Shown: positions 1-64,000 of the stretch, piece by piece
How positions within the stretch are numbered: position 1 is the stretch's first letter
Layout of the letters: the number at the start of each line of letters is the position of its first letter
Source of the DNA: Natronomonas marina
Lineage (GTDB): Archaea > Halobacteriota > Halobacteria > Halobacteriales > Haloarculaceae
Length of the DNA stretch: 64,000 nucleotides
Assembly: GCF_024298905.1 (NCBI RefSeq)
Contig: NZ_CP101154.1
Coordinates: forward strand, 1,426,001-1,490,000
Direction of reading: 5' to 3'
Translations under genes and position numbers: made by a program
The notes under the pieces: generated by a model
Databases searched by the model: none
What the model saw: the letters and a program-made list of their open reading frames with translations, nothing else
What the model was told of the DNA's origin: nothing

Positions 1-707
1 CCGAAAGCGAGGAGGGACCCCGCGCGTTCGGCATCTACACCGACATCACCGACCGGAAACTCAACGAGCGCCGAATCGGGATGTTGAACCGCGTCCTGCG
101 GCACAACCTCCGCAACTCCGGGACCGTCGTGGAGGGGTACCTCGAGTTGCTCGCGGCCGAACTCGACGGTGAGACCGAAGAGTACGCCGACCGCGCGCTC
201 GACGCCATCGACCGCATCATCGCCCTCGCCGAACGGGTCCGGGACATCGAGCGGGCCCTGTCGGTCGACCGGGGCGACCGGCGTGTCGTCGACCTCGGGC
301 GGGCCGTCGAGGAGGCCGTGGCAGCGGCCGGCGAGCGGAACGCGGCGGCGACCTTCGAGGTCGATGTCGAGGATGCGAGCGTCGACGGCGGGGACCTCTT
401 CGAGAAGGCCGTCGCCGAACTCGTCGAGAACGCCGCGGTCCACGGCGGAGAGGCTCCGACAGTGACGGTGACCGGCTCCGTCGACGCCGAGACGATTCGG
501 CTGGCGATCCTCGACGACGGCCCCGGCATCCCCGACCGCGAACGGGCGGTCGTCACCGGGGAGACGGACATCACGCAACTGAACCACAGCCGCGGCCTCG
601 GCCTGTGGCTGGCCTGGTACGCCACCACCGCGCTCGGGGGCACCCTCTCGTTCGACGACGACCACGACGGGGGCGCCGTCGTCCTGACGCTCCCGCGGGA
701 GGAGTAG
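1..707 (+). CDS. Sensor histidine kinase, C-terminal part (5' end outside window)
   Basis: The reading frame is open from the window edge, so only the C-terminal ~235 residues are seen. The first residues read like the end of a PAS/PAC domain (FGIYTDITDRK). A HisKA-type phospho-acceptor helix follows, with the His in LRHNLRN encoded near 102. The HATPase domain shows the N box LVENAAVH, the G1 box DDGPGIP and the G2 box GLGLWLA, so the kinase core is complete. Haloarchaea carry many such soluble PAS-histidine kinases; the signal sensed cannot be told. It ends one base before the stop of the convergent amidohydrolase gene. Confidence 0.9.
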   Translation, partial: ESEEGPRAFGIYTDITDRKLNERRIGMLNRVLRHNLRNSGTVVEGYLELLAAELDGETEEYADRALDAIDRIIALAERVRDIERALSVDRGDRRVVDLGRAVEEAVAAAGERNAAATFEVDVEDASVDGGDLFEKAVAELVENAAVHGGEAPTVTVTGSVDAETIRLAILDDGPGIPDRERAVVTGETDITQLNHSRGLGLWLAWYATTALGGTLSFDDDHDGGAVVLTLPREE

Positions 708-1577
708 CTACAGCCCCAGGAACGCCTCGGCGTTCTCCCACAGCAGCTTCCGCTGGACCTCGGGCGGGTAGTCGGTGTGGTCCGCGAAGTCGGCGAGCCA
801 CGCCTCGGGCTCTATCATCGGGTAGTCGGTGCCGAACATCACCTTGTCCTGCAGGACCGAGCCGGCGTACTGCAGCACCTGATCGTCGATGTAGCGCGGC
901 AGCCACCCCGAGAGGTCCATGTAGACGTTGCCCTTCTGCTGGCAGACGGCCAGTTGCTCCTTCTCCCAGGGGAAGGCGGGGTGGGCGAGCAGGATGTCCA
1001 GCTCGGGGTGTTCGGCGGCCACGTCGTCGACCATGAGGGGGTCGCCGTACTTCACTCGCAGGCCGCGGCCGCCGGGCGCGCCCGCACCCAGCGTCGAGTT
1101 GCCGCCGTGGAAGACGACCGGCACGCCCAACTCCTCGATGGTGTCGAACAGTTCGCGGTGCTGGGGGTCGTTCGGCGCGAAGCCCTGGGCTATCTGCTGG
1201 AACTTGAACCCCGAGAGGTCCAGGTCCTCCACACAGCGGCGGGCTTCCTCGACGGGGTCGTCCTTCAGCGGGTCGACGGAGCCGAACCCGACGAAGAAGT
1301 CGGGGTACTCGTCGCGCACCTCGGCGACGTGGTCGTTCGGCACCGGCGGGTTCCCCGTGTTCGTCTCGGCGTCCCAGCCGAGCAGTACCGTCCGGTCGAC
1401 GCCGGCCTCGCGGTACTCGGCGACCATCTCCCCGTAGCTCTTCGTCTCCATCTCGGCGCCGAACTTCCGGGCGGCGTCCTGCAGTATCTCGCCGCCGGCG
1501 TCCTCGAGGAAGACGCTCGTCGGCTGGTGGGCGTGGGTGTCGACCGCGCGGGGTTCGCCCTCGAAGACCTCCAGCAT
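708..1577 (-). CDS. Amidohydrolase family 2 (TIM-barrel metal-dependent hydrolase)
   Basis: A 289-aa protein of the amidohydrolase-2 superfamily. Visible metal-site and barrel motifs are THAHQ (His15 and His17), VFHGGN in the middle, LLAHPAFPW, and GTDYPMI near the C-terminus. Members hydrolyse or decarboxylate small carboxylates such as aminocarboxymuconate-type compounds; the substrate here is unknown. The ATG at 1575-1577 lies two bases after the stop of the MaoC gene upstream, so the two are almost certainly co-transcribed. The pairing with a hot-dog hydratase suggests a role in degrading a CoA-linked or aromatic-derived acid, which is inference. Confidence 0.85.
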   Translation of the reverse strand: MLEVFEGEPRAVDTHAHQPTSVFLEDAGGEILQDAARKFGAEMETKSYGEMVAEYREAGVDRTVLLGWDAETNTGNPPVPNDHVAEVRDEYPDFFVGFGSVDPLKDDPVEEARRCVEDLDLSGFKFQQIAQGFAPNDPQHRELFDTIEELGVPVVFHGGNSTLGAGAPGGRGLRVKYGDPLMVDDVAAEHPELDILLAHPAFPWEKEQLAVCQQKGNVYMDLSGWLPRYIDDQVLQYAGSVLQDKVMFGTDYPMIEPEAWLADFADHTDYPPEVQRKLLWENAEAFLGL

Positions 1578-1579
1578 GG

Positions 1580-2047
1580 CTACTCGGCGTCCCGCCGCTT
1601 GAAGAGGAACTTCATGTCGCCCTCGAAGACGGACTCGCCGTCCTGGTTGGTCATGTGGGTGTCGATCTCGACGTAGCCGGCGTCGTCGCGGCTGTCGAGT
1701 TCCCGCTTCTCGGCGCACTCGTAGACCGCGCTGACGGTGTCGTCGATGAACACCGGGTTCGGGACGTCCATGTAATTCATCCCGAGGAAGGCGACGACGG
1801 TCCGCTCGACGATGCCGGTTCGCTGGAACAGCCCCGTCGCAATGATGAACGTCATCGGGCCGTGGCCGATCCGGGCGCCGAACGGCCCCTGCTCGGCGTA
1901 CTCCTTGTTCGTGTGCAGTTCCGTCCAGTCGCCGGTGAACATCGAGTGCATCCGGAAATCCGTCTCCGTGATCGTCCGTCCGGCGCTCTCGAAGGTCTTG
2001 CCGACCTCCATGTCCTCGAAGTAGTGCGGCTCGTAGCTGTACGGCAT
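1580..2047 (-). CDS. MaoC-like hot-dog dehydratase
   Basis: A 155-aa single hot-dog protein of the MaoC/(R)-enoyl-CoA hydratase family. The active-site pattern is visible as FTGDWTELH (Asp40 and His45), with downstream RIGHGP. The family hydrates 2-enoyl-CoA to 3-hydroxyacyl-CoA. I chose the start at MPYSYEPHYF because an AT-rich TATA-like box lies 25-33 nt upstream, as expected for a leaderless haloarchaeal mRNA; the frame stays open further upstream. It is the first gene of a two-gene unit with the amidohydrolase. Confidence 0.85.
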   Translation of the reverse strand: MPYSYEPHYFEDMEVGKTFESAGRTITETDFRMHSMFTGDWTELHTNKEYAEQGPFGARIGHGPMTFIIATGLFQRTGIVERTVVAFLGMNYMDVPNPVFIDDTVSAVYECAEKRELDSRDDAGYVEIDTHMTNQDGESVFEGDMKFLFKRRDAE

Positions 2048-2071
2048 GGGGTGGTACTCGCGCGGGTTCCT

Positions 2072-2080
2072 GATAATATT
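2072..2080 (-). promoter_or_regulatory. TATA box of the MaoC/amidohydrolase unit
   Basis: On the minus strand the sequence reads AAATATTAT, an AT-rich island in GC-rich surroundings. Its centre is about 29 nt ahead of the ATG at 2047, which fits leaderless transcription and supports the shorter start. Confidence 0.55.
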
Positions 2081-2177
2081 TGCCTGAACCGCCGCCACCG
2101 TCGCGGCCGAACGTCGCCCGACTCACCGGCCGATTCGTGGCGCGTCCTCAAGTCAGTGCCGGTGAAAGCTGCCGTAC

Positions 2178-2705
2178 ATGCAGTCCCGTGGGGAAGAGAG
2201 GGCGGTGTCGCCGGTGATCGGCGTCGTGTTGCTGGTCTCGATAGTCGTTGTTCTGGCATCCGTCGTCTCGGTGCTGGCGATAAGCCTGGGGCAGACCCAG
2301 CAGGAACCGGCGCCGAGGGTGACGCTCTCGCACGAACTCGTCGACGACGGCGGCGAGAAGACGGTAGCGATCACGCTGACGTCCGGGCAGGCAGTGGCGA
2401 CGGAGCACCTCTACGTCATCGGTTCGGCGGACCTCGACATCGGCGGGGCGCCGGGAACCGCCACGCCGGCCGACGAGGCCCAGGCGAGCAGCCGAGAGAA
2501 GTTCACCGAATCGACCGGCGCGAACCCGCCGCAGGTCGGCATCGGCGACACCTGGGAGGCCGGCGAGACGGTGTATCTCGATCCCGTCGGAAGCGCAGAC
2601 GGGGTGACGATCCGGATCTACTGGAGCGCACGCGAGGTCACGGGAGTCAATCCGGGAACGGTGCAGGACGACACCGCCTACCGTATCGCGGAACTGACGG
2701 TGTAA
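2178..2705 (+). CDS. Type IV pilin-like protein (archaeal class III signal peptide)
   Basis: A 175-aa protein with a short charged head (MQSRGEERA) followed by VSPVIGVVLLVSIVVVL, the usual archaeal pilin N-terminus (SPxIG preceding a hydrophobic helix) processed by prepilin peptidase PibD. The hydrophobic segment covers about residues 10-37 and would form the filament core; the rest is an acidic exposed domain without recognised motifs. A GGTGA-type ribosome-binding sequence lies 10-15 nt before the ATG. It is a monocistron. It probably belongs to an adhesion pilus or a minor pilin set assembled by machinery encoded elsewhere. Confidence 0.85.
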   Translation: MQSRGEERAVSPVIGVVLLVSIVVVLASVVSVLAISLGQTQQEPAPRVTLSHELVDDGGEKTVAITLTSGQAVATEHLYVIGSADLDIGGAPGTATPADEAQASSREKFTESTGANPPQVGIGDTWEAGETVYLDPVGSADGVTIRIYWSAREVTGVNPGTVQDDTAYRIAELTV

Positions 2706-3113
2706 CCGACCCCGCCCTACTTCGCTCGGTCTTGCGACCTGGCTCGTTGAGGGAGGGGCTTTGATGTGGGACTCGCCGTCAGTTGTCGCCGGGGAGGAAG
2801 GTCATTCCTCGCCCGTACCGAACGACCGTCGGGGTCGGTGTCCCCACCATTCGGGGGCCGGGCTACTGCGGCCTGTGATACCGGCGACGTGTGCGACGGT
2901 ATCACTGGTTGCTGGGATGGTAGCCCCTGAAAAAAGCGTATCGGATGGCGAGTCCATCAGCGACAATACCAGTGGTTGTTCCCTACTGTGTCGGCTTCCT
3001 CCCCGGCCTACTCGCGTCGCGCTTCCGACCAGTCGGAAGCCCTCGCTCCGTGAGGCCGGGGGCTCCGCCTCGAAACTGCTGACCGGAACGCCAGGTGGAC
3101 GGCAGCGGCCCCG
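2706..3113. other. Gene-free, hairpin-rich intergenic stretch (possible IS1341-type remnant)
   Basis: No convincing gene in 408 bp. It holds several inverted repeats: GAGGAA/TTCCTC (2794-2810), GTGATACCG/CGGTATCAC (2875-2905, perfect 9 bp), and a branched set at 3001-3061 with outer arms CCCCGGCCT/AGGCCGGGG and inner arms GCTTCCGA/TCGGAAGC. The minus strand holds a short open frame (stop at 2717) ending ...QRARSQDRAK. Structured GC-rich ends are typical of lone tnpB elements, so an old remnant or a structured RNA is possible; neither is proved. Confidence 0.4.
3001..3061. repeat. Nested inverted repeats (branched hairpin)
   Basis: The outer 9-bp arms CCCCGGCCT (3001-3009) and AGGCCGGGG (3053-3061) enclose a perfect 8-bp hairpin GCTTCCGA-ccag-TCGGAAGC (3021-3040) and a smaller CCTC/GAGG pair (3041-3055). 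The three stems can form together. It lies about 50 bp downstream of the stop of hyuB (minus strand), so a terminator role is an alternative to an RNA or insertion-element end. Confidence 0.55.
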
Positions 3114-4820
3114 CTACTCGTCGTCCGGGTCGTACCCGTAGGCCTCCCGGGCTTCGGCCTCGGAGACCTTCCCGAGGCGCAGGTCCCGTTCGATGGCCGC
3201 CAGCGAACGCTCCGCCGGGTCGCCGTACCCGCCGCCGCCGGGCGTCCGCAGGCTCACGGTGTCGCCCGCCTCGAGGTCGTGGGTGGACTTGGCGTCGAGA
3301 CGGCGCTCCTCGTCGTCGTCCAGCAGGTAGGTCACGCCGGTCGCGCCGTCGCCGCCGCCCGCCAGTCCGTAGGGTGCGTGCCGCTGGCGGTCGGCCAGCA
3401 GGCTACAGACCGCGTCGGTCCTGACCTCGATGTCCCGGCGGAGGCCGAGACCGCCGCGGAACCGCCCGGCGCCGCCGGTATCGGGGCGGAGCGCGTACCG
3501 GCGCACCCGGAGCGGATAGGCCGTCTCCAGCACCTCCGCGGGCGTGTTGAGCGTGTTGCTCATGTGGACGTGGACGGCGTCCATCCCGTCGCCGGCGGCG
3601 TGGGCGCCGAAGCCGCCGGCCTGCGTCTCGTAGAAGGCGAACGGGTCGCCGGCCTCGTCGGCCCCGCCGAAGGTGACGTTGTTCATCGTCCCCTGGCCGG
3701 CGGCGACGGCCCGCTCGGGGGCGGCCTCGGCGAAGGCGCCCAGCACCGCGTCGGTGACCCGCTGGGAGGTCTCGAGGTTGCCGCCGACGACGGCCGCCGG
3801 CGGCTCCGGGTCGACGAGACTGCCCGACGGGGTCTCTATCTCGATCGGTCGGTAACAGCCCGCGTTCGGCGGGATGTCGGGATCGGTCACCGCCCGGACG
3901 GCGTAGTAGGTCGCCGAGGCCGTCACCGCGAACACGGCGTTGACCGGGCCGGCGGTCTGGTCGGCGGTGCCCGCGAAGTCGACACACACCGTCTCGCCGT
4001 CGACGGTGACGGTGGCGACGACCGGCAGGTCGACGGCACCGTGGCCGTCCCCGTCGAGGACGTCCTCGAAACGGTACTCGCCGTCCGGAATCTCGCCGAG
4101 TTCCGCCCGCATGCGCCGCTCGGAGTAGTCCTGCACCTCCGCAAATGCCGCCGAAAGCGTCTCGACCCCGTAGCGGCCGACCAGTTCGCCGACGCGGTCG
4201 ACGGCGGTCTCGTTCGCGGCCACCTGCGCCCGGAGGTCGCCGCGTCGCTCCTCGGGCGTCCGGACGTTCCGCTCGATGAGGTCGTAGACCGCGGCGTTCG
4301 GTTCGCCGCCCTCGCGGAGTTTGACGGGCGGGATGCGGAGTCCCTCCTGATATATCTCCGTCGAGTCGGCGCCGACGCTGCCGGCCGTCGCGCCGCCGAC
4401 GTCGGCGTGGTGGGCGCGGTTGGCCGCCAGCGCCACCAGTTCCTCGTCGACGAACACCGGCGTCACGAGCGTCAGGTCCGGCAGGTGGGCGCCGCCCTCG
4501 TAGGGGTCGTTCAGCAGGACGGCGTCGCCCGGTTCGAGCGCCGCCGGCGGGAACGCCTCCAGGGCCGCCGCCACCGAGAACGGCATCGCGCCGAGGTGGA
4601 CCGGCAGGTTCTCCGCCTGCGCGAGCAGGGCACCGTCGGCGTCGAACAGCGCACACGAGCAGTCCTTGCGCTCCTTGACGTTCGGCGAGAAACTCGTCCG
4701 CACCAGCGTCGCGTTCATCTCCTCGCAGACGGACGCACAGGCGTTGCGGACCACCTCCAGCGTCACCGGGTCGACGCCGCCATGGTCGCTGTCACCGTTC
4801 GTCCCGCCGTCGGCGCTCAC
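3114..4820 (-). CDS. hyuB: Hydantoinase/oxoprolinase subunit B
   Basis: A 568-aa protein of the HyuB (N-methylhydantoinase/5-oxoprolinase B) family. Typical stretches are visible: [17 protein letters not shown] near the N-terminus, [17 protein letters not shown], and [15 protein letters not shown]. With HyuA it forms an ATP-dependent enzyme that opens 5-membered cyclic imides or lactams such as hydantoins, 5-oxoproline, or acetophenone-type substrates in carboxylase relatives. The GTG start overlaps the hyuA stop by three bases (GTGA), so translation is coupled. Length is normal for the family. Confidence 0.9.
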
Positions 4821-6817
4821 CGTCCCACCTCGATGCGGAGCGTGCCGTCCTCTTCGACCGTCAGGCGGTCGGCGGGCCGGACCACCGCCGTGGCGTCGGG
4901 CCCCTCGACGATTGCGGGACCCCCGGTGCTCGCGCCGGCCGGCAACCGCTCGCGGTCGTAGACCGGCGTCTCGTGGTCCGACTCGAACCGGACGGTTCGG
5001 GTCTCCCGAATCGCGTCCTCGAGGGCCCCGGATTCCGGCGGCCCCTCCAGGGTCGGTGGTTCGACGACGCCGCGGGTCCGGACCCGGACGGCGACCAGTT
5101 CCAGCGGTTCCCCTGGCGCGGCGTGGCCGTACCGCTCGGCGTGTCGCTCGTGGAAGCGGTCGGCGACGGCCGACAGCGTCGCCGCCTCGACCGGTTCCGG
5201 CACCGGCACCCGGAGGTCGAACGACTGCCCCTCGTAGCGGAGGTCGACGTAGCGGTCGTGCTCGACCGGGAGGCCGTCGGGGACGCGGGCTTCGCCCTCG
5301 CGCTCGAAGCGCTCGAACCGCGCCCGGAGGTCGTCGGCCGCGACGGCGCCCCAGGGCCGCACGCGCGAACGGGCGACTTCGTGGGTCACATCGGAGACGA
5401 GTAGGCCGAACGCCGACAGCACGCCCGCCGACCGGGGGACGAGCACCTCCGGGACGCCGACCTCGGCGGCGACGGCGGCGGCGTGCAGCGGCCCGGCGCC
5501 GCCGAAGGCCACGAGCGCGAACTCCCGGGGGTCGTAGCCCCGCTCGACGGAGACGACCCGGAGCGCCCGCGCCGTGTTGGCGTCGGCGACCCGGAGCACG
5601 CCCGCGGCGGCCTCCCGGGGGCCGACGCCGAGGCGGTCGCCGAGCGACTCGAGGGCGGCCTCGGTCTCGTCGACTGCGCCGCCGACCTCGCCGAGGAAGG
5701 CTCCGGGGTCGATGCGGCCGAGCACGCAGTGGGCGTCCGTCACGGTCGGGTCGGTCCCGCCGCGGCCGTAGCAGACCGGGCCAGGGTCGGCGCCCGCCGA
5801 CTCGGGACCGACCCGGAGGGCGCCGCCCTCGTCGAGTCGGGCGACGGAGCCGCCGCCCGCCCCGACGGTGTGGACGTCGACCATCGGGACCGCGACCGGG
5901 TACTCGCCCACCTCGACGTCGCTCGTCACCAGCGGTTCGCCGTCCGTCACGACCGAGACGTCACAGGAGGTCCCGCCCATGTCCATCGTCAGGAGGTCCT
6001 CGCGGCCGAGGCGCCCGGCGACGTGGGCGGCGCCGCGGACGCCCGCGGCCGGTCCCGACAGGAGCGTCCCGACGGGGCGACGGCGGGCCTCGTCGGCGGC
6101 AACGACGCCGCCGTCCGAGCCCATCACCCGGAGCGGCGCCTCGACGCCGGCGGCGCCGAGGTCGGTCGCCAGCCGCCCGAGGTACGCGTCCATCCGCGGC
6201 CGGAGGGCGGCGTTCAGCGCCGTCGCCAGCGTCCGCTCGTACTCGCGGATTTCCGGCAGTACCGCCGAGGACAGCGAGACGCTGTCGATGCCGGCCGCCC
6301 GCAGCGCCTCGCCGACCCGCTCCTCGTGATCGGCGTTCTCGAAGGCGAAGAGCAACGAGACGGCGACGCTCTCGGCGTCGATGCGCTCGGCCAGCGCCTC
6401 GGCGCTCGCCTCGTCCAGCGGTTCGAGCACCTCACCCCGCTCGTCCAGTCGCTCGTCGATTTCGTACCGGCGGTCGCGGGGAACGACCGGCTCGGGTTTG
6501 GTGCCGTGCAACTCGTAGATGTCGGGGCGGTCCTGTCGGCCGATTTCCAGCGCGTCCCGGAAGCCAGTGGTGGTGACGAGCGCCGTCTCGGCGAACTCGC
6601 CTTCGAGGACGGCGTTGGTCGCGACGGTCGTGCCGTGGGCGAAGTAGGCCACCGACTCCGGCGGGGCGCGGTCCGCGATGGCCCGGAGGCCGTCGGTGAC
6701 GCCCTGCTCGGGGGCGTCGGGCGTCGAGGCGACCTTCTCGACGCTGACGGTGCCGTCCGAGACCGCGACGAGGTCGGTGAAGGTGCCGCCGACGTCGGCG
6801 GCGAGGCGCGTCTGCAT
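4817..6817 (-). CDS. hyuA: Hydantoinase/oxoprolinase subunit A
   Basis: A 666-aa HyuA-family ATPase subunit with an actin-like/ASKHA fold. Key nucleotide-binding motifs are LAADVGGTFTDLV at the N-terminus, MDMGGTSCDVSVV in the middle and VAFGGAGPLHA. I chose the ATG at 6815-6817 so that the protein begins MQTRLAADVGG; an in-frame upstream Met would add seven residues. It overlaps hyuB, and the two subunits are expected to form one complex. The substrate cannot be read from sequence. Confidence 0.9.
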   Translation of the reverse strand: MQTRLAADVGGTFTDLVAVSDGTVSVEKVASTPDAPEQGVTDGLRAIADRAPPESVAYFAHGTTVATNAVLEGEFAETALVTTTGFRDALEIGRQDRPDIYELHGTKPEPVVPRDRRYEIDERLDERGEVLEPLDEASAEALAERIDAESVAVSLLFAFENADHEERVGEALRAAGIDSVSLSSAVLPEIREYERTLATALNAALRPRMDAYLGRLATDLGAAGVEAPLRVMGSDGGVVAADEARRRPVGTLLSGPAAGVRGAAHVAGRLGREDLLTMDMGGTSCDVSVVTDGEPLVTSDVEVGEYPVAVPMVDVHTVGAGGGSVARLDEGGALRVGPESAGADPGPVCYGRGGTDPTVTDAHCVLGRIDPGAFLGEVGGAVDETEAALESLGDRLGVGPREAAAGVLRVADANTARALRVVSVERGYDPREFALVAFGGAGPLHAAAVAAEVGVPEVLVPRSAGVLSAFGLLVSDVTHEVARSRVRPWGAVAADDLRARFERFEREGEARVPDGLPVEHDRYVDLRYEGQSFDLRVPVPEPVEAATLSAVADRFHERHAERYGHAAPGEPLELVAVRVRTRGVVEPPTLEGPPESGALEDAIRETRTVRFESDHETPVYDRERLPAGASTGGPAIVEGPDATAVVRPADRLTVEEDGTLRIEVGR

Positions 6818-6842
6818 ACGCCCACCTCGGGCGGCCACACCC

Positions 6843-8027
6843 TCAAGGTGACGACGGTCCCCGACTGCGCCCCCCGCCCCGGGATGCGGCCATCGTCGAG
6901 GCCGACTGCGCCACCTCCCAGACGACCCGGAGGTCCTCGCCGGTCTCGACCGATACCGTGACGGCGTCGCCGGGCCGCACCGTCCCGTGATCGTCGGCGA
7001 ACTGCCGCCCGGTGGGGCCGTCGTCGGTCCGCAGGGACAGCCGGTCGGCCCGCACGGGGTCGCCGGCCCGGTGGGTGACCGTCACCCGCCCGGCGGTCGC
7101 CTCGCGGTCGAACGCCCACGCCACGATCGGCTGGAGGGGGCGCTCCTCGAGGACGCTCGCGGCGTCGCGGGCGAACTCCGCGCGGCCGAGGCGGCCGTCG
7201 ACGGTCACGTCCAGCGGCGCCATCCGCGGGAGGCGTCCGTTGCCGGCCGCCGCCTCCCGAATCGCCGCCGGTGAGGCCGCCTCGGCGCTCTCGAAGCGGT
7301 AGACGAGCGCGAAGAACACCCGCCCGTCGACGAGAGCCTGGCCGGTCGCCGACCGGTCGACCCCCGCCGGCGCGTCGAAGCCGTCGCCGCCGTGGACCCA
7401 CGACAGCGTCCCGCCGACGGCGTCGCTCAACCGCTCGAAGCCGTCGTCGACCTCGTGGTACCGGTCGACTTCGCCCCGCCCGGCGTCGACGACGCGCCGG
7501 GCGACGGTCGCCGCCTCGTCGTGCCGCGCCTGGACGATTGCCGTCCCGCTCGCGGCGAGGGCGTGTGGTTCGTCGGCACGCTCGTAGAGTTCGAAGCCCC
7601 GATGCGTCCCCGTCCGCTCGTAGCCCGCCTTCCGGGCCGCCGCCCCGACGCTCCCGGGGTCGAAGGAGCCGAGAAGCGTCGTCGCCTCGACGAGCGCAAC
7701 CTTCACGACCGCCCGTATCCGGCCGGGGTCGACGCCCAACGGCGCCCGCCCGGTCCGTGCGAAGAGGTTCCGCAACCCCGCCGCCTGCCCCGGGACGTCG
7801 TCGTTCCCGACGAGGTCGGCCAGCCGGAGGTGCATCGCGTCGTAGGTCTCGCCGTCGGGGAGCGTTCCGGGCGCCGGGAGCCACCGCCGGTAGTCCGGGG
7901 CGGGCGTCGCGGGGTAGTCGACCGTCGTCGCCGCGGCCTGGAGGCGGCGGAGACAGCCGGTTCCCGCGAGCAGGCCCGCGGCGCCGATCCCGGCCAGGAA
8001 CCGCCGTCTGGAGGGCTCGGAGGACAT
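6843..8027 (-). CDS. Tat-exported lipoprotein, unknown function
   Basis: A 394-aa protein beginning with a Tat motif (SRRRFLAGIG) and a lipobox (LLAGTGC), so it should be folded in the cytoplasm, exported and lipid-anchored on the outer face. The mature part has no catalytic motif that I recognise; short Ala/Asp-rich segments look like a repeated alpha/beta domain. It lies 25 bp upstream of hyuA on the same strand, so co-transcription is possible, but a link to the hydantoinase is not evident. The C-terminus is Ser/Arg/Gly-rich and low in complexity. Confidence 0.75.
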   Translation of the reverse strand: MSSEPSRRRFLAGIGAAGLLAGTGCLRRLQAAATTVDYPATPAPDYRRWLPAPGTLPDGETYDAMHLRLADLVGNDDVPGQAAGLRNLFARTGRAPLGVDPGRIRAVVKVALVEATTLLGSFDPGSVGAAARKAGYERTGTHRGFELYERADEPHALAASGTAIVQARHDEAATVARRVVDAGRGEVDRYHEVDDGFERLSDAVGGTLSWVHGGDGFDAPAGVDRSATGQALVDGRVFFALVYRFESAEAASPAAIREAAAGNGRLPRMAPLDVTVDGRLGRAEFARDAASVLEERPLQPIVAWAFDREATAGRVTVTHRAGDPVRADRLSLRTDDGPTGRQFADDHGTVRPGDAVTVSVETGEDLRVVWEVAQSASTMAASRGGGRSRGPSSP

Positions 8028-8118
8028 GCACGGCCCGTCGCCCCGGCGTCACTAAGCCGTTGGCTCCCGCTCAGTGCTCAAAACGGGGGCGGGCGTCGAC
8101 GTGCCGGCCCCCGGTCGC

Positions 8119-9876
8119 TCAGTCGTCGGCCGCCGCCTCGATTCGCTCCTCGGGTTCGGCGCGGCCGTACCGGACGATGGCGTCGAAGGCCGAAAGCGGC
8201 AGGCGCTCGCCGTCGCCGATGCCGCGGGCGTCCGGCGCGGCCAGTTCCCGGCGGACGAACCACTCGGCGACGCGGGCCTCGCGGGCGTCGTCGGCCTCCT
8301 CGAGGCGCCACTGGGCGCGCTCCAGCAGCAGGACGGCCGCCACCACGTCGAAGACGTAGTCGGCCAGTTCCTTGGCGGCCAGTTGGGCACCGTCCCGGTC
8401 CGTCGTCGCCACCGCCTCGAAGGCGTCGGCCAGCCCCGTCAGTTCCGACTCGACGGTCGCCCTCGTGTCGGCGAGTCGGGGGTCGGAGACGTCGTCGAGT
8501 CGCGCCTCGAAGGTCGACAGCAGCGCCTCGTGGGACAGCTCCGACAGCATCGACCGCAGCACGTCCAGCGCCATGACGTTCGAGGGACCCTCCCAGATGG
8601 GCAGCACCTGGGCGTTCCGCAGCAACCGCGGGTGGACCTGCTCCTCGACGTAGCCGTCGCCGCCGCGTATCTCCATCGCGTAGGAGGCGGCCTCGACCGC
8701 CTCCCGTGCGGTCCGGTACTTGACGACCGGAATCAGGATACGCATGAGCCGGAAGGCCGCCTCGGCGTCGGCGTCGCCCGCCGCCCGTTCGCGGGCGCCG
8801 AACTGGGCGGCCGCCTCGAAGGTGACCGCCATCGTCGCCTCGTGGGTGACGGCCATGTCGACGAGGTCCCGGCGCATCAGCGCCTGGTCGGCCAGCACCT
8901 CGCCGAAGGCCTCCCGGTCGAAGGCGTGCAGCTTCGACTCCAGGAGCGCCCGCCCGATTGCGCCGACGCTGCCGACGGCGTTGTAGAGCCGCTCCATGTT
9001 CAGCATCTCGGACATGTACTTGAAGCCGGATTCGGGTTCGCCGACGAGGTACGCCTCGGCGCCGCGGAACTCGACCTCACCCGTGGGGACGCTCTTCGTG
9101 CCGAGTTTGTCCTTCAGCCGGCGGAACAGCACGGCGTCGCGGTCGCCCGCCCCGACGCCGGGATAGAGGAACAGCGACAGTCCCTCGGTCCCGTCGGGCG
9201 CGTCGGGCCGCCGTGCGAGGACGAGCGCCGCCTCGCTGTCGACGTTCGAGCAGAACCACTTCTCGCCGTGCAGTTCGTACACTCCTTCGGTGTCGGTCGG
9301 TTCGGCGCGCACCTCGTTGGCGCCCACGTCGGATCCGCCCTGCTTTTCGGTGAGGAACATCGCCCCGGTCGCAAGTTCGTCGTAGTCGCGGGCGGTCAGC
9401 GCGTCGTAGTACTCCGAGAGCGTCCCGTCGTCGAACTTTTCGAGGACCAGGGCGGCCCCGCCGGTCATCGCGGCCGGACAGCTCAGGCCGACGCTGGAGG
9501 TGTGGTCCATCAGGCAGAACTGCGCGAAGTGCTCGACGTGTGCGAGCGGCCCGTCGAGGCTGGGCGGGGCCGAAAAGAGGTTCGCAATGACGCCGTTCTC
9601 GTAGACCAGTCGCTCGTTTTCGAGGTGGGCCGGGTGGTGGGTCACTTCGTTGGCTACCTCGCCGCGTCGGTCGTAGGTGTCGAGTTCGGGCGGGTTCTCC
9701 TCGACAATGTCGGCGTTGTCGGTGACGGTCGTTCCCATCAGGCCGCCGAACTCGGCGAGCAGGGCGTCGCGGTCGGCGTCGGCTCCGCAGCGCCGCCGGA
9801 CGGTTCGCTGGAGGGCGCGGTTCAGCTCCCAGTAGTTGCGGCGGTCGACCGCGGTGTAGTCGATGGGGTCGGCCAT
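8119..9876 (-). CDS. Acyl-CoA dehydrogenase, AidB-like
   Basis: A 585-aa flavoprotein, longer than the usual ~380 residues of acyl-CoA dehydrogenases and in the size class of AidB. Family motifs are visible: FLTEKQGGSDVGANEV (flavin/substrate loop), GEKWFCSN, EIRGGDGYVEE and PIWEGPSNVMALDVLR in the C-terminal helical domain. It oxidises acyl-CoA to enoyl-CoA with an electron-transfer flavoprotein, or is an AidB-type protein whose substrate is unclear. I chose the start MADPIDYT (9874-9876) because the upstream in-frame extension is poorly conserved in style. It is transcribed alone. Confidence 0.88.
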   Translation of the reverse strand: MADPIDYTAVDRRNYWELNRALQRTVRRRCGADADRDALLAEFGGLMGTTVTDNADIVEENPPELDTYDRRGEVANEVTHHPAHLENERLVYENGVIANLFSAPPSLDGPLAHVEHFAQFCLMDHTSSVGLSCPAAMTGGAALVLEKFDDGTLSEYYDALTARDYDELATGAMFLTEKQGGSDVGANEVRAEPTDTEGVYELHGEKWFCSNVDSEAALVLARRPDAPDGTEGLSLFLYPGVGAGDRDAVLFRRLKDKLGTKSVPTGEVEFRGAEAYLVGEPESGFKYMSEMLNMERLYNAVGSVGAIGRALLESKLHAFDREAFGEVLADQALMRRDLVDMAVTHEATMAVTFEAAAQFGARERAAGDADAEAAFRLMRILIPVVKYRTAREAVEAASYAMEIRGGDGYVEEQVHPRLLRNAQVLPIWEGPSNVMALDVLRSMLSELSHEALLSTFEARLDDVSDPRLADTRATVESELTGLADAFEAVATTDRDGAQLAAKELADYVFDVVAAVLLLERAQWRLEEADDAREARVAEWFVRRELAAPDARGIGDGERLPLSAFDAIVRYGRAEPEERIEAAADD

Positions 9877-10001
9877 ACCCGAACGTGCGGGGAGAGCAAC
9901 GTAAGCGTTGTCACGATTCCTGAACGGAACGGGAACACGTTCGTGAGGTGCCAAAACCAGTTCCGCGAAATCCCGCTCACCCAGATGATCAAAAAATGGT
10001 C

Positions 10002-10010
10002 GTTTTATAC
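10002..10010 (+). promoter_or_regulatory. TATA box ahead of the 59-aa CxxC protein
   Basis: TTTTATACC with its centre ~30 nt upstream of the GTG at 10036. The spacing fits a leaderless transcript starting at or beside the GTG. Confidence 0.55.
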
Positions 10011-10035
10011 CGGTTGAAATCCGACATACGTATCA

Positions 10036-10215
10036 GTGACTGTCTGTATTCTCTGTAATCATCAAGAGCGGTCGGTAACCGAACACGATCTCGTCCTCGA
10101 CGCCGAGGGTAGCGATCGGGAGAACCTGACCGTACCTCTGTGTGAGATCTGTGCCGTCGAACTCCGCACGCTAGACTGGACCGAATTGACGGACGTGGAC
10201 TCCGCCAGTAACTGA
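10036..10215 (+). CDS. Small CxxC...CxxC putative zinc-finger protein (59 aa)
   Basis: A 59-aa reading frame from GTG 10036 to TGA 10215. It carries two CxxC knuckles, CILC (residues 4-7) and CEIC (36-39), an arrangement typical of a treble-clef or zinc-ribbon fold, with an acidic middle and tail. A well-placed TATA box supports expression without a leader. Very small zinc-finger proteins are common in haloarchaea and several act in regulation. It is divergent from the acyl-CoA dehydrogenase and upstream of the E1-alpha gene; its role is unknown. Confidence 0.65.
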   Translation: MTVCILCNHQERSVTEHDLVLDAEGSDRENLTVPLCEICAVELRTLDWTELTDVDSASN

Positions 10216-10286
10216 CGACGGATCATCTTGTATACCCAAACTCGCTGACATCCTCCCACGACAACCGCCCGGTCGTGCCAAGGGTT

Positions 10287-11429
10287 ATGTCGGTCATCCC
10301 CATCGTATCCGCCGTGACGGACCGTCAGTATCTCTCGGGGGACCCCGGCGAGACGGTGCGGATCTTGGACGCCGACGGACGGGTGGTCGAAGGGGCGACC
10401 GTTCCGGACCTCGACGACGAGGAGCTGGTGACGATGTACGCCGAGATGGTGCTCTCGCGGCACCTCGACGAGCGGCTCGTGAGCCTCCAGCGGCAGGGCC
10501 GGCTGGGGACCTACGCGCCCCTGGCCGGCCAGGAGGGCGCACAGATCGGGTCGACGCACGCGCTGGCCGACGACGACTGGATCCTCGACCAGTACCGCGA
10601 GCACGGCGCCGTCGTGGTGCGGGGCATCGAACCCGAGTACCTGCTGTACTGGATGGGCCACGAGATCGGCAACGAGTGGCTGGCCGACCGCCACGTCTTC
10701 CCGCTGAACATCTCGATCGGGAGTCACATCCCGCACGCGACGGGGATGGCGTTCGCGTCGAAGCTCCGTGGCGACGACGGGGTCGTCTGCTGTCACTTCG
10801 GCGACGGCGCCACGAGCGAAGGCGACTTCCACGAGGGGCTGAACTTCGCCGGCGTCTTCGACGTGCCGGCGCTCTTCCTCTGTCACAACAACCAGTGGGC
10901 GATCTCCGTGCCCCGCGAGGCACAGACGGCGAGTGCGAGTCTGGCGGGGAAGGCCGACGCCTACGGCTTTGCGGGCGTTCAGGTCGACGGGATGGACCCG
11001 CTCGCTGTCTACGCGGTCACCGCGGCGGCCAGGGCGAAGGCCCGCGACCCCGCTCCCGACGAACGCCGACCCACCCTCGTCGAGACGATCTGCTATCGCT
11101 ACGGCGCCCACACGACCGCGGACGACCCGAGCGCGTACCGTGATCCAGAGGAGGTCGAAGCGTGGAAGCGGCGCGATCCCATCGACCGCATGGAGCGGTT
11201 CCTCCGCGACCGCGGCCTGCTGGACGACGACCGCGTGGCGGCCGTCCGGGCCGACGCCGAAGCGGAGGTGGCTCGACTCGTCGACGGCGCGACGGCGTAC
11301 GAACCCGACCCCGAGCAGCTGTTCCGACACGCCTACGAGGAGGCCCCGCCCCGGGTTCGCAACCAGCAGGCGTACCTCGCCGATCTGCGACGGCGCCACG
11401 GCGACGACGCGCTCCTGGACGAGGAGTGA
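10287..11429 (+). CDS. 2-oxoacid dehydrogenase E1 component, alpha subunit
   Basis: A 380-aa thiamine-diphosphate enzyme subunit of the pyruvate/branched-chain 2-oxoacid dehydrogenase E1-alpha family. The ThDP/Mg motif GDGATSEGDFHEGLNF runs to FLCHNN; the phosphorylation-loop region YRYGAHTTADDPSAYR is also typical. It would decarboxylate a 2-oxoacid and pass the acyl group to lipoyl-E2, but no E1-beta, E2 or E3 gene lies beside it. I took the ATG at 10287; an upstream GTG (10275) and a downstream GTG (10314) are alternatives. Known haloarchaeal genomes carry several such E1 copies of uncertain substrate. Confidence 0.9.
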   Translation: MSVIPIVSAVTDRQYLSGDPGETVRILDADGRVVEGATVPDLDDEELVTMYAEMVLSRHLDERLVSLQRQGRLGTYAPLAGQEGAQIGSTHALADDDWILDQYREHGAVVVRGIEPEYLLYWMGHEIGNEWLADRHVFPLNISIGSHIPHATGMAFASKLRGDDGVVCCHFGDGATSEGDFHEGLNFAGVFDVPALFLCHNNQWAISVPREAQTASASLAGKADAYGFAGVQVDGMDPLAVYAVTAAARAKARDPAPDERRPTLVETICYRYGAHTTADDPSAYRDPEEVEAWKRRDPIDRMERFLRDRGLLDDDRVAAVRADAEAEVARLVDGATAYEPDPEQLFRHAYEEAPPRVRNQQAYLADLRRRHGDDALLDEE

Positions 11430-11527
11430 CCCCCAGGGACCACGCGCCGACTCTCGGCGACACCGCAGACCCGACACCGATCCACACCACCAACTACTGT
11501 TAATACCCTCACGACCGACCGGCCGGT

Positions 11528-12712
11528 ATGCGCGACGCATACGTCGTCGGGGCGGGGCAGTCGGCGTACGGTTCCTTCCCCGACGAGAGCTACCGGTCGC
11601 TGTTCCGGACGGCCGTCGAGAACGCCGAAGACAGCGTCGACGGGGGACTGGAACTCGACGACGTCGAGGAGGCCTACGTCGGAACGCTCGGCGTCGGCGG
11701 TCGCCAGTTGGGACTCTCGGCCCCGGCCGTCACCGAACACGCCGGGATCCACGGCGTGCCCGTCACTCGCGTCGAGAACGCCTGTGCCGCTTCCGGCTAC
11801 GCGGTCCGGCAGGCGGTGATGGCGGTCCGGTCGGGGATGGCCGACCTCGCCCTGGCGGGCGGCGTCGAGGTGATGACCGACCTCTCCGGCGACGCCGTCA
11901 GGTACTGGCTGGGCGTCTCCGGCGAGACCGAGTGGGAGCGGCTCTCCGGGACCACCTTCGCCGGCGTCTACGCACAGATGGCCTCGGCCCACATGCGCGA
12001 GCACGGCACGACGGCCGAACAGCTCTCCCACGTCGCGGTCAAGAACCACGACAACGGCGCGAGGAACCCGAAGGCGCAACTCGACTTTACCTGCACGCTT
12101 GAGGACGCGGTGAACGCGCCCACGGTCGCCGACCCGCTGACGCTGTATCACTGCTGTCCGACGACCGACGGCGCAGCCGCGGTGCTGGTCGCCAGCGAGG
12201 ACGTCGTGGACGAGTACGCCGACGACCCGGTTCGGGTCGCGGGCGTCGGCGCCGCCTCCGACCGGGTGGGCCTGTTCCAGCGGGACAGTTACACCTCGAT
12301 CCCGGCCGCCCGGCGGGCCGCCGACGCCGCCTACGAGCAGGCGGGCGTCGGCCCCGACGACCTCGATTTCGCCGAGGTGCACGACTGCTTTTCGATCGCC
12401 GAACTGCTCGCTTACGAGGACCTCCGCTTCTGCGAGCGCGGCGAGGCCGGCCCCTACGTCGCCTCGGGCGCGACGCGACCGGACGGCGAGTTGCCCGTCA
12501 ACACATCCGGCGGCCTGAAGTCGAAGGGCCACCCCATCGGCGCGACCGGCGCCGGACAGTTCGTCGAGGCGTTCGACCAGCTGACCGGGCGGGCGGGCGA
12601 CCGCCAGCTCGAGGCGCCCGCCGTCGGGCTGACCCACAACGTCGGCGGCTCCGGCGGCGCCGCCGTGGTCCACGTCCTCGAACGCGAGGACCGACGGGAG
12701 GGGTCGGCGTGA
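11528..12712 (+). CDS. Thiolase family protein (SCP-X/acetyl-CoA acetyltransferase type)
   Basis: A 394-aa condensing enzyme. The nucleophile Cys86 lies in RVENACAASG, the second catalytic set in EVHDCFSIAE, and the third in SKGHPIGATGAGQ, so all thiolase active-site elements are present. Archaeal thiolases of this type make acetoacetyl-CoA or cleave 3-oxoacyl-CoA, and often sit in a complex with HMG-CoA synthase and a DUF35 OB-fold protein. Its stop overlaps the GTG of the next gene (GTGA), which encodes just such a fused HMGCS-like/DUF35 protein, so a complex is likely. Confidence 0.9.
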   Translation: MRDAYVVGAGQSAYGSFPDESYRSLFRTAVENAEDSVDGGLELDDVEEAYVGTLGVGGRQLGLSAPAVTEHAGIHGVPVTRVENACAASGYAVRQAVMAVRSGMADLALAGGVEVMTDLSGDAVRYWLGVSGETEWERLSGTTFAGVYAQMASAHMREHGTTAEQLSHVAVKNHDNGARNPKAQLDFTCTLEDAVNAPTVADPLTLYHCCPTTDGAAAVLVASEDVVDEYADDPVRVAGVGAASDRVGLFQRDSYTSIPAARRAADAAYEQAGVGPDDLDFAEVHDCFSIAELLAYEDLRFCERGEAGPYVASGATRPDGELPVNTSGGLKSKGHPIGATGAGQFVEAFDQLTGRAGDRQLEAPAVGLTHNVGGSGGAAVVHVLEREDRREGSA

Positions 12713-14109
12713 CCCGCGGGATTCTCGGCGCCGGCGCGTACACTCCGGCGAACCGAATCCCCGCCTCGGCCTTCGAGGACGCCTGGGGGAGCTTCGACGC
12801 TCCGGGCGTCGAGACGAAGGCGGTGCCGGACGCCGACGAGGACGCCCTGACGATGGCGGTCGAGGCGGCCCGACGGGCGCTGTCGGCAGCCGGGGCCGAC
12901 GGGGGCGACCTTGAATCGCTGTCGCTTGCGACGACGACGCCGCCGCTGGCCGAGGAGGACCTGACGCCGCGGCTCGGCTCGTACCTGGACGCGCCGGCCG
13001 ACGCCGACCGGCGGTTCTACGGCGGGCACACGCGGGCTGGCGTCGACGCGCTGGTGGACGCCCTCGGCCGGGAGGGGCCGGCGCTGGTCGTCGCCGCCGA
13101 CTGTCCGGCGGGCGAACCCGACGACACACGGGAGCACGCCGCCGGGGCGGGTGCGGCCGCCTTCCTCGTCGGCGCCGACGCCCCCGCGACCGTCGTCGAC
13201 ACCGCGACGGCGGCCGAAGTTCGGCCCGGGACTCGGTTCCGCCGGTCGGGCAGCGAGGACGTCGAGGGGCTCGATGTCGGCACCTACGACCGGGCGGCGT
13301 TCACCGAGCCGATAGCGGCTGCCGTCGAGGCGCTCGACGACGACGCGACCGGGGAGTGCGACGCCGTCGCGGTCCAGGCGCCGAACGGGAAACTGCCCTA
13401 CCGGACGGACCTCGACGCCGAGGCCATCGCGGCCGTCGAGACGGTCTCCGAACTCGGCGAAACGGCCGCAGCCAGCGTCCCGCTGGGGGTCGCCCGGGCC
13501 TTCGAGTCCGGCCACGAGCGGACGCTCGCGGTCGCCTGGGGGTCGGGCGCGGGCGCGACGGCGCTCCGCATCGAGGGGACGGCGCCGGTCGAGGCGTCGC
13601 TGGCTGGCGAGCAAAAGCTGGACTACGCCGCCTACCTCCGTCGGCGTGGCGACGTGGTCGGCGAGAAACCCGACGGCGGCGCGGCGCACGTCCCGGTGCC
13701 GACCTGGCGTCGCAGCCTCCCCCAGCGACACCGCCACGAGGCCGGTCGATGCCCGGAGTGTGAGGCGGTCGCCTTCCCGCCGGAGGGCGCCTGCCCGGAC
13801 TGCCGGGCGCTGGTCGAGTTCGAGACCGTAGCGCCCGCCCGCGTCGGCGTCGTCGAGGCCGCCACCACCATCGGCCGGGGCGGTGCGCCGCCGGAGTTCG
13901 CCGAACAGCAGGCCCGGCAGGGTGCCTTCGGCGTCGCCATCGCCAGGTTCGACGCCGGCGACGGCGCGGTCTCGCTGCCGATACAGGTCGTCGGCGAGGC
14001 CGAGGTGGGCGACCGCGTCCGGGCGGTCCCACGGCGGATCTACGTCGAGGAAGGTGTCCCGCGTTACGGCCTGAAGGCGCTGCCCGAGGGTCAGTCGTCG
14101 GCCGACTGA
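12709..14109 (+). CDS. HMG-CoA-synthase-like/DUF35 fusion protein, catalytic Cys apparently absent
   Basis: A 466-aa two-domain protein. Residues 1 to ~310 look like a condensing-enzyme fold of the HMG-CoA synthase/KAS III kind (starts GILGAGAYTPANRIP, ends with GSGAGATALRIEG). The segment GGHTRAGVDALVDALG (about residues 105-120) aligns by eye with the archaeal nucleophile region ACKAGTxAL, which would put Thr108 at the Cys position. The C-terminal ~130 residues are a DUF35 unit: a zinc ribbon RCPEC...CPDC, then an OB fold. In known archaeal thiolase-HMGCS complexes DUF35 holds the two enzymes together. This one may be a non-catalytic or altered partner of the thiolase. Confidence 0.8.
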   Translation: MTRGILGAGAYTPANRIPASAFEDAWGSFDAPGVETKAVPDADEDALTMAVEAARRALSAAGADGGDLESLSLATTTPPLAEEDLTPRLGSYLDAPADADRRFYGGHTRAGVDALVDALGREGPALVVAADCPAGEPDDTREHAAGAGAAAFLVGADAPATVVDTATAAEVRPGTRFRRSGSEDVEGLDVGTYDRAAFTEPIAAAVEALDDDATGECDAVAVQAPNGKLPYRTDLDAEAIAAVETVSELGETAAASVPLGVARAFESGHERTLAVAWGSGAGATALRIEGTAPVEASLAGEQKLDYAAYLRRRGDVVGEKPDGGAAHVPVPTWRRSLPQRHRHEAGRCPECEAVAFPPEGACPDCRALVEFETVAPARVGVVEAATTIGRGGAPPEFAEQQARQGAFGVAIARFDAGDGAVSLPIQVVGEAEVGDRVRAVPRRIYVEEGVPRYGLKALPEGQSSAD

Positions 14110-14663
14110 GGGGTCTCGGTGTCGGTCCCCTCCTCGGAGTCATCGCCGCCCGCGCTCACGCTGTTGCTCGCCGAACTCGAACCGGTCGTCTCGCCGCGCT
14201 GTTCTACCCGGACGGTCCCCGGTTCGCCGCCCTCGAACTCGAAGGTCGCCACGTAGTGTATCTCGACGATACACTGGTTGCAGGCCGCGGCGTCGTCGTC
14301 CTCGACGGCCTCGACCTCGACGTAGAGGGTGTCCTCGGCGTCGTCGTACTCGCCGCGGACGAGTTCGGCGGTGTAACAGGTGTTGCGCCCGTCGAGGGTT
14401 CCCTCGACGGTGACGCGTCCGTCCTCGGTCGTCACGTCGTGGTCGCCGTACTCCGTGCCGCACTCGACGCCCGTCACCTCGAAGGAGTCGTCGGCGAGTT
14501 CGGGCCCGTGCGAGGTCGGTTCGGGCGAGGCGGTTGGCTCGTCGGTCGGGTCCTCGGTCGCGTTGTCGGCCGGTTCGTCGTCGGCAGGACCGGTCCCGAG
14601 ACAGCCGGCGACCGCGGCGGTCGTCGACGCCGCGGCGGCCGCGAGGAAGTTCCGTCGTTTCAT
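14091..14663 (-). CDS. Tat lipoprotein, small, unknown function
   Basis: A 190-aa protein with Tat-like start KRRNFLAAAAAS and lipobox AAVAGC, followed by a Thr/Pro/Asp/Glu-rich linker that extends from the membrane. The folded part (about residues 60-160) has four Cys (VECGTEY, NTCYT, AACNQC), which may form disulfides or a metal site. The tail is Ser/Gly/Asp-rich. It converges with and overlaps the fusion gene by 19 bp. No function is recognised. Confidence 0.7.
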   Translation of the reverse strand: MKRRNFLAAAAASTTAAVAGCLGTGPADDEPADNATEDPTDEPTASPEPTSHGPELADDSFEVTGVECGTEYGDHDVTTEDGRVTVEGTLDGRNTCYTAELVRGEYDDAEDTLYVEVEAVEDDDAAACNQCIVEIHYVATFEFEGGEPGTVRVEQRGETTGSSSASNSVSAGGDDSEEGTDTETPQSADD

Positions 14664-14999
14664 TTCGTCGTCGACTACGCGGGCTAATGGAAAAGGGGTG
14701 CCGGATGCTCAAACGGCTCTTTGAGGGTCCAGAATCCGGGGCAGTCACTCCGTTTTCGGGGGACCGGATCGCCCCGACGACGACGGTGCTTGTGGGGATA
14801 CTCGGGTCTCACGACCCGACACCGTCGGCTCCCCGGTGAATCGGCACGGTTTGCGGGCGAGGGGTGTAGCGACGTGGGCGGGCGCCCCGGCGGTCCGCAA
14901 GCGCCGGGAAAATACACAACCAGTTCGAAGTTTTACTTGAATAGCCGGATAGTGACGGGTAAAAGCTGAATCTTATACAGCCGTGGGAACTCACCGTCC
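14664..14999. other. Intergenic region with divergent promoters
   Basis: 336 bp without a convincing gene. It separates the divergent lipoprotein (minus) and the GMC operon (plus). The only clear element is the TATA box at 14971-14978; the rest is GC-rich with short repeats such as GTCTCACGACCCGACACC. Confidence 0.6.
14971..14978 (+). promoter_or_regulatory. TATA box of the GMC oxidoreductase operon
   Basis: TCTTATAC with its centre about 26 nt before the ATG at 15000, the spacing of a leaderless haloarchaeal promoter. Confidence 0.6.
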
Positions 15000-15200
15000 A
15001 TGAGGCGCTACTGGCGGCGCGCGTTCGTCCCGTTCGTGAGCGTGGTCCTCGCAAGCGGCTTCCTCGCCGGCGCTGCAGCGGCGAGCGGCGACGGGGTGGT
15101 ACTCGGGGAGTGGGATTCGATGCTGGACGGCGTCGGCTGTCCGAGCCACGTCGATGTCGAGTCGATCGGGAACGCGACCGATTCCGGGGCGAACCGATGA
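15000..15200 (+). CDS. Small exported protein (66 aa), first gene of the GMC operon
   Basis: MRRYWRRAF then a hydrophobic run VPFVSVVLASGFLAGAAAAS gives an N-terminal signal peptide or membrane anchor; the remaining ~35 residues are acidic with one Cys (GVGCPSHVD). A TATA box at leaderless distance and the ATGA overlap with the next gene make it a real member of the operon. In bacterial gluconate dehydrogenases the third partner is a cytochrome c; this protein has no CxxCH haem site and cannot replace it in that sense. It may be an anchor or a small assembly partner. Confidence 0.65.
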   Translation: MRRYWRRAFVPFVSVVLASGFLAGAAAASGDGVVLGEWDSMLDGVGCPSHVDVESIGNATDSGANR

Positions 15201-16297
15201 CCGAGTACTCGTTGTCGCGCCGCGACGTCATCCGCGGAGCGGGCGCGGCCGGGGCGGCGGGCCTGCTCGCACGGCCGGCGACGGCGACCCCCGACCTCCC
15301 GTCGACGCCGTACGCGAAGGCAACCTACCGGGCGGTGGTCGATGCTATCGTCCCACGGACGCCACAGCTGGCGAGCGAACTCGGTCCCGAACACGTCCCC
15401 GGCGGTATCGACGTCGGGCTCGACGAGTACCTCATCGAGTTCGTCGACTCCATCTTCACGTTCGGGACGCTGGGCGACGGCGACGTGAACCTCCCGCTGT
15501 CGGAGCCGCTGGCGGTCGTGCTGGACGTCGCGGCGCTGAAGCTGGTGGCGACCGGCCGGAACAGCGAACCGCCGAGCCTCGAACGGGTCCTCGGGCTGCT
15601 CGACGTCGACGACCTGCTCGCGGTCGATGAGCTGTCCGACGACCCCGAGCGGGCGCTCCAGCAGTCCCTTTTCGCCGGGCTGTCCCGCAGGGACCGGCTG
15701 GAGGCCGTCGAACTGCTTGACGCTATCGACTTCGACACCGCGTTTCTCCCAGGTCCGGTCGCGGAGATCGACCTCGCGTTGGTCGGCCAGCTCGTCGTCG
15801 CCTTCGTCGAGGTCATCTACTACAGCGAGTGGCAGGGTTACGAGGACATCACCCGGCCGCCAAGCGAGCGGGAGTTCTCCGGCGAAGACATCCAGAGCTG
15901 GCAGCAGACGGACTTCCCGGGCATCATCGACGGCGCGGCCGCGTTGCGCGGCTTCTGGTCGGCGCCCGGCGAGCCGCTTGGAGAGGGGTCGGTCTGGGGA
16001 ACGGCGACCCCGGGCGAGGAGCCGCGACGACTTCGCGCCCGCCCTGGCGAGTTCCGGGAGAACGACTACGACACGAGCGACTACGAGGAGGTGTTCTCGA
16101 CGGACGGCACGCCGGCGACCGAGGGGCCGGTCGGGGACGCCGTCTCCGCCGTCACCGGCGACGTCGGCGTCGACCCCGAGGAGGAGGAACTACCCGCGAG
16201 TCTCACGGAGGGGCTGGTCGGACTCGACGAAGAGAGGCCGGCCGAGAGCCTCCTGCGGGACGTCGTCGCCCGCATCCTCGGAGGTGACCCGCCGTGA
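15197..16297 (+). CDS. Gluconate 2-dehydrogenase subunit 3-like Tat protein
   Basis: A 366-aa protein with a Tat signal (LSRRDVIRGAGAAGAAGLL) and ATPDLPSTPY following, then a helical domain like the gamma subunit (subunit 3) of membrane gluconate dehydrogenases, seen as YAKATYRAVVDAIVPRTPQ and the YYSEWQGYEDITRPP stretch. The family's small subunit carries the Tat signal that exports the FAD subunit with it. It is longer than the ~200-250 residues usual for bacterial homologues. ATGA and GTGA overlaps tie it to its neighbours. Confidence 0.8.
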   Translation: MTEYSLSRRDVIRGAGAAGAAGLLARPATATPDLPSTPYAKATYRAVVDAIVPRTPQLASELGPEHVPGGIDVGLDEYLIEFVDSIFTFGTLGDGDVNLPLSEPLAVVLDVAALKLVATGRNSEPPSLERVLGLLDVDDLLAVDELSDDPERALQQSLFAGLSRRDRLEAVELLDAIDFDTAFLPGPVAEIDLALVGQLVVAFVEVIYYSEWQGYEDITRPPSEREFSGEDIQSWQQTDFPGIIDGAAALRGFWSAPGEPLGEGSVWGTATPGEEPRRLRARPGEFRENDYDTSDYEEVFSTDGTPATEGPVGDAVSAVTGDVGVDPEEEELPASLTEGLVGLDEERPAESLLRDVVARILGGDPP

Positions 16298-18027
16298 CCG
16301 ACGACTACGACGTGGTCATCGTGGGCGCGGGCGGGGACGGACCGGTCGCGGCCTGGCGGCTGGGCGAACTCGGCCTGGACGTCCTCGTCCTGGAGGCCGG
16401 TCCATTCTACGGGAACAAGCAGTGGGAGAAGCCCACCGAGGAGCCCGGCGGCGAAACCTCCAGCAGCCCCGAGGACCTCTCGGGGGAGTTGCTCGACGAG
16501 CAGTTCACCACCCGCGAACTGGAGATGGTCCAGAAGCTGCTGTTCGGGCCGGCCGACCACGAGCGCGGGTTCTGGTTCCGCAAGTTCCCCGGATCCGGCG
16601 TGACGATCCAGGCGGCCGGCGTCGGCGGGACGACGCTCATCTACACGGGCAACCACCCGCGAGCCTACCCAGCCGCCATCGACGAACAGCCCCACTGGCC
16701 GGACGCGATCAGTTACGAGGACCTGCTGCCGTACTACCGGCGGATGGAGGAGCTACTGGACGTCCAGCCGGCGCCCGTCACCGCCAAGGAGGAACTGTTC
16801 TTCCGGGGCGCCGAGTCGGCCGGCTACGACCTCGTCACCGACAGGAACGTCACGGAGGTCGGCTACCGGCCACAGCCCAACGCCATCGCCGGGCCGGATC
16901 GGAAGCTACGGGCGGACAGCGGCTACGACGGGAACTTCCGGCACCCGTCCGACCCCGAGGCGGTCGAGCCCGTCGAGGGCCACACGCTGGCCGCCCACGA
17001 ACTCCTCGGCAATCCCGCGCCCCGTGGCGCACCGTACGAGGAGAAGGCCAAGAAGACGTCGGCCATCGGAATCGTCCCCGAGGCGCTGAAGACGGGCAAC
17101 GTCACCGTCCGGCCGAACGCCTTCGTGACGGACGTGCTGGTCGACCGCTCGCTGGGTGGCGACCCCGAGGCCACGGGCGTGAAATTCAAGGACACCTGGT
17201 CGAACGAGGTACAGACGGTGTCGGCCGACGCCGTGGTGCTGGCGGCCGGCGCCGTCGAGACGCCGCGGCTGTGGCTCAACTCCGGGCTCCCTCCAAACGA
17301 GTGGGTCGGCAAGGGCATGACCATCCACTTCGGCGACAACGTCATGGGCTTCTTCGAGGAGGAACTCGTCGACGAGAAGCTCGGACGGTCCACCGTCGAT
17401 CCGCACGAGGGCCAGACCATCGCCGCCCGCTTCGACTACCCCGGCGTGGGGATGCTCCAGACGACGGGTTCCAGCCCCGGCATCGCGTCGATCCTCGGGT
17501 TCGGCGCCTCCGCGTCGGGCTTTACGTTCAGCAACGACCTCTCGGAAGCGCCCTGGGATTCGCAGGGCCGGCTGGCCGGGACCGGACTCAAACGGTTCCT
17601 CTCGCGGTACCGGCAGGCGCTGCCCCTCCTCGTGGTCACCGACGACCGGCCGCACAAGCGCAACGGCGTCAGCGTCGCGCCCGGCGTCACCGACGAACAC
17701 GGTCCGGTCCCGCTGGTCAACTACGTCCCAAGCGAGGGCGACGTGCGCCGACGGGACCGGCTGGCCGAGATCGCCACGGAGATCCTCAGAGAAGCGGGCG
17801 CCGACCACGTCCACCGGTCGGACTCGCCGCCGACGGCGATCCACCTCCACTCGACGATGGCGATGGGCAAGGTCGTCGACACGGCGTGTGAGGCCTACGA
17901 CGTCGACCGGCTGTTCGTCGCCGACCACTCGGCTTTGGCCAACGGCGTCGGCGGCCCCAACCCCACGAACACCGGTCAGGCGCTGGCGCTGCGGACCGCC
18001 GAGCGCATCGCGGATCGGTACTTCTGA
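16294..18027 (+). CDS. GMC-family FAD oxidoreductase
   Basis: A 577-aa flavoprotein of the glucose-methanol-choline family. The FAD-binding motif VIVGAGGDGPVAAW is at the N-terminus, the C-terminal GMC domain carries AIHLHSTMAMG (active-site His) and GVGGPNPTNTGQ. It has no signal peptide, so it is expected to leave the cell by hitchhiking on the Tat-bearing partner encoded just upstream. It would oxidise a sugar, sugar acid or alcohol and pass electrons on; no cytochrome gene is present here. The GTG start overlaps the previous stop (GTGA). Confidence 0.88.
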   Translation: MTDDYDVVIVGAGGDGPVAAWRLGELGLDVLVLEAGPFYGNKQWEKPTEEPGGETSSSPEDLSGELLDEQFTTRELEMVQKLLFGPADHERGFWFRKFPGSGVTIQAAGVGGTTLIYTGNHPRAYPAAIDEQPHWPDAISYEDLLPYYRRMEELLDVQPAPVTAKEELFFRGAESAGYDLVTDRNVTEVGYRPQPNAIAGPDRKLRADSGYDGNFRHPSDPEAVEPVEGHTLAAHELLGNPAPRGAPYEEKAKKTSAIGIVPEALKTGNVTVRPNAFVTDVLVDRSLGGDPEATGVKFKDTWSNEVQTVSADAVVLAAGAVETPRLWLNSGLPPNEWVGKGMTIHFGDNVMGFFEEELVDEKLGRSTVDPHEGQTIAARFDYPGVGMLQTTGSSPGIASILGFGASASGFTFSNDLSEAPWDSQGRLAGTGLKRFLSRYRQALPLLVVTDDRPHKRNGVSVAPGVTDEHGPVPLVNYVPSEGDVRRRDRLAEIATEILREAGADHVHRSDSPPTAIHLHSTMAMGKVVDTACEAYDVDRLFVADHSALANGVGGPNPTNTGQALALRTAERIADRYF

Positions 18028-18041
18028 GGCGGCGGCAGGAC

Positions 18042-18512
18042 TCAGATCTCCGCGAGGGCGGCGTGGAAGACGCTCCCGATAGCAAGGTGGTGCTGGAGCG
18101 TCCGTTCGACACGCCGTCGGACCCGTTCCTCGTCGGCGATGGAGTACTTCTTCGTCTGGACCAGTTCGTGCACCTCGAGAAGCCCCTCCTCCTCGAGGCT
18201 GTGCAGTCTCGGATAGACCGTTCCGGGGCTCAGGTGGACGTCGAAGCTGCTGGCGAGTTCGCCCATCAGACCCTTCCCGTGGGCACCGCCGTCCTGGAGG
18301 GCGATCAGGACCAACAGAAGGTCGTCGAGCGACTTCTTGAGGAGGTCCTCGTCGAACCGGAACTCCCGGTCGACCGGGAGTTCCGCCCGGACCTCCGCGA
18401 CGATTCGCTCCGAGGAACTCTCCCCCTCCGGGGCCTCGGTCGCGGTGTCGTCCGATCCCAGTTCCTGATACAGTTGCTTCGCCGAGACGCCGTCTTGACT
18501 ATCCATACTCAT
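18042..18512 (-). CDS. PadR-family transcriptional regulator
   Basis: A 156-aa protein with an acidic N-terminal tail (1-60) and a PadR winged-helix domain from about residue 60: LLKKSLDDLLLVLIALQ, then LSPGTVYPRLHSLEEEGLLE (recognition helix and wing) and a C-terminal dimerisation helix with RRRVERTLQHH. A second in-frame ATG (18506) is an alternative start. It converges with the GMC gene. An array of 18-bp repeats lies 93 bp upstream of its start and could be its own operator region. Confidence 0.85.
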   Translation of the reverse strand: MSMDSQDGVSAKQLYQELGSDDTATEAPEGESSSERIVAEVRAELPVDREFRFDEDLLKKSLDDLLLVLIALQDGGAHGKGLMGELASSFDVHLSPGTVYPRLHSLEEEGLLEVHELVQTKKYSIADEERVRRRVERTLQHHLAIGSVFHAALAEI

Positions 18513-18604
18513 TGGGTGCCCACCGGATAGCTCGACTGACGGTCCCCGCCCCCATCAATGGGCGACAGTGTTATCGCCGGCTGAAAAAGCCGGTCGCTCC
18601 GCCG

Positions 18605-18712
18605 GACCGAATGGTACGGTCGGGCTAGGTGATACGGTCGGGCTAGGTGATACGGTCGTACCGAATGGTACGGTCGGACTGGGTGATTCGGCCGAGCCGA
18701 GTGGTACTTGAC
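18605..18712. repeat. Six tandem copies of an 18-bp repeat
   Basis: Units at 18605, 18623, 18641, 18659, 18677 and 18695. Copies 2 and 3 are identical (GGCTAGGTGATACGGTCG); copies 1 and 4 are close (xACCGAATGGTACGGTCG) and the last two diverge. The unit contains a partial palindrome ACCGxxTGGTACGGT. The array runs directly into the right end of the TnpB element, and its last unit shares TACTTGAC with that end. Confidence 0.85.
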
Positions 18713-18761
18713 ATCCTCCCCGCCCTGAAGGGCGAGGATTCCCGCGTTGGGATATTGTGGT
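18707..18761 (-). ncRNA. Putative omega-RNA/right-end hairpin of the TnpB element
   Basis: The region directly downstream of the tnpB stop carries the perfect 6-bp hairpin CGCCCT/AGGGCG flanked by CCTC/GAGG-type pairs. In IS200/IS605 elements, the RNA guiding TnpB is transcribed across the tnpB 3' end and the right end, with the guide taken from beyond the element. If that holds here, the guide would be read from the 18-bp repeat array. Inferred from family knowledge and hairpin position. Confidence 0.4.
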
Positions 18762-20042
18762 TTACGACGTGACCTGTTCTTGAGGTGCGAACGCACCAGT
18801 TTCCTTGTCAAACAAGAACGTCGATGGCTGTGCCAACCAGCCGTTACTCCTATCACCGCCATCCGTAGCGGGATTCGGAGATACTTTCTGCCGAATGTTT
18901 TCAGCACCGTTCACATCCGCGTTGGCCACCGTATCACACTCATCACACACGTACAACCCGCGTTCAACACGGTTCGCGTCACGTTTGCGACCACAACACG
19001 AACACGTTTTCGAGGTGTCACGCTCGGACACCTGTTCCACCGTGATGCCCTCCATCTCGGCTTTGTAGTCGAGCAGGTCGGTGAACCGGTCGAACGCCCA
19101 CAAGTGCAAGTCCAAGTTCCCGTGCGTGCCCCAGTTCTTCGACCCGCCGTTCGCCTCGTCCTCACGGATGCCAGAGAGGTCGCCAACCACAATCGTTCCT
19201 ACTTTTTCGTCAACACACCGTTGAACGATGTGCTTGGAGAGGGTGTGGAAGTAGTGGGTGCGGCGACCGGATTTCTTCTGGTTCAGCCGCGTGGCTTGCT
19301 CGGAGTCGGAGTCGTCACAGCGAGCGATGCGCTTGCTGAAGTAGTAGTCGTCCTGCTTCAGACAGTTGAGTGGGTACAGTTCGCTGTGGCCGTTTTCGTA
19401 GGCGAGCGCGGCGAAGTTGTTGATACCGAGGTCAACTCCCACGGTCTTCTCACCGGGTGATTCCGCAACCTCGATTTCGACTTTGCACACGAAGTGTAGT
19501 TCCCACTCGTCACCCGTCCAGACGGCTCTGACCTGTTGGACGTTCTCAACGGTGGAGAGGTCTACGTCGGGCCAGGTCTGGTACTCGCAGAGGATGAAGT
19601 CCGACCAATACTCCTTGAGGTTGGAGCCTTTCGAGAGTCGGACGCGGTTATACTTGGTGTCGAGTTTGAAGCCAGCGGCTTTGAACGTGACAGTTGAACG
19701 CGCGTGTTCGTCGCCGTGTTTTCGGTACTTCGGCGGGTTTGCTTTCGTGTCTCCGTTGCGTCGTTTGCTGTACCAGCCGTTGAACGCCTCAGCGAGTTCT
19801 TGAAGGACTCGCTGACTTGACTGCGAGTGCAGGTCATCATAGCGTTCGTGCGACTTGAGGTACGAGGTGAGTTCGTTGTGACCGGGGATGTGGCCTATCT
19901 CTGACCACACGCGGTCACAGACCCACCGTCCGACGTTCCAGAGTTTTGAAGCGGCAAACCCGAGCGAATCGAGGTCGTCGGACACCTGTTGCTGGTTCCG
20001 TATGGAAGCAGTGTAGGTGCGGGTGACGACTCGATTCGCCAT
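18762..20042 (-). CDS. tnpB: TnpB RNA-guided nuclease (IS1341 type)
   Basis: A 426-aa full-length TnpB. The N-terminal OrfB helix-turn-helix is followed by the RuvC core: first Asp in VGVDLGINNFA, second segment TIVVGDLSGIRED, zinc finger CSCCGRKRD...CDECD, and third Asp in VANADVNGAENI. In canonical TnpB the second motif has Glu (EDL); here Gly stands at that place, as GDL, with Glu a few residues on. Activity therefore is uncertain or uses a shifted residue. Start MANRVVTRTY is clear. It is intact, without frameshift. Confidence 0.9.
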   Translation of the reverse strand: MANRVVTRTYTASIRNQQQVSDDLDSLGFAASKLWNVGRWVCDRVWSEIGHIPGHNELTSYLKSHERYDDLHSQSSQRVLQELAEAFNGWYSKRRNGDTKANPPKYRKHGDEHARSTVTFKAAGFKLDTKYNRVRLSKGSNLKEYWSDFILCEYQTWPDVDLSTVENVQQVRAVWTGDEWELHFVCKVEIEVAESPGEKTVGVDLGINNFAALAYENGHSELYPLNCLKQDDYYFSKRIARCDDSDSEQATRLNQKKSGRRTHYFHTLSKHIVQRCVDEKVGTIVVGDLSGIREDEANGGSKNWGTHGNLDLHLWAFDRFTDLLDYKAEMEGITVEQVSERDTSKTCSCCGRKRDANRVERGLYVCDECDTVANADVNGAENIRQKVSPNPATDGGDRSNGWLAQPSTFLFDKETGAFAPQEQVTS

Positions 20043-20139
20043 ACGTAACCTATGTAGTCAAACTTACTTGAAGGTATGTGTTCGAGCGTGGAATATCCTG
20101 CCGTGCAATCGAGTGGTGGATTGTTCAGGGGTTGTCGGA

Positions 20140-20190
<51 letters not shown>

Positions 20191-20197
20191 TCACTTC

Positions 20198-21706
20198 CTA
20201 CCCGACGAACGGCCGGAAGTAGTAGGGACTGAACACGCCCTCGATGATCCCGGCGACCGCCAGCAGGACGGCGACACCGACCAGTATCCAGAAGGCCTCT
20301 TCGAGCCGTTCGGCGAGGCGTTCGCGGGTCGTGCGTCCGCCGAGCGCACGCCAGCCGGTGCCGCCGAGCGAGAGTCCGAGGGCGCCGGCGACGACGAGTG
20401 CCGGAATCTCGACGACGCCGTGCGGGACGACGAAGGCGAGCAAGGCGAGCGGCGCGACCTCCAGTCGGGCCAGCCCGCCGATCACCGCGCCGTTGAAGAG
20501 CAGCGCGACCGCCGAGGGCACCCCGAGGGCCAGCCCCGACATCGCACTGCTGACGGCGACGGCCGTGTTGTTCGCCGCAAATGCCACCGTGGCGGTCGCC
20601 GGGGAGTAGTTCTCGAGACGGGCCTCGATGGAGGCGTTCACCAACCCCTCGTAGGGGCCGGCCAGCGCCCAGCCGCCCAGGCCCCCGCCGACGAGGAGAA
20701 GCGCGGCGACGGCGTGCAGCCCTGGTCGGGACCGGACGAACGACGTCATCGCGTCGACGCCCCGTCGAACGCCGCCCCGGAGCTGGTCGAACACCGAGGC
20801 TTCGGGGGTCTCGGGCGGCGCGATACCACCGGCGTGGTCGCCGTACAGTGCGGTCTTCAGGAGGTCCAGCAGCGGCGAGACGACGACGAAGCCGAGCAGC
20901 GCGCTGACGGCGCCGCTGTTCGTGCCGCCGGTGGCGGCCGCCGATCCGACGAGCGCCAGTACCCCGACCACGGCGAAGACGTAGCCGAGCACCCACAGGG
21001 GGTTCGACCGGACGAACCGGCGGCTCCCCCCGAGCCCGCCGCGGACGCCGACCCCGTCGACGACGACGGCGACGGCGGCGAACGCGAAGAAGACCCTGAG
21101 TGCGACGACTGCCAGGAGCCACACCAGGCCGACGAGCAGGCCGACCAGCAGTGCGGCGGCCGGCGACGCGGCGAGGGCGACGACAGGCGCCACCGCGACG
21201 GCCGTCACGAGCAGGACCACGACGACTTCGGTGACCAACAGCCCCAGGAGGGTCGTCCAGTGACGCCTCGCGCCGGCTATCGCGGCCACCGTCCCCCGCT
21301 CGTCGTGGAGGATCGCCCGGCAACAGGACAGCTGTGCGGCCGTCGAGACGGCGTACAGGACGGCGAAGAGGGCCACCGTCAGCACCACCGTCACCGCGAG
21401 GATGCCGAGCACCTCGGGCGGCACTAGCCGCTCGAAGGCGGGCCCGACTGCCTCGAACCACCGCTGGATCGTCTCGAAGTCCGCGTTCGGGCCCGGCGGG
21501 TCGGGTCCCGCGGTCCGCAACTCCGACCGGAACCGGGACAGCCGACCGGTCACCGCGAGATAGGCGTACGCGACCGCGAGGCCGGCGTACGTCACGACTC
21601 GGGTGACCTGCGTGACTGCCGGCGACAGGAAGTACACGGAGAGCAACTCGGCGGGCCGGGACCGGTAGCCGTCGAGGATGGACTGGAGGGCATCGACGAA
21701 CTCCAT
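20198..21706 (-). CDS. SpoIIM-like polytopic membrane protein
   Basis: A 502-aa protein with some ten or more hydrophobic segments. The C-terminal ~200 residues match the stage II sporulation protein M/DUF95 family, seen as NNTAVAVSSAMSGLALGV and FVVPHGVVEIPALVVAGA. The N-terminal half is another membrane module with TM segments around 25-55, 100-130, 150-250. Archaeal members have no sporulation role and are often thought to take part in membrane shaping or transport. The gene starts 40 bp from the IS6 target duplication, so the insertion may have altered its promoter. Confidence 0.75.
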   Translation of the reverse strand: MEFVDALQSILDGYRSRPAELLSVYFLSPAVTQVTRVVTYAGLAVAYAYLAVTGRLSRFRSELRTAGPDPPGPNADFETIQRWFEAVGPAFERLVPPEVLGILAVTVVLTVALFAVLYAVSTAAQLSCCRAILHDERGTVAAIAGARRHWTTLLGLLVTEVVVVLLVTAVAVAPVVALAASPAAALLVGLLVGLVWLLAVVALRVFFAFAAVAVVVDGVGVRGGLGGSRRFVRSNPLWVLGYVFAVVGVLALVGSAAATGGTNSGAVSALLGFVVVSPLLDLLKTALYGDHAGGIAPPETPEASVFDQLRGGVRRGVDAMTSFVRSRPGLHAVAALLLVGGGLGGWALAGPYEGLVNASIEARLENYSPATATVAFAANNTAVAVSSAMSGLALGVPSAVALLFNGAVIGGLARLEVAPLALLAFVVPHGVVEIPALVVAGALGLSLGGTGWRALGGRTTRERLAERLEEAFWILVGVAVLLAVAGIIEGVFSPYYFRPFVG

Positions 21707-21745
21707 GCGAGGTGGTCGAGTGGACCGCCCTTAAATCCCGAGCCG

Positions 21746-21753
21746 GACCGTCC
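21746..21753. repeat. Target-site duplication, left copy (GACCGTCC)
   Basis: The 8-bp string GACCGTCC directly precedes the left inverted repeat and recurs at 22445-22452 directly after the right one. Eight bp is the duplication length known for the IS6 family. Confidence 0.8.
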
Positions 21754-22444
21754 GGTCGCGTTAAGTTAGAGGATGAGGCGGACGAGTTCTGAGTGCTTAT
21801 GGCAGAATTCGACCGCCTCAACGGATGTATCGAGTGGATTGACTTGTCGTTTGTGGAGCGGCGGCGGACTCCCGAGTGGGCGATTCAAGTGGGCATCCGG
21901 TGTCATCTCGCCGGTATGTCAACGGGAGATGCCAGTCAATTTCTCGATAAATTGGGAGTCAATCGTAGTCACGTCGCGATTCACAACTGGGTGCACAAGG
22001 CCGATCTACAGCCGATGTCAACGGTGAGTGCGGATCAACTTGCGGTTGACGAGAAAGTGATCCGCATCAATGGCGACGACTACTGGCTGTACGGGGCCGT
22101 CGATCCCCAAACGAACGAAATCTTGCAGTTTAGGCTGTTTCCAGCTACTACGAAACAGACGACGCGGTGGTTTCTGGCCGAGCTGCATCGGCAATATCGG
22201 TTAGATGGCGTCGAATTTCTTGTCGATGACGCCGATTATCTAGTGAACGTCCTCGACGAAGACGGGTACCGATTCCAGATGATGTCACACGGGAATCGGA
22301 ATGCCATCGAACGTGTCTTTTGGGAAATAGAACGACGAACATCTTCGTTTGCAAATAGTTTCACCCATGTCGAGCCGTCGACAGCAGAATCATGGCTCCA
22401 AGCCCTCGCCGTCCGGCACAACTCACGCCAAAGTTAACGCGACC
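21754..22444 (+). mobile_element. Intact IS6-family insertion sequence (ISH type), 691 bp
   Basis: Perfect 11-bp terminal inverted repeats GGTCGCGTTAA (21754-21764) and TTAACGCGACC (22434-22444) bound a single transposase gene, with identical 8-bp flanks on both sides. The duplication is exact and the gene is unbroken, so the insertion looks recent. It sits between the SpoIIM-like gene and a surface-protein gene. Confidence 0.9.
21799..22437 (+). CDS. IS6-family transposase
   Basis: A 212-aa DDE transposase. The triad is visible: Asp in QLAVDEKVIRINGDDYW, Asp in GVEFLVDDADYL, and Glu in NAIERVFWEIERRT. The N-terminal part has the zinc-less HTH found in haloarchaeal members. The ATG at 21799 is preferred over one two codons upstream. 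The stop overlaps the right inverted repeat. IS6 elements move by replicative transposition and leave cointegrates. Confidence 0.92.
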   Translation: MAEFDRLNGCIEWIDLSFVERRRTPEWAIQVGIRCHLAGMSTGDASQFLDKLGVNRSHVAIHNWVHKADLQPMSTVSADQLAVDEKVIRINGDDYWLYGAVDPQTNEILQFRLFPATTKQTTRWFLAELHRQYRLDGVEFLVDDADYLVNVLDEDGYRFQMMSHGNRNAIERVFWEIERRTSSFANSFTHVEPSTAESWLQALAVRHNSRQS

Positions 22445-22452
22445 GACCGTCC
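22445..22452. repeat. Target-site duplication, right copy (GACCGTCC)
   Basis: Identical to 21746-21753; together they mark the insertion point of the IS6 element. Confidence 0.8.
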
Positions 22453-22486
22453 TGCGGTACTGGCGGTCGTCCCGTGACCGACGGCG

Positions 22487-23659
22487 CTACCGCCGGCGAG
22501 CCACGACGAGCGTCGCCAGCAGAGCCAGGACGGCGACCGCGACGCCGAACCCGGCACCGTCGGAGGCCGTCTCCGTGTCGTCGACCTCGTCGGCCCCACC
22601 GGTGTCGGTGCCGGCCGTCTCGCCGTCCGACGTATCGTCGCCCGGCGTGTCACCGTTCTCGTCGGACGAATCGCCGTCGCCGTTCTCGTCGCCATCTTCG
22701 CCGTCGCCGTTCTCGTCGCCATCTTCGCCGTCACCATCACCGTCGGACGGCTCATCGTCGGTGTCGGTCGTCCCGTCGCCGTTCTCGTCGCCGTCGCCGT
22801 TACCGTCCGATCCGTCCCCGTCATCACCGGACGTTCCGTCGTCAGTATCGTCCGTCGGGGTCGTCGTCCCGTCGTCGGTACCGGTGGGGGTCGGCTCGCC
22901 GGGGTCGGTCGGCGTCGGCGTGTCGGTCGGTGTCGGGGTCGGCTCGCCGGGGTCGTCGGACTCCTCGGTAACGGTGAGGGACTGCTCCGAGCTGAGCCCG
23001 ATGATCTCGTTTTGGTCGTTCTCGAACTCGCTGGGGCTGCGGACGACGCCGTAGACGTCGTAGCCTCCGGTCGGGAGGTCGTCGAGCGAGACGGTCGCCT
23101 CGTAGGTGGAGTCGCCCTGACTCTGGGCGGTCGTCCGGAGGTCCTCGCCGTTCCCGCTCAGGACGACTTTGACGTCCTCGATGGCACCGCCGCCCGCCTC
23201 GTCGAGGTCGACGGTTACGGTGACCGTCGAGTTCTGCTCGGCGCTGTCGGGAAGCTCCAGGCTAACGTCGTAGCCCGCGACCACGACGGCTGCGACGTCC
23301 TTGACCTCGCTGTCGTAGATGGCGACCCCGTAGGTGCCCGGCGAACAGCAGTCGAGATCGAAGTCGGTCGTCGTACTGCCGCCGCCCTTCCTGGAGGACT
23401 GTACGACGTCGCCGTCGGAATTGTACAGGTTCACGTCGTAGGTCGCGTCGGCCGGCCCCTCTGCATCGATGCTGACGTCGCCGCCGGGGTCGCGGACCGC
23501 GACCTCGCTGATCGAGTGGCTTCCGCCGCCGAACGACACCGTCGTCGACGGAACGTCTGTCGTGCTGCCGCCTATCGAGACCGAATATCCACCCTGGGCG
23601 GCGACCAGACTGCCGCCGAACAGGGCGAAAATCAGGACGACTACGAGCGCTTTTCTCAT
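22487..23659 (-). CDS. Secreted surface protein with acidic repeat stalk and PGF-CTERM-like tail
   Basis: A 390-aa protein with an N-terminal signal peptide (KALVVVLIFALFGGSLVAAQ). The folded part (25-220) has beta-rich, Gly/Ser segments. From ~225 to ~360 it is a low-complexity stalk: Thr/Pro-rich repeats, then near-tandem copies of DGDENGDGE. The C-terminus has GAGFGVAVAVLALLATLVVARRR-like features (Gly-Phe-Gly, a hydrophobic helix, basic end), as in PGF-CTERM proteins processed by archaeosortase A and lipid-anchored. It is likely an S-layer-associated protein. The IS6 element is inserted 35 bp beyond its stop. Confidence 0.8.
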   Translation of the reverse strand: MRKALVVVLIFALFGGSLVAAQGGYSVSIGGSTTDVPSTTVSFGGGSHSISEVAVRDPGGDVSIDAEGPADATYDVNLYNSDGDVVQSSRKGGGSTTTDFDLDCCSPGTYGVAIYDSEVKDVAAVVVAGYDVSLELPDSAEQNSTVTVTVDLDEAGGGAIEDVKVVLSGNGEDLRTTAQSQGDSTYEATVSLDDLPTGGYDVYGVVRSPSEFENDQNEIIGLSSEQSLTVTEESDDPGEPTPTPTDTPTPTDPGEPTPTGTDDGTTTPTDDTDDGTSGDDGDGSDGNGDGDENGDGTTDTDDEPSDGDGDGEDGDENGDGEDGDENGDGDSSDENGDTPGDDTSDGETAGTDTGGADEVDDTETASDGAGFGVAVAVLALLATLVVARRR

Positions 23660-23842
23660 ACTTCAACCGTGTGATACTGTGTGGGCATAACCGTTTGGTT
23701 ACGTACACGTTTACCGAGAAGTTGGCGGGGATTAACGTCGGGCGCTCGGTCGCCCCGTTGGCCGGAAACATCACAGAAGTCGTGGCGTTCGTTAATCCGC
23801 GCGTGCACAACATTTTAGTCGGTTCGGATAGCTGTTCAGGCT

Positions 23843-26305
23843 ATGACTAACGGGGTATGTAGGTGTAGTAGAATATTACTGATGCTGGTAGCCACGGCGG
23901 CGCTACTGGCGGCCGGTGCAGCCGGGACGGCGGTTGCACAGGACCAGATCGTCAGCGACACACAGCCGAACCCGAACTGTGACGCGGGCGCGGCGACACA
24001 CGACGACATTCAGGACGCCGTCGACGCCGCGAGTGCGGGCGACACCATCGTCGTCTGTCCGGGCACGTACAACGAGGCGGTGACCGTCGATGAGTCCGTC
24101 CGTATCGTCGCGGACAAGCCGGACTCGACCGCCACGGCCGACCTGACGGTGCTGCGGGACGTCGACGGCAACGGAACGGCGTTCGACGTCCAGGCCGACG
24201 ACGTCTCCATCGAAGGGTTCGCCATCACGAACTACAGCGATGCGGGCGTGGCAGCGGCGGCGACAGCATCCACTGACATCGCCGGCCTCAACGTCAACCG
24301 GACGGCCGTCAACGAGAGCGGTACCGGTGTATCGCTGTCGGCCGACAGCGGTACCCTCTCGGACGCGACTGTGGACACCGTCGCGCTCTCTTCGAACCAG
24401 GAGGGCATCGAGTTGGCGACCCAGAACGCCGGGACCGTGACCGGCGTCGAAGTCTCGGAGGCGCTCGTCAACGAGTCCGATGTCGGCGTTCTGTTGGACG
24501 GGAGCACGGGCACGTTGAGTGATACGAGAATCGAGCGGGCCGACATCGGATCGACGGAAGGGAACGCCGTCGCCGGGGTCGAAATCGCGGCTGGAAGCGC
24601 GAGCAACTACGACAACGTGACCGTCACGAAGAGCCTCGTCAGGAACAACGGCGACGGGGTGTTGGTCGACAGCGCAGTTGGCACCGACCTCACACGGTCG
24701 GATGTCAACGTCTCCTACAACCTCATCCGGAACAACGGCGTCGGCGTCCAGAACGACAATCCCAACACGGTCTTCGACGCGCGGCTGAACTACTGGGGTG
24801 ACTCCTCCGGCCCCTCGAGCGCCACCTCGTCGGACCTCGAGGACCCGGTCTTGGGCGTCGCGGCCAACGGGAACGGCGATTCGGTCTCCGAGGGGCAAAG
24901 CGGCGTCTCGAACGTCCGCTTTGCGCCCTCAATCGGCGGCAAGCGGTCCTGTGAAGACGGCCAGCACGTCGACCCCGTGCCGGACGAGACGGTCGAAACC
25001 GACTTCGAGGGCGAGACGCTCGGCGGTCCGGCGACGGACTTCGTCGGCGTCTGCGTCTGGGACCGCTCGATACTGCCGCTCCGCAGCACGAGCGCGTCGG
25101 CCGCCCAGAGCATCCTCAACATCCCGACGTTCGTCGACACCGAGGACGGCCAGGTCCCGATCAACCGACAGGAACTGAACGTCCACGAGAAGAACCAGCA
25201 GGTCAACGTGACCTACGAGGAGACGACGGGCGCCAACACGACCCGCTACGCGAACCAGGACGGTCAGGTGCTCGTCGCCCGGGTGACCGGCCAGGGCCTC
25301 GACGACTCCGCGAGCGTCGACGACCTGTTCTCTGCGGACTTCAACGCGCTGAGCGGCTCCGGGACGTTCGGCACCGACAGCGTCGAGTTCGTCGCCGTCG
25401 AGAACGTCACGCTCGATTCGGACGGAACCCTGCCGAGCGGCGTCCAGTTCACGCCCTCCGACGGCGGTGCCTACGTCGCCGTGCTGACGGCCAACGAGGT
25501 CGGCGAGGGCTACGCGCTCGAAAACGGCAACCTCACCGGCAACGTCCACAAGAACGACATCACGGCCATCGGCTTCGAGGCCATCGCGGTCCGGGAGACG
25601 GCCTCGACGGCCGATCCCGGAAACGGGCAGTTGAGCCCGAACGATCCGGAGGTCTACACGGGTAGTAGCGTCGACTTCGATGTCGACGCCGGCTTCAACG
25701 ATGGCAATTTCACCCATGCAGTGGTCCTCTACAACGAGGACAACTTCACGGACAGCACGCTCGTCATCGACGTCAACGGCAGCTTCGACTCGGGCGACCT
25801 GACGCTCGACAACGGCACTCTGAAGGGCACGCTGACCGGTCCCGACGGGACGACCGAAAACGTCACCATCGAGGTCGACGGCCCGCTCGAGGGCCTGCTG
25901 AACAACGTCACCGTCGCCGGTGGATTCACGATCATCGATAGTGACGCCGCGGCCATTACGAGCGCCGAGCGCAGCGAAACAGTTACCATCGACACGAGCG
26001 GATTCCAGTCGAATGGCACGTACAGGTACGTTCACGCAGCCAACGCCAGTGACGGCCGATTCAGTACGAGCGACGGCACCATCGAAGTGGTCTGTCAGTC
26101 CATCCCCCAGGGCGTGGACACGAACAACAACGGCGAAATCGACACACTCGAGATCTTGACCGCAATCGACACCTACTGGCGAGTCGACGAACCGGTGCCC
26201 GACACCTGCGGGAAGACGATCCCGACGCTCGACCAGAACGGGCAGCCCGGTATCCTGACGCTCATCGACGACTTCTGGCGGCCCGGCACGGAGGTGACTT
26301 ACTGA
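23843..26305 (+). CDS. Secreted beta-helix protein with dockerin-like C-terminus
   Basis: An 820-aa protein with a signal peptide (LLMLVATAALLAAGAAG...AVAQ). Residues ~50-330 read as a right-handed parallel beta-helix of the pectate-lyase/NosD type: DDIQDAVDAASAGDTIVVCPG and repeated N-x-G turns ending in LNYWGDSSGP. The middle part is beta-rich. The C-terminal ~60 residues hold two EF-hand-like calcium loops (DTNNNGEIDTLEILTAIDTYW; then LDQNGQPGILTLIDDFW), as in type-I dockerin repeats. It has no transmembrane tail. Its TGA overlaps the ATG of the next gene, so the two are translationally coupled. Confidence 0.82.
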   Translation: MTNGVCRCSRILLMLVATAALLAAGAAGTAVAQDQIVSDTQPNPNCDAGAATHDDIQDAVDAASAGDTIVVCPGTYNEAVTVDESVRIVADKPDSTATADLTVLRDVDGNGTAFDVQADDVSIEGFAITNYSDAGVAAAATASTDIAGLNVNRTAVNESGTGVSLSADSGTLSDATVDTVALSSNQEGIELATQNAGTVTGVEVSEALVNESDVGVLLDGSTGTLSDTRIERADIGSTEGNAVAGVEIAAGSASNYDNVTVTKSLVRNNGDGVLVDSAVGTDLTRSDVNVSYNLIRNNGVGVQNDNPNTVFDARLNYWGDSSGPSSATSSDLEDPVLGVAANGNGDSVSEGQSGVSNVRFAPSIGGKRSCEDGQHVDPVPDETVETDFEGETLGGPATDFVGVCVWDRSILPLRSTSASAAQSILNIPTFVDTEDGQVPINRQELNVHEKNQQVNVTYEETTGANTTRYANQDGQVLVARVTGQGLDDSASVDDLFSADFNALSGSGTFGTDSVEFVAVENVTLDSDGTLPSGVQFTPSDGGAYVAVLTANEVGEGYALENGNLTGNVHKNDITAIGFEAIAVRETASTADPGNGQLSPNDPEVYTGSSVDFDVDAGFNDGNFTHAVVLYNEDNFTDSTLVIDVNGSFDSGDLTLDNGTLKGTLTGPDGTTENVTIEVDGPLEGLLNNVTVAGGFTIIDSDAAAITSAERSETVTIDTSGFQSNGTYRYVHAANASDGRFSTSDGTIEVVCQSIPQGVDTNNNGEIDTLEILTAIDTYWRVDEPVPDTCGKTIPTLDQNGQPGILTLIDDFWRPGTEVTY

Positions 26306-27108
26306 TGGATTCGAAGCTCAAGGTCGCGGCCGGCATCGTTGCACTGCTCATCGTCGGTTCAGTACTGTCTGCAACCGTCATTGCAGAGCCTGGTACAGTC
26401 ACTGCGGACGGTCCGAACACGGCCGAGCCCGGAGACCAAGTGACGGTCGACTTCACCATCACCAACACGGGTAACAACGACAGCGCCTACGCCCTGGACC
26501 ACACGATTCCGAGCGACTGGACAGTAGTCAGCACCAGCGACGCCGGAGGAACGTATTCCGATGGCAAATCCGAGTGGGTCTTCCAGACCATACAGCCTGG
26601 CGACTCGAAAGAACCGTCGGTGACGTTCCAGATCCCGAACGACGCCCAGACCGGTGATTATACCGTCGAGGGAGTCGGCAAGGACCAGAACGGCCCGGTT
26701 GACTCGGATTCGACGACGATCACCGTCGAGTCACCGACGCCGACGCCCACGCCGGAGCCGCCGACACCGACGCCGACGCCGGGACCGGACACCCCGACGC
26801 CGACGTTCGTCGACGACGATGACGACGACGAGCCGGACACCCCGACGCCGACGGACCAGCCGGGAACGGCGACGCCGACCGACGAGCCTGAGACGGCGAC
26901 GCCGACCGACGAGGTCGAGCCAGGGACGGCGACGCCGACGGACGATGACGAGCCGGAGACGGCGACGCCGACCGACGAGCCGGACACGCCGACCGACACT
27001 CCCGACGACGACGACGGCGTCAGCACGTTCCTCATCCTCCTGGTCGTGCTGATCCTGATCGCCGTGGTGGCCGGCGTGGCCTACTACGCGCTCAACCAAC
27101 AGGAGTAA
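26305..27108 (+). CDS. Surface protein with Thr/Pro-rich stalk and C-terminal membrane anchor
   Basis: A 267-aa protein with a signal peptide (AAGIVALLIVGSVLSATVIA). An Ig-like CARDB/NEW3-type domain (35-145; FTITNTGNNDSAYAL) is followed by a stalk of PTPTPTPE and TATPTDEPE repeats (147-245) and a C-terminal TM helix (STFLILLVVLILIAVVAG) with a short cytoplasmic tail. It is coupled to the beta-helix protein by a 1-bp TGATG overlap. It may tether that protein at the surface. Confidence 0.8.
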   Translation: MDSKLKVAAGIVALLIVGSVLSATVIAEPGTVTADGPNTAEPGDQVTVDFTITNTGNNDSAYALDHTIPSDWTVVSTSDAGGTYSDGKSEWVFQTIQPGDSKEPSVTFQIPNDAQTGDYTVEGVGKDQNGPVDSDSTTITVESPTPTPTPEPPTPTPTPGPDTPTPTFVDDDDDDEPDTPTPTDQPGTATPTDEPETATPTDEVEPGTATPTDDDEPETATPTDEPDTPTDTPDDDDGVSTFLILLVVLILIAVVAGVAYYALNQQE

Positions 27109-27162
27109 CCCCGTAGGGGGAGCCTTTTTGTCGTAGTCTTACGTCGCTTCGCTCACTTCCAG

Positions 27163-27912
27163 ATGAGCAACGCCGAGTCCGAACGCGTCACGTCGTCCGA
27201 TGGCGACCGTTCCGACTCGGAGGTCGTCGTCGCCTGCGACGACGTAACCCGAGTGTACGGTGGCAACGGCGGCTGGTTCGGCTCCGACGACGCCCACGGC
27301 GTCGAGGCGCTGTCGGGCGTCTCGCTTTCGGTCTCCCCCGGCGAGTTCCTCGGGCTGACGGGTGCCAGCGGCAGCGGCAAGACGACGCTTCTGCACCTGC
27401 TGGCTGCGCTGGACACGCCGACGACGGGGACCGTCCGGCTACTGGGCTCGGACACGTCGGCGATGTCCTCGCGGCGCCGCGCCGCGCTCCGCCTCGAGCA
27501 CGTCGGCATCGTCTTCCAGCGGTTCCACCTGCTGCCGTCGCTGTCGGCGCGGGCGAACGTGGCGCTGCCGCTCGTCGAGCGCGGCGTCGGCAAGCGGGCC
27601 AGACGCGAGCGGGCGACGGAACTGCTCGAGCGGGTCGGTCTCGGCGACCGGCTCACCCACCGGCCGAACCAGTTGAGCGGCGGCGAGAAACAGCGCGTCG
27701 CCATCGCACGGGGGCTCGTCAACGAACCGACGCTTCTGGTCGCCGACGAGCCGACGGGCGAACTCGACACGGCGACGGGCGATTCGATCCTCGAGTTGCT
27801 CTCGGAACTGGCCGACGACCGGGCGGTCGTCGTCGCCAGCCACGACCCCCGCGTCGTCGAGTCTGCCTCCCGGCAGGTCCGCCTCCGGGACGGAGTGGTC
27901 GTCGATGCGTGA
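27163..27912 (+). CDS. ABC transporter ATP-binding protein (MacB/LolD type)
   Basis: A 249-aa ATPase with Walker A TGASGSGKTTLLHLL, signature QLSGGEKQRVAIARGL, Walker B LLVADEPTGELD and switch His SHDP. This type powers FtsX-like permeases that work by mechanotransmission or lipoprotein extrusion. The two permease genes that follow overlap it. An N-terminal acidic extension of ~20 residues is usual for haloarchaea. Confidence 0.92.
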   Translation: MSNAESERVTSSDGDRSDSEVVVACDDVTRVYGGNGGWFGSDDAHGVEALSGVSLSVSPGEFLGLTGASGSGKTTLLHLLAALDTPTTGTVRLLGSDTSAMSSRRRAALRLEHVGIVFQRFHLLPSLSARANVALPLVERGVGKRARRERATELLERVGLGDRLTHRPNQLSGGEKQRVAIARGLVNEPTLLVADEPTGELDTATGDSILELLSELADDRAVVVASHDPRVVESASRQVRLRDGVVVDA

Positions 27913-29134
27913 GGGAACGCGACGGGCCCGCTGGCGGGGACTGGTCGGGCTGGCGGTCGCGCGGCTCCGGGGCCGGCTGACGACCGGCGAACGCTACCGG
28001 ACCTGGCTCTGTGTCGCCGGCATCGCCGTTCCGGTCGCGCTGTTGCTCGTGGTGACGAGCGTGAGCATCGGTCTGGCGACCGGCCCGGCCACGAGCGCCG
28101 ACGGCGTCGACTACTGGATACTTCCCGAGTCGAACGCCTCCAGCGCGGTCACGGACGTCGGCGGCGCCCGCTTCGCCGACACCCACACCACCGCCCGGAA
28201 ACTCCAGTCCCGCGAGGACGTCGCGTACGCCTCGCCGATGTTGATGGAACTCGTCGAGGTCGAGGCCGAAGGCGGGACCACGGAGTACGTGCTCGCGGTC
28301 GGCGTCGTCCCGGCCGAGGGGTACGGCTCGGTGACGCCGGTGTCGTCCGTCCAGTTGTCGCCGGGCGATCCCTACTACGCGGGCGGCGACTACGACGGCG
28401 AGTGGACGGGCAGCATGGTGCTGTCGGAGGCGGCCGCCGAGACGCTCGGGGTCGGCAACGGCGCCACCGTCTCGCCGCGGACGACGAACCGGAGTTTCGG
28501 CGTCGTCGGCATCTCGCCCCCGAAGCAGGCCGGCATCAGCCAGTTCCCCATCGCGGTCGTCCGGTTGAGCGAACTCCAGGCGGTCGTCGGCGCCGAGGAC
28601 AGCGACGCCGCCGACCAGATCGTCGTCTCGGCGCCGACCGCGACCGCCGACACCAGAGCGGCGATAGCGGCCACCTACCCGAACGCCGAGGTGCAGACCG
28701 AGAGCGGACTCCTGGCCCAGCGAGCCATCGACCAGCAGTTGCCGCTGGCGATGGCGGCCTCGGCGCTCATCCTGGCGCTGATCACCGGGACGCTTTTGGT
28801 CGGGACGACCTTCGGGTTCGAGATCGCCGCCAGCAGCCAGCAACGGTCCGTCATGGCGGCCATCGGCGTCTCCGGACGAAGCCGGGCGGCACTCGTCGGC
28901 ATCGAGACGCTGCTCCTGGCCGTCGTGGGCGGCTATCTCGCCCTGGTCGTCTGGACAGGCGGGTCGCTTTTGGCCAACGAGATTGCCCGACGGCGGTTCG
29001 GGACCCCCGTGGCCGTCTTCGAGCCGTGGCTGCTGGCCGTCGGAATGACCGTCTCGATCCTCATCGGCCTGCTGTCGGTACCGTACCTCCTCTTTATCGG
29101 CCGGCGGTCGACCGACGAGGTGAGCTTCGGATGA
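27905..29134 (+). CDS. FtsX-like ABC transporter permease
   Basis: A 409-aa MacB/FtsX-family permease: an N-terminal TM segment (~40-60), an extracellular MacB-periplasmic-core-like domain (to ~280), then three TM segments in the C-terminal third with GTTFGFEIAASSQQRSVMAAIGVSGRS between. The start overlaps the ATPase gene by 8 bp and the stop overlaps the second permease by ATGA. The pair likely forms a heterodimeric exporter. Confidence 0.88.
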   Translation: MREGTRRARWRGLVGLAVARLRGRLTTGERYRTWLCVAGIAVPVALLLVVTSVSIGLATGPATSADGVDYWILPESNASSAVTDVGGARFADTHTTARKLQSREDVAYASPMLMELVEVEAEGGTTEYVLAVGVVPAEGYGSVTPVSSVQLSPGDPYYAGGDYDGEWTGSMVLSEAAAETLGVGNGATVSPRTTNRSFGVVGISPPKQAGISQFPIAVVRLSELQAVVGAEDSDAADQIVVSAPTATADTRAAIAATYPNAEVQTESGLLAQRAIDQQLPLAMAASALILALITGTLLVGTTFGFEIAASSQQRSVMAAIGVSGRSRAALVGIETLLLAVVGGYLALVVWTGGSLLANEIARRRFGTPVAVFEPWLLAVGMTVSILIGLLSVPYLLFIGRRSTDEVSFG

Positions 29135-30357
29135 TCGGCTCGCGGCTCCGGGCGGCGTTCGGCATCGCGGCCGCACAACTGCGGCACTACCGGGTCCGGA
29201 CGGCGCTTGCCGTCGTCGGCGTCGCCCTGGCGGTCGTGACCATCGTCGTTCTGACGGGCGTGGGAGTGAGCGCGCTGTCGGTCGGCGAAGCCGGCGTCAC
29301 CAGGATCGACGCCGACCTGTGGGCGACGGCCGGCCCGTCCAGTTTCGCGCCCGGCGCCGTCGGGAGCGTGAACAACCAGTTGCTCGACGCCCACGAGGTG
29401 ACCCGCGAGATCGAGGACCACGAGGACGTCGCCGGGGCGCGAGCCGTCGCCTTCCAGACCGTCTACGTCGGCGAGGAGTCCGGCGAGTACGAAACCATCG
29501 TCGGGGCCGGCACCACCGGCAACGGCTCGCGGTTCGAAATCGAGGAGGGCCGGACGTTCTCGGGCGGCGACGCCCACTACGCCAACGGCAGTTACGACGG
29601 GCCGATGTCCGGCGAGGTGCTCATCGACAAGCGGGCGGCCGAGCAACTGGACATCGAGGTCGGCGACGAGATACACGTCGGCGGGACGCTGGTGGCGGCC
29701 GACGAGAACAGCTTCACCGTCGTCGGCCTGACGAACGACGTCGCGCGGTTCATCGGCGCGCCGACGGTCGTGATGCACCTCTCGGAACTGCAGGAGGTGT
29801 CGGGGTCGACCGGCGTCGATCCCGCCTCGACGATCATCATCCAACTCGAGGACGGCGCCGACGACGAGCGAGTCAGAGAGGAACTCGCGGCGTCGTACCC
29901 GGACCTCTCCATCCGAACGAACAGCGAACAGTTCGAGGCCATCCTGCGCAGCCAGTCGGCCATCATCGCAAGCGCCGTGACCCTCGCGGCGCTCGCAGTC
30001 GCCAGCGGTATCGCCATCGTGACGAACGTCTTCGGACTGCTCGTCTACCACCAGCGGCGCCAGCTGGCGGCGCTGAAGGCCAGCGGCGTCTCCGTGTCGA
30101 CGCTCCTGGTCGTGACGCTCGTCGAGGGCCTCGTCGTCGGCGGGATCGGAGCCGGCATCGGACTGTTGCTGGCAGCCCCGAGCATCGAGGGCATCAACCT
30201 CGCGGTCGGCTACCTCGGTTTCGAGGACATCATCGACGCCCCGCGGTGGGTGTTCGGCCTCGGCGTCGGCCTCGCCTTCGTCGTCGGCGTCATCGGGGCC
30301 GTCGTCGCGGGGTGGCGAACCGTCCGCGTCTCGCCCATCGAACACCTGCCGCGTTGA
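29131..30357 (+). CDS. FtsX-like ABC transporter permease (second subunit)
   Basis: A 408-aa paralogue of the upstream permease with the same layout. TM at ~25-50 (ALAVVGVALAVVTIVVL), an extracellular domain with AEQLDIEVGDEIHVGG, TMs around 280-300, 325-345 and 365-390, and a coupling loop YHQRRQLAALKASGVS that contacts the ATPase. The ATG at 29131 is fixed by the ATGA overlap. The neighbouring secreted proteins suggest an export or cell-surface assembly role. Confidence 0.88.
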   Translation: MIGSRLRAAFGIAAAQLRHYRVRTALAVVGVALAVVTIVVLTGVGVSALSVGEAGVTRIDADLWATAGPSSFAPGAVGSVNNQLLDAHEVTREIEDHEDVAGARAVAFQTVYVGEESGEYETIVGAGTTGNGSRFEIEEGRTFSGGDAHYANGSYDGPMSGEVLIDKRAAEQLDIEVGDEIHVGGTLVAADENSFTVVGLTNDVARFIGAPTVVMHLSELQEVSGSTGVDPASTIIIQLEDGADDERVREELAASYPDLSIRTNSEQFEAILRSQSAIIASAVTLAALAVASGIAIVTNVFGLLVYHQRRQLAALKASGVSVSTLLVVTLVEGLVVGGIGAGIGLLLAAPSIEGINLAVGYLGFEDIIDAPRWVFGLGVGLAFVVGVIGAVVAGWRTVRVSPIEHLPR

Positions 30358-30369
30358 GCGGCCCGCCTC

Positions 30370-31293
30370 TCAGACCCAGACGAGCGAGCGGATGCCGGCC
30401 GGCACGCTCGCCCACCGTCGCCACTCTCCGTCGTCGCGGACGAGCACTCGCCCGCGGTCGGTGCCCGCGTACACGCGCGTCCCGTCGCTCGCCCACGCGA
30501 GGACGGCCTCGGTCCCCTGTCCGGGGTAGGCGACCGACTCGAACGTCTCGCCGCGGTCCGCCGACTCGAACAGCGCTCCCTCGGCCCCGTCCGGGCCACG
30601 CCACGTCGTCGAGGGGCCCATCGTCGCGCCCGCGTAGAGGGTTCCCTCGTGGACGAACGCCTCCCGGAAGTACGACCGTTCGAGGCCGTCGTCGAGTCGC
30701 GTCCACGAGCGTCCGGTGTCGTCCGTCCGGTACAGTCCCGTTCCCGTCGACGCGTAGTAGGTGCTCGCGTCGACGCGGTGGAGGTGGTGGATGTCGTCCC
30801 AGACGCCCTCGCGGCGCTCGGTCCAGGTCTCGCCGCCGTCGTCGCCGACGTGGACGCCGCCCCGCTCGACGCCCGCGACCACCCGGTCGGGCACGTTCGG
30901 CGGGAGGTCGAGGTGGCGAACCTGCCCCTCGTCGTGGACGGGGCTGTCCCAGTCGGCCCGCGAGGGCTGGTCCTGGAGCGCCTCGCACTCGGTCCAGCCC
31001 TTTCCGTCGGAGACGTACACCCTCGGCGGGTGCGTGCCGGCGTACACCCGACCGTCGGGCGAGACGGCCACCGAGAAGACGGGAGTCGCGGGCACGTCCA
31101 GGTCCTCCCAGGTGTGGCCGCCGTCGGCGGAGCGGAACAGCCCGGCCTCGCACGCCGCGTAGACGGTCCCGTCGGCGCGCTTCACGCGCCAGACCGTCAG
31201 CGGCCCGGCCCCGGCCGCGAGCATCCGGTCCCCTTCGCTCCCTTCGTCGTCGATGCGCCAGACGCCGTCGACCGACCCGACGAACAGTGTCAT
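30370..31293 (-). CDS. BNR-repeat beta-propeller protein (sialidase/photosystem-assembly-like)
   Basis: A 307-aa protein made of repeated BNR/Asp-box blades: SADGGHTWEDL, GDDGGETWTER, TDDTGRSWTRL and SADRGETFESV, each preceded by a V/Y-AGT strand. It has no signal peptide, so the propeller is likely cytoplasmic. Catalytic sialidase residues are not evident. It converges with the permease operon, leaving 12 bp. Function unknown; such propellers are frequent single genes in haloarchaea. Confidence 0.8.
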   Translation of the reverse strand: MTLFVGSVDGVWRIDDEGSEGDRMLAAGAGPLTVWRVKRADGTVYAACEAGLFRSADGGHTWEDLDVPATPVFSVAVSPDGRVYAGTHPPRVYVSDGKGWTECEALQDQPSRADWDSPVHDEGQVRHLDLPPNVPDRVVAGVERGGVHVGDDGGETWTERREGVWDDIHHLHRVDASTYYASTGTGLYRTDDTGRSWTRLDDGLERSYFREAFVHEGTLYAGATMGPSTTWRGPDGAEGALFESADRGETFESVAYPGQGTEAVLAWASDGTRVYAGTDRGRVLVRDDGEWRRWASVPAGIRSLVWV

Positions 31294-31621
31294 ACGTTTG
31301 CGTTCGACTATCGAATTCCTCCACCGTCAGGCTACCGACCGTATCGAACGATGCAACCGTACGAGACCCGAGGCGTCGCGGGCGCCGCCCGCGGCCACCC
31401 TACCGGCGCCGGACGGGCGACCGGAGACCGAACAACTCACACGCCGCCGGCGAAACCCGGATTCAGGACGGGCTGGCGGCGAGACGCTCCGATGTCGCTG
31501 CCGACCGGCCGCACACTTTCGAAAACCGTTATGTCCACCATCGCCCACTGTTGGTACAGTTGATGCGACGGGAGAGTCAGTGGACGGGGGTCGGCGAGCG
31601 GTTCGACGGGGCGTGGTGCCG
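31294..31621. other. Divergent intergenic region
   Basis: 328 bp between the BNR gene and the large permease. The plus frame of the permease stays open through it, but the composition (Arg/Pro/Thr-rich, no hydrophobic pattern) does not look coding. I see no clear TATA box or repeat. Confidence 0.5.
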
Positions 31622-34525
31622 GTGAGCTACCGCCGGACGCTCCTCTTTCGGTGGTCCCGCCAGGACCGGCTTGCGGTGCTCGTCGTCGCCGTCACCGTCG
31701 CCTTCCTCGTGGGGACGGTGCTCTTCGTCTTCGCCGCGGGCAGCCAGACGGCCGCCATCGCGGCCGAACTCGACTCGCCGGGGAGTGCGACCTACTACGG
31801 GTCGGCGGGGGCCGCCGAGACCGCCGCCGACGGCGAGGACGTCGTGCTCCCGGTTGCAGCGGTGACCGACCCGGACGGCGACCGGACCTACGCGGTCGGC
31901 GTCCCGCCCGACACCGACCGGACGTTCGGCGAGCGGCGCCTCGTCGGCGACGGGCCGACCCGGGGGAGCCTCGAGGCTCCTGCCACGCACCGACTCGACG
32001 GCGAGACGACGGTCTCGGTCGACGTCGAACCACGGAGCGGGTCCATCCTGGCACCCGACTGGTACGCGGTCGGGCCGGCGACGGTCGAGGAACTCGGGAC
32101 CACGGGCGCGTTCGTCGTCGACGCCGAGGCCGGCACCGGCGGCGAGACGCCGCTTCGGGGCGTGCTGCGCTTCTTCACGACCGGGACCCAGCAGATGCTC
32201 GGCATCGTCGGCCTCATCGCGATCGCCGGCGGCCTGCTCGTCGCCATCACGGCCTACAGCACGACCCGGATGACGGTCGCGGACCGCCGCGAGGACATCC
32301 GGGTCGTCCGGGCGACCGGCGGGACGCCGCGGACGGTGCTGTGGCTGTTCGCGCTCCGGGCCGGTCTCGTCGGTGCCGTCGGCGTCGCCCTGGGGTACGC
32401 TCTCGGCGTCATCGCGACCAACGCGGCCGTCAACGTCGCCGTCGCGGTCGGCCTGCCCACCTCGCTGTCGGTCGCCATCACCCGCGAGATAGCCGCCTTC
32501 CTCGGCGCGCTCGTGGTTGCGATGGTCGTCGTCGCGGTGCTGGGCGGTCTCCTGGCGGCCCGCCGTGCCGCGGTCGTCCCGCCGGCCCGCGTCGTCGCCC
32601 GGGACGCCGGCGACGACGGTCTCCTGCCGCTTCGCGTCCTCGATGCCCGGGCGCTGGTCCCGACGGCCGCCACCCTGACGGCCTTCCTTCTCGTCTCGTC
32701 GGTGTTCGTCGGCGCTGCCGCCGTCGTCGCGCCGCTGGCCACGACCGACCAGGCGACCATCTCCCAGCCCGGCGCCGGCCATCCGGTCGCCAGTCAGGTG
32801 CCCGCCGGCTACGTCGAGGGCCTCGAGGAGCGGGACATCGACGCCAGCGGCGAGATACTGCTGTTCGGCGTCCGGAACGGCCGGCCGCTCCCGATGCGCG
32901 GCGTCGACTACGAGGACTTCGCGTCCATCTCGGGGGCGGAAATGGTCGAGGGGCGGGCGCCGACCGCACCCGACGAGGCCGTCGTCGGGACGAAACTCGG
33001 CGGCAACCTCGAGGTGGGCGACACCGTCACGGTCGGCGGCAGCACCCGCTCGGCGGTGACCCGAATCCACGTCGTCGGGCGCTTCGAGGCCGACGGCGCC
33101 GACGGCGCGGCCCTGCTCGTCTCCCACCGGACGGCCCGACACCTCTCGAACGTCGGGTCCGGCGAGGTGAACGTCGTCCGCGCCTCGCGGCTGCCGAAGA
33201 CGAGCGAGGAGGGCATCGTCGTCACGCGGCTCTCGACCGTCGAGGAACCGGTCGCCGGCCAGCCGACGGTGGTCGAGATAACGCTGTCGAACACGAACCC
33301 CGCGGCGGCGAACGAGACAGTCGCGGTTCGGTTCGCCGGCCAGCGGCGGTCGTTTTCGGTCGACCTCGGGGCCGGCGGCACCGCCACCAGACGGATCGAG
33401 TTCGGACCCGTCTCGCCCGGCAGCTACGACCTCGCGGCCGGCGAGACCCGCAAGCGGGTCCGCGTCCAGCGGCCCGACCAGCTAGCGATACGGGGACTGC
33501 CGGCCGAGGCGCCGCCGGGGTCGCGCCCGCTCGTCGAGGTGGTCGACGCCCGCGGGTCGCCGGGGGCCAACGTTTCGGTCCGAGTCGGCGACACCGAGCG
33601 ACGAACCACCGACGACGGGACGGTCCGAATCCCGCTGAACGGGACGGGCAGCCGGGAAGTGGTCGCCGGCGACGGCGAGACGGCCGCGCGGGCGACCGTG
33701 AGCGTCCGGGCGGGCGTTTCGAAGCGGCCGACGGCGACCCTGGAGCTGTCACCGGACGACCCCGACGTGCTGGTCCGGCCGGTGGCCAGTCTGGAGGTGC
33801 GGAACCCCTGGACCGAACCGCTCGGGGCCGAGGTGACGGTCCGCGGGCCGACCGGCGAGACGGCGCGACGGCTGGAGCTTGCGCCCAGCGAGCGTCGGAC
33901 GGTCACCCGGCGGCTCGACCGGCGACCGCCCGGAACGTACGACGTGACCGCGACGGTGGACGGGCGAGCGGTCGGGAACCTCTCCTACCGGGTGAGCGGC
34001 GACGACCGGATTTCGGCCGCGCTAGCCACGAGCGGCCGCGAGGGGTCCTCGCCGCTCGGGGAGGCCATCGAGGTGGCCTTCGGCGACCTGCAACTGGTCG
34101 CCGTCGCCCTGGTCGGCCTCGCGGCGGCGATGACCGTCGGCGCGACGACGGCGACGTTCGCGGCGACGGTGCGGGCCCGCCGGCAGGTGCTGGGCGTCTA
34201 CCGCGCCTCGGGCGCGCCGCCGGCCCGGATATTCCGGCTGGTCGTCGACGACGCGCTCCGGGTGGGCGTCGTGGCGACGGTTTTCGCGTCCGTGCTGGCG
34301 GGGGTCGGACTCGTCGGGCTCGACCGCGCGGGCGTGCTGACGGTCTTCGGCGTCCGACTGCTCCCGGCCATCGACCCCCTCGTCGCGGTCGGCGTCGCGG
34401 CCACTGCGCTCGCGGTCGTCGCCGTCAGTGCGACGCTCGCGACCGTCGCCATCGTCCGGGCGTCGCCGGCCGCCCTCCTCCGGGACCGCAGCGGGAGCGA
34501 AAGCGGGGGTGCCGTCCGTGAGTGA
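31622..34525 (+). CDS. Large FtsX-family ABC permease with extracellular Ig-like domains
   Basis: About 967 aa. The GTG at 31622 begins SYRRTLLFRWSRQDRLAVLV; GTGs at 31613 and 31616 are equal candidates. First TM ~16-38; an FtsX domain at ~180-330 (MTVADRREDIRVVRATGGTP as coupling loop); a MacB-like extracellular part at ~380-530; beta-sandwich segments of CARDB/NPCBM-like type at ~540-800; then a second FtsX domain at ~820-960 with RRQVLGVYRASGAPP. A two-module permease of this kind works as a single chain. The ATPase at 36224 is its natural partner. Confidence 0.82.
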   Translation: MSYRRTLLFRWSRQDRLAVLVVAVTVAFLVGTVLFVFAAGSQTAAIAAELDSPGSATYYGSAGAAETAADGEDVVLPVAAVTDPDGDRTYAVGVPPDTDRTFGERRLVGDGPTRGSLEAPATHRLDGETTVSVDVEPRSGSILAPDWYAVGPATVEELGTTGAFVVDAEAGTGGETPLRGVLRFFTTGTQQMLGIVGLIAIAGGLLVAITAYSTTRMTVADRREDIRVVRATGGTPRTVLWLFALRAGLVGAVGVALGYALGVIATNAAVNVAVAVGLPTSLSVAITREIAAFLGALVVAMVVVAVLGGLLAARRAAVVPPARVVARDAGDDGLLPLRVLDARALVPTAATLTAFLLVSSVFVGAAAVVAPLATTDQATISQPGAGHPVASQVPAGYVEGLEERDIDASGEILLFGVRNGRPLPMRGVDYEDFASISGAEMVEGRAPTAPDEAVVGTKLGGNLEVGDTVTVGGSTRSAVTRIHVVGRFEADGADGAALLVSHRTARHLSNVGSGEVNVVRASRLPKTSEEGIVVTRLSTVEEPVAGQPTVVEITLSNTNPAAANETVAVRFAGQRRSFSVDLGAGGTATRRIEFGPVSPGSYDLAAGETRKRVRVQRPDQLAIRGLPAEAPPGSRPLVEVVDARGSPGANVSVRVGDTERRTTDDGTVRIPLNGTGSREVVAGDGETAARATVSVRAGVSKRPTATLELSPDDPDVLVRPVASLEVRNPWTEPLGAEVTVRGPTGETARRLELAPSERRTVTRRLDRRPPGTYDVTATVDGRAVGNLSYRVSGDDRISAALATSGREGSSPLGEAIEVAFGDLQLVAVALVGLAAAMTVGATTATFAATVRARRQVLGVYRASGAPPARIFRLVVDDALRVGVVATVFASVLAGVGLVGLDRAGVLTVFGVRLLPAIDPLVAVGVAATALAVVAVSATLATVAIVRASPAALLRDRSGSESGGAVRE

Positions 34526-36173
34526 CCGCCGGTCGTACCTGCTGGTCGGTCTCGCCGTCTTCGCCGTCGCCGCGGCCATGCGGACGATCCCGCTGTACTG
34601 GAGCCCGCTGCCGCACGTTCTGGACGGGTTCGCAGTGGCCAGTTTCGCCAGGGAGACGGTCGCCTCCGGCCACCTGCCGATTTCGCCGGCGCTGCGTGCC
34701 GACTTTCCGACTATTACAACGCTGACAGCCTCGACAGCGATAATAATCGGCGAGCGACCACTCCATACCATCCAGCCGATGATGTCCGTCGTGGGTGCGA
34801 CCATCCCGCTCCTTGCAATGGCGTTCACCCGCCGTCTGGGTCAGGACCTGGGGTGGCCCTCGCGAAAGATCCGGACCGCGGTGCTGGCCTGTGGGCTCCT
34901 GCTCGCCGTCCAGGGGCTCTTCCTCCGGCACACCTCGATTCCGGACCCCGAACCGCTGGGACAGCTGTTCGCGCTCATCGCAATCGTCTCGATGCACCGG
35001 TTGCTCGTGCGACGGGGGACGGTTCGGTGGGGTGTGCTGTTGGTGATGCTCCTGCTGCTCTTCCCGATTGTCCACAAGTTCAGCACTTTCAACGCGGCGC
35101 TGGTGTTGACGGCGCTCGTCGGCGCCGAATTCGCTCGCCGACCGAGTCGGCGGACCGCGGTAATCGGTAGCAGTCTCGTCGGCGGCTTCTGGATGCTTTT
35201 CGCTGGCTACTACGAACTCGTCGAGCAACTCGGTATTCTCGGCGTCGCGTACGTGAGTCGCGTCAGCAGCCACCCGGGCCTGTTCGTCGGGTGGGTCGTC
35301 GTCCTGATCGTCGGCGTCGTGTGGTATCAGGTCATTTCGACGCGTCTACGCCGGGCGCTGTTCTTCCTGCCGTTCGGTGCTCTGTTCGTTCTTGTCGCCG
35401 TCAACGTGGTCCGGCCGGTCTTTCCGGGGACGATTCAGTCGCCGCCGACCATCCTGTTTCTCGTGTCCTTCCTGTTCGTGCCGGTCGTCTTCGCCGGCTA
35501 CGGGCTGTTCGCGCTGTCGCGCCGCTACGAGACGGCGACTCTCGTGACTGCACTCCTCGGCGGGCCGCTGGTCGTCATCTACTTCTCGTTGACGGCTAGC
35601 CTAACGCCGGAGTTCTTCGCCACCGCCATCCGGGGACAGGCCTTCCTTCACGTTCCCGCGTTCGTCCTCGTCGGACTGGCGACCGCCAGCGTCGCGTGGC
35701 GGGCCCGTGGTGTGACAGGCCGTCGCGGCGTGCGCGCGGCGCTCGTCGGTGTGCTTGCCGTCAGCACGCTCCTGACCGCGCCGCTGGCGTTCGTCGCGCT
35801 GGACACGCTCGACTATCCGGGGACGACCCCGGAGTCCGAGTTCGAGGCGGTCGGGCACGTCGCCACCTACGTCGACGGCCGGTGGACGACCGACCACGGC
35901 CCGGGCCGCGTCGGAGGCACCATCTTCGATTACGGTGCGGCACTGGGCCCAACCCGGACGTGGCTCCGAGGCGGCCCGCCGCCCGGCTGTCCGATGCTGT
36001 CCTTCGACGGGTGGGTCACCAACGGTGCGAACTTCTGGCCCGCCGCGCCGGAGCAGACGAATCGAGCGAGGTACGAGACGACCCTCGCCGAACGGAACGT
36101 CGTCTACACGTCGAACGGGTGGGAGTCGATCGCACTGTCGGTTCCCGCCTCGGACGACCGGCCAGCGTGCTGA
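34518..36173 (+). CDS. Polytopic membrane protein, glycosyltransferase-like
   Basis: A 551-aa protein with ~11-12 TM segments. An early luminal-type loop PLYWSPLPHVLDGF is reminiscent of GT-C (PMT/STT3) enzymes, and RHTSIPDPEPLGQ (residues ~140-150) could be a DxE-like loop. The C-terminal ~80 residues form an outside domain with PGCPMLSFDGW. The GTG start lies inside the previous gene (8-bp overlap). Most likely a GT-C type transferase or an exporter partner; I cannot decide between them. Confidence 0.65.
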   Translation: MSDRRSYLLVGLAVFAVAAAMRTIPLYWSPLPHVLDGFAVASFARETVASGHLPISPALRADFPTITTLTASTAIIIGERPLHTIQPMMSVVGATIPLLAMAFTRRLGQDLGWPSRKIRTAVLACGLLLAVQGLFLRHTSIPDPEPLGQLFALIAIVSMHRLLVRRGTVRWGVLLVMLLLLFPIVHKFSTFNAALVLTALVGAEFARRPSRRTAVIGSSLVGGFWMLFAGYYELVEQLGILGVAYVSRVSSHPGLFVGWVVVLIVGVVWYQVISTRLRRALFFLPFGALFVLVAVNVVRPVFPGTIQSPPTILFLVSFLFVPVVFAGYGLFALSRRYETATLVTALLGGPLVVIYFSLTASLTPEFFATAIRGQAFLHVPAFVLVGLATASVAWRARGVTGRRGVRAALVGVLAVSTLLTAPLAFVALDTLDYPGTTPESEFEAVGHVATYVDGRWTTDHGPGRVGGTIFDYGAALGPTRTWLRGGPPPGCPMLSFDGWVTNGANFWPAAPEQTNRARYETTLAERNVVYTSNGWESIALSVPASDDRPAC

Positions 36174-36223
36174 CGTGCGGTCGACCGTCAGGCTTAGGCG
36201 GGCGGCCCTCCCCCGTTGGGCTG

Positions 36224-36892
36224 ATGGCCAGTAGCACGGAGCCGGTCCTGCGGGCGGTCGACCTCGGCGTCCGGCGCGGCGACCGGCGCGTCCTCGACGA
36301 CCTCTCCTTCTCGATTCCCCCGGGCGAGCGCGCCCTCATCCGGGGCGAGAGCGGCGCGGGCAAGACGACGCTGTTCGAGGTGCTGGGGCTGCTGTTGCCC
36401 CCGACCGACGGCTCGCTGTACGTCGACGACACCGACGCCGCCTCGCTGTCCGAGCGGGAACGGTCGCGGCTCCGGCGCGAGACGGTCGGCGTCGTCTTCC
36501 AGGAGTTCCAGCTGGTCCCGGACCTGACGGCCTGGGAGAACGCCGCGCTGCCGGGCAACCACGACGGCAGTCCCGACGAGGCGTGGCTGGAGACGCTGTT
36601 CGAGTGGCTCGACATCGCCGACCGCCGCGACCAGTACCCGGCGACGCTGAGCGGCGGCGAGAAGCAGCGCGTCGCCATCGCACGCGCCCTGGTCAACCGG
36701 CCCGACGTCGTGCTGGCCGACGAGCCGACCGGGCAACTCGACCCCGACACCGCCGAGAGCGTCCTCGAGTTGCTCTTCGAGTTGCAGGCCGATACCGACA
36801 CCGCGCTGGTGGTCGTGAGCCACGACAGCGGCCTCGAAAGCCAGTTCGAACGGCGGTACGAGCTCACCGGCGGGGAGCTGCAGACCGACTGA
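36224..36892 (+). CDS. ABC transporter ATP-binding protein (MacB/LolD type)
   Basis: A 222-aa ATPase with Walker A RGESGAGKTTLFEVLG, signature TLSGGEKQRVAIARAL, Walker B VVLADEPTGQLD and switch His in VSHDSG. It is 50 bp downstream of the membrane protein and in the same direction as the large permease, so it probably forms the second exporter of the region. It resembles the ATPase at 27163 but is not a recent copy. Confidence 0.9.
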   Translation: MASSTEPVLRAVDLGVRRGDRRVLDDLSFSIPPGERALIRGESGAGKTTLFEVLGLLLPPTDGSLYVDDTDAASLSERERSRLRRETVGVVFQEFQLVPDLTAWENAALPGNHDGSPDEAWLETLFEWLDIADRRDQYPATLSGGEKQRVAIARALVNRPDVVLADEPTGQLDPDTAESVLELLFELQADTDTALVVVSHDSGLESQFERRYELTGGELQTD

Positions 36893-36913
36893 AACCACGG
36901 TCGATAGTGGTTC

Positions 36914-37396
36914 TCATGGCGGATTGCTTGCTGCGTTCAGAGGAGCGACCGATTCGGCGTGGTAGGCAACTCGCCACAGTTTGAGGACTGCCCGAGTGAC
37001 CAGCTTCGCCGGCGATTGGGTGATACAGGAGGCCTCGACCTCTTTCGGGTCGGATGTGGCATTCGGTGGCGGGTGGTAATGCTCGAGCCCGGGGGCGTCG
37101 ACGTACTCACCATCGTGTGGATGTTTGTCCCACCGGAGATCAACTCCGCGTGAATCCGTATAGTGAAACTTGTAGTCGCCTCGTGTCGTCCACTGGACGT
37201 CGATGCGCGCCGTGTCGGCGCCGCAGAGGCCCTCGTCGAAGGTGACTTCGAGCGTTCTGGGGTCGAGATAGTCGTCCAACTCCGCGGATGCGAGCGGTTC
37301 GTTGGCGTTGAACACGTCCCGTATGGCGAGGAGTGCTGGTCGGTCGGTTGCGCCTCTGAGCGAGTGGTCCTCACCCGGTGAACCGTACTTTCCCAT
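36914..37396 (-). CDS. TumE-like small protein (copy 1 of a paired module)
   Basis: A 160-aa protein whose core reads IDVQWTTRGDYKFHYTD, then HPHDGEY, HYHPPPN and a C-terminal helix AKLVTRAVLKLW. The pattern of two strands with Tyr/His and a His-rich loop resembles the TumE (DUF6516) toxin family; this is judged by eye. Copy 2 at 52522 shares QWxxxGDYKxHY, HPPxN and LVTxAVLKxW. It lies 3 bp after the winged-helix gene, so the two are one unit. The N-terminal 60 residues differ from copy 2. Confidence 0.65.
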   Translation of the reverse strand: MGKYGSPGEDHSLRGATDRPALLAIRDVFNANEPLASAELDDYLDPRTLEVTFDEGLCGADTARIDVQWTTRGDYKFHYTDSRGVDLRWDKHPHDGEYVDAPGLEHYHPPPNATSDPKEVEASCITQSPAKLVTRAVLKLWRVAYHAESVAPLNAASNPP

Positions 37397-37399
37397 TGG

Positions 37400-37990
37400 T
37401 TACTGGGCGAGCGTGCTTCCATTCGGTCGGGGGTCGTCGCCGACGAACCGTTCGGCATTGGCGATCGAAAGCGCAGCGTTGGCGAACGCCAGGTTGCGCC
37501 GTGTCGTCTGCCACTCCCGTATCGTCTCGGCATCGATATCTTCGTGGGTTGTGGCCGCCTCGGAGAGGGTTTCGTTCGTCCGGTCGACGAGCAGCTCTTC
37601 CGGCGATTCGACGCCGTATTCGGTCTGGAAGTCGCTGATGCGCTCACGCATTTCCGAGACGCGGGCTACTAACTCATCGGTCGAGACGTGTTCCCGAATA
37701 TCCGCGGCCTGCTCGACGACGAGCGACTCGGGTGACCGCCGGTAGGTCGTGGCACCGTTCTCGCCCGTACCGGTAGTGGCGAACCCCGATTCATCGAGGG
37801 CGTCGAGATGCTTTCGTGCTGTCTTCGGCGAGGTGCGGGCAGCGTCGGCGACGGTGGCCGCGGTGACCGGGTCGTAGGAACGACTGATGACTTCACGGAC
37901 GCGTTCGTACGGAGTGGTCTCCGCTTTCCACTCCGCGCCAACCCTCTCGTTGATATCGTCGAACTCATCGGGGCCGGTGTGATCGGTCAT
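37400..37990 (-). CDS. Winged-helix regulator/antitoxin-like partner (copy 1)
   Basis: A 196-aa protein. Residues 20-90 form a winged helix: EWKAETTPYERVREVISR, then ATVADAARTSPKTARKHLDAL (recognition helix) and a Thr/Gly wing. A coiled-coil-like stretch (110-135) and an all-helical C-terminus with ESPEELLVDRTNE follow. The paralogue at 52995 has the same order and the shared strings EWK..TT..ER and PEELLV. It resembles haloarchaeal HTH proteins listed under DUF7342 (recollection, not searched). A TATA box stands at leaderless distance. Confidence 0.75.
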   Translation of the reverse strand: MTDHTGPDEFDDINERVGAEWKAETTPYERVREVISRSYDPVTAATVADAARTSPKTARKHLDALDESGFATTGTGENGATTYRRSPESLVVEQAADIREHVSTDELVARVSEMRERISDFQTEYGVESPEELLVDRTNETLSEAATTHEDIDAETIREWQTTRRNLAFANAALSIANAERFVGDDPRPNGSTLAQ

Positions 37991-38010
37991 GTGCGCCTTT
38001 CGTGTTGAAG

Positions 38011-38039
38011 TAATATAGGGCTTCCGACAGTACTATATT
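38011..38039 (-). promoter_or_regulatory. TATA box and inverted repeat upstream of copy-1 module
   Basis: CTATATTA (minus strand, 38011-38018) lies 21-28 nt ahead of the ATG at 37990. With AATATAG (38012-38018) and CTATATT (38033-38039) it forms a 7-bp inverted repeat with a 14-bp spacer, a plausible autoregulatory operator. Confidence 0.5.
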
Positions 38040-38143
38040 CCTCCAAACCGGGAGACGGTGTCGCGTCATCGGGAGCGTGTTCGAAGAACGGGCCCTCAAG
38101 CGCGACCCACGACGACAGTCGTCGGCGCACGGAAGAGGGTATT

Positions 38144-38647
38144 TTAGTCCGCCCGATTCCATCGCGTTCGATACCGCGTCCAGGCCCACACGACGGCCGC
38201 AACCGCCGCGGCAACGGCCGTGGGCCAGCGGTCGCTGCTCAGGTAGAGCATGCCGGCCGGCGCCCGGTACGTCGAGACGGGCAGGAGGAACTGGCCGGCG
38301 TAGCCGCTAGGCTTGACGAGCAGGCCGTCCAGAAACAGGTGCGTCGCCGCCCCCAGCGCCACGAGGCCGACCGTCAGCCGACGGTGCTGGCGGGCGACGA
38401 GCAGTCCCGACCCCAGCGCGACCACGACGGTCCCACCGACGGCGTGCAGCGGCGCCCACGAGAAGGGAACCCCGAGTGCGGCCTCGACGTAGGGCGACGG
38501 CACGAGGAGCTTTATCTTCACGAAATCGGGCGACAGCGCGCCGGCCATCACCAGCGTGACGGCTGCGGGACCGACCCGGTCGTAGCGGGCGGCCAAGAGC
38601 GAGCCGACGACATAGCCGACCAGGACGTGGGTCAGGACGTCAGGCAT
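38144..38647 (-). CDS. YdjM-like membrane metal-dependent hydrolase
   Basis: A 167-aa protein with four to five TM segments. The start MPDVLTHVLVGYVVG and the later ATHLFLDGLLVKP give the His/Asp pattern of the YdjM/DUF457 (LexA-regulated membrane hydrolase) family. The substrate is unknown. The gene start overlaps the end of the next upstream gene by 8 bp, so both are co-transcribed. Confidence 0.75.
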   Translation of the reverse strand: MPDVLTHVLVGYVVGSLLAARYDRVGPAAVTLVMAGALSPDFVKIKLLVPSPYVEAALGVPFSWAPLHAVGGTVVVALGSGLLVARQHRRLTVGLVALGAATHLFLDGLLVKPSGYAGQFLLPVSTYRAPAGMLYLSSDRWPTAVAAAVAAVVWAWTRYRTRWNRAD

Positions 38648-39161
38648 CCCCACCACCCCACAGGGCCAGCGGTTCCTCGCGGGGGACGAACGCCAGTCGG
38701 TCGGTGTCGAACCGCCACCGGCGCAGCGTCCGGCCGAGTACCCACAGGCCGGCGACGAAGGAGACACCGTACATGTACCGTATCTCCCAGGGCGCCCGGA
38801 GGATGACCCGCTCGGCAGCCAGCGTCGAGTCGTCTTCGAGCGTGCCGAACGCCGTCGCGTGGTCGCCCACCGAAGCGGGTTGCTCGACGCCCCGAACCGT
38901 CGCAGTGAACGACTCGCCAGTTCCGTACGGCACCTCGATGCGGAGCGGGTCGGTCCCGACGACAGTCCCGCTGAGGGTGACGCGCTCGCCGACGTAGGCG
39001 TCGGGGTCCGGGCCGACGCTGTCCTCGCCGGGGTAGTCCCGCGGTGTCGCCACAGGAGAGAGGGTGCCGGCCCACACGAGCATGCCGCCGAGTGCGACGA
39101 CCAGCACCGCGAGCGCCGCGGCCCTGCGCCACGGTCCGTCCGCCTCCGTCGGATTCGTCAT
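38640..39161 (-). CDS. Membrane protein with OB-like extracytoplasmic domain
   Basis: A 173-aa protein. N-terminal TM (AALAVLVVALGGMLVWAG), then a beta-rich domain with GERVTLSGTVVGTDPLRIEV and SFTATVRGVEQPASVG, like nucleotide-binding OB folds of the NfeD/YdeI kind, then a second TM (MYGVSFVAGLWVLGRT). The start MTNPTEADG is chosen as the first Met before the TM segment. Role unknown; it is coupled to the YdjM-like gene. Confidence 0.7.
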   Translation of the reverse strand: MTNPTEADGPWRRAAALAVLVVALGGMLVWAGTLSPVATPRDYPGEDSVGPDPDAYVGERVTLSGTVVGTDPLRIEVPYGTGESFTATVRGVEQPASVGDHATAFGTLEDDSTLAAERVILRAPWEIRYMYGVSFVAGLWVLGRTLRRWRFDTDRLAFVPREEPLALWGGGDA

Positions 39162-39284
39162 CGGGTCCAGTTCCACAGGGAGACGTGTAACTCCTTCGTC
39201 GTCGGTCGAAGCACGTCGGGAGTCTCGGCCGCCGGCACGGCCGAGCCGACAGGTTGGTAAACCAGGGCGCCCGAGGGGTCGCCA

Positions 39285-39563
39285 ATGGAGACCCGGCGAC
39301 GCCGACGGTTCGTCCACGCGCAGGTGGCGTGGATGCTGACGGCGGCCATCCTGCTCGTGGCGCTGGATTCGCTGTCTTACGAACTGTTCTTCGTCGTCTC
39401 GCTCATCGGCTTTCTGGTCGTCGTCGAGTTGACGGCGCCGGTCGCGGTCTCGCCGCGATGGCGACGCCGGCTTCCGTGGCTCATCGCCGCCGGCCTGCTC
39501 GTCTTCGCGTACGTCGTCGTCAAACGCATCCTCGAGATACTGCCACCGGGGGTGCTTCCATAA
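39285..39563 (+). CDS. Small membrane protein of the MoxR cluster (92 aa)
   Basis: Three hydrophobic segments (about 15-33, 36-54 and 65-84) after a basic start ETRRRRRFVHAQ. The TAATG overlap with the next gene shows translational coupling. In haloarchaeal MoxR/DUF58 clusters a small membrane protein usually stands in this place; the function is unknown. Confidence 0.75.
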   Translation: METRRRRRFVHAQVAWMLTAAILLVALDSLSYELFFVVSLIGFLVVVELTAPVAVSPRWRRRLPWLIAAGLLVFAYVVVKRILEILPPGVLP

Positions 39564-40609
39564 TGAAGCTCGGTGGGTACGACATCGACACGCCACGAGC
39601 GATCCTCGTCGGGTTTGCGATTGCCACCGTCGCCGCCCTCGTGTTCGGCGGGGCAACCTCGGTCGCGGCGTTCGGCTCGTTCAACCCCTCCTGGGAGGGG
39701 ACGACCGACATCCGGGAGATAGCCGATCAGGCCGGCGCCGAGACGGTCGTCTCGACGAACACCTCCGAGTACGAGGCGTACGGCGAGGACACGGTCGCGG
39801 TCGTGCTGGCGCCCGATGAACCCTACACGGCAAAAGAGCTCGAGCGGATCGAGGGGTTCCTCGAACGCGGAGGCACGTTACTTGTGGCCGACCGCGACGG
39901 GACCGGCAACGCGTTACTCGAGGCGCTCGGCGCCGACGCCCGCCTCGAGGGTGCGTTGCTACGTGACGACAGAAACTACTATCGAGCCCCGGCACTCCCG
40001 AGGGCAACGACGGTCGCCGAACACCCGCTGACAGAGGGGGTCAACTCGCTGACGCTCAACTACGGAACCAGCGTCGAGGCGGGCAACGCGACCGTGCTCG
40101 TCTCGAGTTCCGACTTCGGCTATCTAGACCGGAACGGCAACGGTGAGGTGGACGACGACGAGGAGCTCGACACCTATCCGGTGGCGACCACGGAGAACGT
40201 CTCTGGTGGCCGTGTGGTCGTCGTCAGCGACCCGAGCGCCTTCATCAACGTCATGGCCGAGCAGCCGGGCAACCGCCAGTTCGCCCGGAACCTCTTTTCC
40301 GAGGACGATACCGTCCTGGTCGATGCCTCCCACAGCGGTGGCGTGCCGCCGCTAATCTCGGTGCTGCTTGCCATCCGTGGCTCACCGATGCTCCAGTTCG
40401 GGACCGTCGGTCTCGGCCTGCTCGTAGTGTTCGTCTGGCAACGGGGCGTTTTCGACCGAACGGACGACGAGGCGTTCGACCGACGACCTACCCCGGAGCT
40501 TTTAGCCGAGTCGGCGGCTGACAGCCACCCGGAGTTCGACCGCGGGCGAATCCAGCGACTCATGAAAGGGATTAAATCTATCAACTCCGAACGAGGGGAC
40601 GATGAGTAG
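39563..40609 (+). CDS. DUF4350 membrane protein
   Basis: A 348-aa protein with an N-terminal TM (AILVGFAIATVAALVFG), an extracytoplasmic GATase-like domain of the DUF4350 kind (50-250; ELERIEGFLERGGTLLVAD and RVVVVSDPSAFIN) and a C-terminal TM (LQFGTVGLGLLVVFVWQ) with a cytoplasmic tail. A calcium-type loop LDRNGNGEVDDDEE is present. DUF4350 proteins occur next to MoxR and DUF58 genes. The start is fixed by the TAATG overlap with the 92-aa gene, and the stop overlaps moxR by 8 bp. Confidence 0.85.
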   Translation: MKLGGYDIDTPRAILVGFAIATVAALVFGGATSVAAFGSFNPSWEGTTDIREIADQAGAETVVSTNTSEYEAYGEDTVAVVLAPDEPYTAKELERIEGFLERGGTLLVADRDGTGNALLEALGADARLEGALLRDDRNYYRAPALPRATTVAEHPLTEGVNSLTLNYGTSVEAGNATVLVSSSDFGYLDRNGNGEVDDDEELDTYPVATTENVSGGRVVVVSDPSAFINVMAEQPGNRQFARNLFSEDDTVLVDASHSGGVPPLISVLLAIRGSPMLQFGTVGLGLLVVFVWQRGVFDRTDDEAFDRRPTPELLAESAADSHPEFDRGRIQRLMKGIKSINSERGDDE

Positions 40610-41648
40610 CCCCGCAGACATGTACCAGTCGGTCCGTGATGAGGTCGGAAAGGTTCTCATCGGGCAGGAGGACCTCATCAAGGGATTGACAATCGCTTCG
40701 CTCACCGGCGGACACGTACTGCTCGAGGGTGTCCCGGGAATCGCCAAGACCACGGCAGCGAGACTGTACGCGCGGGCGATCGGATTGGATTATTCTCGCA
40801 TCCAGATGACGCCGGACCTGCTGCCGGCGGACATTACCGGCACGCGCATTTATCGACAGCAGACCGGCGAGTTCGAAACTGAGCGGGGCCCGGTGTTCGC
40901 CAACGTCGTACTGGCCGACGAGATCAACCGTGCGACGCCGAAGACCCAGAGCGCACTGCTGGAATCGATGCAGGAGGGGCAGGTGACGATCGACGGCGAA
41001 GAGATGTCGCTGCCCACGCCGTTTCTGGTGATAGCGACACAGAACCCCGTCGAGATGGACGGCGTGTTCTCCCTTCCGGAAGCCCAGCGGGACCGGTTCC
41101 AGCTGAAGATAACTGTCGGCACGCCCGGACGCGACGACGAGCGGGCGATTCTCGATCGGTTCGACGACAATCCCAATCTCGGGCCCGACGACATCGACAG
41201 CGTCGTCGATACGCGAACGATAATGCAGTGTCGGGAGGCCGTTTCAGACGTCCACGCCGCGGGGGCTGTAAAGGAGTACGCCCTCGATATAGCAGAGGCG
41301 ACACGGGACCACGACGCCACCGAACACGGCGCCTCGCCGCGCGCGTCGATCGCCTTCATCGACGCCGGGAAGGGCCTCGCAGCTATCAACGGGCGCGACT
41401 ACGTCATTCCCGACGACCTGAAAGATCTGGCGTACCAGGTGCTGTCCCACCGGCTCGTCCTCGACGCCGACGCTAACCTGCGGAACGTGGACCCGGACGA
41501 CGTCATCGAAGACGTCCTCGACCGTGTCGAACCACCGACGGACGGGTTCACACCGGACCCCGATAGCGTCGAGGTCGACGGCGAGTCCACGGAGGTCGCC
41601 ACGGACGGGTCGACAACCACGGTGTCCCAGCCCGCCGACGACGCCTGA
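40602..41648 (+). CDS. MoxR-family AAA+ ATPase
   Basis: A 348-aa MoxR ATPase with Walker A LEGVPGIAKTTAA, Walker B VVLADEINRATPKTQSALLE, sensor 1 IATQNPVEMDG and arginine-finger region LPEAQRDRF. MoxR proteins act as chaperones that mature partner complexes, and here the DUF58 (vWA-like) partner is encoded on the opposite strand 1.5 kb away. The C-terminal ~40 residues are an acidic tail. It is the last gene of the three-gene plus-strand unit. Confidence 0.92.
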   Translation: MSSPADMYQSVRDEVGKVLIGQEDLIKGLTIASLTGGHVLLEGVPGIAKTTAARLYARAIGLDYSRIQMTPDLLPADITGTRIYRQQTGEFETERGPVFANVVLADEINRATPKTQSALLESMQEGQVTIDGEEMSLPTPFLVIATQNPVEMDGVFSLPEAQRDRFQLKITVGTPGRDDERAILDRFDDNPNLGPDDIDSVVDTRTIMQCREAVSDVHAAGAVKEYALDIAEATRDHDATEHGASPRASIAFIDAGKGLAAINGRDYVIPDDLKDLAYQVLSHRLVLDADANLRNVDPDDVIEDVLDRVEPPTDGFTPDPDSVEVDGESTEVATDGSTTTVSQPADDA

Positions 41649-41660
41649 GGCGTCGCCCGG

Positions 41661-42554
41661 TCAGTCTTCGCTGTCGGTCGTGTTGTCCGCCTCCCACCGG
41701 CAGGTGACGAGATACGCCGACTCGTCAGTCGATTCTACCTCGAGCTCGACCGGTTCGTCGGTCACGTCGGCCAACGCGGTGGCCAACAGCGACGCGACCG
41801 GGTGATCCAGACGGTCGACCGGGCCGTAGGCACTGTTGGTCACGCGGACGGTCGCGCGGCCCGCGTCGTCGATGTCCGGGTCGGCACTGTCGACCAGTTC
41901 GAACTGTTCGACGAGTGCCTCACAGACGGCCTCAATCAGGGCCGCTGGCGATTCCGGGACCGGTGAGGTGACCTCGACGAACTCCCGGCGGAGCGAGTCG
42001 CCGGACGGCCGGAGCGACAGGCCACGGTGAGCCGACGTGACGACGAAGGTATCCCGGAGGTCGGTCGTGGTGGGCACACCGCCGGTCTCCAGCGGCTGTT
42101 CCGGGAGGTACAGCCGGACGGCGGGGTCGCCATCGACGGGCACGTAGGCCTTCGTATCGGAGAGCTCGAGTTCGCCCGCGATGGATTCGAGATTGGTTGC
42201 GAGCGTGGCGTAGACCGCCTCGCCGACGCTGGCGGCGACGAACCGCTCGGGCGTGAGATAGTAGGTGAGCAACCCGCCGAAGAGGCCGGTCGCACCCAGC
42301 ACGACCAGCAGGTCACGGAGACCCGGTATCAGAACGGCGCCGAGGAGGCCGACCCCGCCGAGGAATGCCATGCCGAGCGCCGTTCGCCGATAGCTCGTCC
42401 GGCGGGCCGCCGACAGCTCCTGGCGGAGCCGTTCGTTTTCGTCCTCGAGCGCCTCGAGACGTACCAGAAGCGACTCCTCGTCGGTCCCGGTATCGTCGGC
42501 CGTGTCGGTGTCGGCCGCTGTGTCGTCGTCGACCATCTCGACATCGGCGCTCAT
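41661..42554 (-). CDS. Membrane-associated haloarchaeal protein with coiled coil
   Basis: A 297-aa protein: an acidic tail (1-28), a coiled coil VRLEALEDENERLRQELSAA (30-50), two TM segments (60-100; LGGVGLLGAVLIPGL and VVLGATGLFGGLLTYYL) and a soluble C-terminal domain of ~200 residues with strand-rich segments. No motif of known catalysis. It is the last gene of the minus-strand DUF58 unit (ATGA overlap with the preceding gene) and converges with moxR. Confidence 0.75.
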   Translation of the reverse strand: MSADVEMVDDDTAADTDTADDTGTDEESLLVRLEALEDENERLRQELSAARRTSYRRTALGMAFLGGVGLLGAVLIPGLRDLLVVLGATGLFGGLLTYYLTPERFVAASVGEAVYATLATNLESIAGELELSDTKAYVPVDGDPAVRLYLPEQPLETGGVPTTTDLRDTFVVTSAHRGLSLRPSGDSLRREFVEVTSPVPESPAALIEAVCEALVEQFELVDSADPDIDDAGRATVRVTNSAYGPVDRLDHPVASLLATALADVTDEPVELEVESTDESAYLVTCRWEADNTTDSED

Positions 42555-43021
42555 TCGGGGTCACCTGCCAGCCCGAGTGCGACCCGTTCGTATCTGTGGA
42601 TGCCGTAGACGGCACCGGCAGTGGTAGCGAGCATCAGGAAGCCGGTGGTCTCCGTGCCCGTCAGCGCCCGGTCGGCGTACAGGAGTACGGCGGTGGTGAG
42701 TGCGGCGACCGCCAGCGCTGCCGCCCCGGCCGCGTAGGTCCGGTCGACGGTGACGTCCGTTATCAGCAGGAGGACGAGTGCGGCCTGTGCAATCGGCGTC
42801 GTCGTCGGTCCACCATCGAGTCCGACCACGAGGCCGACCTGCCCGAGGACGAACGCATACGGCGTTCCGGCGGCAATCCACAGGACGGCAACGGCTGCAG
42901 CGACGCCAGCACCGAGAATCCCGCCCTCGAAGACCATCGCAGCGCCGGTCGCGAGGATAACGACTCCAACGAGTGCGTCACCTTTCGTCCAGCGGCCGCG
43001 AGCGAGCACGCCTTCTGCCAT
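42551..43021 (-). CDS. Small polytopic membrane protein of the DUF58 unit
   Basis: A 156-aa protein with five to six hydrophobic segments (GDALVGVVILATGAAMVFEG, then VAAAVAVLWIAAG and others). It resembles the membrane protein that usually follows DUF58 genes in haloarchaea (often given as DUF7519; from memory). It lies between DUF58 and the coiled-coil protein, and overlaps the latter by 4 bp. Confidence 0.75.
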   Translation of the reverse strand: MAEGVLARGRWTKGDALVGVVILATGAAMVFEGGILGAGVAAAVAVLWIAAGTPYAFVLGQVGLVVGLDGGPTTTPIAQAALVLLLITDVTVDRTYAAGAAALAVAALTTAVLLYADRALTGTETTGFLMLATTAGAVYGIHRYERVALGLAGDPE

Positions 43022-43130
43022 CGTCCTCTATCTGGAGTACCGGATTCAAAGCCGTGTTGGTCCGTCACCGCCCGGACCGCCTGCTGGTCCCCGGCCGGGG
43101 AGGGATCTCGGGGCGTTTCGGCGTAGTCGC

Positions 43131-44540
43131 TCAGGCCGCTTCGGTGCGTTTGGCCTTCCGGAGGCGTTCGCTGCGCCCGCCAGGGCCGACCTCGAAGGCC
43201 TCGACACCGCCCAACCGGTCCAGTTCGCGCCGGAACGTCTCGAATTCGGTGTAGCGCTCGTAGGCGGCTTCGAGATCGGCCAGGGAACCGGGTTCGTGGA
43301 GCACGGTCGGCGCCAGAAAGACGAGAACGCTGTCGGAGGCGTCGCGGGCCGCTTCCACCACTTCTCGAATCTCGCGACGGTTGGTGTCGTCCGTAAAGAG
43401 GACGATCCGGCCACCGGCGTTGTCTCCGAGCGCCTGGACGGCGCTGCGGAGCGGCGAACGGTCCGGCGGGAGCGGTCGACGTTCGTCGACGCAGGCCGTG
43501 AGCGTCTCGATGAAGACGCTGTCCTCGGCGTCGACGGCGACCAGGCGCCCGGCCAGCGACGACCGGCTATCGAGCCGTCGAGGCGGGCGGACCTCGCCTT
43601 CGGTCGGCCCGGTGGTCAGCAGTCGGCGACGAACGCCCTCGTAGGCGGCCGAGTCGTTCGACGGTCGTTGCAGCGAGGCGATGCCCTCGTCGTCGATGAC
43701 GGTGATACCGACGGGGTCCTCGTGGGACCGAAACAGCGACAGGAGACCGAGTGCAACCTCTCTGAGATAATCGAATTCGGTCTCGCCGTCCGGCCCGGTC
43801 GCGGTCGTCGAGCGGGCGTCGACGATGAAGGCCGTTTCGATGGCCGACTGGGCCTCGAACTCGCGGACGTACGTTTCCGTGAGTCGCGCGGTCGCGTTCC
43901 AGTCGATCCGTCCCGCGTTCTCGCCGGGGGTGTACTCGCGGAGTTCGGCAGGCTCGATGCCCTCGCTGCGGCGCTCGTCGGCTTGTTGCCCACCCAACGA
44001 GGCCACCCGTTCGCCACCAGCGCCGACGGTCAGGTCGTCCGGCTGGCGTGGTTCGACCGTCAGTGTCAGCGACGGCCCCCGGTCGAAACGCTCGGTGAAC
44101 AGCCCGGCGCCGTCGACGACGGTGATCTCCGGCGATGGAACGGTAAATCGCCCGGCCACCGGCGTCTCGACGACGACGCTCGTCATTGGCCCATCGTCGG
44201 TGAGGCGAATGGCCGCCACGTCGCCGTCGCCCGTCGTCGAGAGTCCCGCTGGGAGTCGTAGCCGGGCGGTCACTGCAGCCGAGGCGTCGATCTGCTGGCC
44301 AGCGAACCCGAGTTCGGTTCCAGCGTCGACGGGGACTCGCGTGTTCGGCGTCGACAGTTCGAGTTCGAGCTTGTCGTCAACGTCCGTGACGGTAACGAGA
44401 AAGGCGTGTGCGGAGGCGACGAGCCACCCGCCCAGGGTGGCGACCCCGACGAGCAGCGTCGGCTGGTCGAACAGCCACGCCGATACTGCAAGCAGGACGG
44501 TCAAACCGACGACTGCCCAGTACCGGCGCGTCGGGCGCAT
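43131..44540 (-). CDS. DUF58 domain protein (vWA-like partner of MoxR)
   Basis: A 469-aa protein: two N-terminal TM segments (YWAVVGLTVLLAVSAWLF and LVGVATLGGWLVASAHAFL), a beta-rich region with the family-typical RPP-like repeats, the DUF58 motif REYTPGENAGRIDWNATARL around residues 225-245, and a vWA-like C-terminal domain with FIVDARST. It acts at the membrane with MoxR. I chose the start MRPTRRYW (44540); the open frame runs 40 codons farther without sense. It is the first gene of the minus-strand unit. Confidence 0.88.
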   Translation of the reverse strand: MRPTRRYWAVVGLTVLLAVSAWLFDQPTLLVGVATLGGWLVASAHAFLVTVTDVDDKLELELSTPNTRVPVDAGTELGFAGQQIDASAAVTARLRLPAGLSTTGDGDVAAIRLTDDGPMTSVVVETPVAGRFTVPSPEITVVDGAGLFTERFDRGPSLTLTVEPRQPDDLTVGAGGERVASLGGQQADERRSEGIEPAELREYTPGENAGRIDWNATARLTETYVREFEAQSAIETAFIVDARSTTATGPDGETEFDYLREVALGLLSLFRSHEDPVGITVIDDEGIASLQRPSNDSAAYEGVRRRLLTTGPTEGEVRPPRRLDSRSSLAGRLVAVDAEDSVFIETLTACVDERRPLPPDRSPLRSAVQALGDNAGGRIVLFTDDTNRREIREVVEAARDASDSVLVFLAPTVLHEPGSLADLEAAYERYTEFETFRRELDRLGGVEAFEVGPGGRSERLRKAKRTEAA

Positions 44541-44653
44541 GCATCCGGTGTGGGAGCCACCACAGTTCAACTCACCGGTCGATGGTGGTCGATTCTGACT
44601 GTTGGGAAAAGCGGGGTTTTTATTCCGTCGTGGTCTGAGGTTCCGTAACAACC

Positions 44654-46783
44654 GTGTCACCAGTGCGCCCCGCAGTCCTCGTCTGGCTTCTGGTGGGGGT
44701 CTGTCTGCTCGGTGGTGTTGGCGTCGCCATCACGGGCGCCTCCGAACACGACACACAGCACGAGCATCCGGACGACGTCGGTGACGATGGGAATCTCACG
44801 GCCGTCCAGCAGTGGCTCGGCGGCCGTATGACCGAGATCAACCTCGATTGTGCCGAGAACCTCTCTCTTACCGAATCCGTGGCCTGTGAGCGACTCGACG
44901 GCGAGTATCCCGAATATCTCTCGGAGTACGGTTCCGTCGAGCGCGAGCGAACGGGCAGTAACGAAACCACGGAAACGCTGGCAGAGACCGGCGAAACGCA
45001 GCGGGAACTGGTCAACGAAACAAACGAGTTTCGGGAGACCTACCAGGAGTATCAGGCCGCCCAGGAGGCCGGCGACAACCAGCGCGCTCGCAGACTCGCC
45101 CGCGAACTGCAGAACCGCTCCGATCGGATCGAGGAACTCAGCCTCTCGTTGACCGACCTGTTTCGACAGCTGGAGGCCCAGACCGGCCGGGATATGGGGT
45201 CGGCAATTAATAGCACGAGTGAGCTAGCTGCCGAGGTCGAAACCACTACCAGACAAGTCGAGGGTGACGTCTTCACGCCGACGGACCTGACTGCGGACGT
45301 TGCCTCGGAGACCGCATCGTTCAGGTCGCCGGCTACGGTCAGTGGGACGCTTGTAGACGAGAACGGGACGGCACTTGCAGATCGGACCATCGTGCTTGTC
45401 GTCGACGGCCGAGTCGTCGCCACGACGCGAACCGACACCGACGGCACCTATACAGCGCCGTACAGACCGGTGACGACGGAGACGGGTCCGACGACGATTA
45501 CCGCCGCCTATCGGCCGGCAGCCCAGGCGGAGTACCTCGACTCGAACGCGACGGCGAACGTGTCCGTGGAAGCCGTCGAGCCGTCGGTGTCCATCACGAC
45601 GGATGTCGAAGAGGTGGCGTTCCGGGATGGCGTCCCGGCCACGGCGACCGTCTCGCTGGAGGGGGTGCCTGCGGCGTCGGTCCCGGTTGCGCTGTTCCTG
45701 GGTGACGAACGGATCGCCCGGAACCGGACTGCCGATAACGGGAGTGTCAGCCTCAACGGGACAGTCCCGGCGAACGTACCGGACGGCGAGCGGCAACTGA
45801 CCGTCCGGGTCTCCAGGGAAGGGACAGCGCTGTCGCCGGTTTCCGAGAGTCAGTCGGTGACGGTTCTCGAAACCGAGACTCGGATTACGATAGAGGGGCT
45901 GCTCGACGGTGAGGAACTCGTGTTGACCGGGCGACTGACGACAGCGGACGGCCAGCCGGTTTCGGCCCAACAGGTCGGTGTCAACGTCGACGGGCAGATC
46001 AGACGGACCACGACGACGGACGAACTGGGGAGTTACGAGAGACGAGTTCCCCGGTCGACCGGTGACGCCGGCGAGTGGTCGGTCGCCGCCGATTACGCGA
46101 ACTCGGATTCGAACCTGGCGCCGGTCACGACCACACGAACCCTGCAGGCTGAGGACCTCGAAACCACCGCCGGGACGACGGTCGACGCCAGCCGAGGTCC
46201 GGTCGAGCGGGCCAGGGCGTTCTTGACGGACAACGCGCTACGAATCGGCGGCGTTGTCGGCTTCCTGGCCATCGCAGCAGCGGCGCTGATCGCCCGACGG
46301 CGGCTACTCGAAGAGACAGACGAGGAGACGACTGCATCCGATGACGGCGAGGACGACATGGACGAGCCGACCCCTGGCGACGACCAGCCGCCCGTTGGCA
46401 CCGGGGGCGACACAGCATCCGATGCCGACGACATTGCCGTCCCTGACGCGGACTTTCTGGCGGTCGCTCGCCAGCGACTCGGTGACGGCGCCCCGTCGGA
46501 GGCGGTGCGTATCGGGTACGGCGCCGTTCGCAGCGAGCTGCTCCGGCGGACCGGTGACACGGAGCGTGACACGCGAACCCACTGGGAGTTCTATCGGGAC
46601 GTCCGCTCGGAACTCCCGGAGCACGGGGCTGCCGCGCTCGAGACGCTGACGGAGGCCTACGAACGGGCGGCCTTCGCACCGAGCGGCGTCGACGAGACGA
46701 CGGCGGAGTCGGCCGTCGAGGCCGCGGCGGAGTGTCTCGATTCGTCAGCCGCCACCGACGGCGGGTCCGGCGACGAACGGTAA
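44654..46783 (+). CDS. Secreted/membrane DUF4129 protein with Ig-like domains
   Basis: A 709-aa protein with a signal peptide (VLVWLLVGVCLLGGVGVAITG). A helical, Gln/Glu-rich region at 50-200 (REL and QEYQAAQEAGD) precedes several beta-sandwich segments with SGTLVDENGTALADRTI and similar carboxypeptidase-regulatory-like repeats (225-500). One TM at ~540 (GVVGFLAIAAAALIA) leads to a cytoplasmic DUF4129 domain at the end (EAVRIGYGAVRSELLRRTG). DUF4129 often accompanies MoxR/DUF58. The GTG start at 44654 is 113 bp from the divergent DUF58 gene. Confidence 0.82.
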   Translation: MSPVRPAVLVWLLVGVCLLGGVGVAITGASEHDTQHEHPDDVGDDGNLTAVQQWLGGRMTEINLDCAENLSLTESVACERLDGEYPEYLSEYGSVERERTGSNETTETLAETGETQRELVNETNEFRETYQEYQAAQEAGDNQRARRLARELQNRSDRIEELSLSLTDLFRQLEAQTGRDMGSAINSTSELAAEVETTTRQVEGDVFTPTDLTADVASETASFRSPATVSGTLVDENGTALADRTIVLVVDGRVVATTRTDTDGTYTAPYRPVTTETGPTTITAAYRPAAQAEYLDSNATANVSVEAVEPSVSITTDVEEVAFRDGVPATATVSLEGVPAASVPVALFLGDERIARNRTADNGSVSLNGTVPANVPDGERQLTVRVSREGTALSPVSESQSVTVLETETRITIEGLLDGEELVLTGRLTTADGQPVSAQQVGVNVDGQIRRTTTTDELGSYERRVPRSTGDAGEWSVAADYANSDSNLAPVTTTRTLQAEDLETTAGTTVDASRGPVERARAFLTDNALRIGGVVGFLAIAAAALIARRRLLEETDEETTASDDGEDDMDEPTPGDDQPPVGTGGDTASDADDIAVPDADFLAVARQRLGDGAPSEAVRIGYGAVRSELLRRTGDTERDTRTHWEFYRDVRSELPEHGAAALETLTEAYERAAFAPSGVDETTAESAVEAAAECLDSSAATDGGSGDER

Positions 46784-46911
46784 CAGAGAGCGCGCGAAAG
46801 GCCGTTCATCGGGAATAACCGTCGATCCGTCCCGTCGGCCTTCGACGATCGGATGACCGTCCCGCCGACAACGAGGAGACTTATTTGCCCTCCCCGTGAT
46901 ACCCCGCTACG

Positions 46912-48426
46912 ATGTCTGACACGGGGCTGCGACCGGCCCAACTCGAGACGGCGCTACCGGACCCGGTCGACGCCGACAACGTCGTGTACGATCCCTCGCC
47001 CGAACGGCTCCGGGAGTTCTCGTCGGACCTGGAGACGACGACGGAGTTCGGCTCGCCCGCATACGTCAGCGAGCAGCGCTCCCGGTGTGCCGACCGGACG
47101 AAGAACGCCATCGACGACGAGTTCGACGCGGCCGACCACGAGCACGTCGAGACGGCCCTCGAGTACGCTCGCACCGAGGAGATGGTGTGTCTCGACCGCC
47201 AGGTGGGGCGGCACGCCGAGCACGCCTACTGCTGTCGGTACTACGTGCCCCGCGAGTACGGCCGCATCGCGCTCGGGGTGGCGAAGCTGTTCGAGCCGGC
47301 ACCCGAGGGTGCCGACCCGGACTTCCTGACGGTGCAGGTGCCCGACCACGAGGAGATAGCCATCCGCGTGCTGCCCGACGAGGGCATCACCGCGGTGCTC
47401 GGCAGCGACTACACCGGCGAGGCCAAGAAGTCCTTCCTCCGACTGTTCATGCGCCGCGCCAAGGAAGCCGGTGGCCTGGGCCTGCACGCCGGCTCCAAGC
47501 GCGTCCGGTTGCAGGGCGAGGACGGCGACAGCCGGACGGTCGGCCAGCTATTCCTGGGCCTGTCGGCGACCGGCAAGTCGACGCTGACGGCCCACGGACT
47601 CTGGCTGGACGACCCCGAAAACGCCGTCATGCTGCAGGACGACGTCTGTGCGCTGCTGCCCGACGGGACCGTCGCCGGCAGCGAGGGCAACGGCCTCTAC
47701 ATCAAGACCATCGGGCTGGACCGCGACGAACAGCCCGCACTGTACGACGCCGCTACCCACGAGTCGGCGATACTGGAGAACGTCGACGTCGACGAGGACG
47801 GCACCGTCGACTTCGACAGCGACGCACACACGACGAACGGGCGGGCGGTCGTGCTCCGGGAACACCTCGCGTCGGCCGACGCGGACATCGACCTCGGGTC
47901 GGTCGACCAGGTGTTCTTCATCACGCGCAACCCGGCGATGCCGCCGGTGGCGAAACTGTCGCCCGACGAGGCCGCCGCCGCCTTCATGCTGGGCGAGTCC
48001 ATCCAGACCAGCGCGGGCGACCCCTCGGCGGCCGGCGAGTCCATCCGGGTCGTCGGCACCAACCCCTTCATCGTCGGCCCAGAGGGCGAGGAGGGCAACC
48101 GGTTCCGCGACCTCATCGCGGATCTGGAGGTCGACTGTTTCGTCCTCAACACCGGCTACGTCGGCGATAACGCGAAGGACGTCGGCGTCGAGGACTCGGT
48201 GACGATCCTGCGGGAACTCGCCCGCGGGCGCGTCGACTGGACCGACGACGAGACGACGGGGCTGACGGTGCCCGACGACGTGCCGGGGATGGACATCGGC
48301 GCTTTCGATCTCATCCACCACGCCGAGGACCCCGACAGAATGTTGCGGGAGTTGCGCGCCGAACGACGGGCGTACCTGCGCGAGTTCGTGGAGCTAGACG
48401 AGTCCATCGTCGACGCGGTGTACTGA
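46912..48426 (+). CDS. pckA: Phosphoenolpyruvate carboxykinase (ATP)
   Basis: A 504-aa ATP-type PEPCK, which converts oxaloacetate to phosphoenolpyruvate in gluconeogenesis. The kinase P-loop GLSATGKSTLT, the metal site MLQDDV, AGSEGNGLYIKT and the C-terminal FVLNTGYVGD are present, with GRAVV and the RNPAMPPVAKLSP loop. The N-terminal region LHAGSKR holds substrate residues. The usual ATP enzymes have ~530 residues, so the length is normal. It is transcribed alone; a hairpin follows 36 bp after the stop. Confidence 0.9.
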   Translation: MSDTGLRPAQLETALPDPVDADNVVYDPSPERLREFSSDLETTTEFGSPAYVSEQRSRCADRTKNAIDDEFDAADHEHVETALEYARTEEMVCLDRQVGRHAEHAYCCRYYVPREYGRIALGVAKLFEPAPEGADPDFLTVQVPDHEEIAIRVLPDEGITAVLGSDYTGEAKKSFLRLFMRRAKEAGGLGLHAGSKRVRLQGEDGDSRTVGQLFLGLSATGKSTLTAHGLWLDDPENAVMLQDDVCALLPDGTVAGSEGNGLYIKTIGLDRDEQPALYDAATHESAILENVDVDEDGTVDFDSDAHTTNGRAVVLREHLASADADIDLGSVDQVFFITRNPAMPPVAKLSPDEAAAAFMLGESIQTSAGDPSAAGESIRVVGTNPFIVGPEGEEGNRFRDLIADLEVDCFVLNTGYVGDNAKDVGVEDSVTILRELARGRVDWTDDETTGLTVPDDVPGMDIGAFDLIHHAEDPDRMLRELRAERRAYLREFVELDESIVDAVY

Positions 48427-48450
48427 ACAGTTCTCCCGGGGCGGCTCGCA

Positions 48451-48489
48451 CTTGACCTCCTCCCACCCCTGAAGGGGTGGGCTTTCGCC
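48451..48489. repeat. Solo right-end-like hairpin of the tnpB type
   Basis: CTTGACCTCCTCCCACCCCT-GA-AGGGGTGGG: a perfect 9-bp stem with a 2-nt GA loop, preceded by ACTTGACCTCCTCCC, which differs in one base from the right end of the TnpB element at 18706. No tnpB is near. It may be a transposition or recombination relic, or a bidirectional terminator between convergent pckA and the CPBP gene. Confidence 0.65.
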
Positions 48490-48520
48490 TTGCTACCGCT
48501 GTAACGGTCGTGTCCGTGTG

Positions 48521-49399
48521 TTAGGCTCCCGTTTTCCCTTCGATGTACCTCGTTCCCGGGATTTCCCCGCGAGCGAGTGATTCTCGCCCGAAGTACGCCA
48601 CGATAGCGACGACGACGAGCAGTGTGACCGCAAGCTGCGTAACAGTGACCGTTGCAACGGCGGTTTCGTCGATGACTCCCTCGACGACGATGGACTCCGG
48701 GGGCAGCGGAAGGAGTACGTCCGCGGTGTTCACCATCGCGTGGAGGACCATCACGATCAGTACGCTGCCCGTGCCGTTGTAGGCCCACGCGAGGATGACC
48801 GACAGCAGGACGATGCTGACGAACCAGCCGACCTGATTGACGACGGTGAAACCGGAGTGGGGCGTGATGGGGATGACGAAATAGGGGAGGTGCCAGACGG
48901 CCCAGACAACGCCGACGACGAGACTCGCCGGTAGTGCGTCGTACCGGTCGTTCAGGTGGGGTTGTGCGAACCCACGCCAGCCCGGCTCCTCGTTCAATCC
49001 GCCGCTGACCGTGAGACCGAACACGAAGATGACGGCGATCAAAACGGGGGATTGGAAGGGCTGACCGAGGTCGACCGGACCGCCGATAGCCCAGAGGACG
49101 ACCGTGGTAACCGCCACGATAGCGACCGGTACTCCGAAAGCGGCGACCCACCAGAACCAGCCGACCCGCCACCGAACGATCTGTTTCGCCCACGCTTTGA
49201 CGTCGTCACCCCGCAACCACGTCACTGCCGCCGCACTCACCGGTGGTCCGAAACTACCGATGTAGATGAGGATCCACGGGGTCCACCCTTCCTCCATGAA
49301 CGCGGCAGGGGCGGAGATCACCCAGGTGAAGGCGTAAGCACCCACGACGAAGGCAGCAACGGGGTGCTCGTCTACCCAGGAGGATACGGTTCCCGACAT
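48521..49399 (-). CDS. CPBP-family intramembrane metalloprotease
   Basis: A 292-aa protein with about eight TM segments. The CPBP/Rce1-type motifs are present: EEPGWRGF (catalytic Glu pair and Arg), HLPYF (His) and VMVLHAMVN (His). Members cleave prenylated or leader peptides within the membrane, or give immunity to bacteriocin-like peptides. The gene is alone, with the solo hairpin beyond its stop. The start MSGTVSSW is the only sensible Met. Confidence 0.88.
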   Translation of the reverse strand: MSGTVSSWVDEHPVAAFVVGAYAFTWVISAPAAFMEEGWTPWILIYIGSFGPPVSAAAVTWLRGDDVKAWAKQIVRWRVGWFWWVAAFGVPVAIVAVTTVVLWAIGGPVDLGQPFQSPVLIAVIFVFGLTVSGGLNEEPGWRGFAQPHLNDRYDALPASLVVGVVWAVWHLPYFVIPITPHSGFTVVNQVGWFVSIVLLSVILAWAYNGTGSVLIVMVLHAMVNTADVLLPLPPESIVVEGVIDETAVATVTVTQLAVTLLVVVAIVAYFGRESLARGEIPGTRYIEGKTGA

Positions 49400-49441
49400 G
49401 GGCCGTGATACGCCGGGCGACGCTGATAACTATGTATGTCG

Positions 49442-49468
49442 TGTTATGGTTTTATCTGCCGCATAACA
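49442..49468. repeat. 7-bp inverted repeat TGTTATG/CATAACA
   Basis: TGTTATG (49442-49448) and CATAACA (49462-49468) with a 13-nt spacer, 43 bp before the CPBP start on its promoter side and in the 287-bp gap ahead of the flavodoxin gene. It may be an operator. Confidence 0.4.
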
Positions 49469-49686
49469 GCTTCGAATTCGAGAAAACAGTCCGGTATAAC
49501 GGCGGAGTACAGCGGATTGGCGGCTGAAGTCTCGAACGCCGGGAGATCACCTCGAAACGACGGCGGCGAGTGGAACGACCGAAGGCGATTCGGCCTCGTC
49601 GCCGTCGTGACGAACGCATCTCGGGTCGTTCTCCCGTTTCGAGAACCGGACGCAGGCTTACTTCGACCGGCACAGTACGTCCCGCC

Positions 49687-50274
49687 ATGGCTCGGTTTCT
49701 CGTGTTGTTCGGGACGGGCGAGGGACAGACGCGTACGGTCGCAGAACGGATCGAAGCGACGCTTACGGCTCGCGGCCACGACGTCGAGACGGTCGACGTG
49801 GACGAGCGTCCCGCGTTCGACGTCGAGACGTTCGACGCCGTCCTTATCGGGTCGTCGATCCACGTCGGAAAGCACCACGCGGGCATCGACGAGTTCGTTG
49901 GAACGAACCGGGAGGCGTTGAACGCGCGTCCGACCGCGTTCTTTCAGGTGTCGCTGTCGTCGGCGGTCGACGACCCCGAACGGCGGGCCGAGGCGGCACG
50001 ATACGTCGACGACCTCCTCGAAGAGTCGGACTGGCGTCCCGACCGGATCGGCCTGTTCGGCGGCGCGTTGCGCTACTCGAAGTACGGCTTCCTCAAGCGG
50101 CTGCTGCTCAAGCGAATCGCCAGAGATGCGACGGGCGACGTCGACACGTCCCGGGACTACGAGTACACCGACTGGACCGAAGTCGAGGCGTTCGCGGAGG
50201 ACTTCGCCGCGTTCGTCGAGGGTCGACTCGGGACCGACGACCCGCCGGCACACGAGACGGGGCGGACGGAGTGA
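49687..50274 (+). CDS. Flavodoxin-domain protein (HemG-like)
   Basis: A 195-aa protein with the flavodoxin FMN phosphate loop LVLFGTGEGQTRTVAERI, the AVLIGSSIHVGKHH segment and LFGGALRYSKYGFLKR, as in the flavodoxin-like protoporphyrinogen oxidase HemG. In haem synthesis HemG oxidises protoporphyrinogen IX; many archaeal homologues are only called flavodoxin. The start ATG at 49687 gives MARFLVLFG. It stands alone. Confidence 0.85.
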   Translation: MARFLVLFGTGEGQTRTVAERIEATLTARGHDVETVDVDERPAFDVETFDAVLIGSSIHVGKHHAGIDEFVGTNREALNARPTAFFQVSLSSAVDDPERRAEAARYVDDLLEESDWRPDRIGLFGGALRYSKYGFLKRLLLKRIARDATGDVDTSRDYEYTDWTEVEAFAEDFAAFVEGRLGTDDPPAHETGRTE

Positions 50275-50539
50275 GCGAGCGAACTCGTCCGAATCGGGTC
50301 TTGATACAATCGTCGGCACACTACCGATCCTAACGCTCGCCGGTAGCTAGAAGCAAATTCACTGTTGATCTGCAGATAGCTGGGGGCGGTCACCGACAAC
50401 TTCCGCACCGACGTGCGACACATCGTCCCTTTGTTCGAGTTCTTCAGGTACTCGATTTCTGGCCCTTCGCTTGCCCGCACTTTCACTTTCACTCCGGACT
50501 AGGCTCGCCCCTTTATTCCCGGGACGCGTCGTCTCTCGT

Positions 50540-50704
50540 ATGTCGACGAACACCCGCCGAGCGACCACGGAGCCGACGCACAACGGCGTTCTCGAGGTCA
50601 GCGAACTGCCCACCGAACGCGTCCAGCGATACGCCCTGGAAGCCGAAACCGCCTACCTCGAACGGAAGGGCGGCCGAACCTTCCTCGTCACCGACGATGT
50701 CTGA
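50540..50704 (+). CDS. Small haloarchaeal protein (54 aa), unknown
   Basis: A 54-aa frame from ATG 50540: STNTRRATTEPTHNGV then ELPTERVQRYALEAETAYLE and RKGGRTFLVTDDV. The amphipathic helix and the strand-like end look like a small DNA-binding or ribbon-type protein. Codon use is like that of its neighbours. A short G-rich patch lies upstream, but I see no clear TATA box. Confidence 0.5.
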   Translation: MSTNTRRATTEPTHNGVLEVSELPTERVQRYALEAETAYLERKGGRTFLVTDDV

Positions 50705-50784
50705 CGCACACCTGAACCCTGACGGATAGCCACCGGTTTTCTCATCGATGACCGATGACCGATACCCGATGGTGAGCGGCAAGC

Positions 50785-50812
50785 CTTTATTACGGAGAAT
50801 TGCATAATATTA
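50785..50812 (+). promoter_or_regulatory. Promoter and TAATATTA palindrome of the wHTH/MazF-like pair
   Basis: CTTTATTA at ~50785-50792 is a TATA-like box about 27 nt ahead of the ATG at 50816. The perfect 8-bp palindrome TAATATTA (50805-50812) lies just before the start and may be the operator for autoregulation. Confidence 0.5.
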
Positions 50813-50815
50813 CAC

Positions 50816-51133
50816 ATGCCAATCAGTATCGACCGTTTCGACGAGGACCCGCCCGACGCCCTCGACTTCCAGGAGGGGAGTCAGCCGTATCGGGTCCTCC
50901 AGTTCCTCGCCGAAAACGACGAGCAAGCCTTCACGCAAACGGAACTCCACGAGGCAACGGGAATCAAGCGTGGAAGCGTCGGCGCCGTTCTGTCCCGGCT
51001 CGAGGACCGCGGACTCGTCCGCCACAAGGGACGGTACTGGGCTATCGGTATCGACGACCGGCTGGCATCGTACGCGGCACAGACGAAGGCGAGTTCGGAC
51101 TCGATGTCCGACGACTACTACGGTGAAGAATGA
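50816..51133 (+). CDS. Winged-helix antitoxin-like protein
   Basis: A 105-aa MarR-like winged helix: PYRVLQFLAENDEQAFTQTE, then LHEATGIKRGSVGAVLSRLE (recognition helix) and LVRHKGRYWAIG (wing), with a flexible acidic tail ending DDYYGEE. It overlaps the next gene by 4 bp (ATGA). The coupling to a MazF-like protein makes an antitoxin/repressor role likely; most MazF partners are RHH or AbrB proteins, so a wHTH partner is less common. Confidence 0.75.
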   Translation: MPISIDRFDEDPPDALDFQEGSQPYRVLQFLAENDEQAFTQTELHEATGIKRGSVGAVLSRLEDRGLVRHKGRYWAIGIDDRLASYAAQTKASSDSMSDDYYGEE

Positions 51134-51468
51134 CGACCGTGTACGATAGGGGCGATGTAGTGAAAGGACCCGATTTGTTCGCCGATCACGACTACCGACC
51201 GTATGTATGTCTCAGCGATAGTACGCATCCGTTCAGCGACGAGGAAGCCGTTTACGCGGCAGCCACGACGACCCAACGAGACTTCGCGGTACGTATTTCC
51301 GAGAAGGACTTCAAAACCGGCGGATTGCCCCGTGAAACGTTCGTCAACCCTTGGACTGTCGTAACTATCCGGCACGCGGATATTCAGTATAGAGAAGGTG
51401 AGCTAATCCAGGGGACGACCGAAGAGATCGCATCGGAGACAGCCGGCTACCTCGGCGTTCGAAACTGA
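51130..51468 (+). CDS. PemK/MazF-like toxin
   Basis: A 112-aa SH3-like protein: YDRGDVVKGPDLF, RPYVCLSDSTHPF, then strand FAVRISEKDFKTGGLPRETF and a C-terminal VNPWTVVTIRHADIQ. This order fits the MazF/PemK family: N-terminal GDVV, middle RPxVxLS and late SWVxxxxIxxI-like patterns. The assignment is by pattern only. It would cleave mRNA. The start overlaps the wHTH gene. Confidence 0.65.
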   Translation: MTTVYDRGDVVKGPDLFADHDYRPYVCLSDSTHPFSDEEAVYAAATTTQRDFAVRISEKDFKTGGLPRETFVNPWTVVTIRHADIQYREGELIQGTTEEIASETAGYLGVRN

Positions 51469-51517
51469 GCGCTCGGGAACGCGTGCGTTTTTGGAGGGCG
51501 CCCCGAAATCGTCTTCC

Positions 51518-52216
51518 ATGCACGGACTCGTCCCGGCCGCCGGTCGCGGCACCCGCCTCCGTCCGCTCACCGACGAGCAGCCGAAGGGCCTCGTCGACGT
51601 GGGCGACAAGCCACTCCTCGAACACGTCTTCGAGACGCTCGAACCCCACGTCGAGGCCTACGTCGTTGTCATCGGCTACCGGGGCGGCCAGATACGCGAC
51701 CGCTTCGGCGAGGCCCTCGACGGTCGGCCCATCTCCTACGTCGAACAGCCCGATGCGCGCGGCCTCGCCGACGCCGTCCATCGGGCCGAATCGCTCGTCG
51801 ATGGCCCGTTTCTCCAGTTGAACGGCGACAACGTGCTCCGGGGCAACGTTGGTGAGGTGCTGGACCGACACCGGGAGCGCGAGGCGGACGCGACGCTGCT
51901 CGTCGACCGCGTCTCCGAGGAGCGGGCACGGCGCGGTGGCGTCCTCGAACTCGACGGCGACGAGGTGGTCGACCTCGTCGAGAAGCCCGCCGAGCCACCG
52001 TCTCGCCTGGCGACGACGGGCTGCTTCGCCTTCTCGCCGCGTATCTTCGAGGCCTGTCGTGCCATCGAACCCTCCGAACGCGGGGAGTACGAACTCACGG
52101 ACGCGGTGCGGTGGCTGCTGGAGCGCGACGGCACCGTCGAGACGGTCCGCTTCGGCGGCTGGCGGGTGAACGTGAACACGGCAGAAGATATCGACCGCGC
52201 GGAGGTGCGGCTGTGA
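51518..52216 (+). CDS. Sugar-phosphate nucleotidyltransferase
   Basis: A 232-aa protein of the glucose-1-phosphate thymidylyl/uridylyltransferase type. The signature GLVPAAGRGTRLRPLTDEQPKG is at the N-terminus, then LQLNGDNV (metal Asp), VEKPAEPP and a VNVNTAEDIDRAE end. It is shorter than fused bacterial versions because it has no C-terminal hexapeptide domain. It would make NDP-sugars for glycans. The ATG at 51518 starts MHGLVPAAG. Confidence 0.88.
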   Translation: MHGLVPAAGRGTRLRPLTDEQPKGLVDVGDKPLLEHVFETLEPHVEAYVVVIGYRGGQIRDRFGEALDGRPISYVEQPDARGLADAVHRAESLVDGPFLQLNGDNVLRGNVGEVLDRHREREADATLLVDRVSEERARRGGVLELDGDEVVDLVEKPAEPPSRLATTGCFAFSPRIFEACRAIEPSERGEYELTDAVRWLLERDGTVETVRFGGWRVNVNTAEDIDRAEVRL

Positions 52217-52491
52217 GCGACGATATCCAGGCCGACGCTCAGGCGCTGTACGAACACCTGGCCGCGACCGCAGAGCGCCCCGTCGAGCGGTCGGCGAGTC
52301 GCCTGCTCGGCGAGGCCGAAGCCGTCGCCGACGACATGCGGGGCTGTGAGGTTGAGGTTATCGAGCAGCGGGCAGCCGTAGTACTCGAGTTGCTGGACGA
52401 GGTCGACCAGACGGGTGACGATGTGGCGGCGAATCACGTCGCCAGTGCCAGAGAGCTGGCGGCCCATCTGGCAGGCGGCACTGCAGCCTGA
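52213..52491 (+). CDS. Small helical protein coupled to nucleotidyltransferase (92 aa)
   Basis: A 92-aa acidic, wholly helical protein from GTG 52213 (GTGA overlap with the preceding stop): DIQADAQALYEHLAATAER, then LLGEAEAVADDM and VIEQRAAVVLELLDEVDQTG. No cysteine or catalytic motif. Because it is coupled to the nucleotidyltransferase it may be an associated subunit. Family unknown. Confidence 0.65.
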   Translation: MSDDIQADAQALYEHLAATAERPVERSASRLLGEAEAVADDMRGCEVEVIEQRAAVVLELLDEVDQTGDDVAANHVASARELAAHLAGGTAA

Positions 52492-52521
52492 GCACTACGA
52501 GGGTGTCGTAGAGTTCCTAGA

Positions 52522-52995
52522 CTACGGCAAGCCATTCTGCGCGTTCACCAAGTTCTTATCACCGTTCTCGACCGCTTTCCACCACGTCTTCAGTACAGCA
52601 ATCGTGACAAGGCTAGGTGGTTGTTCAATCCCGATACAGGATTGTTGGTGTTCGCCGAGATTGCTTGGCGGATGAAAATGCCGTACTGGCGTATTGGTGG
52701 TTCCATTCGTTGCTTCGCGCCCGAACCTGAATTCCAGCCCGTCTTCCCGATAGTGGTATTTGTAGTCTCCGTTCTCCCACCACTGAATATCAAAATACCC
52801 ACCCTGCTCGTGGATTCCGGGGGTGACAGTAACCCGTGCCGCTCTGGGGGTTTCACCGTCTCGGTGTTTGAACGGTTGACCTTTCCGATACCGGAATCGG
52901 ACGTCGACAACTCCTCTGTCGAGTTGTCGGCGCATCCGCTCTACGCTCTCATCGATCGCCCCCGAATCGATCGGAGAGCCGTTCCCCATCCCCAT
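52522..52995 (-). CDS. TumE-like small protein (copy 2 of a paired module)
   Basis: A 157-aa protein with GYFDIQWWENGDYKYHYRED, then FRFGRE, RHFHPPSN and LVTIAVLKTWWKA, homologous by eye with copy 1 at 36914. Its N-terminal part (residues 20-60; RMRRQLDRGVVDVRFRYRKG) is basic and different from copy 1. The ATG overlaps the stop of the upstream winged-helix gene (TAATG, 1 bp). The pairing suggests toxin and antitoxin; the direction is unproved. Confidence 0.65.
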   Translation of the reverse strand: MGMGNGSPIDSGAIDESVERMRRQLDRGVVDVRFRYRKGQPFKHRDGETPRAARVTVTPGIHEQGGYFDIQWWENGDYKYHYREDGLEFRFGREATNGTTNTPVRHFHPPSNLGEHQQSCIGIEQPPSLVTIAVLKTWWKAVENGDKNLVNAQNGLP

Positions 52996-53675
52996 TACTG
53001 GAGCGAGGGATGGTTGCGATCGGGGGGCGTGGTCTGATCACCCGACCGTTTGTCCCTCGATTCCGTTACGGTATATGCGTGCTCTATCGCCTCTTTGAGA
53101 TGGTATGCGGCTCTGAGGTGGCTGAGTTCTCGTTCTGCTGTCCGCCAGTGTGAGATGTCGTCGAGTTCATTTCGGTCGAGTTCCGTGTCTGAAACTAGGA
53201 GCTCCTCTGGATCGTTTGCGTCATATTTGGCTTTGTACCCTGCGAGCTCTCGTTTCACTCGCTGGATTTGATCGACAAGCGTTTCGCTACCAGCGAGCTG
53301 TTTAACCTGTTTGAGGAGATGCCACTCGGGGTCTCGCTCGTACAGCTTTCCGGAGTCCGTCTGGTGACTTCTCACGGTGCCTTCTTCGGCAAGCTTGTTG
53401 AGCGTGGTTCTGGCTTTTGTTTCTGAGACCAGCGCTGTGTCTGCGACATCGCCCGCGGATTTCGGAGTCGTCGTTCTGTTGATTACCATTCGAATTCGCT
53501 CGTCCGCAGTAGTGTCTTTTTTCCACTCTGCGGCTGCGAAGTCATCGATGTCGTCGAAGTCACCATCATCAACAGTGAACGGGTCAATATCATCCACGGT
53601 TACCGGTTCGTCCGGTAGTTCCTCTTTGGTGGGGAACTCGTCGGGGCCATCAGGAGATAGTGGCTCGTCAGACAT
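52995..53675 (-). CDS. Winged-helix regulator/antitoxin-like partner (copy 2)
   Basis: About 226 aa from ATG 53675. An acidic leader (1-55; DDIDPFTVDDGDFDDIDD) precedes the winged helix EWKKDTTADERIRMVINR and VADTALVSETKARTTLNKLAEE, a coiled-coil segment VDQIQRVKRELAGYKAKY, and NDPEELLVSDTELDRNEL. The same order and the PEELLV string occur in copy 1 at 37400. I chose the start MSDEPLSPD because a TATA box stands 27-35 nt upstream. Confidence 0.75.
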   Translation of the reverse strand: MSDEPLSPDGPDEFPTKEELPDEPVTVDDIDPFTVDDGDFDDIDDFAAAEWKKDTTADERIRMVINRTTTPKSAGDVADTALVSETKARTTLNKLAEEGTVRSHQTDSGKLYERDPEWHLLKQVKQLAGSETLVDQIQRVKRELAGYKAKYDANDPEELLVSDTELDRNELDDISHWRTAERELSHLRAAYHLKEAIEHAYTVTESRDKRSGDQTTPPDRNHPSLQ

Positions 53676-53701
53676 ACACTGCGCTATGTCTTCAGCACAC
53701 A

Positions 53702-53710
53702 TATATTTTA
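53702..53710 (-). promoter_or_regulatory. TATA box of copy-2 module
   Basis: AAAATATAT (minus strand) ~31 nt ahead of the ATG at 53675. A second AATATATG stands about 19 bp further upstream, so the two could be a direct-repeat operator or an alternative promoter. Confidence 0.5.
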
Positions 53711-53928
53711 CTGGCTTGCATATATTGGATACGGGTTTTGATATCGATGGTATGAGAATGAGATACTCCATATTTCACGGTGGAATTCACCCATTTCAAT
53801 GAGTGAAACTACATCTCAGGTGCTTATCTAACGAGATCAGTCGGCAGAGTCATCTGAAAACACCTGTACTTACCGACCCGCGGCTTGCCCAGTGGGGGCA
53901 TGAAACAAATCGAAAACTCCCTCGACCG

Positions 53929-54351
53929 CTACTGGAAGCCGATACAGATCTGGTATCCTGGCGTTGGCCAGGTGACGTGTAACTCGAGGATGATTCGTTC
54001 GAACGAATCCAGTTCGTAGTTGATGTGATCAGCAAACAGTTCGCGGACGGCTGGTTTATCGTTCGTCGGAATCCGTTCCGGCAGGACCAGCGTGACTGGC
54101 TTTGCCTCGTTTATTTCCAGTTGGGCCTCCTGTCCCCAGTCGAATTCCGAGGCAAGCGTCTCTGTGAGACCCTCCTGCTGGGATTCATCTAAATCCTCCG
54201 GCATCAGGACGTACTGATATGTATCGTGAGATTCCATTGCTTGATCGCGTTCCTCACACGTTAGACTACATAGTAGCGTATCTGAATTAAATGTAATAAA
54301 ACGCCCGGAACAACAATAACATTTACCAGAGTTTATGGTCGATGTTGGCAC
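53929..54351 (-). CDS. Small CxCC...C protein, unknown function
   Basis: A 140-aa protein. The start GKCYCCSGRFITF and the following LLCSLTCEE give a Cys-rich N-terminal knuckle that could bind zinc; the rest (45-140) is acidic alpha/beta, with QEGLTETLASEFDWGQEAQ and a Tyr/Ile-rich tail. No family recognised. The gene region is AT-richer than the neighbours, which suggests acquired DNA. Confidence 0.6.
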   Translation of the reverse strand: MPTSTINSGKCYCCSGRFITFNSDTLLCSLTCEERDQAMESHDTYQYVLMPEDLDESQQEGLTETLASEFDWGQEAQLEINEAKPVTLVLPERIPTNDKPAVRELFADHINYELDSFERIILELHVTWPTPGYQICIGFQ

Positions 54352-54520
54352 TTTTTGTCCATTGTAATAGGTGCTTGTTCGTTATACTGGGGATATCTAT
54401 GTACTTGTGATATGCAGAGTCACACCCTTGGTGGCTAATCGAACGCTCCTGTCGCGTCAACCGCCTCGGGGTCAAGCCCCGTGGCATCCGCCTCGTGTCT
54501 GGTGAATCCGCGACTTTGAT

Positions 54521-55348
54521 TCACTCCGCGGCGAAGACCGACTCGGGGTCCCGACCGTCGAGGGGGCCGACCCGTTCCTCGTCGGTCGCGTACCGGTAGA
54601 GGGCGGTTCGGGCGACCATGCCGACGACCTGCGAGCCCACCAGGGCGGCCACCGCGACGAGGAAGCCGGCGGCACCGACGAGGTAGGCGGCCGCGCCGCT
54701 GCCGAAGAGGTAGGCCCACCCGACCGCGCCGATCCCGACGAGGGCGACCGGCAGGAACACGAGCCCGATACCGAGCGAGGCGGTGACGCTCTCGCCCCAC
54801 GTCTCTTTGAAAATCTCGCCGCTCTCCCGAAGCAGTGTTCGCAGACTGCCCGTCTCCTCGAGGACGATCACGGGAACGATGAAGAAGGTCAGGAGGCTCC
54901 AGGCGAGATCGAAAAGAAAGCGCGCCAGCGAGCCGAACACGCCGAAGTTTTCGTCGACGATGTACAGGACGGTCCCGAGCGTCGCGGCGGTGACCGACCA
55001 GAGGGCAATCTTCCGGCGGACGCGCCAGGCGGCCTCGAGACCCTCACGGACGGAGGGGTCCTCGCCACGGAAGTACCGGGCGGCGCAGTGGACGACGGCG
55101 GCGTTGAAGAACGTCCCGACGCTGGAGGAAACGGCGATGCCGACGAAGATGGCGGCGTACTTGAGGAGGTCGTTCATCAGGACGCTGTCGACGGCGCCGT
55201 ACCGGAGGGCGATACCGAGAACGACCGCGAAGGCGCTCCCGATCGCCAACAGGCTCAGGAGGGGGAGGAGGGCCAGACGCGGGTTCGTACGAAAGATGTC
55301 GACGCTGTCGTCGACGACGGCGAGCCCGCGTTTGAATCTGCCTGTCAT
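54521..55348 (-). CDS. DUF6159-like polytopic membrane protein
   Basis: A 275-aa protein with about six TM segments: LALLPLLSLLAIGSAFAVVL, KYAAIFVGIAVSSSVGTFF, then ALWSVTAATLGTVLYIV, ARFLFDLAWSLLTFFIVPV, TASLGIGLVFLPVALVGIG and VAAVALVGSQVVGM-type segments. Position and pattern (RTNPRLALLPLLS; VIVLEETG) match the DUF6159 haloarchaeal membrane family. It resembles the N-terminal half of the SpoIIM-like protein at 20198 in style. Role unknown. Confidence 0.78.
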   Translation of the reverse strand: MTGRFKRGLAVVDDSVDIFRTNPRLALLPLLSLLAIGSAFAVVLGIALRYGAVDSVLMNDLLKYAAIFVGIAVSSSVGTFFNAAVVHCAARYFRGEDPSVREGLEAAWRVRRKIALWSVTAATLGTVLYIVDENFGVFGSLARFLFDLAWSLLTFFIVPVIVLEETGSLRTLLRESGEIFKETWGESVTASLGIGLVFLPVALVGIGAVGWAYLFGSGAAAYLVGAAGFLVAVAALVGSQVVGMVARTALYRYATDEERVGPLDGRDPESVFAAE

Positions 55349-55391
55349 ACTCGTCTTCTTTCACTCGGCGGGACATAAACCTTCCATTCGG

Positions 55392-55664
55392 CTACGGGAT
55401 ATCAACGAGGGCACCGGCTGCGAAGCCGACGCCGAGTGCGAGCGTCGACACGAGAGCCTGTTCGGTCGTGGCCCGGAAGATGCCCGAACACATCGTGCCG
55501 AGCGCACAGCCGAACAGGAAACCGTGGACGGGGTCGGTTTCGAGCACAGCCACGCCCCGGAGAAAACCGAACTCGACCACGAGCAGTCCCGCAATCCCGA
55601 CGGCGACCAGCAGGCCGTCCCGGAGGGGCTGGCGGGCTTGTCGCTCGATAGGGATTCGTGCCAC
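55392..55664 (-). CDS. Small membrane protein (90 aa)
   Basis: A GTG-started frame with three hydrophobic segments (DGLLVAVGIAGLLVVEFG, then FLFGCALGTMCSGIF, and ALVSTLALGVGFAAGAL). An AAAATATATAC box lies ~29 nt upstream, supporting a leaderless GTG start. The C-terminal half resembles YgaP/DUF2892-like helices only loosely. Unknown role; divergent from a DUF2892 gene. Confidence 0.6.
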   Translation of the reverse strand: MARIPIERQARQPLRDGLLVAVGIAGLLVVEFGFLRGVAVLETDPVHGFLFGCALGTMCSGIFRATTEQALVSTLALGVGFAAGALVDIP

Positions 55665-55687
55665 GTTCGTGACGTTGCTTACAATCA

Positions 55688-55698
55688 GTATATATTTT
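55688..55698 (-). promoter_or_regulatory. TATA box of the 90-aa membrane protein
   Basis: AAAATATATAC on the minus strand, centre ~29 nt ahead of the GTG at 55664. Confidence 0.55.
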
Positions 55699-55809
55699 CC
55701 CAACTGAGAATCGATCCTGTTGTTGCAAACCTCTGGGACGCACGCCTGAAGTGTATTCAAATTACAATACCGCGAAATACTTATGGTCAAAACAGTCGAC
55801 ATCTGTACC

Positions 55810-56034
55810 ATGGAAACAAATGTCGGATCAGTCGACCAGGCTGTCCGTACCGTACTCGGGGCTCTGACGGGAATCGTGTCACTCGGTATTCTCACCGGTC
55901 AGATCGGGTTACCGACCGTCGTTGCTCCTGTTTTGGGTGTCGTCTCGATCATCGCGCTGTTCACTGCTGCAACGAGTTCCTGTGCCATTTATTCCGTCTT
56001 GGGCGTACGTACCTGCCCGAGGGACGCTGCCTGA
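55810..56034 (+). CDS. DUF2892 (YgaP-like) membrane protein
   Basis: A 74-aa protein from ATG 55810 (METNVGSVDQAVRTVLG). Two TM segments with GIVSLGILTGQIG and VLGVVSIIALFTAATSSCAIYSVLG, the NxGxxDxxxR start and the C-x-Y-x-x-x-G loop are typical of DUF2892. An upstream in-frame ATG at 55783 would overlap the TATA-like box AAATACTTAT, so the later start is preferred. Sulfur or redox roles are proposed for the family. Confidence 0.75.
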   Translation: METNVGSVDQAVRTVLGALTGIVSLGILTGQIGLPTVVAPVLGVVSIIALFTAATSSCAIYSVLGVRTCPRDAA

Positions 56035-56089
56035 CCGAGGGCGGCAGTCGACCGACTCATTTTTCACCGTCGCCGCCATCCGCCGTGAT

Positions 56090-57214
56090 ATGAATCGCGA
56101 GCGGCTGTGGTTGCTTCTGCCGTCGCCGGTCCGGAATCTGCCGGCCGACCTGGCCGCGGTGCTCGCACTCGTCGTTTTGACGAATCTGACCGTCTTCCTG
56201 CCGGTGGTCAACGACTCGCCCGTTCGCGTCGTCGTCGGGCTTGCCTTCGTGCTGTTCGTGCCCGGCTATGCCTTCATCGCCGCCCTCTTCCCGGAGGAAG
56301 GGACGTCGCCGGATGCTGAGGCGGCCGCCGATGAAGCGGCCTCCGAGACGAACGGTGGCGACGGCCTGCAGGATCGCGGTATCGACGGCATCGAGCGGAC
56401 TGCCCTCTCCTTTGGGCTCTCGATCGCGATCGTCCCGCTCATCGGGCTAGCGTTGAACTTCACGCCTTTCGGCATCCGATTGGTCCCGATCCTGGTCAGT
56501 ATCAGTGCCTTCACCGTCATCGCAACGGGCGTAGCGGCCCAGCGACGGTGGCAGTTGCCCGACGACGAACGGTTTCGGGTTCCGTATCGGTCGTGGCTGG
56601 GTGCCGGGAAATCCGAGCTGTTCGCGCCGGACTCGACGGCCGACGCCGCGCTGAACGTCCTGCTCGTCCTGTCGATTCTGCTGGCGACCTCGAGTGTCGT
56701 CTATGCCGTCGCCGTACCCCAACAGGGCGAACAGTTCACCGAGTTCTACGTCCTGACCGAAAACGAGACCGGTGATCTGGTCGCCGACGACTACCCCGAG
56801 GAGCTGGTTGCGGACCAGCCGCAGTCCGTCCACGTCGGCGTCGGGAACAACGAATATGAGACCGTCGAGTACACGGTGGTGGTCCAGCTGCAGGCGGTCG
56901 AAATCCGGGAACGGCAGACGCCGCTCGCCAATCAGACGCAGGTGGACGCACAGGCGAACGGGACACGGTTGGTTGTCACCGACCGTACGGAACTGGATCG
57001 TTTCTCGACGACGGTCCCACACAACGAAAGCGACATTCGCAACCGGACGCTCGTCGTCGATTCCGAGACGGCGACCCAGTTCAGCGGGTCCGACCGGCGC
57101 GTCAAGTTCCTGCTGTACCGCGACGGGGTCCCGGCCCAGCCGACGGCTGACAACGCCTACCGGGACCTGCACCTGTGGGTCGAGGTGCGAGCCGACGACC
57201 AATCGAACGCGTAA
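56090..57214 (+). CDS. DUF1616 membrane protein
   Basis: A 374-aa protein. Four TM segments in the N-terminal half (VLALVVLTNLTVFLPVV; VVVGLAFVLFVPGYAFIAAL; LSFGLSIAIVPLIGLALNF; IRLVPILVSISAFTVIA) and a fifth at ~205 (ALNVLLVLSILLATSSVV), then an extracytoplasmic beta-domain with TEFYVLTENETG. This is the DUF1616 layout. The typical PGYAF motif is present. Copy A of a 353-bp duplication begins 4 bp before its stop. Confidence 0.82.
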   Translation: MNRERLWLLLPSPVRNLPADLAAVLALVVLTNLTVFLPVVNDSPVRVVVGLAFVLFVPGYAFIAALFPEEGTSPDAEAAADEAASETNGGDGLQDRGIDGIERTALSFGLSIAIVPLIGLALNFTPFGIRLVPILVSISAFTVIATGVAAQRRWQLPDDERFRVPYRSWLGAGKSELFAPDSTADAALNVLLVLSILLATSSVVYAVAVPQQGEQFTEFYVLTENETGDLVADDYPEELVADQPQSVHVGVGNNEYETVEYTVVVQLQAVEIRERQTPLANQTQVDAQANGTRLVVTDRTELDRFSTTVPHNESDIRNRTLVVDSETATQFSGSDRRVKFLLYRDGVPAQPTADNAYRDLHLWVEVRADDQSNA

Positions 57215-57563
57215 GCGGCTGTCGAGCTTCGGTCGGCCGAAGCTGGTAACTTGCTTCGAGTAGCCAAAAACTGTGTTCTGAGGCTCGGTCAACCTGGGTC
57301 AAACGCGAGTATACACCGTCCACCCGACAGCGACGATCGCAACTATAGCGCCGATGGCTGTCGGACCGATGCCACCGGCCCCGTCGAACGACCACCCGAA
57401 ATATAGGTAGCCGACGATTGCGACGAGCGCCACAGCTGCTCCGAGAACTTTCATCGCCAGGGAGTCCGAGCTGCCAGCTCCAGGCATACGTCTCTCCACA
57501 GTTTCGATACTGAAAGAAACCTCGGATGACCCACCGGTACTCGGCTGCTGTCGTTTCTTCCAT
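57211..57563. repeat. 353-bp direct repeat, copy A
   Basis: Begins GTAAGCGGCTGTCGAGC and ends TCGTTTCTTCCAT. It matches copy B (58608-58961) with about a dozen substitutions and one indel, near 97% identity. The first bases coincide with the stop region of the DUF1616 gene. Each copy carries a small membrane-protein frame on the minus strand. Confidence 0.9.
57299..57499 (-). CDS. Small membrane protein in repeat copy A (66 aa)
   Basis: A GTG-started frame: ERRMPGAGSSDSLAMKVLG, then one long TM run AAVALVAIVGYLYFGWSFDG and a second GPTAIGAIVAIVAVGWTVY. Copy B encodes a 73-aa version with the same sequence and a few substitutions. In this copy the longer N-terminus lost its GTG (GTT). Most substitutions are silent or conservative, which suggests it is a real gene. 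Unknown function. Confidence 0.6.
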   Translation of the reverse strand: MERRMPGAGSSDSLAMKVLGAAVALVAIVGYLYFGWSFDGAGGIGPTAIGAIVAIVAVGWTVYTRV

Positions 57564-57732
57564 CCAGAAGACGGCGAAGGCGGTAGTCTGCGCTCTGTCG
57601 TGCGATTCCAGGCTCATCAGCGACCTCGGTGGTACCGGCGGGCTCGTTCTCCGCTACCGCTTCGATCACCTCTTCGTCGGTGTACTCTGGCTCGAATTGC
57701 CCGCCCTCGTTCCGTTCCCGGTCGCCACCCAT
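57451..57732 (-). CDS. Winged-helix protein, C-terminus probably disrupted at repeat junction
   Basis: A 93-aa frame whose first ~55 residues (EGGQFEPEYTDEEVIEAVAE, then GTTEVADEPGIARQSADYRL) look like the small HTH proteins common in haloarchaeal mobile elements. After RRLLDG the frame enters repeat copy A (from 57563) and the sequence no longer resembles the usual wing. It is likely a gene truncated or fused by the duplication event. Confidence 0.5.
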   Translation of the reverse strand: MGGDRERNEGGQFEPEYTDEEVIEAVAENEPAGTTEVADEPGIARQSADYRLRRLLDGRNDSSRVPVGHPRFLSVSKLWRDVCLELAARTPWR

Positions 57733-57744
57733 TGGTCAGAAAAC

Positions 57745-57772
57745 AGACTATCGGGACTTGAACCCTCTGTCT
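57745..57772 (-). other. tRNA T-arm-like fragment
   Basis: On the minus strand the string GGGTTCAAGTCCC matches the T-loop consensus (GGTTCAAxTCC) and lies inside AGAC...GTCT arms. No anticodon or acceptor arm can be built upstream, so it is not a tRNA. It may be the residue of a tRNA 3' end or an attachment site, or it is chance. Confidence 0.25.
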
Positions 57773-57815
57773 CCGAGCAGATGGCTGCCAGAAGTCAACT
57801 ACAAAAAAGCCGCGC

Positions 57816-57926
57816 TCAGGCGTCGGAGTCGTCGGAGTCGCCGGTTTCCTGCTCCACCAGATCGCGTACCCGGTCGAAGTGGCTGCTGATGCGCTCGGGC
57901 ATCGACTCGAACTCTTCGTCGCTCAC
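57816..57926 (-). CDS. Very small acidic protein (36 aa) at the end of a three-gene unit
   Basis: GTG 57926 overlaps the stop of the preceding gene (GTGA). The frame reads SDEEFESMPERISSHFDRVR then DLVEQETGDSDDSDA: one amphipathic helix with an acidic tail. An in-frame ATG at 57956 would give 46 aa. The overlap favours the GTG start. Function unknown. Confidence 0.45.
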   Translation of the reverse strand: MSDEEFESMPERISSHFDRVRDLVEQETGDSDDSDA

Positions 57927-58297
57927 AGGTCGCTCCTGTCTTTCACTCCGTGCCATTTTTCGAACCTCTTGATGAATCCTTCGACGTTCTCGCGTAAATC
58001 TTCTTCGGCGGCATCGAAGCCGTCGTTCCCCGGGATCGGCGGTGAGACCTCTTCCGACCGGATTTTCTCACCGTCTCGGTAGGTGTCTCGATGCAGGCCT
58101 TCCTCGGTGATGTCGTGGCCACCGGCTGCGTCGCGGTCGTGATCGTAGCGGACGACCTCACGCCAGTCGCCCTCCAGCCAGTATTCCAGCTGCACCAGGA
58201 ACTTCGTCACGGTACCGCGCTCCGTCGAGAACGCTGTGCGAAGTTGCACGCGGTCGGCCAGACGATCCGGCGGGGGCGTGACCTCGTAGTCTTTCAT
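57923..58297 (-). CDS. Small protein of a three-gene unit (124 aa), unknown
   Basis: A 124-aa protein with PPPDRLADRVQLRTAFSTER, VTKFLVQLEYWLEGDWREVV and RYDHDRDAAGGHDITEEGLH. Similar proteins (given as DUF7718, by recollection) are common in haloarchaeal accessory DNA and look like a single alpha/beta fold with a Trp-rich strand pair. It overlaps both neighbours (ATGA upstream, GTGA downstream). A TA-like role is plausible but not shown. Confidence 0.6.
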   Translation of the reverse strand: MKDYEVTPPPDRLADRVQLRTAFSTERGTVTKFLVQLEYWLEGDWREVVRYDHDRDAAGGHDITEEGLHRDTYRDGEKIRSEEVSPPIPGNDGFDAAEEDLRENVEGFIKRFEKWHGVKDRSDL

Positions 58298-58509
58298 TCA
58301 CACACGGCCTCTCGAAGCTCCCGGTACAACTTGGGGTGGTGTTCTTCCAGAATCTCTGCATCTTTCTCAAGTTCACCAATCCGTTGCCGCACGCGGGAAG
58401 CCGATTCATATCGCTTGCTGTCTGATACATCCACTTGTCTGCTGATCCGTTCCCTGTCCGTCTCTGTCATGATTGCTGTGACGCCCATACCGCCATTCGA
58501 TGGTGGCAT
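58294..58509 (-). CDS. Small helical, antitoxin-like protein (71 aa), first gene of the unit
   Basis: A 71-aa frame: TETDRERISRQVDVSDSKRY, then SRVRQRIGELEKDAEILEEH and HPKLYRELREAVCE, a long charged helix pair. Later Met starts exist (58470, giving 58 aa). A TATA-like ATATAAC box lies ~21 nt upstream of 58509. The small size, charge and coupling are typical of an antitoxin-like partner, which is inference. Confidence 0.55.
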   Translation of the reverse strand: MPPSNGGMGVTAIMTETDRERISRQVDVSDSKRYESASRVRQRIGELEKDAEILEEHHPKLYRELREAVCE

Positions 58510-58607
58510 ACAACTTGGACATTGCGTTATATCGCCATAAAAGTTAGCTCATAACACCACATTAGTTTATACTCTAACCTTTATTGCCACGGCGATATAT
58601 GTATCTG

Positions 58608-58961
58608 GTAAGCGGCTGTCGAGCTTCGGTCGGCCGAAGCTGGTAACTTGCCTTCGAGTAGCCAAAAACTGTGTTCTGAGGCTCGGTCAACCTGGGTCAA
58701 ACGCGAGTATACACCGTCCACCCGACAGCGACGATTGCAACTGTCGCGCCGATGGCTGTCGGACCGATGCCATCGGCCCCGTCGAACGACCAACCGAAAT
58801 ACAGGTAGCCGACGATTGCGACGAGCGCCACGGCTACCCCGAGAACTTTCATCGCCAGGGAGTCCGAGCTGCCAGCTCCAGGCATACGTCTCTCTACAGT
58901 TTCGATACTGAAAGACACCTCGGATGACCCACCGGTACTCGGCTGCTGTCGTTTCTTCCAT
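58608..58961. repeat. 354-bp direct repeat, copy B
   Basis: Near-identical to copy A (57211-57563); the same start GTAAGCGGCTG and end TCTTCCAT. The distance between starts is 1397 bp, enclosing a 1044-bp cassette (57564-58607). Differences are scattered, so the duplication is recent but not fresh. Confidence 0.9.
58697..58918 (-). CDS. Small membrane protein in repeat copy B (73 aa)
   Basis: A GTG-started frame SFSIETVERRMPGAGSSDS, then TM runs KVLGVAVALVAIVGYLYFGW and GPTAIGATVAIVAVGWTVY. Paralogue of the 66-aa frame in copy A, with a longer N-terminus. Seven or so residue changes over 62 shared positions, several of them conservative. Unknown function. Confidence 0.6.
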   Translation of the reverse strand: MSFSIETVERRMPGAGSSDSLAMKVLGVAVALVAIVGYLYFGWSFDGADGIGPTAIGATVAIVAVGWTVYTRV

Positions 58962-59063
58962 ACGGTAGTGAGTGATCGTAGGGGGTGTCGAACACGCCGA
59001 TCCGATTTATTGATCTCACAAACCGTTTGACTACCATAGCTTTAGTAATACAGAATACTACAG

Positions 59064-59089
59064 GTACTACTAACGATGGCGAGTAGTAC
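59064..59089. promoter_or_regulatory. Inverted repeat at the start of the AbrB/VapC pair
   Basis: GTACTACT (59064-59071) and AGTAGTAC (59082-59089) form a perfect 8-bp inverted repeat with a 10-bp spacer that spans the ATG at 59076. A TATA-like TTAGTAATA lies ~27-34 nt before the start. Binding by the AbrB-like antitoxin there would block leaderless initiation. Confidence 0.6.
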
Positions 59090-59372
59090 TAACGAACCGA
59101 GAGTAGTGCGCGTGTCTCGGAAGGGCCAGGCAACGATCCCAAAGCCGTTGCGCGAGAAGTTCGGGATCGAGACGCCGGGAGAGGTGTTTATTTACGAAGA
59201 GCAGGGGCGGATCATCGTCGAGCCAGTACCGTCCCCGGACGAACTGCATGGAATCCACTCCGGAGAGCACGAACACGGTGACGTACTGGAGAAGGCTCGT
59301 GAGATGAAAGATGAAGAACAGCGCAAGGAAGCAGAGCGAACTGAACGGCTACGTCCGACCGAGGACACATGA
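59076..59372 (+). CDS. vapB: AbrB/MazE-type antitoxin
   Basis: A 98-aa protein with a swapped-hairpin AbrB domain at the N-terminus: RVVRVSRKGQATIPKPLREK then FGIETPGEVFIYEEQGRIIV, followed by a flexible helical tail that would bind the toxin (HGDVLEKAREMKDEEQRKEA). The ATGA overlap with the PIN gene marks a VapBC-type pair. An inverted repeat spans its start codon. Confidence 0.85.
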   Translation: MASSTNEPRVVRVSRKGQATIPKPLREKFGIETPGEVFIYEEQGRIIVEPVPSPDELHGIHSGEHEHGDVLEKAREMKDEEQRKEAERTERLRPTEDT

Positions 59373-59806
59373 GCAGCGGGTACGTATTCGATACGGAAGC
59401 GATCATCGCCTTTCTGTACAACGAACCTGGCCACGAGGTCGTCGCCGATATTCTTGACGAGGTCTTCACTGGCAGCAGTGACGGCTTCCTGACCGAGGCG
59501 AATGCGAGTGAGGTGTTCTATCTCGTCGCCCGCTTCGAGGGCGTCGATGACACGCCGACGGACGCCTCGCTGCGGGACGCTGACCGGGACGTTCGTGCAC
59601 TTGCACGACAGGGTTTGAGCATCGAATCGGCTGACTGGCGGTTGGCAGCAGAAGTGAAAGCCGATGGGGGCATCTCCCTTGCCGACGCGTACGCGGTTGC
59701 GCTCGCTCACGAACGTGAGGCGACCCTCGTCGCCGGCGCCGCCGACGACTTCGAGGACCTCTCTATCGGGGTCGATCTGCACCGATTCCGAAATCACGGT
59801 GCGTAG
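59369..59806 (+). CDS. vapC: PIN-domain toxin (VapC)
   Basis: A 145-aa PIN-domain ribonuclease. The first acidic residue is in YVFDTEAIIAFL (Asp8), the middle Glu in LTEANASEVFYLV, and the later acidic cluster in GGISLADAYAVALA and VAGAADDFEDL. All are in the usual places for VapC. It cleaves RNA, and is held by the antitoxin encoded upstream. Confidence 0.88.
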   Translation: MSSGYVFDTEAIIAFLYNEPGHEVVADILDEVFTGSSDGFLTEANASEVFYLVARFEGVDDTPTDASLRDADRDVRALARQGLSIESADWRLAAEVKADGGISLADAYAVALAHEREATLVAGAADDFEDLSIGVDLHRFRNHGA

Positions 59807-59924
59807 AGCACACGTAGCTTCAACCTACCAACCACGTCGACTCTATGCCGATATTCCGGAACGGCCTGGCGTCGGAACTGCAAAGGCGAGCCGATTCCCC
59901 GTGGCACCAGCGACCGTAGAGGAC

Positions 59925-61178
59925 TCAGAAGGCACTCTGCAGCTTTGCGAGTTCCGTCCGTTCGGTTTCCAGCATCGGGAGAACGTCGTCGTGGACCTGC
60001 ATCAGGTGATTGTAGATGGCCTGCCAGTACTGGCCGTCGCGCGGGCCGCTTGGAAGGTCCCGGAGCCCTCGCCAGGTGTCGATGTCGCTCTCGACGCGGT
60101 CGTGATACGCCGAGAGGTGGTGGCGAAACCCCTCGCGGTCGACGGCCGTCGCAAGCGCCATGTTCCGCTCGATAAGCGTCATGCTGTGGCGCCAGACTGT
60201 CCCCAGGATTTCGTTTGCCGGTTGCAGCCACGGGCTGTTCACCTGTGCGCCAGCGAGTTCCTCGAGGCCCAACGTCTCCTGGTCGAGCGTCTCGAACTCA
60301 GTCGTCAGGGCGTCGTGAACGCTGTACAGGTCGATTGCGCCCCCGATAGCCCCACCGAGTGGTGCCGTCAGTATGCTCTCGACGGTCATCGTGGATAACT
60401 CGTCGATGATGGCGTCCACCACCTCGATTACGTCCTCGATCGAGTTGTCCACGTAGTAGTCGTACCGGTAGAGTTGCCGAATCTCGGCGAGGTACCACTT
60501 TCGGTACTCCGCCGCGGCCCGCAAGCTCACCAGCGGGTCGTAATCGAAGTGGTCGACCATCGGGAGCGTCCGGTTCGGGGCGTAGCCACGGTACTCGAAC
60601 AGGCCATCGAAGTCCCGACGCGAGGCGAGCTCGTCGTCGAGTGCGGTCACCAGGCCCGGCATCTCGTATGCGTAGCCGCTCGGGAACCGGCCGGCGAAGG
60701 CGTTGTCGGAGTCGACCACGTCGATATCGTCGCTGACGTGGATGAGCCCCGTCGTGTACCACGGGACCTCTCTGGTTTCGGTCTCGCCCGTCTGGGGGTG
60801 TTCCAGCTCGAGGGTCCAGGTCACGTCCTCGACGACGTAGTTCTCGACGCGACCCTCGACGGTGCGGCGGTCCGGGACCGACCATGGCGGGTCCGCCGGC
60901 ACCGGTTCGATCGACAACTCGACATCCGTCGCCTCGTCGTTCGTGATGATGTCGTCGCCGTTAATATCGTTGTTCTCCACGATCGACTGGATGTCGCCGT
61001 CGAACTCCAGCACGACGAACGTCTCCTCGTCGGCGGTCACCTCGGCCCACCCCCGGACGAACGGCGGGATGTCGGGACCGAGAGGCAACTCGCAGCCGGC
61101 AAGCGCCGTCGTGCTGGCGCCCCCAATCAGGGACAGATAGTCACGGCGGCGCAGTCGACTCGCATCGGTGCTGCTCAC
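59925..61178 (-). CDS. Tat lipoprotein of a two-gene unit, unknown function
   Basis: A 417-aa protein with a Tat-like start RLRRRDYLSLIGGAS and lipobox ALAGC. The mature part has a beta-rich N-terminal domain with DINGDDIITNDEA (a possible calcium loop) and a long helical region (210-400) with YRKWYLAEIRQLYRYDYYVD and HLMQVHDDVLPMLETERTE. Paired lipoproteins of this kind are not known to me. ATGA links it to the next gene upstream. Confidence 0.7.
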   Translation of the reverse strand: MSSTDASRLRRRDYLSLIGGASTTALAGCELPLGPDIPPFVRGWAEVTADEETFVVLEFDGDIQSIVENNDINGDDIITNDEATDVELSIEPVPADPPWSVPDRRTVEGRVENYVVEDVTWTLELEHPQTGETETREVPWYTTGLIHVSDDIDVVDSDNAFAGRFPSGYAYEMPGLVTALDDELASRRDFDGLFEYRGYAPNRTLPMVDHFDYDPLVSLRAAAEYRKWYLAEIRQLYRYDYYVDNSIEDVIEVVDAIIDELSTMTVESILTAPLGGAIGGAIDLYSVHDALTTEFETLDQETLGLEELAGAQVNSPWLQPANEILGTVWRHSMTLIERNMALATAVDREGFRHHLSAYHDRVESDIDTWRGLRDLPSGPRDGQYWQAIYNHLMQVHDDVLPMLETERTELAKLQSAF

Positions 61179-62077
61179 ACTTCTACCTCCCCTACGGGAG
61201 TGAGTCCGAGCAACTTCGGCTCCTCTGGGTCGATATACACGTCAAAATGGGCCTCGTAACGGCCGCTTGCGACGTCAAGCCGGTCAATCGGGACCGACAG
61301 GCGGTCGCTGCCGGCCCGATTGGGCACGTCGAGGAGTGCCGCCGTATCGTCAGGGTCGCCCTCGGCGGGGACGAGGCGAAACTGGACGGTCCAATCCGGC
61401 TGGATGATCTCCCCCCGTTCGACCCATATTTCGCTGTCGGTCGCGCGTGCTTCGTACGTGTATCCGGTGACGAGTTCGACTGGCGAGGTTTGCGCGACAA
61501 CCTCCTCGTCGACGACGATCTCGAAGCGGTACGACGAAAGGACGGTGTCTTCGAACATGGTTCGGTCGCCCTCGACAGTCGCGTCCTTGAATTCGTAGGA
61601 CGCCTCTGTCGTTCGCGTTCCGATGAGCGGTTCCACAATTTCCCCTGACTCCACGCCGACATCGTTAAAATACGGATACGGTGTAAGGTATTCCAACTCG
61701 AACGTCGCGTCGGACTGCTCGTACTGCATGGTGATTTGCTGGTCCGACTCAACATCGACGACTCGAATCGCGTCGCGGTCCGTATCGAAGGGCTGCCACC
61801 CCTGGGTAGTGTACATACTCGCCCGACACGAGCTTACTTTTTCACCTCCGCCCAGACCCCTTGTCCCCCAACCGCTACGACGGACGGCCCACTCCGGCTC
61901 TTTGGGCGTCGCTGTCTCGGTATCCGTCCCGGTAGCCGTCGGGGTGTCCGTCGGTAACTCCTCGCGGTCCGGATCCGGGTCCTCGATGATCCCACCATCC
62001 TGACACCCTGACAACGCTGTCACTGCAGCCGCTCCAACCGCCCCAAAATATGACCGACGGGTCAGTCGCCGCGTCAT
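61175..62077 (-). CDS. Tat lipoprotein, partner of the 59925 gene
   Basis: A 300-aa protein with Tat-like RRLTRRSYFGAVGAAAV and lipobox ALSGC, a Thr-rich linker (LPTDTPTATGTDTETATP) and a beta-sandwich with WAVRRSGWGTRGLGGGEK and ASYEFKDATVEGDRT. No catalytic motif. Its stop overlaps the next lipoprotein by ATGA, so the two may form one surface complex. The gene lies within accessory-looking DNA near TA modules. Confidence 0.7.
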   Translation of the reverse strand: MTRRLTRRSYFGAVGAAAVTALSGCQDGGIIEDPDPDREELPTDTPTATGTDTETATPKEPEWAVRRSGWGTRGLGGGEKVSSCRASMYTTQGWQPFDTDRDAIRVVDVESDQQITMQYEQSDATFELEYLTPYPYFNDVGVESGEIVEPLIGTRTTEASYEFKDATVEGDRTMFEDTVLSSYRFEIVVDEEVVAQTSPVELVTGYTYEARATDSEIWVERGEIIQPDWTVQFRLVPAEGDPDDTAALLDVPNRAGSDRLSVPIDRLDVASGRYEAHFDVYIDPEEPKLLGLTPVGEVEV

Positions 62078-62309
62078 GTGCGAATGTGTGTGAATACTGC
62101 CAGTTAACTTTCAGGGCTGTATTCCGTCCAAGGGTGTCAACTTTAGAGGCCGCTATCGAGAGGAAATTACAGCATATTTGGATACGATATTTTTTGCCGT
62201 TCCTGTTTTCGGCTTGTTCAATGTACAATCCGCAACTACTGTAGACCGGCAAATATCCCACCCTGCGGGACGGGAAGTCTCGACATTTTGTTGCACGGAG
62301 GATGTCACC

Positions 62310-62822
62310 TCAGTCCGCAAGTGTCTCGAGCTTGTGGATGATTTTGGTATAGACATCGGGCGCACAGTACCACCCCTCGTTGATCATGGCATCGATCACG
62401 GTCCGTGCTTCGTCGACACCCATCGTGCCCTCGTTTACGAGTTTCAGAACGAGATACGCCGTTCCTCTCGTTGTGATGCCCTCGGCCGCCGCCACGTTCC
62501 GGCCATACGTCTCATCCATCACGGCCGTCCCGTCGTGGGCGTCGGCACAGGCGAGGACGGCGGCATCGGCATCGCTGAGACTGTCGTTGGTCTGGAGTCG
62601 GGACAAAAGCGGAGACATTCCAACGGACACGATGTCGAACCTATCGGTATCGACGCTTCGTTCGATGCGACGGGCGTCCGGATACCCTTCCTCACGGCCG
62701 GTGGCAACGACCTCCTCGTAGACGCGCTCGGGAATCACACATGACGCCGCAAGATGCTCGACGAGCGTCAGTCGGTCGACTTTGGCGAGGTAGATGAGGG
62801 GAGTAGCGTCAAAGACCCACAT
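62310..62822 (-). CDS. PIN-domain toxin (DUF3368-like VapC)
   Basis: A 170-aa PIN protein. Acidic residues are visible in WVFDATPLIYLAK (Asp5), the middle Glu in IPERVYEEVV, and LSDADAAVLACADA and MDETYGRNVA at the other sites. This set is typical of the DUF3368 subgroup of PIN toxins. It follows the RHH gene without a gap and belongs to one unit. It is expected to cut RNA when released. Confidence 0.82.
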   Translation of the reverse strand: MWVFDATPLIYLAKVDRLTLVEHLAASCVIPERVYEEVVATGREEGYPDARRIERSVDTDRFDIVSVGMSPLLSRLQTNDSLSDADAAVLACADAHDGTAVMDETYGRNVAAAEGITTRGTAYLVLKLVNEGTMGVDEARTVIDAMINEGWYCAPDVYTKIIHKLETLAD

Positions 62823-63113
62823 TCACAGCGCCTCGAGATCCGAGTCGAGATGGTCATCATCCACCCAGGTGATATCGCGTTCCTTGGCGAGTTGTGCGAA
62901 GTCCCAGACCGACATGCCAGCTAGCTCAGCCGCCTTGCTGAATGTGATGGTCCCTGCCGCCAGTTGATCGAGCGCGCGCTCGCGTCGCCACGCTTCGAGC
63001 CCTTCGGAGAGGAGCTTTCGAATGGCCGTACTCCGGTCGAGGTTTTCGTCTTCGAGATAGGCGTCGAGTTCAGCCTCTAATTCGTCGGGGACGCGTGCCG
63101 AGATCGTTCCCAT
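62823..63113 (-). CDS. RHH/UPF0175-type antitoxin
   Basis: A 96-aa protein from ATG 63113: a ribbon-helix-helix part GTISARVPDELEAELDAYLE and LDRSTAIRKLLSEGLE, then a UPF0175-like helix pair with TFSKAAELAGMSVWDFAQLA. UPF0175 proteins pair with DUF3368 PIN toxins in many archaea. A perfect palindrome overlaps its promoter. The PIN gene starts at the base after its stop. Confidence 0.85.
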   Translation of the reverse strand: MGTISARVPDELEAELDAYLEDENLDRSTAIRKLLSEGLEAWRRERALDQLAAGTITFSKAAELAGMSVWDFAQLAKERDITWVDDDHLDSDLEAL

Positions 63114-63123
63114 GGAGTTTACA

Positions 63124-63142
63124 TTGTATGCAACGCATACAA
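63124..63142 (-). promoter_or_regulatory. Palindromic operator upstream of the RHH/PIN pair
   Basis: TTGTATGC-aac-GCATACAA: perfect 8-bp arms with a 3-bp spacer, 10 to 30 nt ahead of the ATG at 63113 and covering the likely TATA/transcription start. RHH antitoxins bind such palindromes and repress their own unit, so this is the most plausible operator. Confidence 0.65.
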
Positions 63143-64000
63143 ATGCCTTGGCATCCAGCACCAATTTCCTGACAGCTGGCAAGGTCGAAATCGGCGGCTC
63201 CCGTCCGCAAGGATGCCCTGGATGTCTTCGGGCCGGCGAGGGGCGCCGAGCAATTGGGCGGGTCCGCACCCTGATCGGTGCACGAGCGGATGTCCTCGCC
63301 ACGGTACTGGAGAGGGACCGCACGTCGGAAGACGAACGTTCGCGGGCGGATCGTCAGGCACTCGCTGAGGATCGTTTGAGGGCGGGTTCAGCAGCCCGAT
63401 ATCCGTCTTGAAAGCCTTCATGCCGAGATATCGAACTCTGACGCTCGATTCCTCGAGGTAATACGGGCCATCGGTACGGGGAGTTCGAATAGCGTTCTTC
63501 CGATCAGTCCGTCTGTGTGGTCGTGCATAGCCAATACTGAAAACGGCTACAGTCGCCGAAAGGCCGGAGACACACCGTTATCGAAGTGTATCGACTGGCA
63601 TTTCCCACACGCCTCTATCGATATGTTTCAACCCAAATTTTCCTCAACCGCACGGTCTACACCCGTGAGAGCGGGGGTGAGCGGTCCGAATGTAACACTT
63701 CGAACACATCGATTGGGGGGAATGTGTGTTCTTACCGCTCATTCTTCTAGCCAAAGCAACACGGGTCGGGCTCGATACCGACGCTCAACCGTTGTATAGG
63801 GCGATACGGCTTCTCTTACCGAATGATGTGAGAAATCAGGTAGGCACGAGGATGGCTTTCCTGGCCCAGGTTAACCCCGGTGGACGGATTTATATTCGGA
63901 ATCCGACAGACAGGAGCGGTGGTACGGTTCGCCGCTCGGTCCATCGATCGGAGACGTTACTGGCCGTTGACACCGGTGACAGATCATGATCCCCATCTCG
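63143..64000. other. Gene-poor end of the window
   Basis: About 860 bp without a convincing gene. Short frames on both strands give low-complexity or Arg/Pro-rich text. A minus-strand piece near 63410-63470 reads YYLEESSVRVRYLGMKAF with no start and breaks at 63380, like a decayed fragment. A TATA-like box (GGATTTATATTC, ~63885-63896) could serve a plus-strand gene beyond the window. Confidence 0.45.

Follow-up and report, generated by a model that had tools for sequence, protein, structure and literature searches.

The window analysed here is a stretch of 64,000 nt from Natronomonas marina (NZ_CP101154.1 positions 1,426,001-1,490,000; assembly GCF_024298905.1), and it contains two gene pairs, each with a regulator gene, an effector gene, and an inverted repeat in the promoter region. 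The features are listed in Table 1 by window position. All four reading frames are open on the minus strand, and the coordinates, gene order, and spacings agree with the initial annotation: 3 bp separate the end of regulator 1 (37400) from the start of effector 1 (37396), and base 52995 is common to regulator 2 and effector 2. Single BLASTP comparisons confirm the proposed homology of the pairs, with 31% identity between the regulators over 160 columns (E 7e-20) and likewise 31% between the effectors over 149 columns (E 3e-16); most of the motifs said to be shared by the two regulators or the two effectors can be seen in these alignments. The G+C content is 62.5% for pair 1 and 54.6% for pair 2, vs. 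66.7% for the window. A longer in-frame reading frame of regulator 2 extends to 53771; in nine relatives the promoter repeat is placed in a way that fits the start at 53675.

Table 1. Features of the two regulator-effector pairs, with positions given in the 64,000-nt window.
Feature	Position	Strand	Description
Regulator 1	37400..37990	-	Winged-helix protein (DUF7342) of 196 aa; candidate antitoxin and autorepressor
Effector 1	36914..37396	-	TumE-like protein, 160 aa; candidate toxin
Promoter region, pair 1	37991..38060	-	Inverted repeat GGAATATAG-N14-CTATATTAC
Regulator 2	52995..53675	-	DUF7342 winged-helix protein, 226 aa
Effector 2	52522..52995	-	157-aa member of the TumE-like family; candidate toxin
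Promoter region, pair 2	53676..53745	-	Imperfect inverted repeat CCAATATAT-N13-ATATATGTG, 7/9 positions

Both regulators are over-threshold members of DUF7342 (PF24033), which bears out the earlier reading of a winged-helix partner: regulator 1 scores 104 bits (9.6e-30) and regulator 2 83.6 bits (1.8e-23), above the gathering cut-off of 31.6. DUF7342 is a family of unknown function for which no paper naming the domain was found among the open-access papers searched; an antitoxin-repressor role is what we propose for it here. The AF2 model of regulator 1 (mean pLDDT 85) consists of a winged helix-turn-helix domain and C-terminal helices. Its predicted fold resembles that of MarR/SlyA-type winged-helix repressors, and MarR-type regulators make up most of the 50 Foldseek matches listed, but the best of these reaches an E-value of only 2e-3, and the regulators here have long C-terminal helices. 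In NCBIfam the regulators match only far below cut-off, and PHROGs returned only weak HTH matches for them.

The link between the effectors and TumE (DUF6516, PF20126) suggested by the initial annotation is supported, with neither of the two proteins itself reaching the family cut-off. Effector 1 matches PF20126 with 19.9 bits (7.7e-4), below the gathering cut-off of 23.4, and effector 2 has no Pfam match at E<=1; on these scores we class both, judging by sequence, as TumE-like proteins outside PF20126 membership. A single member of the families examined passes the cut-off, by a margin of 0.3 bit (G043:C1:1300963-1301172, a homologue 47% identical to effector 1, with 23.7 bits). Among 34 sampled group A effectors, which include effectors 1 and 2, 19 match TumE at E<=1 (best 1.3e-4), compared to 6 for the next commonest family. 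When group A was aligned to TumE with hhalign, the score was 26.4, vs. 17.95 or less for 30 column-shuffled TumE alignments, although the hhalign probability is only 20.8% for group A and 3.1% for group B. Set against the TumE core Y..(H)Y....R[YW]D...H.(R)H, group A has five residues (W69, R88, H106, H108, and W141) that are invariant in all 34 members. The TumE consensus from 31 loci reads kY...yg...g.tilRyDN.h...g.H.rH, and the spacing of the His pair differs, being HxH in group A effectors and HxxH in TumE. The effector profile searches gave no sign of an unrelated housekeeping family: NCBIfam had no match for the effectors, PHROGs none for effectors 1 and 2 or for two group B effectors, and sequence searches of the PDB found no convincing relatives.

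In its AF2 model (mean pLDDT 77), effector 1 has a helix at residues 19-32, five strands, and a helix at 129-147, with residues 94-110 below pLDDT 50. The model has no significant structural match in the PDB or among viral models by Foldseek (nothing at E<=0.001 for the latter), nor in VIA-align, where no row reached Z 8 or more. Ubiquitin-conjugating (E2) enzymes form the majority of the 50 Foldseek PDB matches listed, and the HPPxN motif with its nearby Cys resembles the HPN motif and active-site Cys of E2 enzymes. An E2-like conjugation protein is nonetheless hardly credible, and we rejected it because the matches are insignificant (best E 0.41, TM about 0.3) and no more than 28/34 group A members retain the Cys; VIA-align, again below Z 8, puts capping protein above E2. 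The initial annotation had further likened the N-terminal parts of the effectors to variable targeting parts. They do vary from one copy to the other, but a loose alignment is possible across the family, and in the model of effector 1 residues 19-91, mostly predicted with high confidence, make up the first half of a single fold. Being alignable and part of one modelled fold, they lack the appearance of exchangeable targeting units, and a variable targeting module was rejected.

TumE-TumA pairs offer the closest comparison; PMC10584680 reports toxicity and neutralisation for the pairs assayed in E. coli, and inhibition of translation for one of them. The pairs described here share with them a small effector, predicted to be alpha+beta, a DNA-binding-type partner encoded in the same two-gene operon, and apparently a core of the type Y..HY...R[WYF][DG]...H..H, as well as the order partner to toxin, which most published clusters have (PMC10584680). 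The TumE-TumA fold has two helices packed on an antiparallel beta sheet, and effector 1 is compared with it by way of the AF2 model. The differences lie in size (about 160 aa here, vs. mostly 77-157 aa and typically near 100 in the haloarchaeal TumE proteins examined), in scores below the TumE cut-off for effectors 1 and 2, and in the DUF7342 partner. Classical haloarchaeal TumE genes have an HVO_A0114-type HTH gene downstream in 30/31 loci, the reverse of the order found here. No paper on HVO_A0114 or VNG_RS11785 was found among the open-access papers searched.

Regulator and effector genes are tightly associated. All six single-domain DUF7342 genes of the N. marina genome directly precede an effector of one superfamily, vs. 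none of 14 under-cut-off HTH genes from the same genome that served as a negative control. The two genes are far from being rarely adjacent elsewhere: an effector lies directly downstream of 75 of the 97 regulator matches in loci that PF24033 retrieved from other genomes. Where the effector served to retrieve the locus, 58 of 59 loci are paired, in the order regulator to effector. The other 22 of the 97 regulator matches have no downstream effector, so the regulator can stand alone. Distances of the two partners are correlated (r=0.93 for 134 pairs; maximum of 0.08 in 999 permutations). Correlated divergence is also expected from co-inheritance in any operon.

The AT-rich box and the repeat elements noted earlier at both promoters are real. 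In each pair the AT-rich element forms an arm of an inverted repeat that is conserved in relatives. The repeat ends 19 bp upstream of the ATG in pair 1 and 22 bp upstream in pair 2, and dyads are conserved at the promoters of both subfamilies. The right arm of the pair 1 repeat (CTATATTAC) may double as a TATA element. The arms of pair 2 are imperfect, and some relatives have perfect ones. A generic repeat finder with a 12-nt minimum did not flag the promoter dyad, which surfaced by comparison with homologues. For pair 1 this comparison covers the 18 of 40 named related loci that passed the start-finding rule. With both arms set by one alignment (fixed register), complementarity in the pair 1 subfamily is 7.42/9 for a sequence's own arms vs. 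6.86 for the arms of other sequences, a value of 7.42 being reached in 1 of 5000 permutations; sliding one arm by 1-4 columns lowers complementarity to 3.63 or less. Choosing the arms for each sequence separately gave a larger difference (7.53 vs. 6.20; 0/5000 permutations), but this test is biased towards such a result because the arms are picked sequence by sequence. Dyad shuffles preserved base composition only, and many of the 19 promoters come from close relatives. The dyads are candidate autoregulatory operators, as expected of a type II toxin-antitoxin module.

Several observations point to mobility, among them the lower G+C content of both pairs. The site occupied by pair 1 is empty in five congeners, and relatives match 65 plasmid records. 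In Halobacterium salinarum, plasmids pNRC200 (strain NRC-1) and PHS2 (strain R1) carry copies. Across 79 genomes sampled, the copy number of DUF7342 ranges from 0 to 17, and 69 genomes have the domain. Spread outside the class was looked for with profile A3: of 246 genomes in the phylum, 35 had a match, and each of these is either the own genome or belongs to the same genus, family, or order. The 12 listed genomes whose sole label is "same phylum" gave no match, and 191 more without a match are unlisted. Searches of IMG/VR contigs with effector 2, an effector 1 alignment, and regulator 2 found no relatives, nor did a classical TumE query, and phage records had none for two effector queries. 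A viral origin of the pairs was set aside on these negatives, which are weak evidence because the query seeds mainly reach close relatives.

Toxin-antitoxin units often serve in defence, and a second pair of HTH and small-protein genes lies near pair 2 (50816-51468). These points would suit an anti-virus abortive-infection system, that is, a toxin-antitoxin unit retained for phage defence. We consider this quite improbable: PADLOC has no match for effectors 1 and 2 or regulator 2; regulator 1, like a group B regulator, has only weak matches, consistent with a shared HTH fold; and the viral searches found no relatives with the queries tried.

It is also conceivable, if unlikely, that the second protein is a non-toxic sensor or co-repressor that binds the DUF7342 repressor and tunes its own and perhaps other promoters. 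Tight pairing, correlated divergence, and promoter dyads are all compatible with such a role, as are the lack of a significant PDB match for the effector fold and the regulators that stand alone. Against it, TumE is the commonest family match of group A effectors, and TumE proteins assayed elsewhere are toxic (PMC10584680). The presence on plasmids and the absence of pair 1 at the same site in congeners are also more in keeping with a selfish module than with host regulation.

A toxin-antitoxin role remains the best inference, and each pair is probably a mobile, autoregulated type II module made up of a TumE-like toxin and a DUF7342 antitoxin-repressor. The DUF7342 protein would bind the inverted repeat of its own promoter as a dimer, repressing the operon, and would keep the effector inactive, probably through its C-terminal helices. 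Once freed, the TumE-like effector would halt protein synthesis, by analogy with TumE, perhaps by RNase activity that relies on three invariant residues, Arg88, His106, and His108 (effector 1 numbering). Such modules may spread on plasmids and by chromosomal insertion, and the two subfamilies here would use different operator sequences.

Opinion could fall evenly either way on a broader claim, namely that, among haloarchaeal toxin-antitoxin families so far unrecognised, DUF7342 with its TumE-like effectors is one of the most widespread, with two effector groups that Pfam largely misses, subfamily-specific operators, and plasmid copies. If the toxin-antitoxin reading of the pairs is right, DUF7342, whose function is unknown and which occurs in most haloarchaea sampled, would gain a role, and the recently defined TumE superfamily would grow to include sub-threshold effectors with a new partner. 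It would also provide a ready test, in laboratory strains of Haloferax volcanii and Halobacterium salinarum, of toxin-antitoxin effects on plasmids and chromosomes.

Two regulator-effector pairs lie 15 kb apart on the minus strand, as the initial annotation described, with a 3-bp gap between the genes of pair 1 and a 1-bp overlap in pair 2. These gene pairs have the anatomy of an autoregulated type II toxin-antitoxin module whose effector is TumE-like; in operation, the effector would be toxic and would act as an RNase, its partner would neutralise it, and the regulator would repress. The two regulators are also 31% identical to each other, and G+C content is 62.5% in pair 1 and 54.6% in pair 2 vs. 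66.7% for the window. About 1 kb from pair 2, a plus-strand MarR_2-type HTH gene (50816–51133) overlaps by 4 bp the gene of a 112-aa protein without a Pfam match (51130–51468). Together (50816–51468) they are a candidate for another toxin-antitoxin-like unit, which did not turn up next to the nucleotidyltransferase gene in any of the 19 relative loci read.

Gene pairs in the window, with profile and sequence matches.
Feature	Position	Strand	Match
Regulator 1	37400-37990	-	DUF7342 (PF24033), well over threshold
Effector 1	36914-37396	-	Sub-threshold TumE match in Pfam
Regulator 2	52995-53675	-	DUF7342 (PF24033), well over threshold
Effector 2	52522-52995	-	31% identical to effector 1; no Pfam match at E ≤ 1

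The window spans C1:1426001-1490000 of the Natronomonas marina genome (4.0 Mb, two contigs). This genome contains six genes with DUF7342 over the cut-off as a single domain, and a seventh place (C1:366846) that passes only with neighbouring stretches summed. Each of the six has a small ORF directly downstream (6/6), and these ORFs all belong to one superfamily. Profile searches assigned those adjoining C1:306594 and C2:141940 to one effector group (B) and the remaining four to another (A). Elsewhere in the genome are two classical TumE genes, each followed by an HVO_A0114-type HTH gene.

Of 79 genomes of the class, 69 contain PF24033 at E ≤ 1e-8, the copy number ranging from 0 to 17; among 242 genomes, 184 contain relatives of effector 1 and 122 relatives of effector 2 (E ≤ 1e-4). 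Adjacency was read in 30 loci from the PF24033 search and in 60 regions hand-picked among its listed matches, a choice that was not blind because effector matches were already in view. One of 174 distinct regulator matches lay too near a locus end; among the other 173, an effector-profile match lay directly downstream in 137 and none in 36, the latter including all 14 N. marina HTH proteins below the DUF7342 cut-off (0/14 with an effector downstream). PF24033-fetched loci from other genomes gave 75 regulators with an effector downstream and 22 without, one of these being a weak 74-bit match. Such effector-less regulators (22/97; e.g., loci L159, L158, and L140) may be decayed modules or stand-alone repressors. 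At G014:C3:2471809-2473177 (loci L053 and L194), an effector-less DUF7342 gene and a classical TumE-HVO_A0114 pair are ∼0.7 kb apart.

Read from the effector side, a regulator lies 5′ on the same strand in 58 of 59 effector-fetched loci, the sole exception (L116) having no regulator 5′ of the effector. The gap is within 30 bp in 134 of 137 pairs (most commonly +3, n = 47; -1, n = 21; -4, n = 17) under a rule that takes the ATG or GTG nearest the regulator stop and favours small gaps. Among 40 named haloarchaeal loci, a script located the pair in 34, L209, L240, and L241 are likewise pairs as judged from coordinates, and L218, L229, and L236 start too near the effector to judge. In L242 the pair that was counted lies nearby, and the matched effector is itself fused to a TFIIB-like fragment; 36 of the 37 loci that can be judged are paired. 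In this Halomicrococcus gelatinilyticus locus (L242:4451-5276), an N-terminal part identified by eye as a TFIIB-like zinc ribbon is in frame with the conserved C-terminal core of the effector, probably a recombination product. In Natronococcus sp. A-GB7 (L231), a stop codon interrupts the effector gene, marking a decaying copy. Partner distances of regulator and effector are correlated over 134 pairs (r = 0.93), as they are within group A (0.94, 75 pairs) and group B (0.95, 50 pairs).

Motifs placed 76 of 137 effectors, those of both window pairs among them, in group A (core W......Y..HY......R[WFY][DG].H....H.HPPP) and 50 in group B (core GWH.D..H..LG..H.Q), leaving 11 unsorted. The groups are homologous (hhalign 97.2%, E 3.6e-11). 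W69, R88, H106, H108, and W141 are invariant among the 34 representatives of group A, of which 27 have H and seven E at position 92; effector 2 retains R and HxH, with E replacing H92.

The effectors are likely related to TumE (PF20126), distantly, a grading we adopt because profile scores exceed those of shuffles, probabilities are low, and structural comparison of the effector 1 model gave no significant match. TumE matches at E ≤ 1 were obtained for 19 of 34 group A members (best 1.3e-4; one passed the curated cut-off) and 2 of 32 in group B (best 2.2e-4), alongside four other families in group A (≤6 members each) and six in group B (one member each). Against TumE, hhalign scored 26.4 for group A vs. 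≤17.95 in 30 column-shuffled controls, with a probability of only 20.8%, and 20.3 vs. ≤15.07 in 30 such controls for group B (only 3.1%). Effector 1 as modelled by AF2 from 43 sequences (mean pLDDT 77, pTM 0.72) consists of a helix, five strands, and a helix, with a poorly modelled His-rich stretch (94–110). The model loosely agrees with the published description of TumE, in which two helices pack on an antiparallel sheet of seven strands (PMC10584680). Classical haloarchaeal TumE differs in having an HVO_A0114-type HTH downstream (30 of 31 loci), the reverse of the DUF7342-effector order; a DUF7342-like ORF is present as well in three of those 31. That TumE pairs with diverse partners is already stated in that work (PMC10584680).

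In the regulator model (mean pLDDT 85), a winged helix precedes long C-terminal helices, and MarR-type regulators make up most of the 50 Foldseek matches listed (best E 2e-3). Upstream of regulator 1 is a dyad, GGAATATAG-N14-CTATATTAC, whose right arm ends 19 bp from the ATG. Across the window and the 18 of 40 named loci meeting the start-locating rule, the mean best repeat score was 7.95/9 vs. a set mean of ≤6.84 in 200 composition-preserving shuffles. Arms co-vary (AGTATA with CTATACT in four loci; AATATA with CTATATT or CTATGTT in others): own arms scored 7.53 vs. 6.20 for cross arms when picked per sequence, which favours the result (0/5000 permutations), and 7.42/9 vs. 6.86 when fixed once by multiple alignment, a value reached by 1/5000 permutations, with kinship of the sequences still inflating this result. 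When the right arm was shifted by 1 to 4 columns, the score was ≤3.63. Pair 2 and nine relatives have a different dyad, CACATATAT-N13-ATATATGTG in L065, whose arms match at 7/9 positions in the window (set mean 8.0 vs. ≤6.9 in shuffles).

In the window, pair 1 sits between ABC-ATPase and YdjM genes 1251 bp apart. A YdjM homologue is present in 11 others of 25 relative genomes; in five congeners (L271–L275; drafts of 72–88% completeness, both genes on one contig) the two genes lie immediately next to each other (-29 to +103 bp by simple stop search), and in the remaining six no ABC gene was seen near YdjM. In one of these six, from another family (L277, G459:C24), a different regulator-effector pair lies beside YdjM in the opposite orientation relative to it. 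The YdjM neighbourhood is possibly an insertion hot spot. Pair 2 was not found next to the nucleotidyltransferase gene in any of 19 other loci, each read for ≤1.5 kb on that flank only (11 at 61–77% identity, eight at only 43–53%, two cut by contig ends). Effector 1 matches 65 plasmid records, and the 40 listed are all haloarchaeal, one plasmid appearing twice. Among these plasmids are pNRC200 (Halobacterium salinarum NRC-1) and PHS2 (strain R1), in which the gene is annotated as “hypothetical protein” and its neighbour as an “Rrf2 family” regulator.

To published TumE work these observations add a DUF7342 partner and two groups of effectors that mostly score under profile thresholds, together with promoter dyads and an empty site for pair 1.

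Follow-up and report, generated by a model that had tools for sequence, protein, structure and literature searches.

A Foreign Gene Cassette between Two Copies of a Chromosomal Target in Natronomonas marina, Probably Captured at Short Microhomologies

A 1044-bp cassette of small genes in the chromosome of Natronomonas marina lies between two direct copies, R1 and R2, of a 353-bp host segment. This arrangement is a well-resolved capture of foreign DNA with target duplication rather than a mobile element. The cassette was probably joined between a DUF1616 membrane-protein gene and a VapBC-type gene pair by a non-homologous reaction at short microhomologies, in which the target became duplicated. 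The analysis was performed on a stretch of 64,000 nucleotides (the window), which is part of the 3.85-Mb chromosome (G000:C1:1426001-1490000).

Architecture of the Locus

End-to-end alignment of R1 (57211..57563, 353 bp) and R2 (58608..58961, 354 bp) gave 96.6% identity, with 11 substitutions and 1 indel. An earlier note on this DNA had described direct repeats of about 97% identity, each with one small membrane-protein frame, enclosing a cassette of 1044 bp, and this description was accurate. The cassette occupies exactly 57564..58607, and the membrane-protein genes, M1 in R1 (57299..57487, minus strand) and M2 in R2 (58697..58885, minus strand), are both intact with 62 codons, the start of M1 being set by its homologues. 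The only other direct repeat of at least 100 bp in the 64-kb window was a single pair at 70%; the similarity between R1 and R2 is far beyond chance. Since the two copies differ from each other, an assembly error was ruled out.

The outer flanks of the structure are continuous. On the left, the DUF1616 gene (56090..57214, plus strand; Pfam PF07760, E 8.7e-113) is intact and has orthologues in Natronomonas genomes. R1 opens with GTAAG, which contains the DUF1616 stop codon. Relatives of the DUF1616 protein end a few residues past the same conserved LWVxV motif as the protein of the window; therefore, the stop in R1 is natural and the left side of R1 is the original arrangement. A hairpin read from the sequence, AGCTTCGG-TCGG-CCGAAGCT (57226..57245), is located in R1, where the DUF1616 and M genes converge, and its R2 copy is at 58623-58642. 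On the right, R2 is continuous with host sequence, followed by the AbrB/PIN (VapBC-type) pair (59076..59806, plus strand; PF04014 and PF01850), a neighbour outside the insertion; similar pairs occur on haloarchaeal plasmids. Neither DUF1616 nor M was disrupted by the insertion. M1, encoded on the same strand as the cassette operon, now follows it as the last gene, and M2 retains host sequence upstream.

The simplest ancestral order would be DUF1616, a single R and the VapBC pair. This pre-insertion state was reconstructed rather than observed, as neither an empty site nor the R-cassette-R structure was present in any genome searched, with one genome per species. According to the earlier note, possession of both repeats and the cassette by all related genomes would speak against its reading; instead, R was absent from all 19 other Natronomonas genomes. 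The sequence after the DUF1616 stop is unrelated in other Natronomonas and gives no empty-site comparison. M homologues were found in 25 of 146 genomes of the family, the N. marina genome counted, and a third M gene in this genome (C1:664438) encodes a protein that is 58% identical. No M gene was found on plasmids by tblastn.

Cassette Content

All cassette genes are encoded on the minus strand. The first gene of the operon, gene A (58294..58509), encodes a coiled protein of 71 aa. It is followed by the gene of a 124-aa DUF7718 protein (57923..58297), which matched PF24839 with an E-value of 6.6e-31 and 106.7 bits, well above the gathering cut-off of 25, and then by gene C (57816..57956), which encodes an acidic protein of 46 aa and whose start overlaps DUF7718 by 34 nt. 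With their overlapping stops and starts, these genes form the three-gene operon of small proteins proposed in the earlier note. Gene C lies beside DUF7718 in at least eight loci, and the two are fused in three genomes (L076-L078). The DUF7718 structure was modelled with a pLDDT of 94 and contains six strands of at least three residues each, a short helix and a long C-terminal helix; no match was found for this fold in the PDB or among viral folds at E ≤ 0.001.

The cassette ends on its left with the 5' part of a winged-HTH (wHTH) gene (57564..57732), cut at R1 after its first 56 codons. Its reading frame continues into R1 to 57451, which gives it a chimeric tail. The truncation reported earlier is real, since Haloferax has a complete homologue of 76 aa (L101:6569-6799 in Haloferax sulfurifontis). 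Of the tRNA T-arm-like string also reported there, the string itself is present at about 57750-57766, but a tRNA is not, as neither ARAGORN nor Rfam found one. In Haloferax, the same string stands shortly before the intact wHTH gene, and it is therefore not an integration-site remnant; being internal to the cassette and conserved in the donor, it was rejected as a trace of a tRNA or att site.

Origin of the Cassette

The cassette is foreign to this chromosome. The Haloferax sulfurifontis locus L101 (the same sequence as L131) matches positions 57561-58610 of the window and nothing further, and R is absent from it; the cassette is 93.5% identical to L101:5685-6740. This locus contains csm3/csf-like genes, gene A, DUF7718, gene C, the complete wHTH gene and the gene of a 618-aa DDE transposase, in this order, with a conserved intergenic stretch between the csm3/csf-like genes and gene A. 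The same neighbours are found on the Halobacterium plasmids pHSAL1 and pSTJ001, from which DUF7718, gene C and wHTH are absent and where gene A directly precedes the transposase gene. These plasmids and further genomes match the window at 58298-58612; beyond, they are alike among themselves and unlike the window. Judged from these alignments, the cassette is a fragment of a larger, plasmid-type haloarchaeal locus, ending inside the wHTH gene at one side and in the conserved intergenic stretch at the other.

In a wider search at the level of the order, the Haloferax-type copy was found once more, with coordinates matching L101, together with many partial copies. Independent truncated copies, with only the DUF7718 tail and gene C, are present in three genomes (G017, G007 and G123) and on a Natrononativus plasmid, with varied start points, and other copies of the cassette start or stop elsewhere (for example, at 57997, 58104 and 58062). 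The genome of N. marina contains no second cassette copy, and its own csm3/csf-like cluster (C1:2248378-2251279) is only 65% similar, so a donor within this genome was rejected. Carriage by a virus was also rejected, since no match for DUF7718 or M was found in viral contigs and none in phages.

Sequence at the Joints

Short identities between donor and target were found at both joints. At the left joint (57561..57563), the right end of R and the donor wHTH gene have 3 bp in common, CAT (ATG on the minus strand, where the donor reads CTTCTGG-ATG-ACG and the host CCGT-ATG-GAAG). At the right joint (58608..58612), the common sequence is GTAAG, between the donor GTAAGAAGCGCGG, as found in seven relatives, and the target GTAAGCGGCTG. 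The nine aligned donor relatives read CTGGTA(A/G)GAAGC or CTAGTAAGAAGC at this position and stay alike beyond it, whereas the window reads CTGGTAAG and then enters R; the host sequence at the DUF1616 end is GAACGC-GTAAG-CGGCTG. Accordingly, seven donor relatives have 5 bp in common with the host at the right joint, and two, one of them Haloferax (GTAGG), have 3 bp.

At a random joint between these sequences, at least 3 common bases are expected by chance in about 6% of cases and at least 5 in about 0.7%. Each joint of 3-5 bp taken singly is weak evidence, while the chance of both together is about 0.04-0.4%. In addition, the donor is known and colinear, with L101 matching the cassette only, without the target repeat.

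Divergence between the Repeats

Six synonymous and three amino-acid changes separate M1 from M2 (dS about 0.12, dN about 0.02). Between the cassette genes (DUF7718, gene A and HTH) and those of Haloferax, dS is 0.16-0.26, and between DUF1616 and its counterpart in the nearest genus mate tested (G009) it is 0.70. From the comparison of these values, the event is not recent but old within the species and younger than the genus, a rough dating based on six synonymous changes.

The differences between R1 and R2 are unevenly spread: nine of the 11 substitutions, six of them synonymous, are in M, which covers roughly half the length of R, and two are outside (binomial p 0.07). This pattern may be due to gene conversion or to constrained flanks. 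A simple clock started by one duplication does not predict it without one of these processes, which counts against the explanation favoured here. At amino-acid positions 16 and 47 (start methionine uncounted), M1 looks nearer to the homologues than M2. Loss of one repeat together with the cassette by homologous recombination, over 353 bp at 96.6% identity, is plausible.

Mechanism of Insertion and Alternative Explanations

The donor fragment is joined by its left end to where R ends on the right, and by its right end to where R begins on the left, 353 bp further upstream. For this, either R must have been copied twice or two chromosome copies must have been joined with an offset. A single event can produce this geometry, by template switching at microhomology or by microhomology end joining, acting between copies of the chromosome; such an event of insertion plus duplication is preferred because both joints, with 3-5 bp of common sequence at each, are then accounted for.

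In such an event, a linear donor fragment would have been joined by microhomology, in either of these two ways. From left to right, synthesis or joining would have proceeded through DUF1616 and R and, at CAT, passed to the wHTH gene of the donor. The donor would then have been followed for about 1 kb to GTAAG, where a switch back to the GTAAG at the DUF1616 end, on a second chromosome copy, would have led to R being copied twice. Afterwards, the wHTH gene remained broken, and the operon of gene A, DUF7718 and gene C, as well as M1 and M2, remained intact. We infer the order of the switches, their occurrence in a single event and the running of such a reaction in archaea. Most repair of cut plasmids in Haloferax volcanii, which is polyploid and lacks Ku, proceeds by microhomology end joining at matches of 3-5 bp (PMC2700283). 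In human genomes, replicative template switching has been held responsible for insertions that show microhomology together with small copy-number gains on their flanks (PMC5120786).

Exactly the R-cassette-R geometry would also arise if a circular molecule already carrying R and the cassette were integrated by Campbell-type recombination into a chromosome with one R. Integration of this kind is easy in haloarchaea, and an incoming R from another strain would explain the 3.4% difference between R1 and R2 at once. However, no plasmid and no donor locus carrying R was found, and the first joining of R to the cassette, with both microhomology joints, is merely moved to another molecule. Integration of a circle is thus considered unlikely.

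The odds are somewhat poorer for a course in two steps, in which R, alone or within a longer stretch, was first duplicated in tandem and the cassette was later inserted or exchanged between the copies. This had been one interpretation in the earlier note, of which the duplication and the foreign cassette stand; the sequence of tandem duplication and insertion fits less well, since the cassette must land exactly at the joint of the copies, or a further deletion is needed. Tandem gene duplicates do flank distant DUF7718 genes in G003, G016, G123 and G067, but these belong to gene arrays in which neighbouring genes have been duplicated, with 81-93% identity, and have no relation to R. For this reason, recurrent long duplication at DUF7718 insertions was also rejected.

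The other interpretation, a composite unit, is right as to form only: the unit contains no transposase and no inverted repeats, and its ends are internal to the donor locus. A transposon with R as a very long target-site duplication is accordingly very improbable and already mostly refuted, despite the DDE transposase in the donor locus and the direct repeats flanking the insertion. The donor has no terminal inverted repeats; the left end of the cassette falls within a donor gene, wHTH, and beyond the right end the donor locus continues. Moreover, other copies use other ends, and the truncated DUF7718/gene C fragments in G017, G007 and Natrononativus have no long flanking repeats. We know of no transposase that makes a target duplication of hundreds of base pairs.

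Finally, homogenisation by gene conversion of two independent M-gene loci is hardly credible, since the identity of R1 and R2 spans noncoding sequence and its limit, at one end of either copy, coincides exactly with a cassette joint, even though a paralogue of M exists at C1:664438 and the differences are unevenly spread.

Comparison with Known Systems

With regard to the cargo, DUF7718 has some likeness to the TumE-TumA (DUF6516) system. Both have a small alpha/beta protein with a small partner gene beside it; the run RYDH...H..EGLH of DUF7718 resembles RYDN...HH.H in haloarchaeal TumE toxins from the same family of genomes, within a common RYD(N/H)...H..H pattern. Both are located on plasmids and in TA-rich regions, with some members fused to their partner. 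On the other hand, none of the 22 DUF7718 members matched Pfam TumE (PF20126) at E-values up to 5, and the profile comparison (hhalign) gave a probability of only 1.4%, which is not significant. With the lack of a fold match described above, the identification of DUF7718 as a TumE toxin was rejected; a toxin-antitoxin role of DUF7718 and gene C may be suggested by analogy, as a lead and not a finding.

The locus provides a case at base resolution, with a known donor relative, of a foreign gene group that entered an archaeal chromosome without an integrase, a transposase, long homology or breakage of a gene. It is also a warning against taking every cassette flanked by long direct repeats for a mobile element. 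As a speculation that we regard as improbable in its full breadth, polyploid haloarchaea could routinely stitch plasmid fragments into their chromosomes by template switching between copies, duplicating hundreds of target bases and sparing the interrupted genes, and the footprints of such horizontal transfer would then include many "composite elements" and many gene pairs that lie between host repeats. Unless such footprints are common, the wider importance is moderate to low.

Composite transposons and IS-flanked cassettes similarly have genes between direct repeats, but here the repeats are host sequence that includes a small membrane gene, there is no transposase in the unit and the ends are not inverted. 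The closest parallels are found among repair processes. Template switching of the MMBIR/FoSTeS type, as described in eukaryotes, differs in that the present case is in an archaeal chromosome and its mechanism is deduced only from the breakpoints; it agrees in the microhomology at the breakpoints, the foreign insert and the duplication of the adjacent target, as in complex human insertions (PMC5120786). For microhomology-mediated end joining in Haloferax volcanii, the products reported are plasmid deletions and not insertions with target duplication, but the process is Ku-independent, uses matches of 3-5 bp and operates in a polyploid haloarchaeon (PMC2700283).

Association of DUF7718, Gene C and the wHTH Gene

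In the cassette, gene C (57816-57956) overlaps the DUF7718 gene (57923-58297) by 34 nt. The DNA of this overlap is nearly identical across distant haloarchaea, as expected where two reading frames are both constrained. At three of the loci compared (L076-L078, in genomes G126, G133 and G074), a gene C-like C-terminal domain is fused onto DUF7718, and at L077 a wHTH gene related to the truncated one of the cassette lies directly upstream of the fusion. The fusion and the wHTH adjacency at L077 are a further sign that DUF7718, gene C and the wHTH gene work together.

Other Copies and Repeat Divergence

In scaffold26 of Natronomonas sp. LN261 (L084, 1-530), sequence from the csm3/csf side of the donor locus is followed by the DUF7718 tail and gene C, with the intervening part missing, which makes it another broken copy of the cassette's donor locus. 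Contig C4 of genome G070 (55,136 bp) carries three copies of the DUF7718 region at a spacing of 16.35 kb, which suggests either a multimeric plasmid or a concatemer produced in assembly.

Of the 11 substitutions between repeats R1 and R2, 9 lie in gene M, at 57338-57440 versus 58736-58838, and 6 of these are synonymous; the noncoding parts of the two repeats are almost identical.

Csm3/csf-like Clusters and Transposase Linkage

Elsewhere on the N. marina chromosome, a csm3/csf-like cluster (G000:C1:2248378-2251279) shows about 65% DNA similarity to the Haloferax sulfurifontis/Halobacterium plasmid cluster adjoining gene A; the cassette is absent at this cluster. At loci L110, L113, L101 and L103, from Halobacterium plasmids, Haloferax and Salinarchaeum, csm3/csf-like RAMP genes have gene A and a DDE transposase divergently alongside. 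That a transposase is linked here to a CRISPR-effector-like cluster may be worth a separate study.
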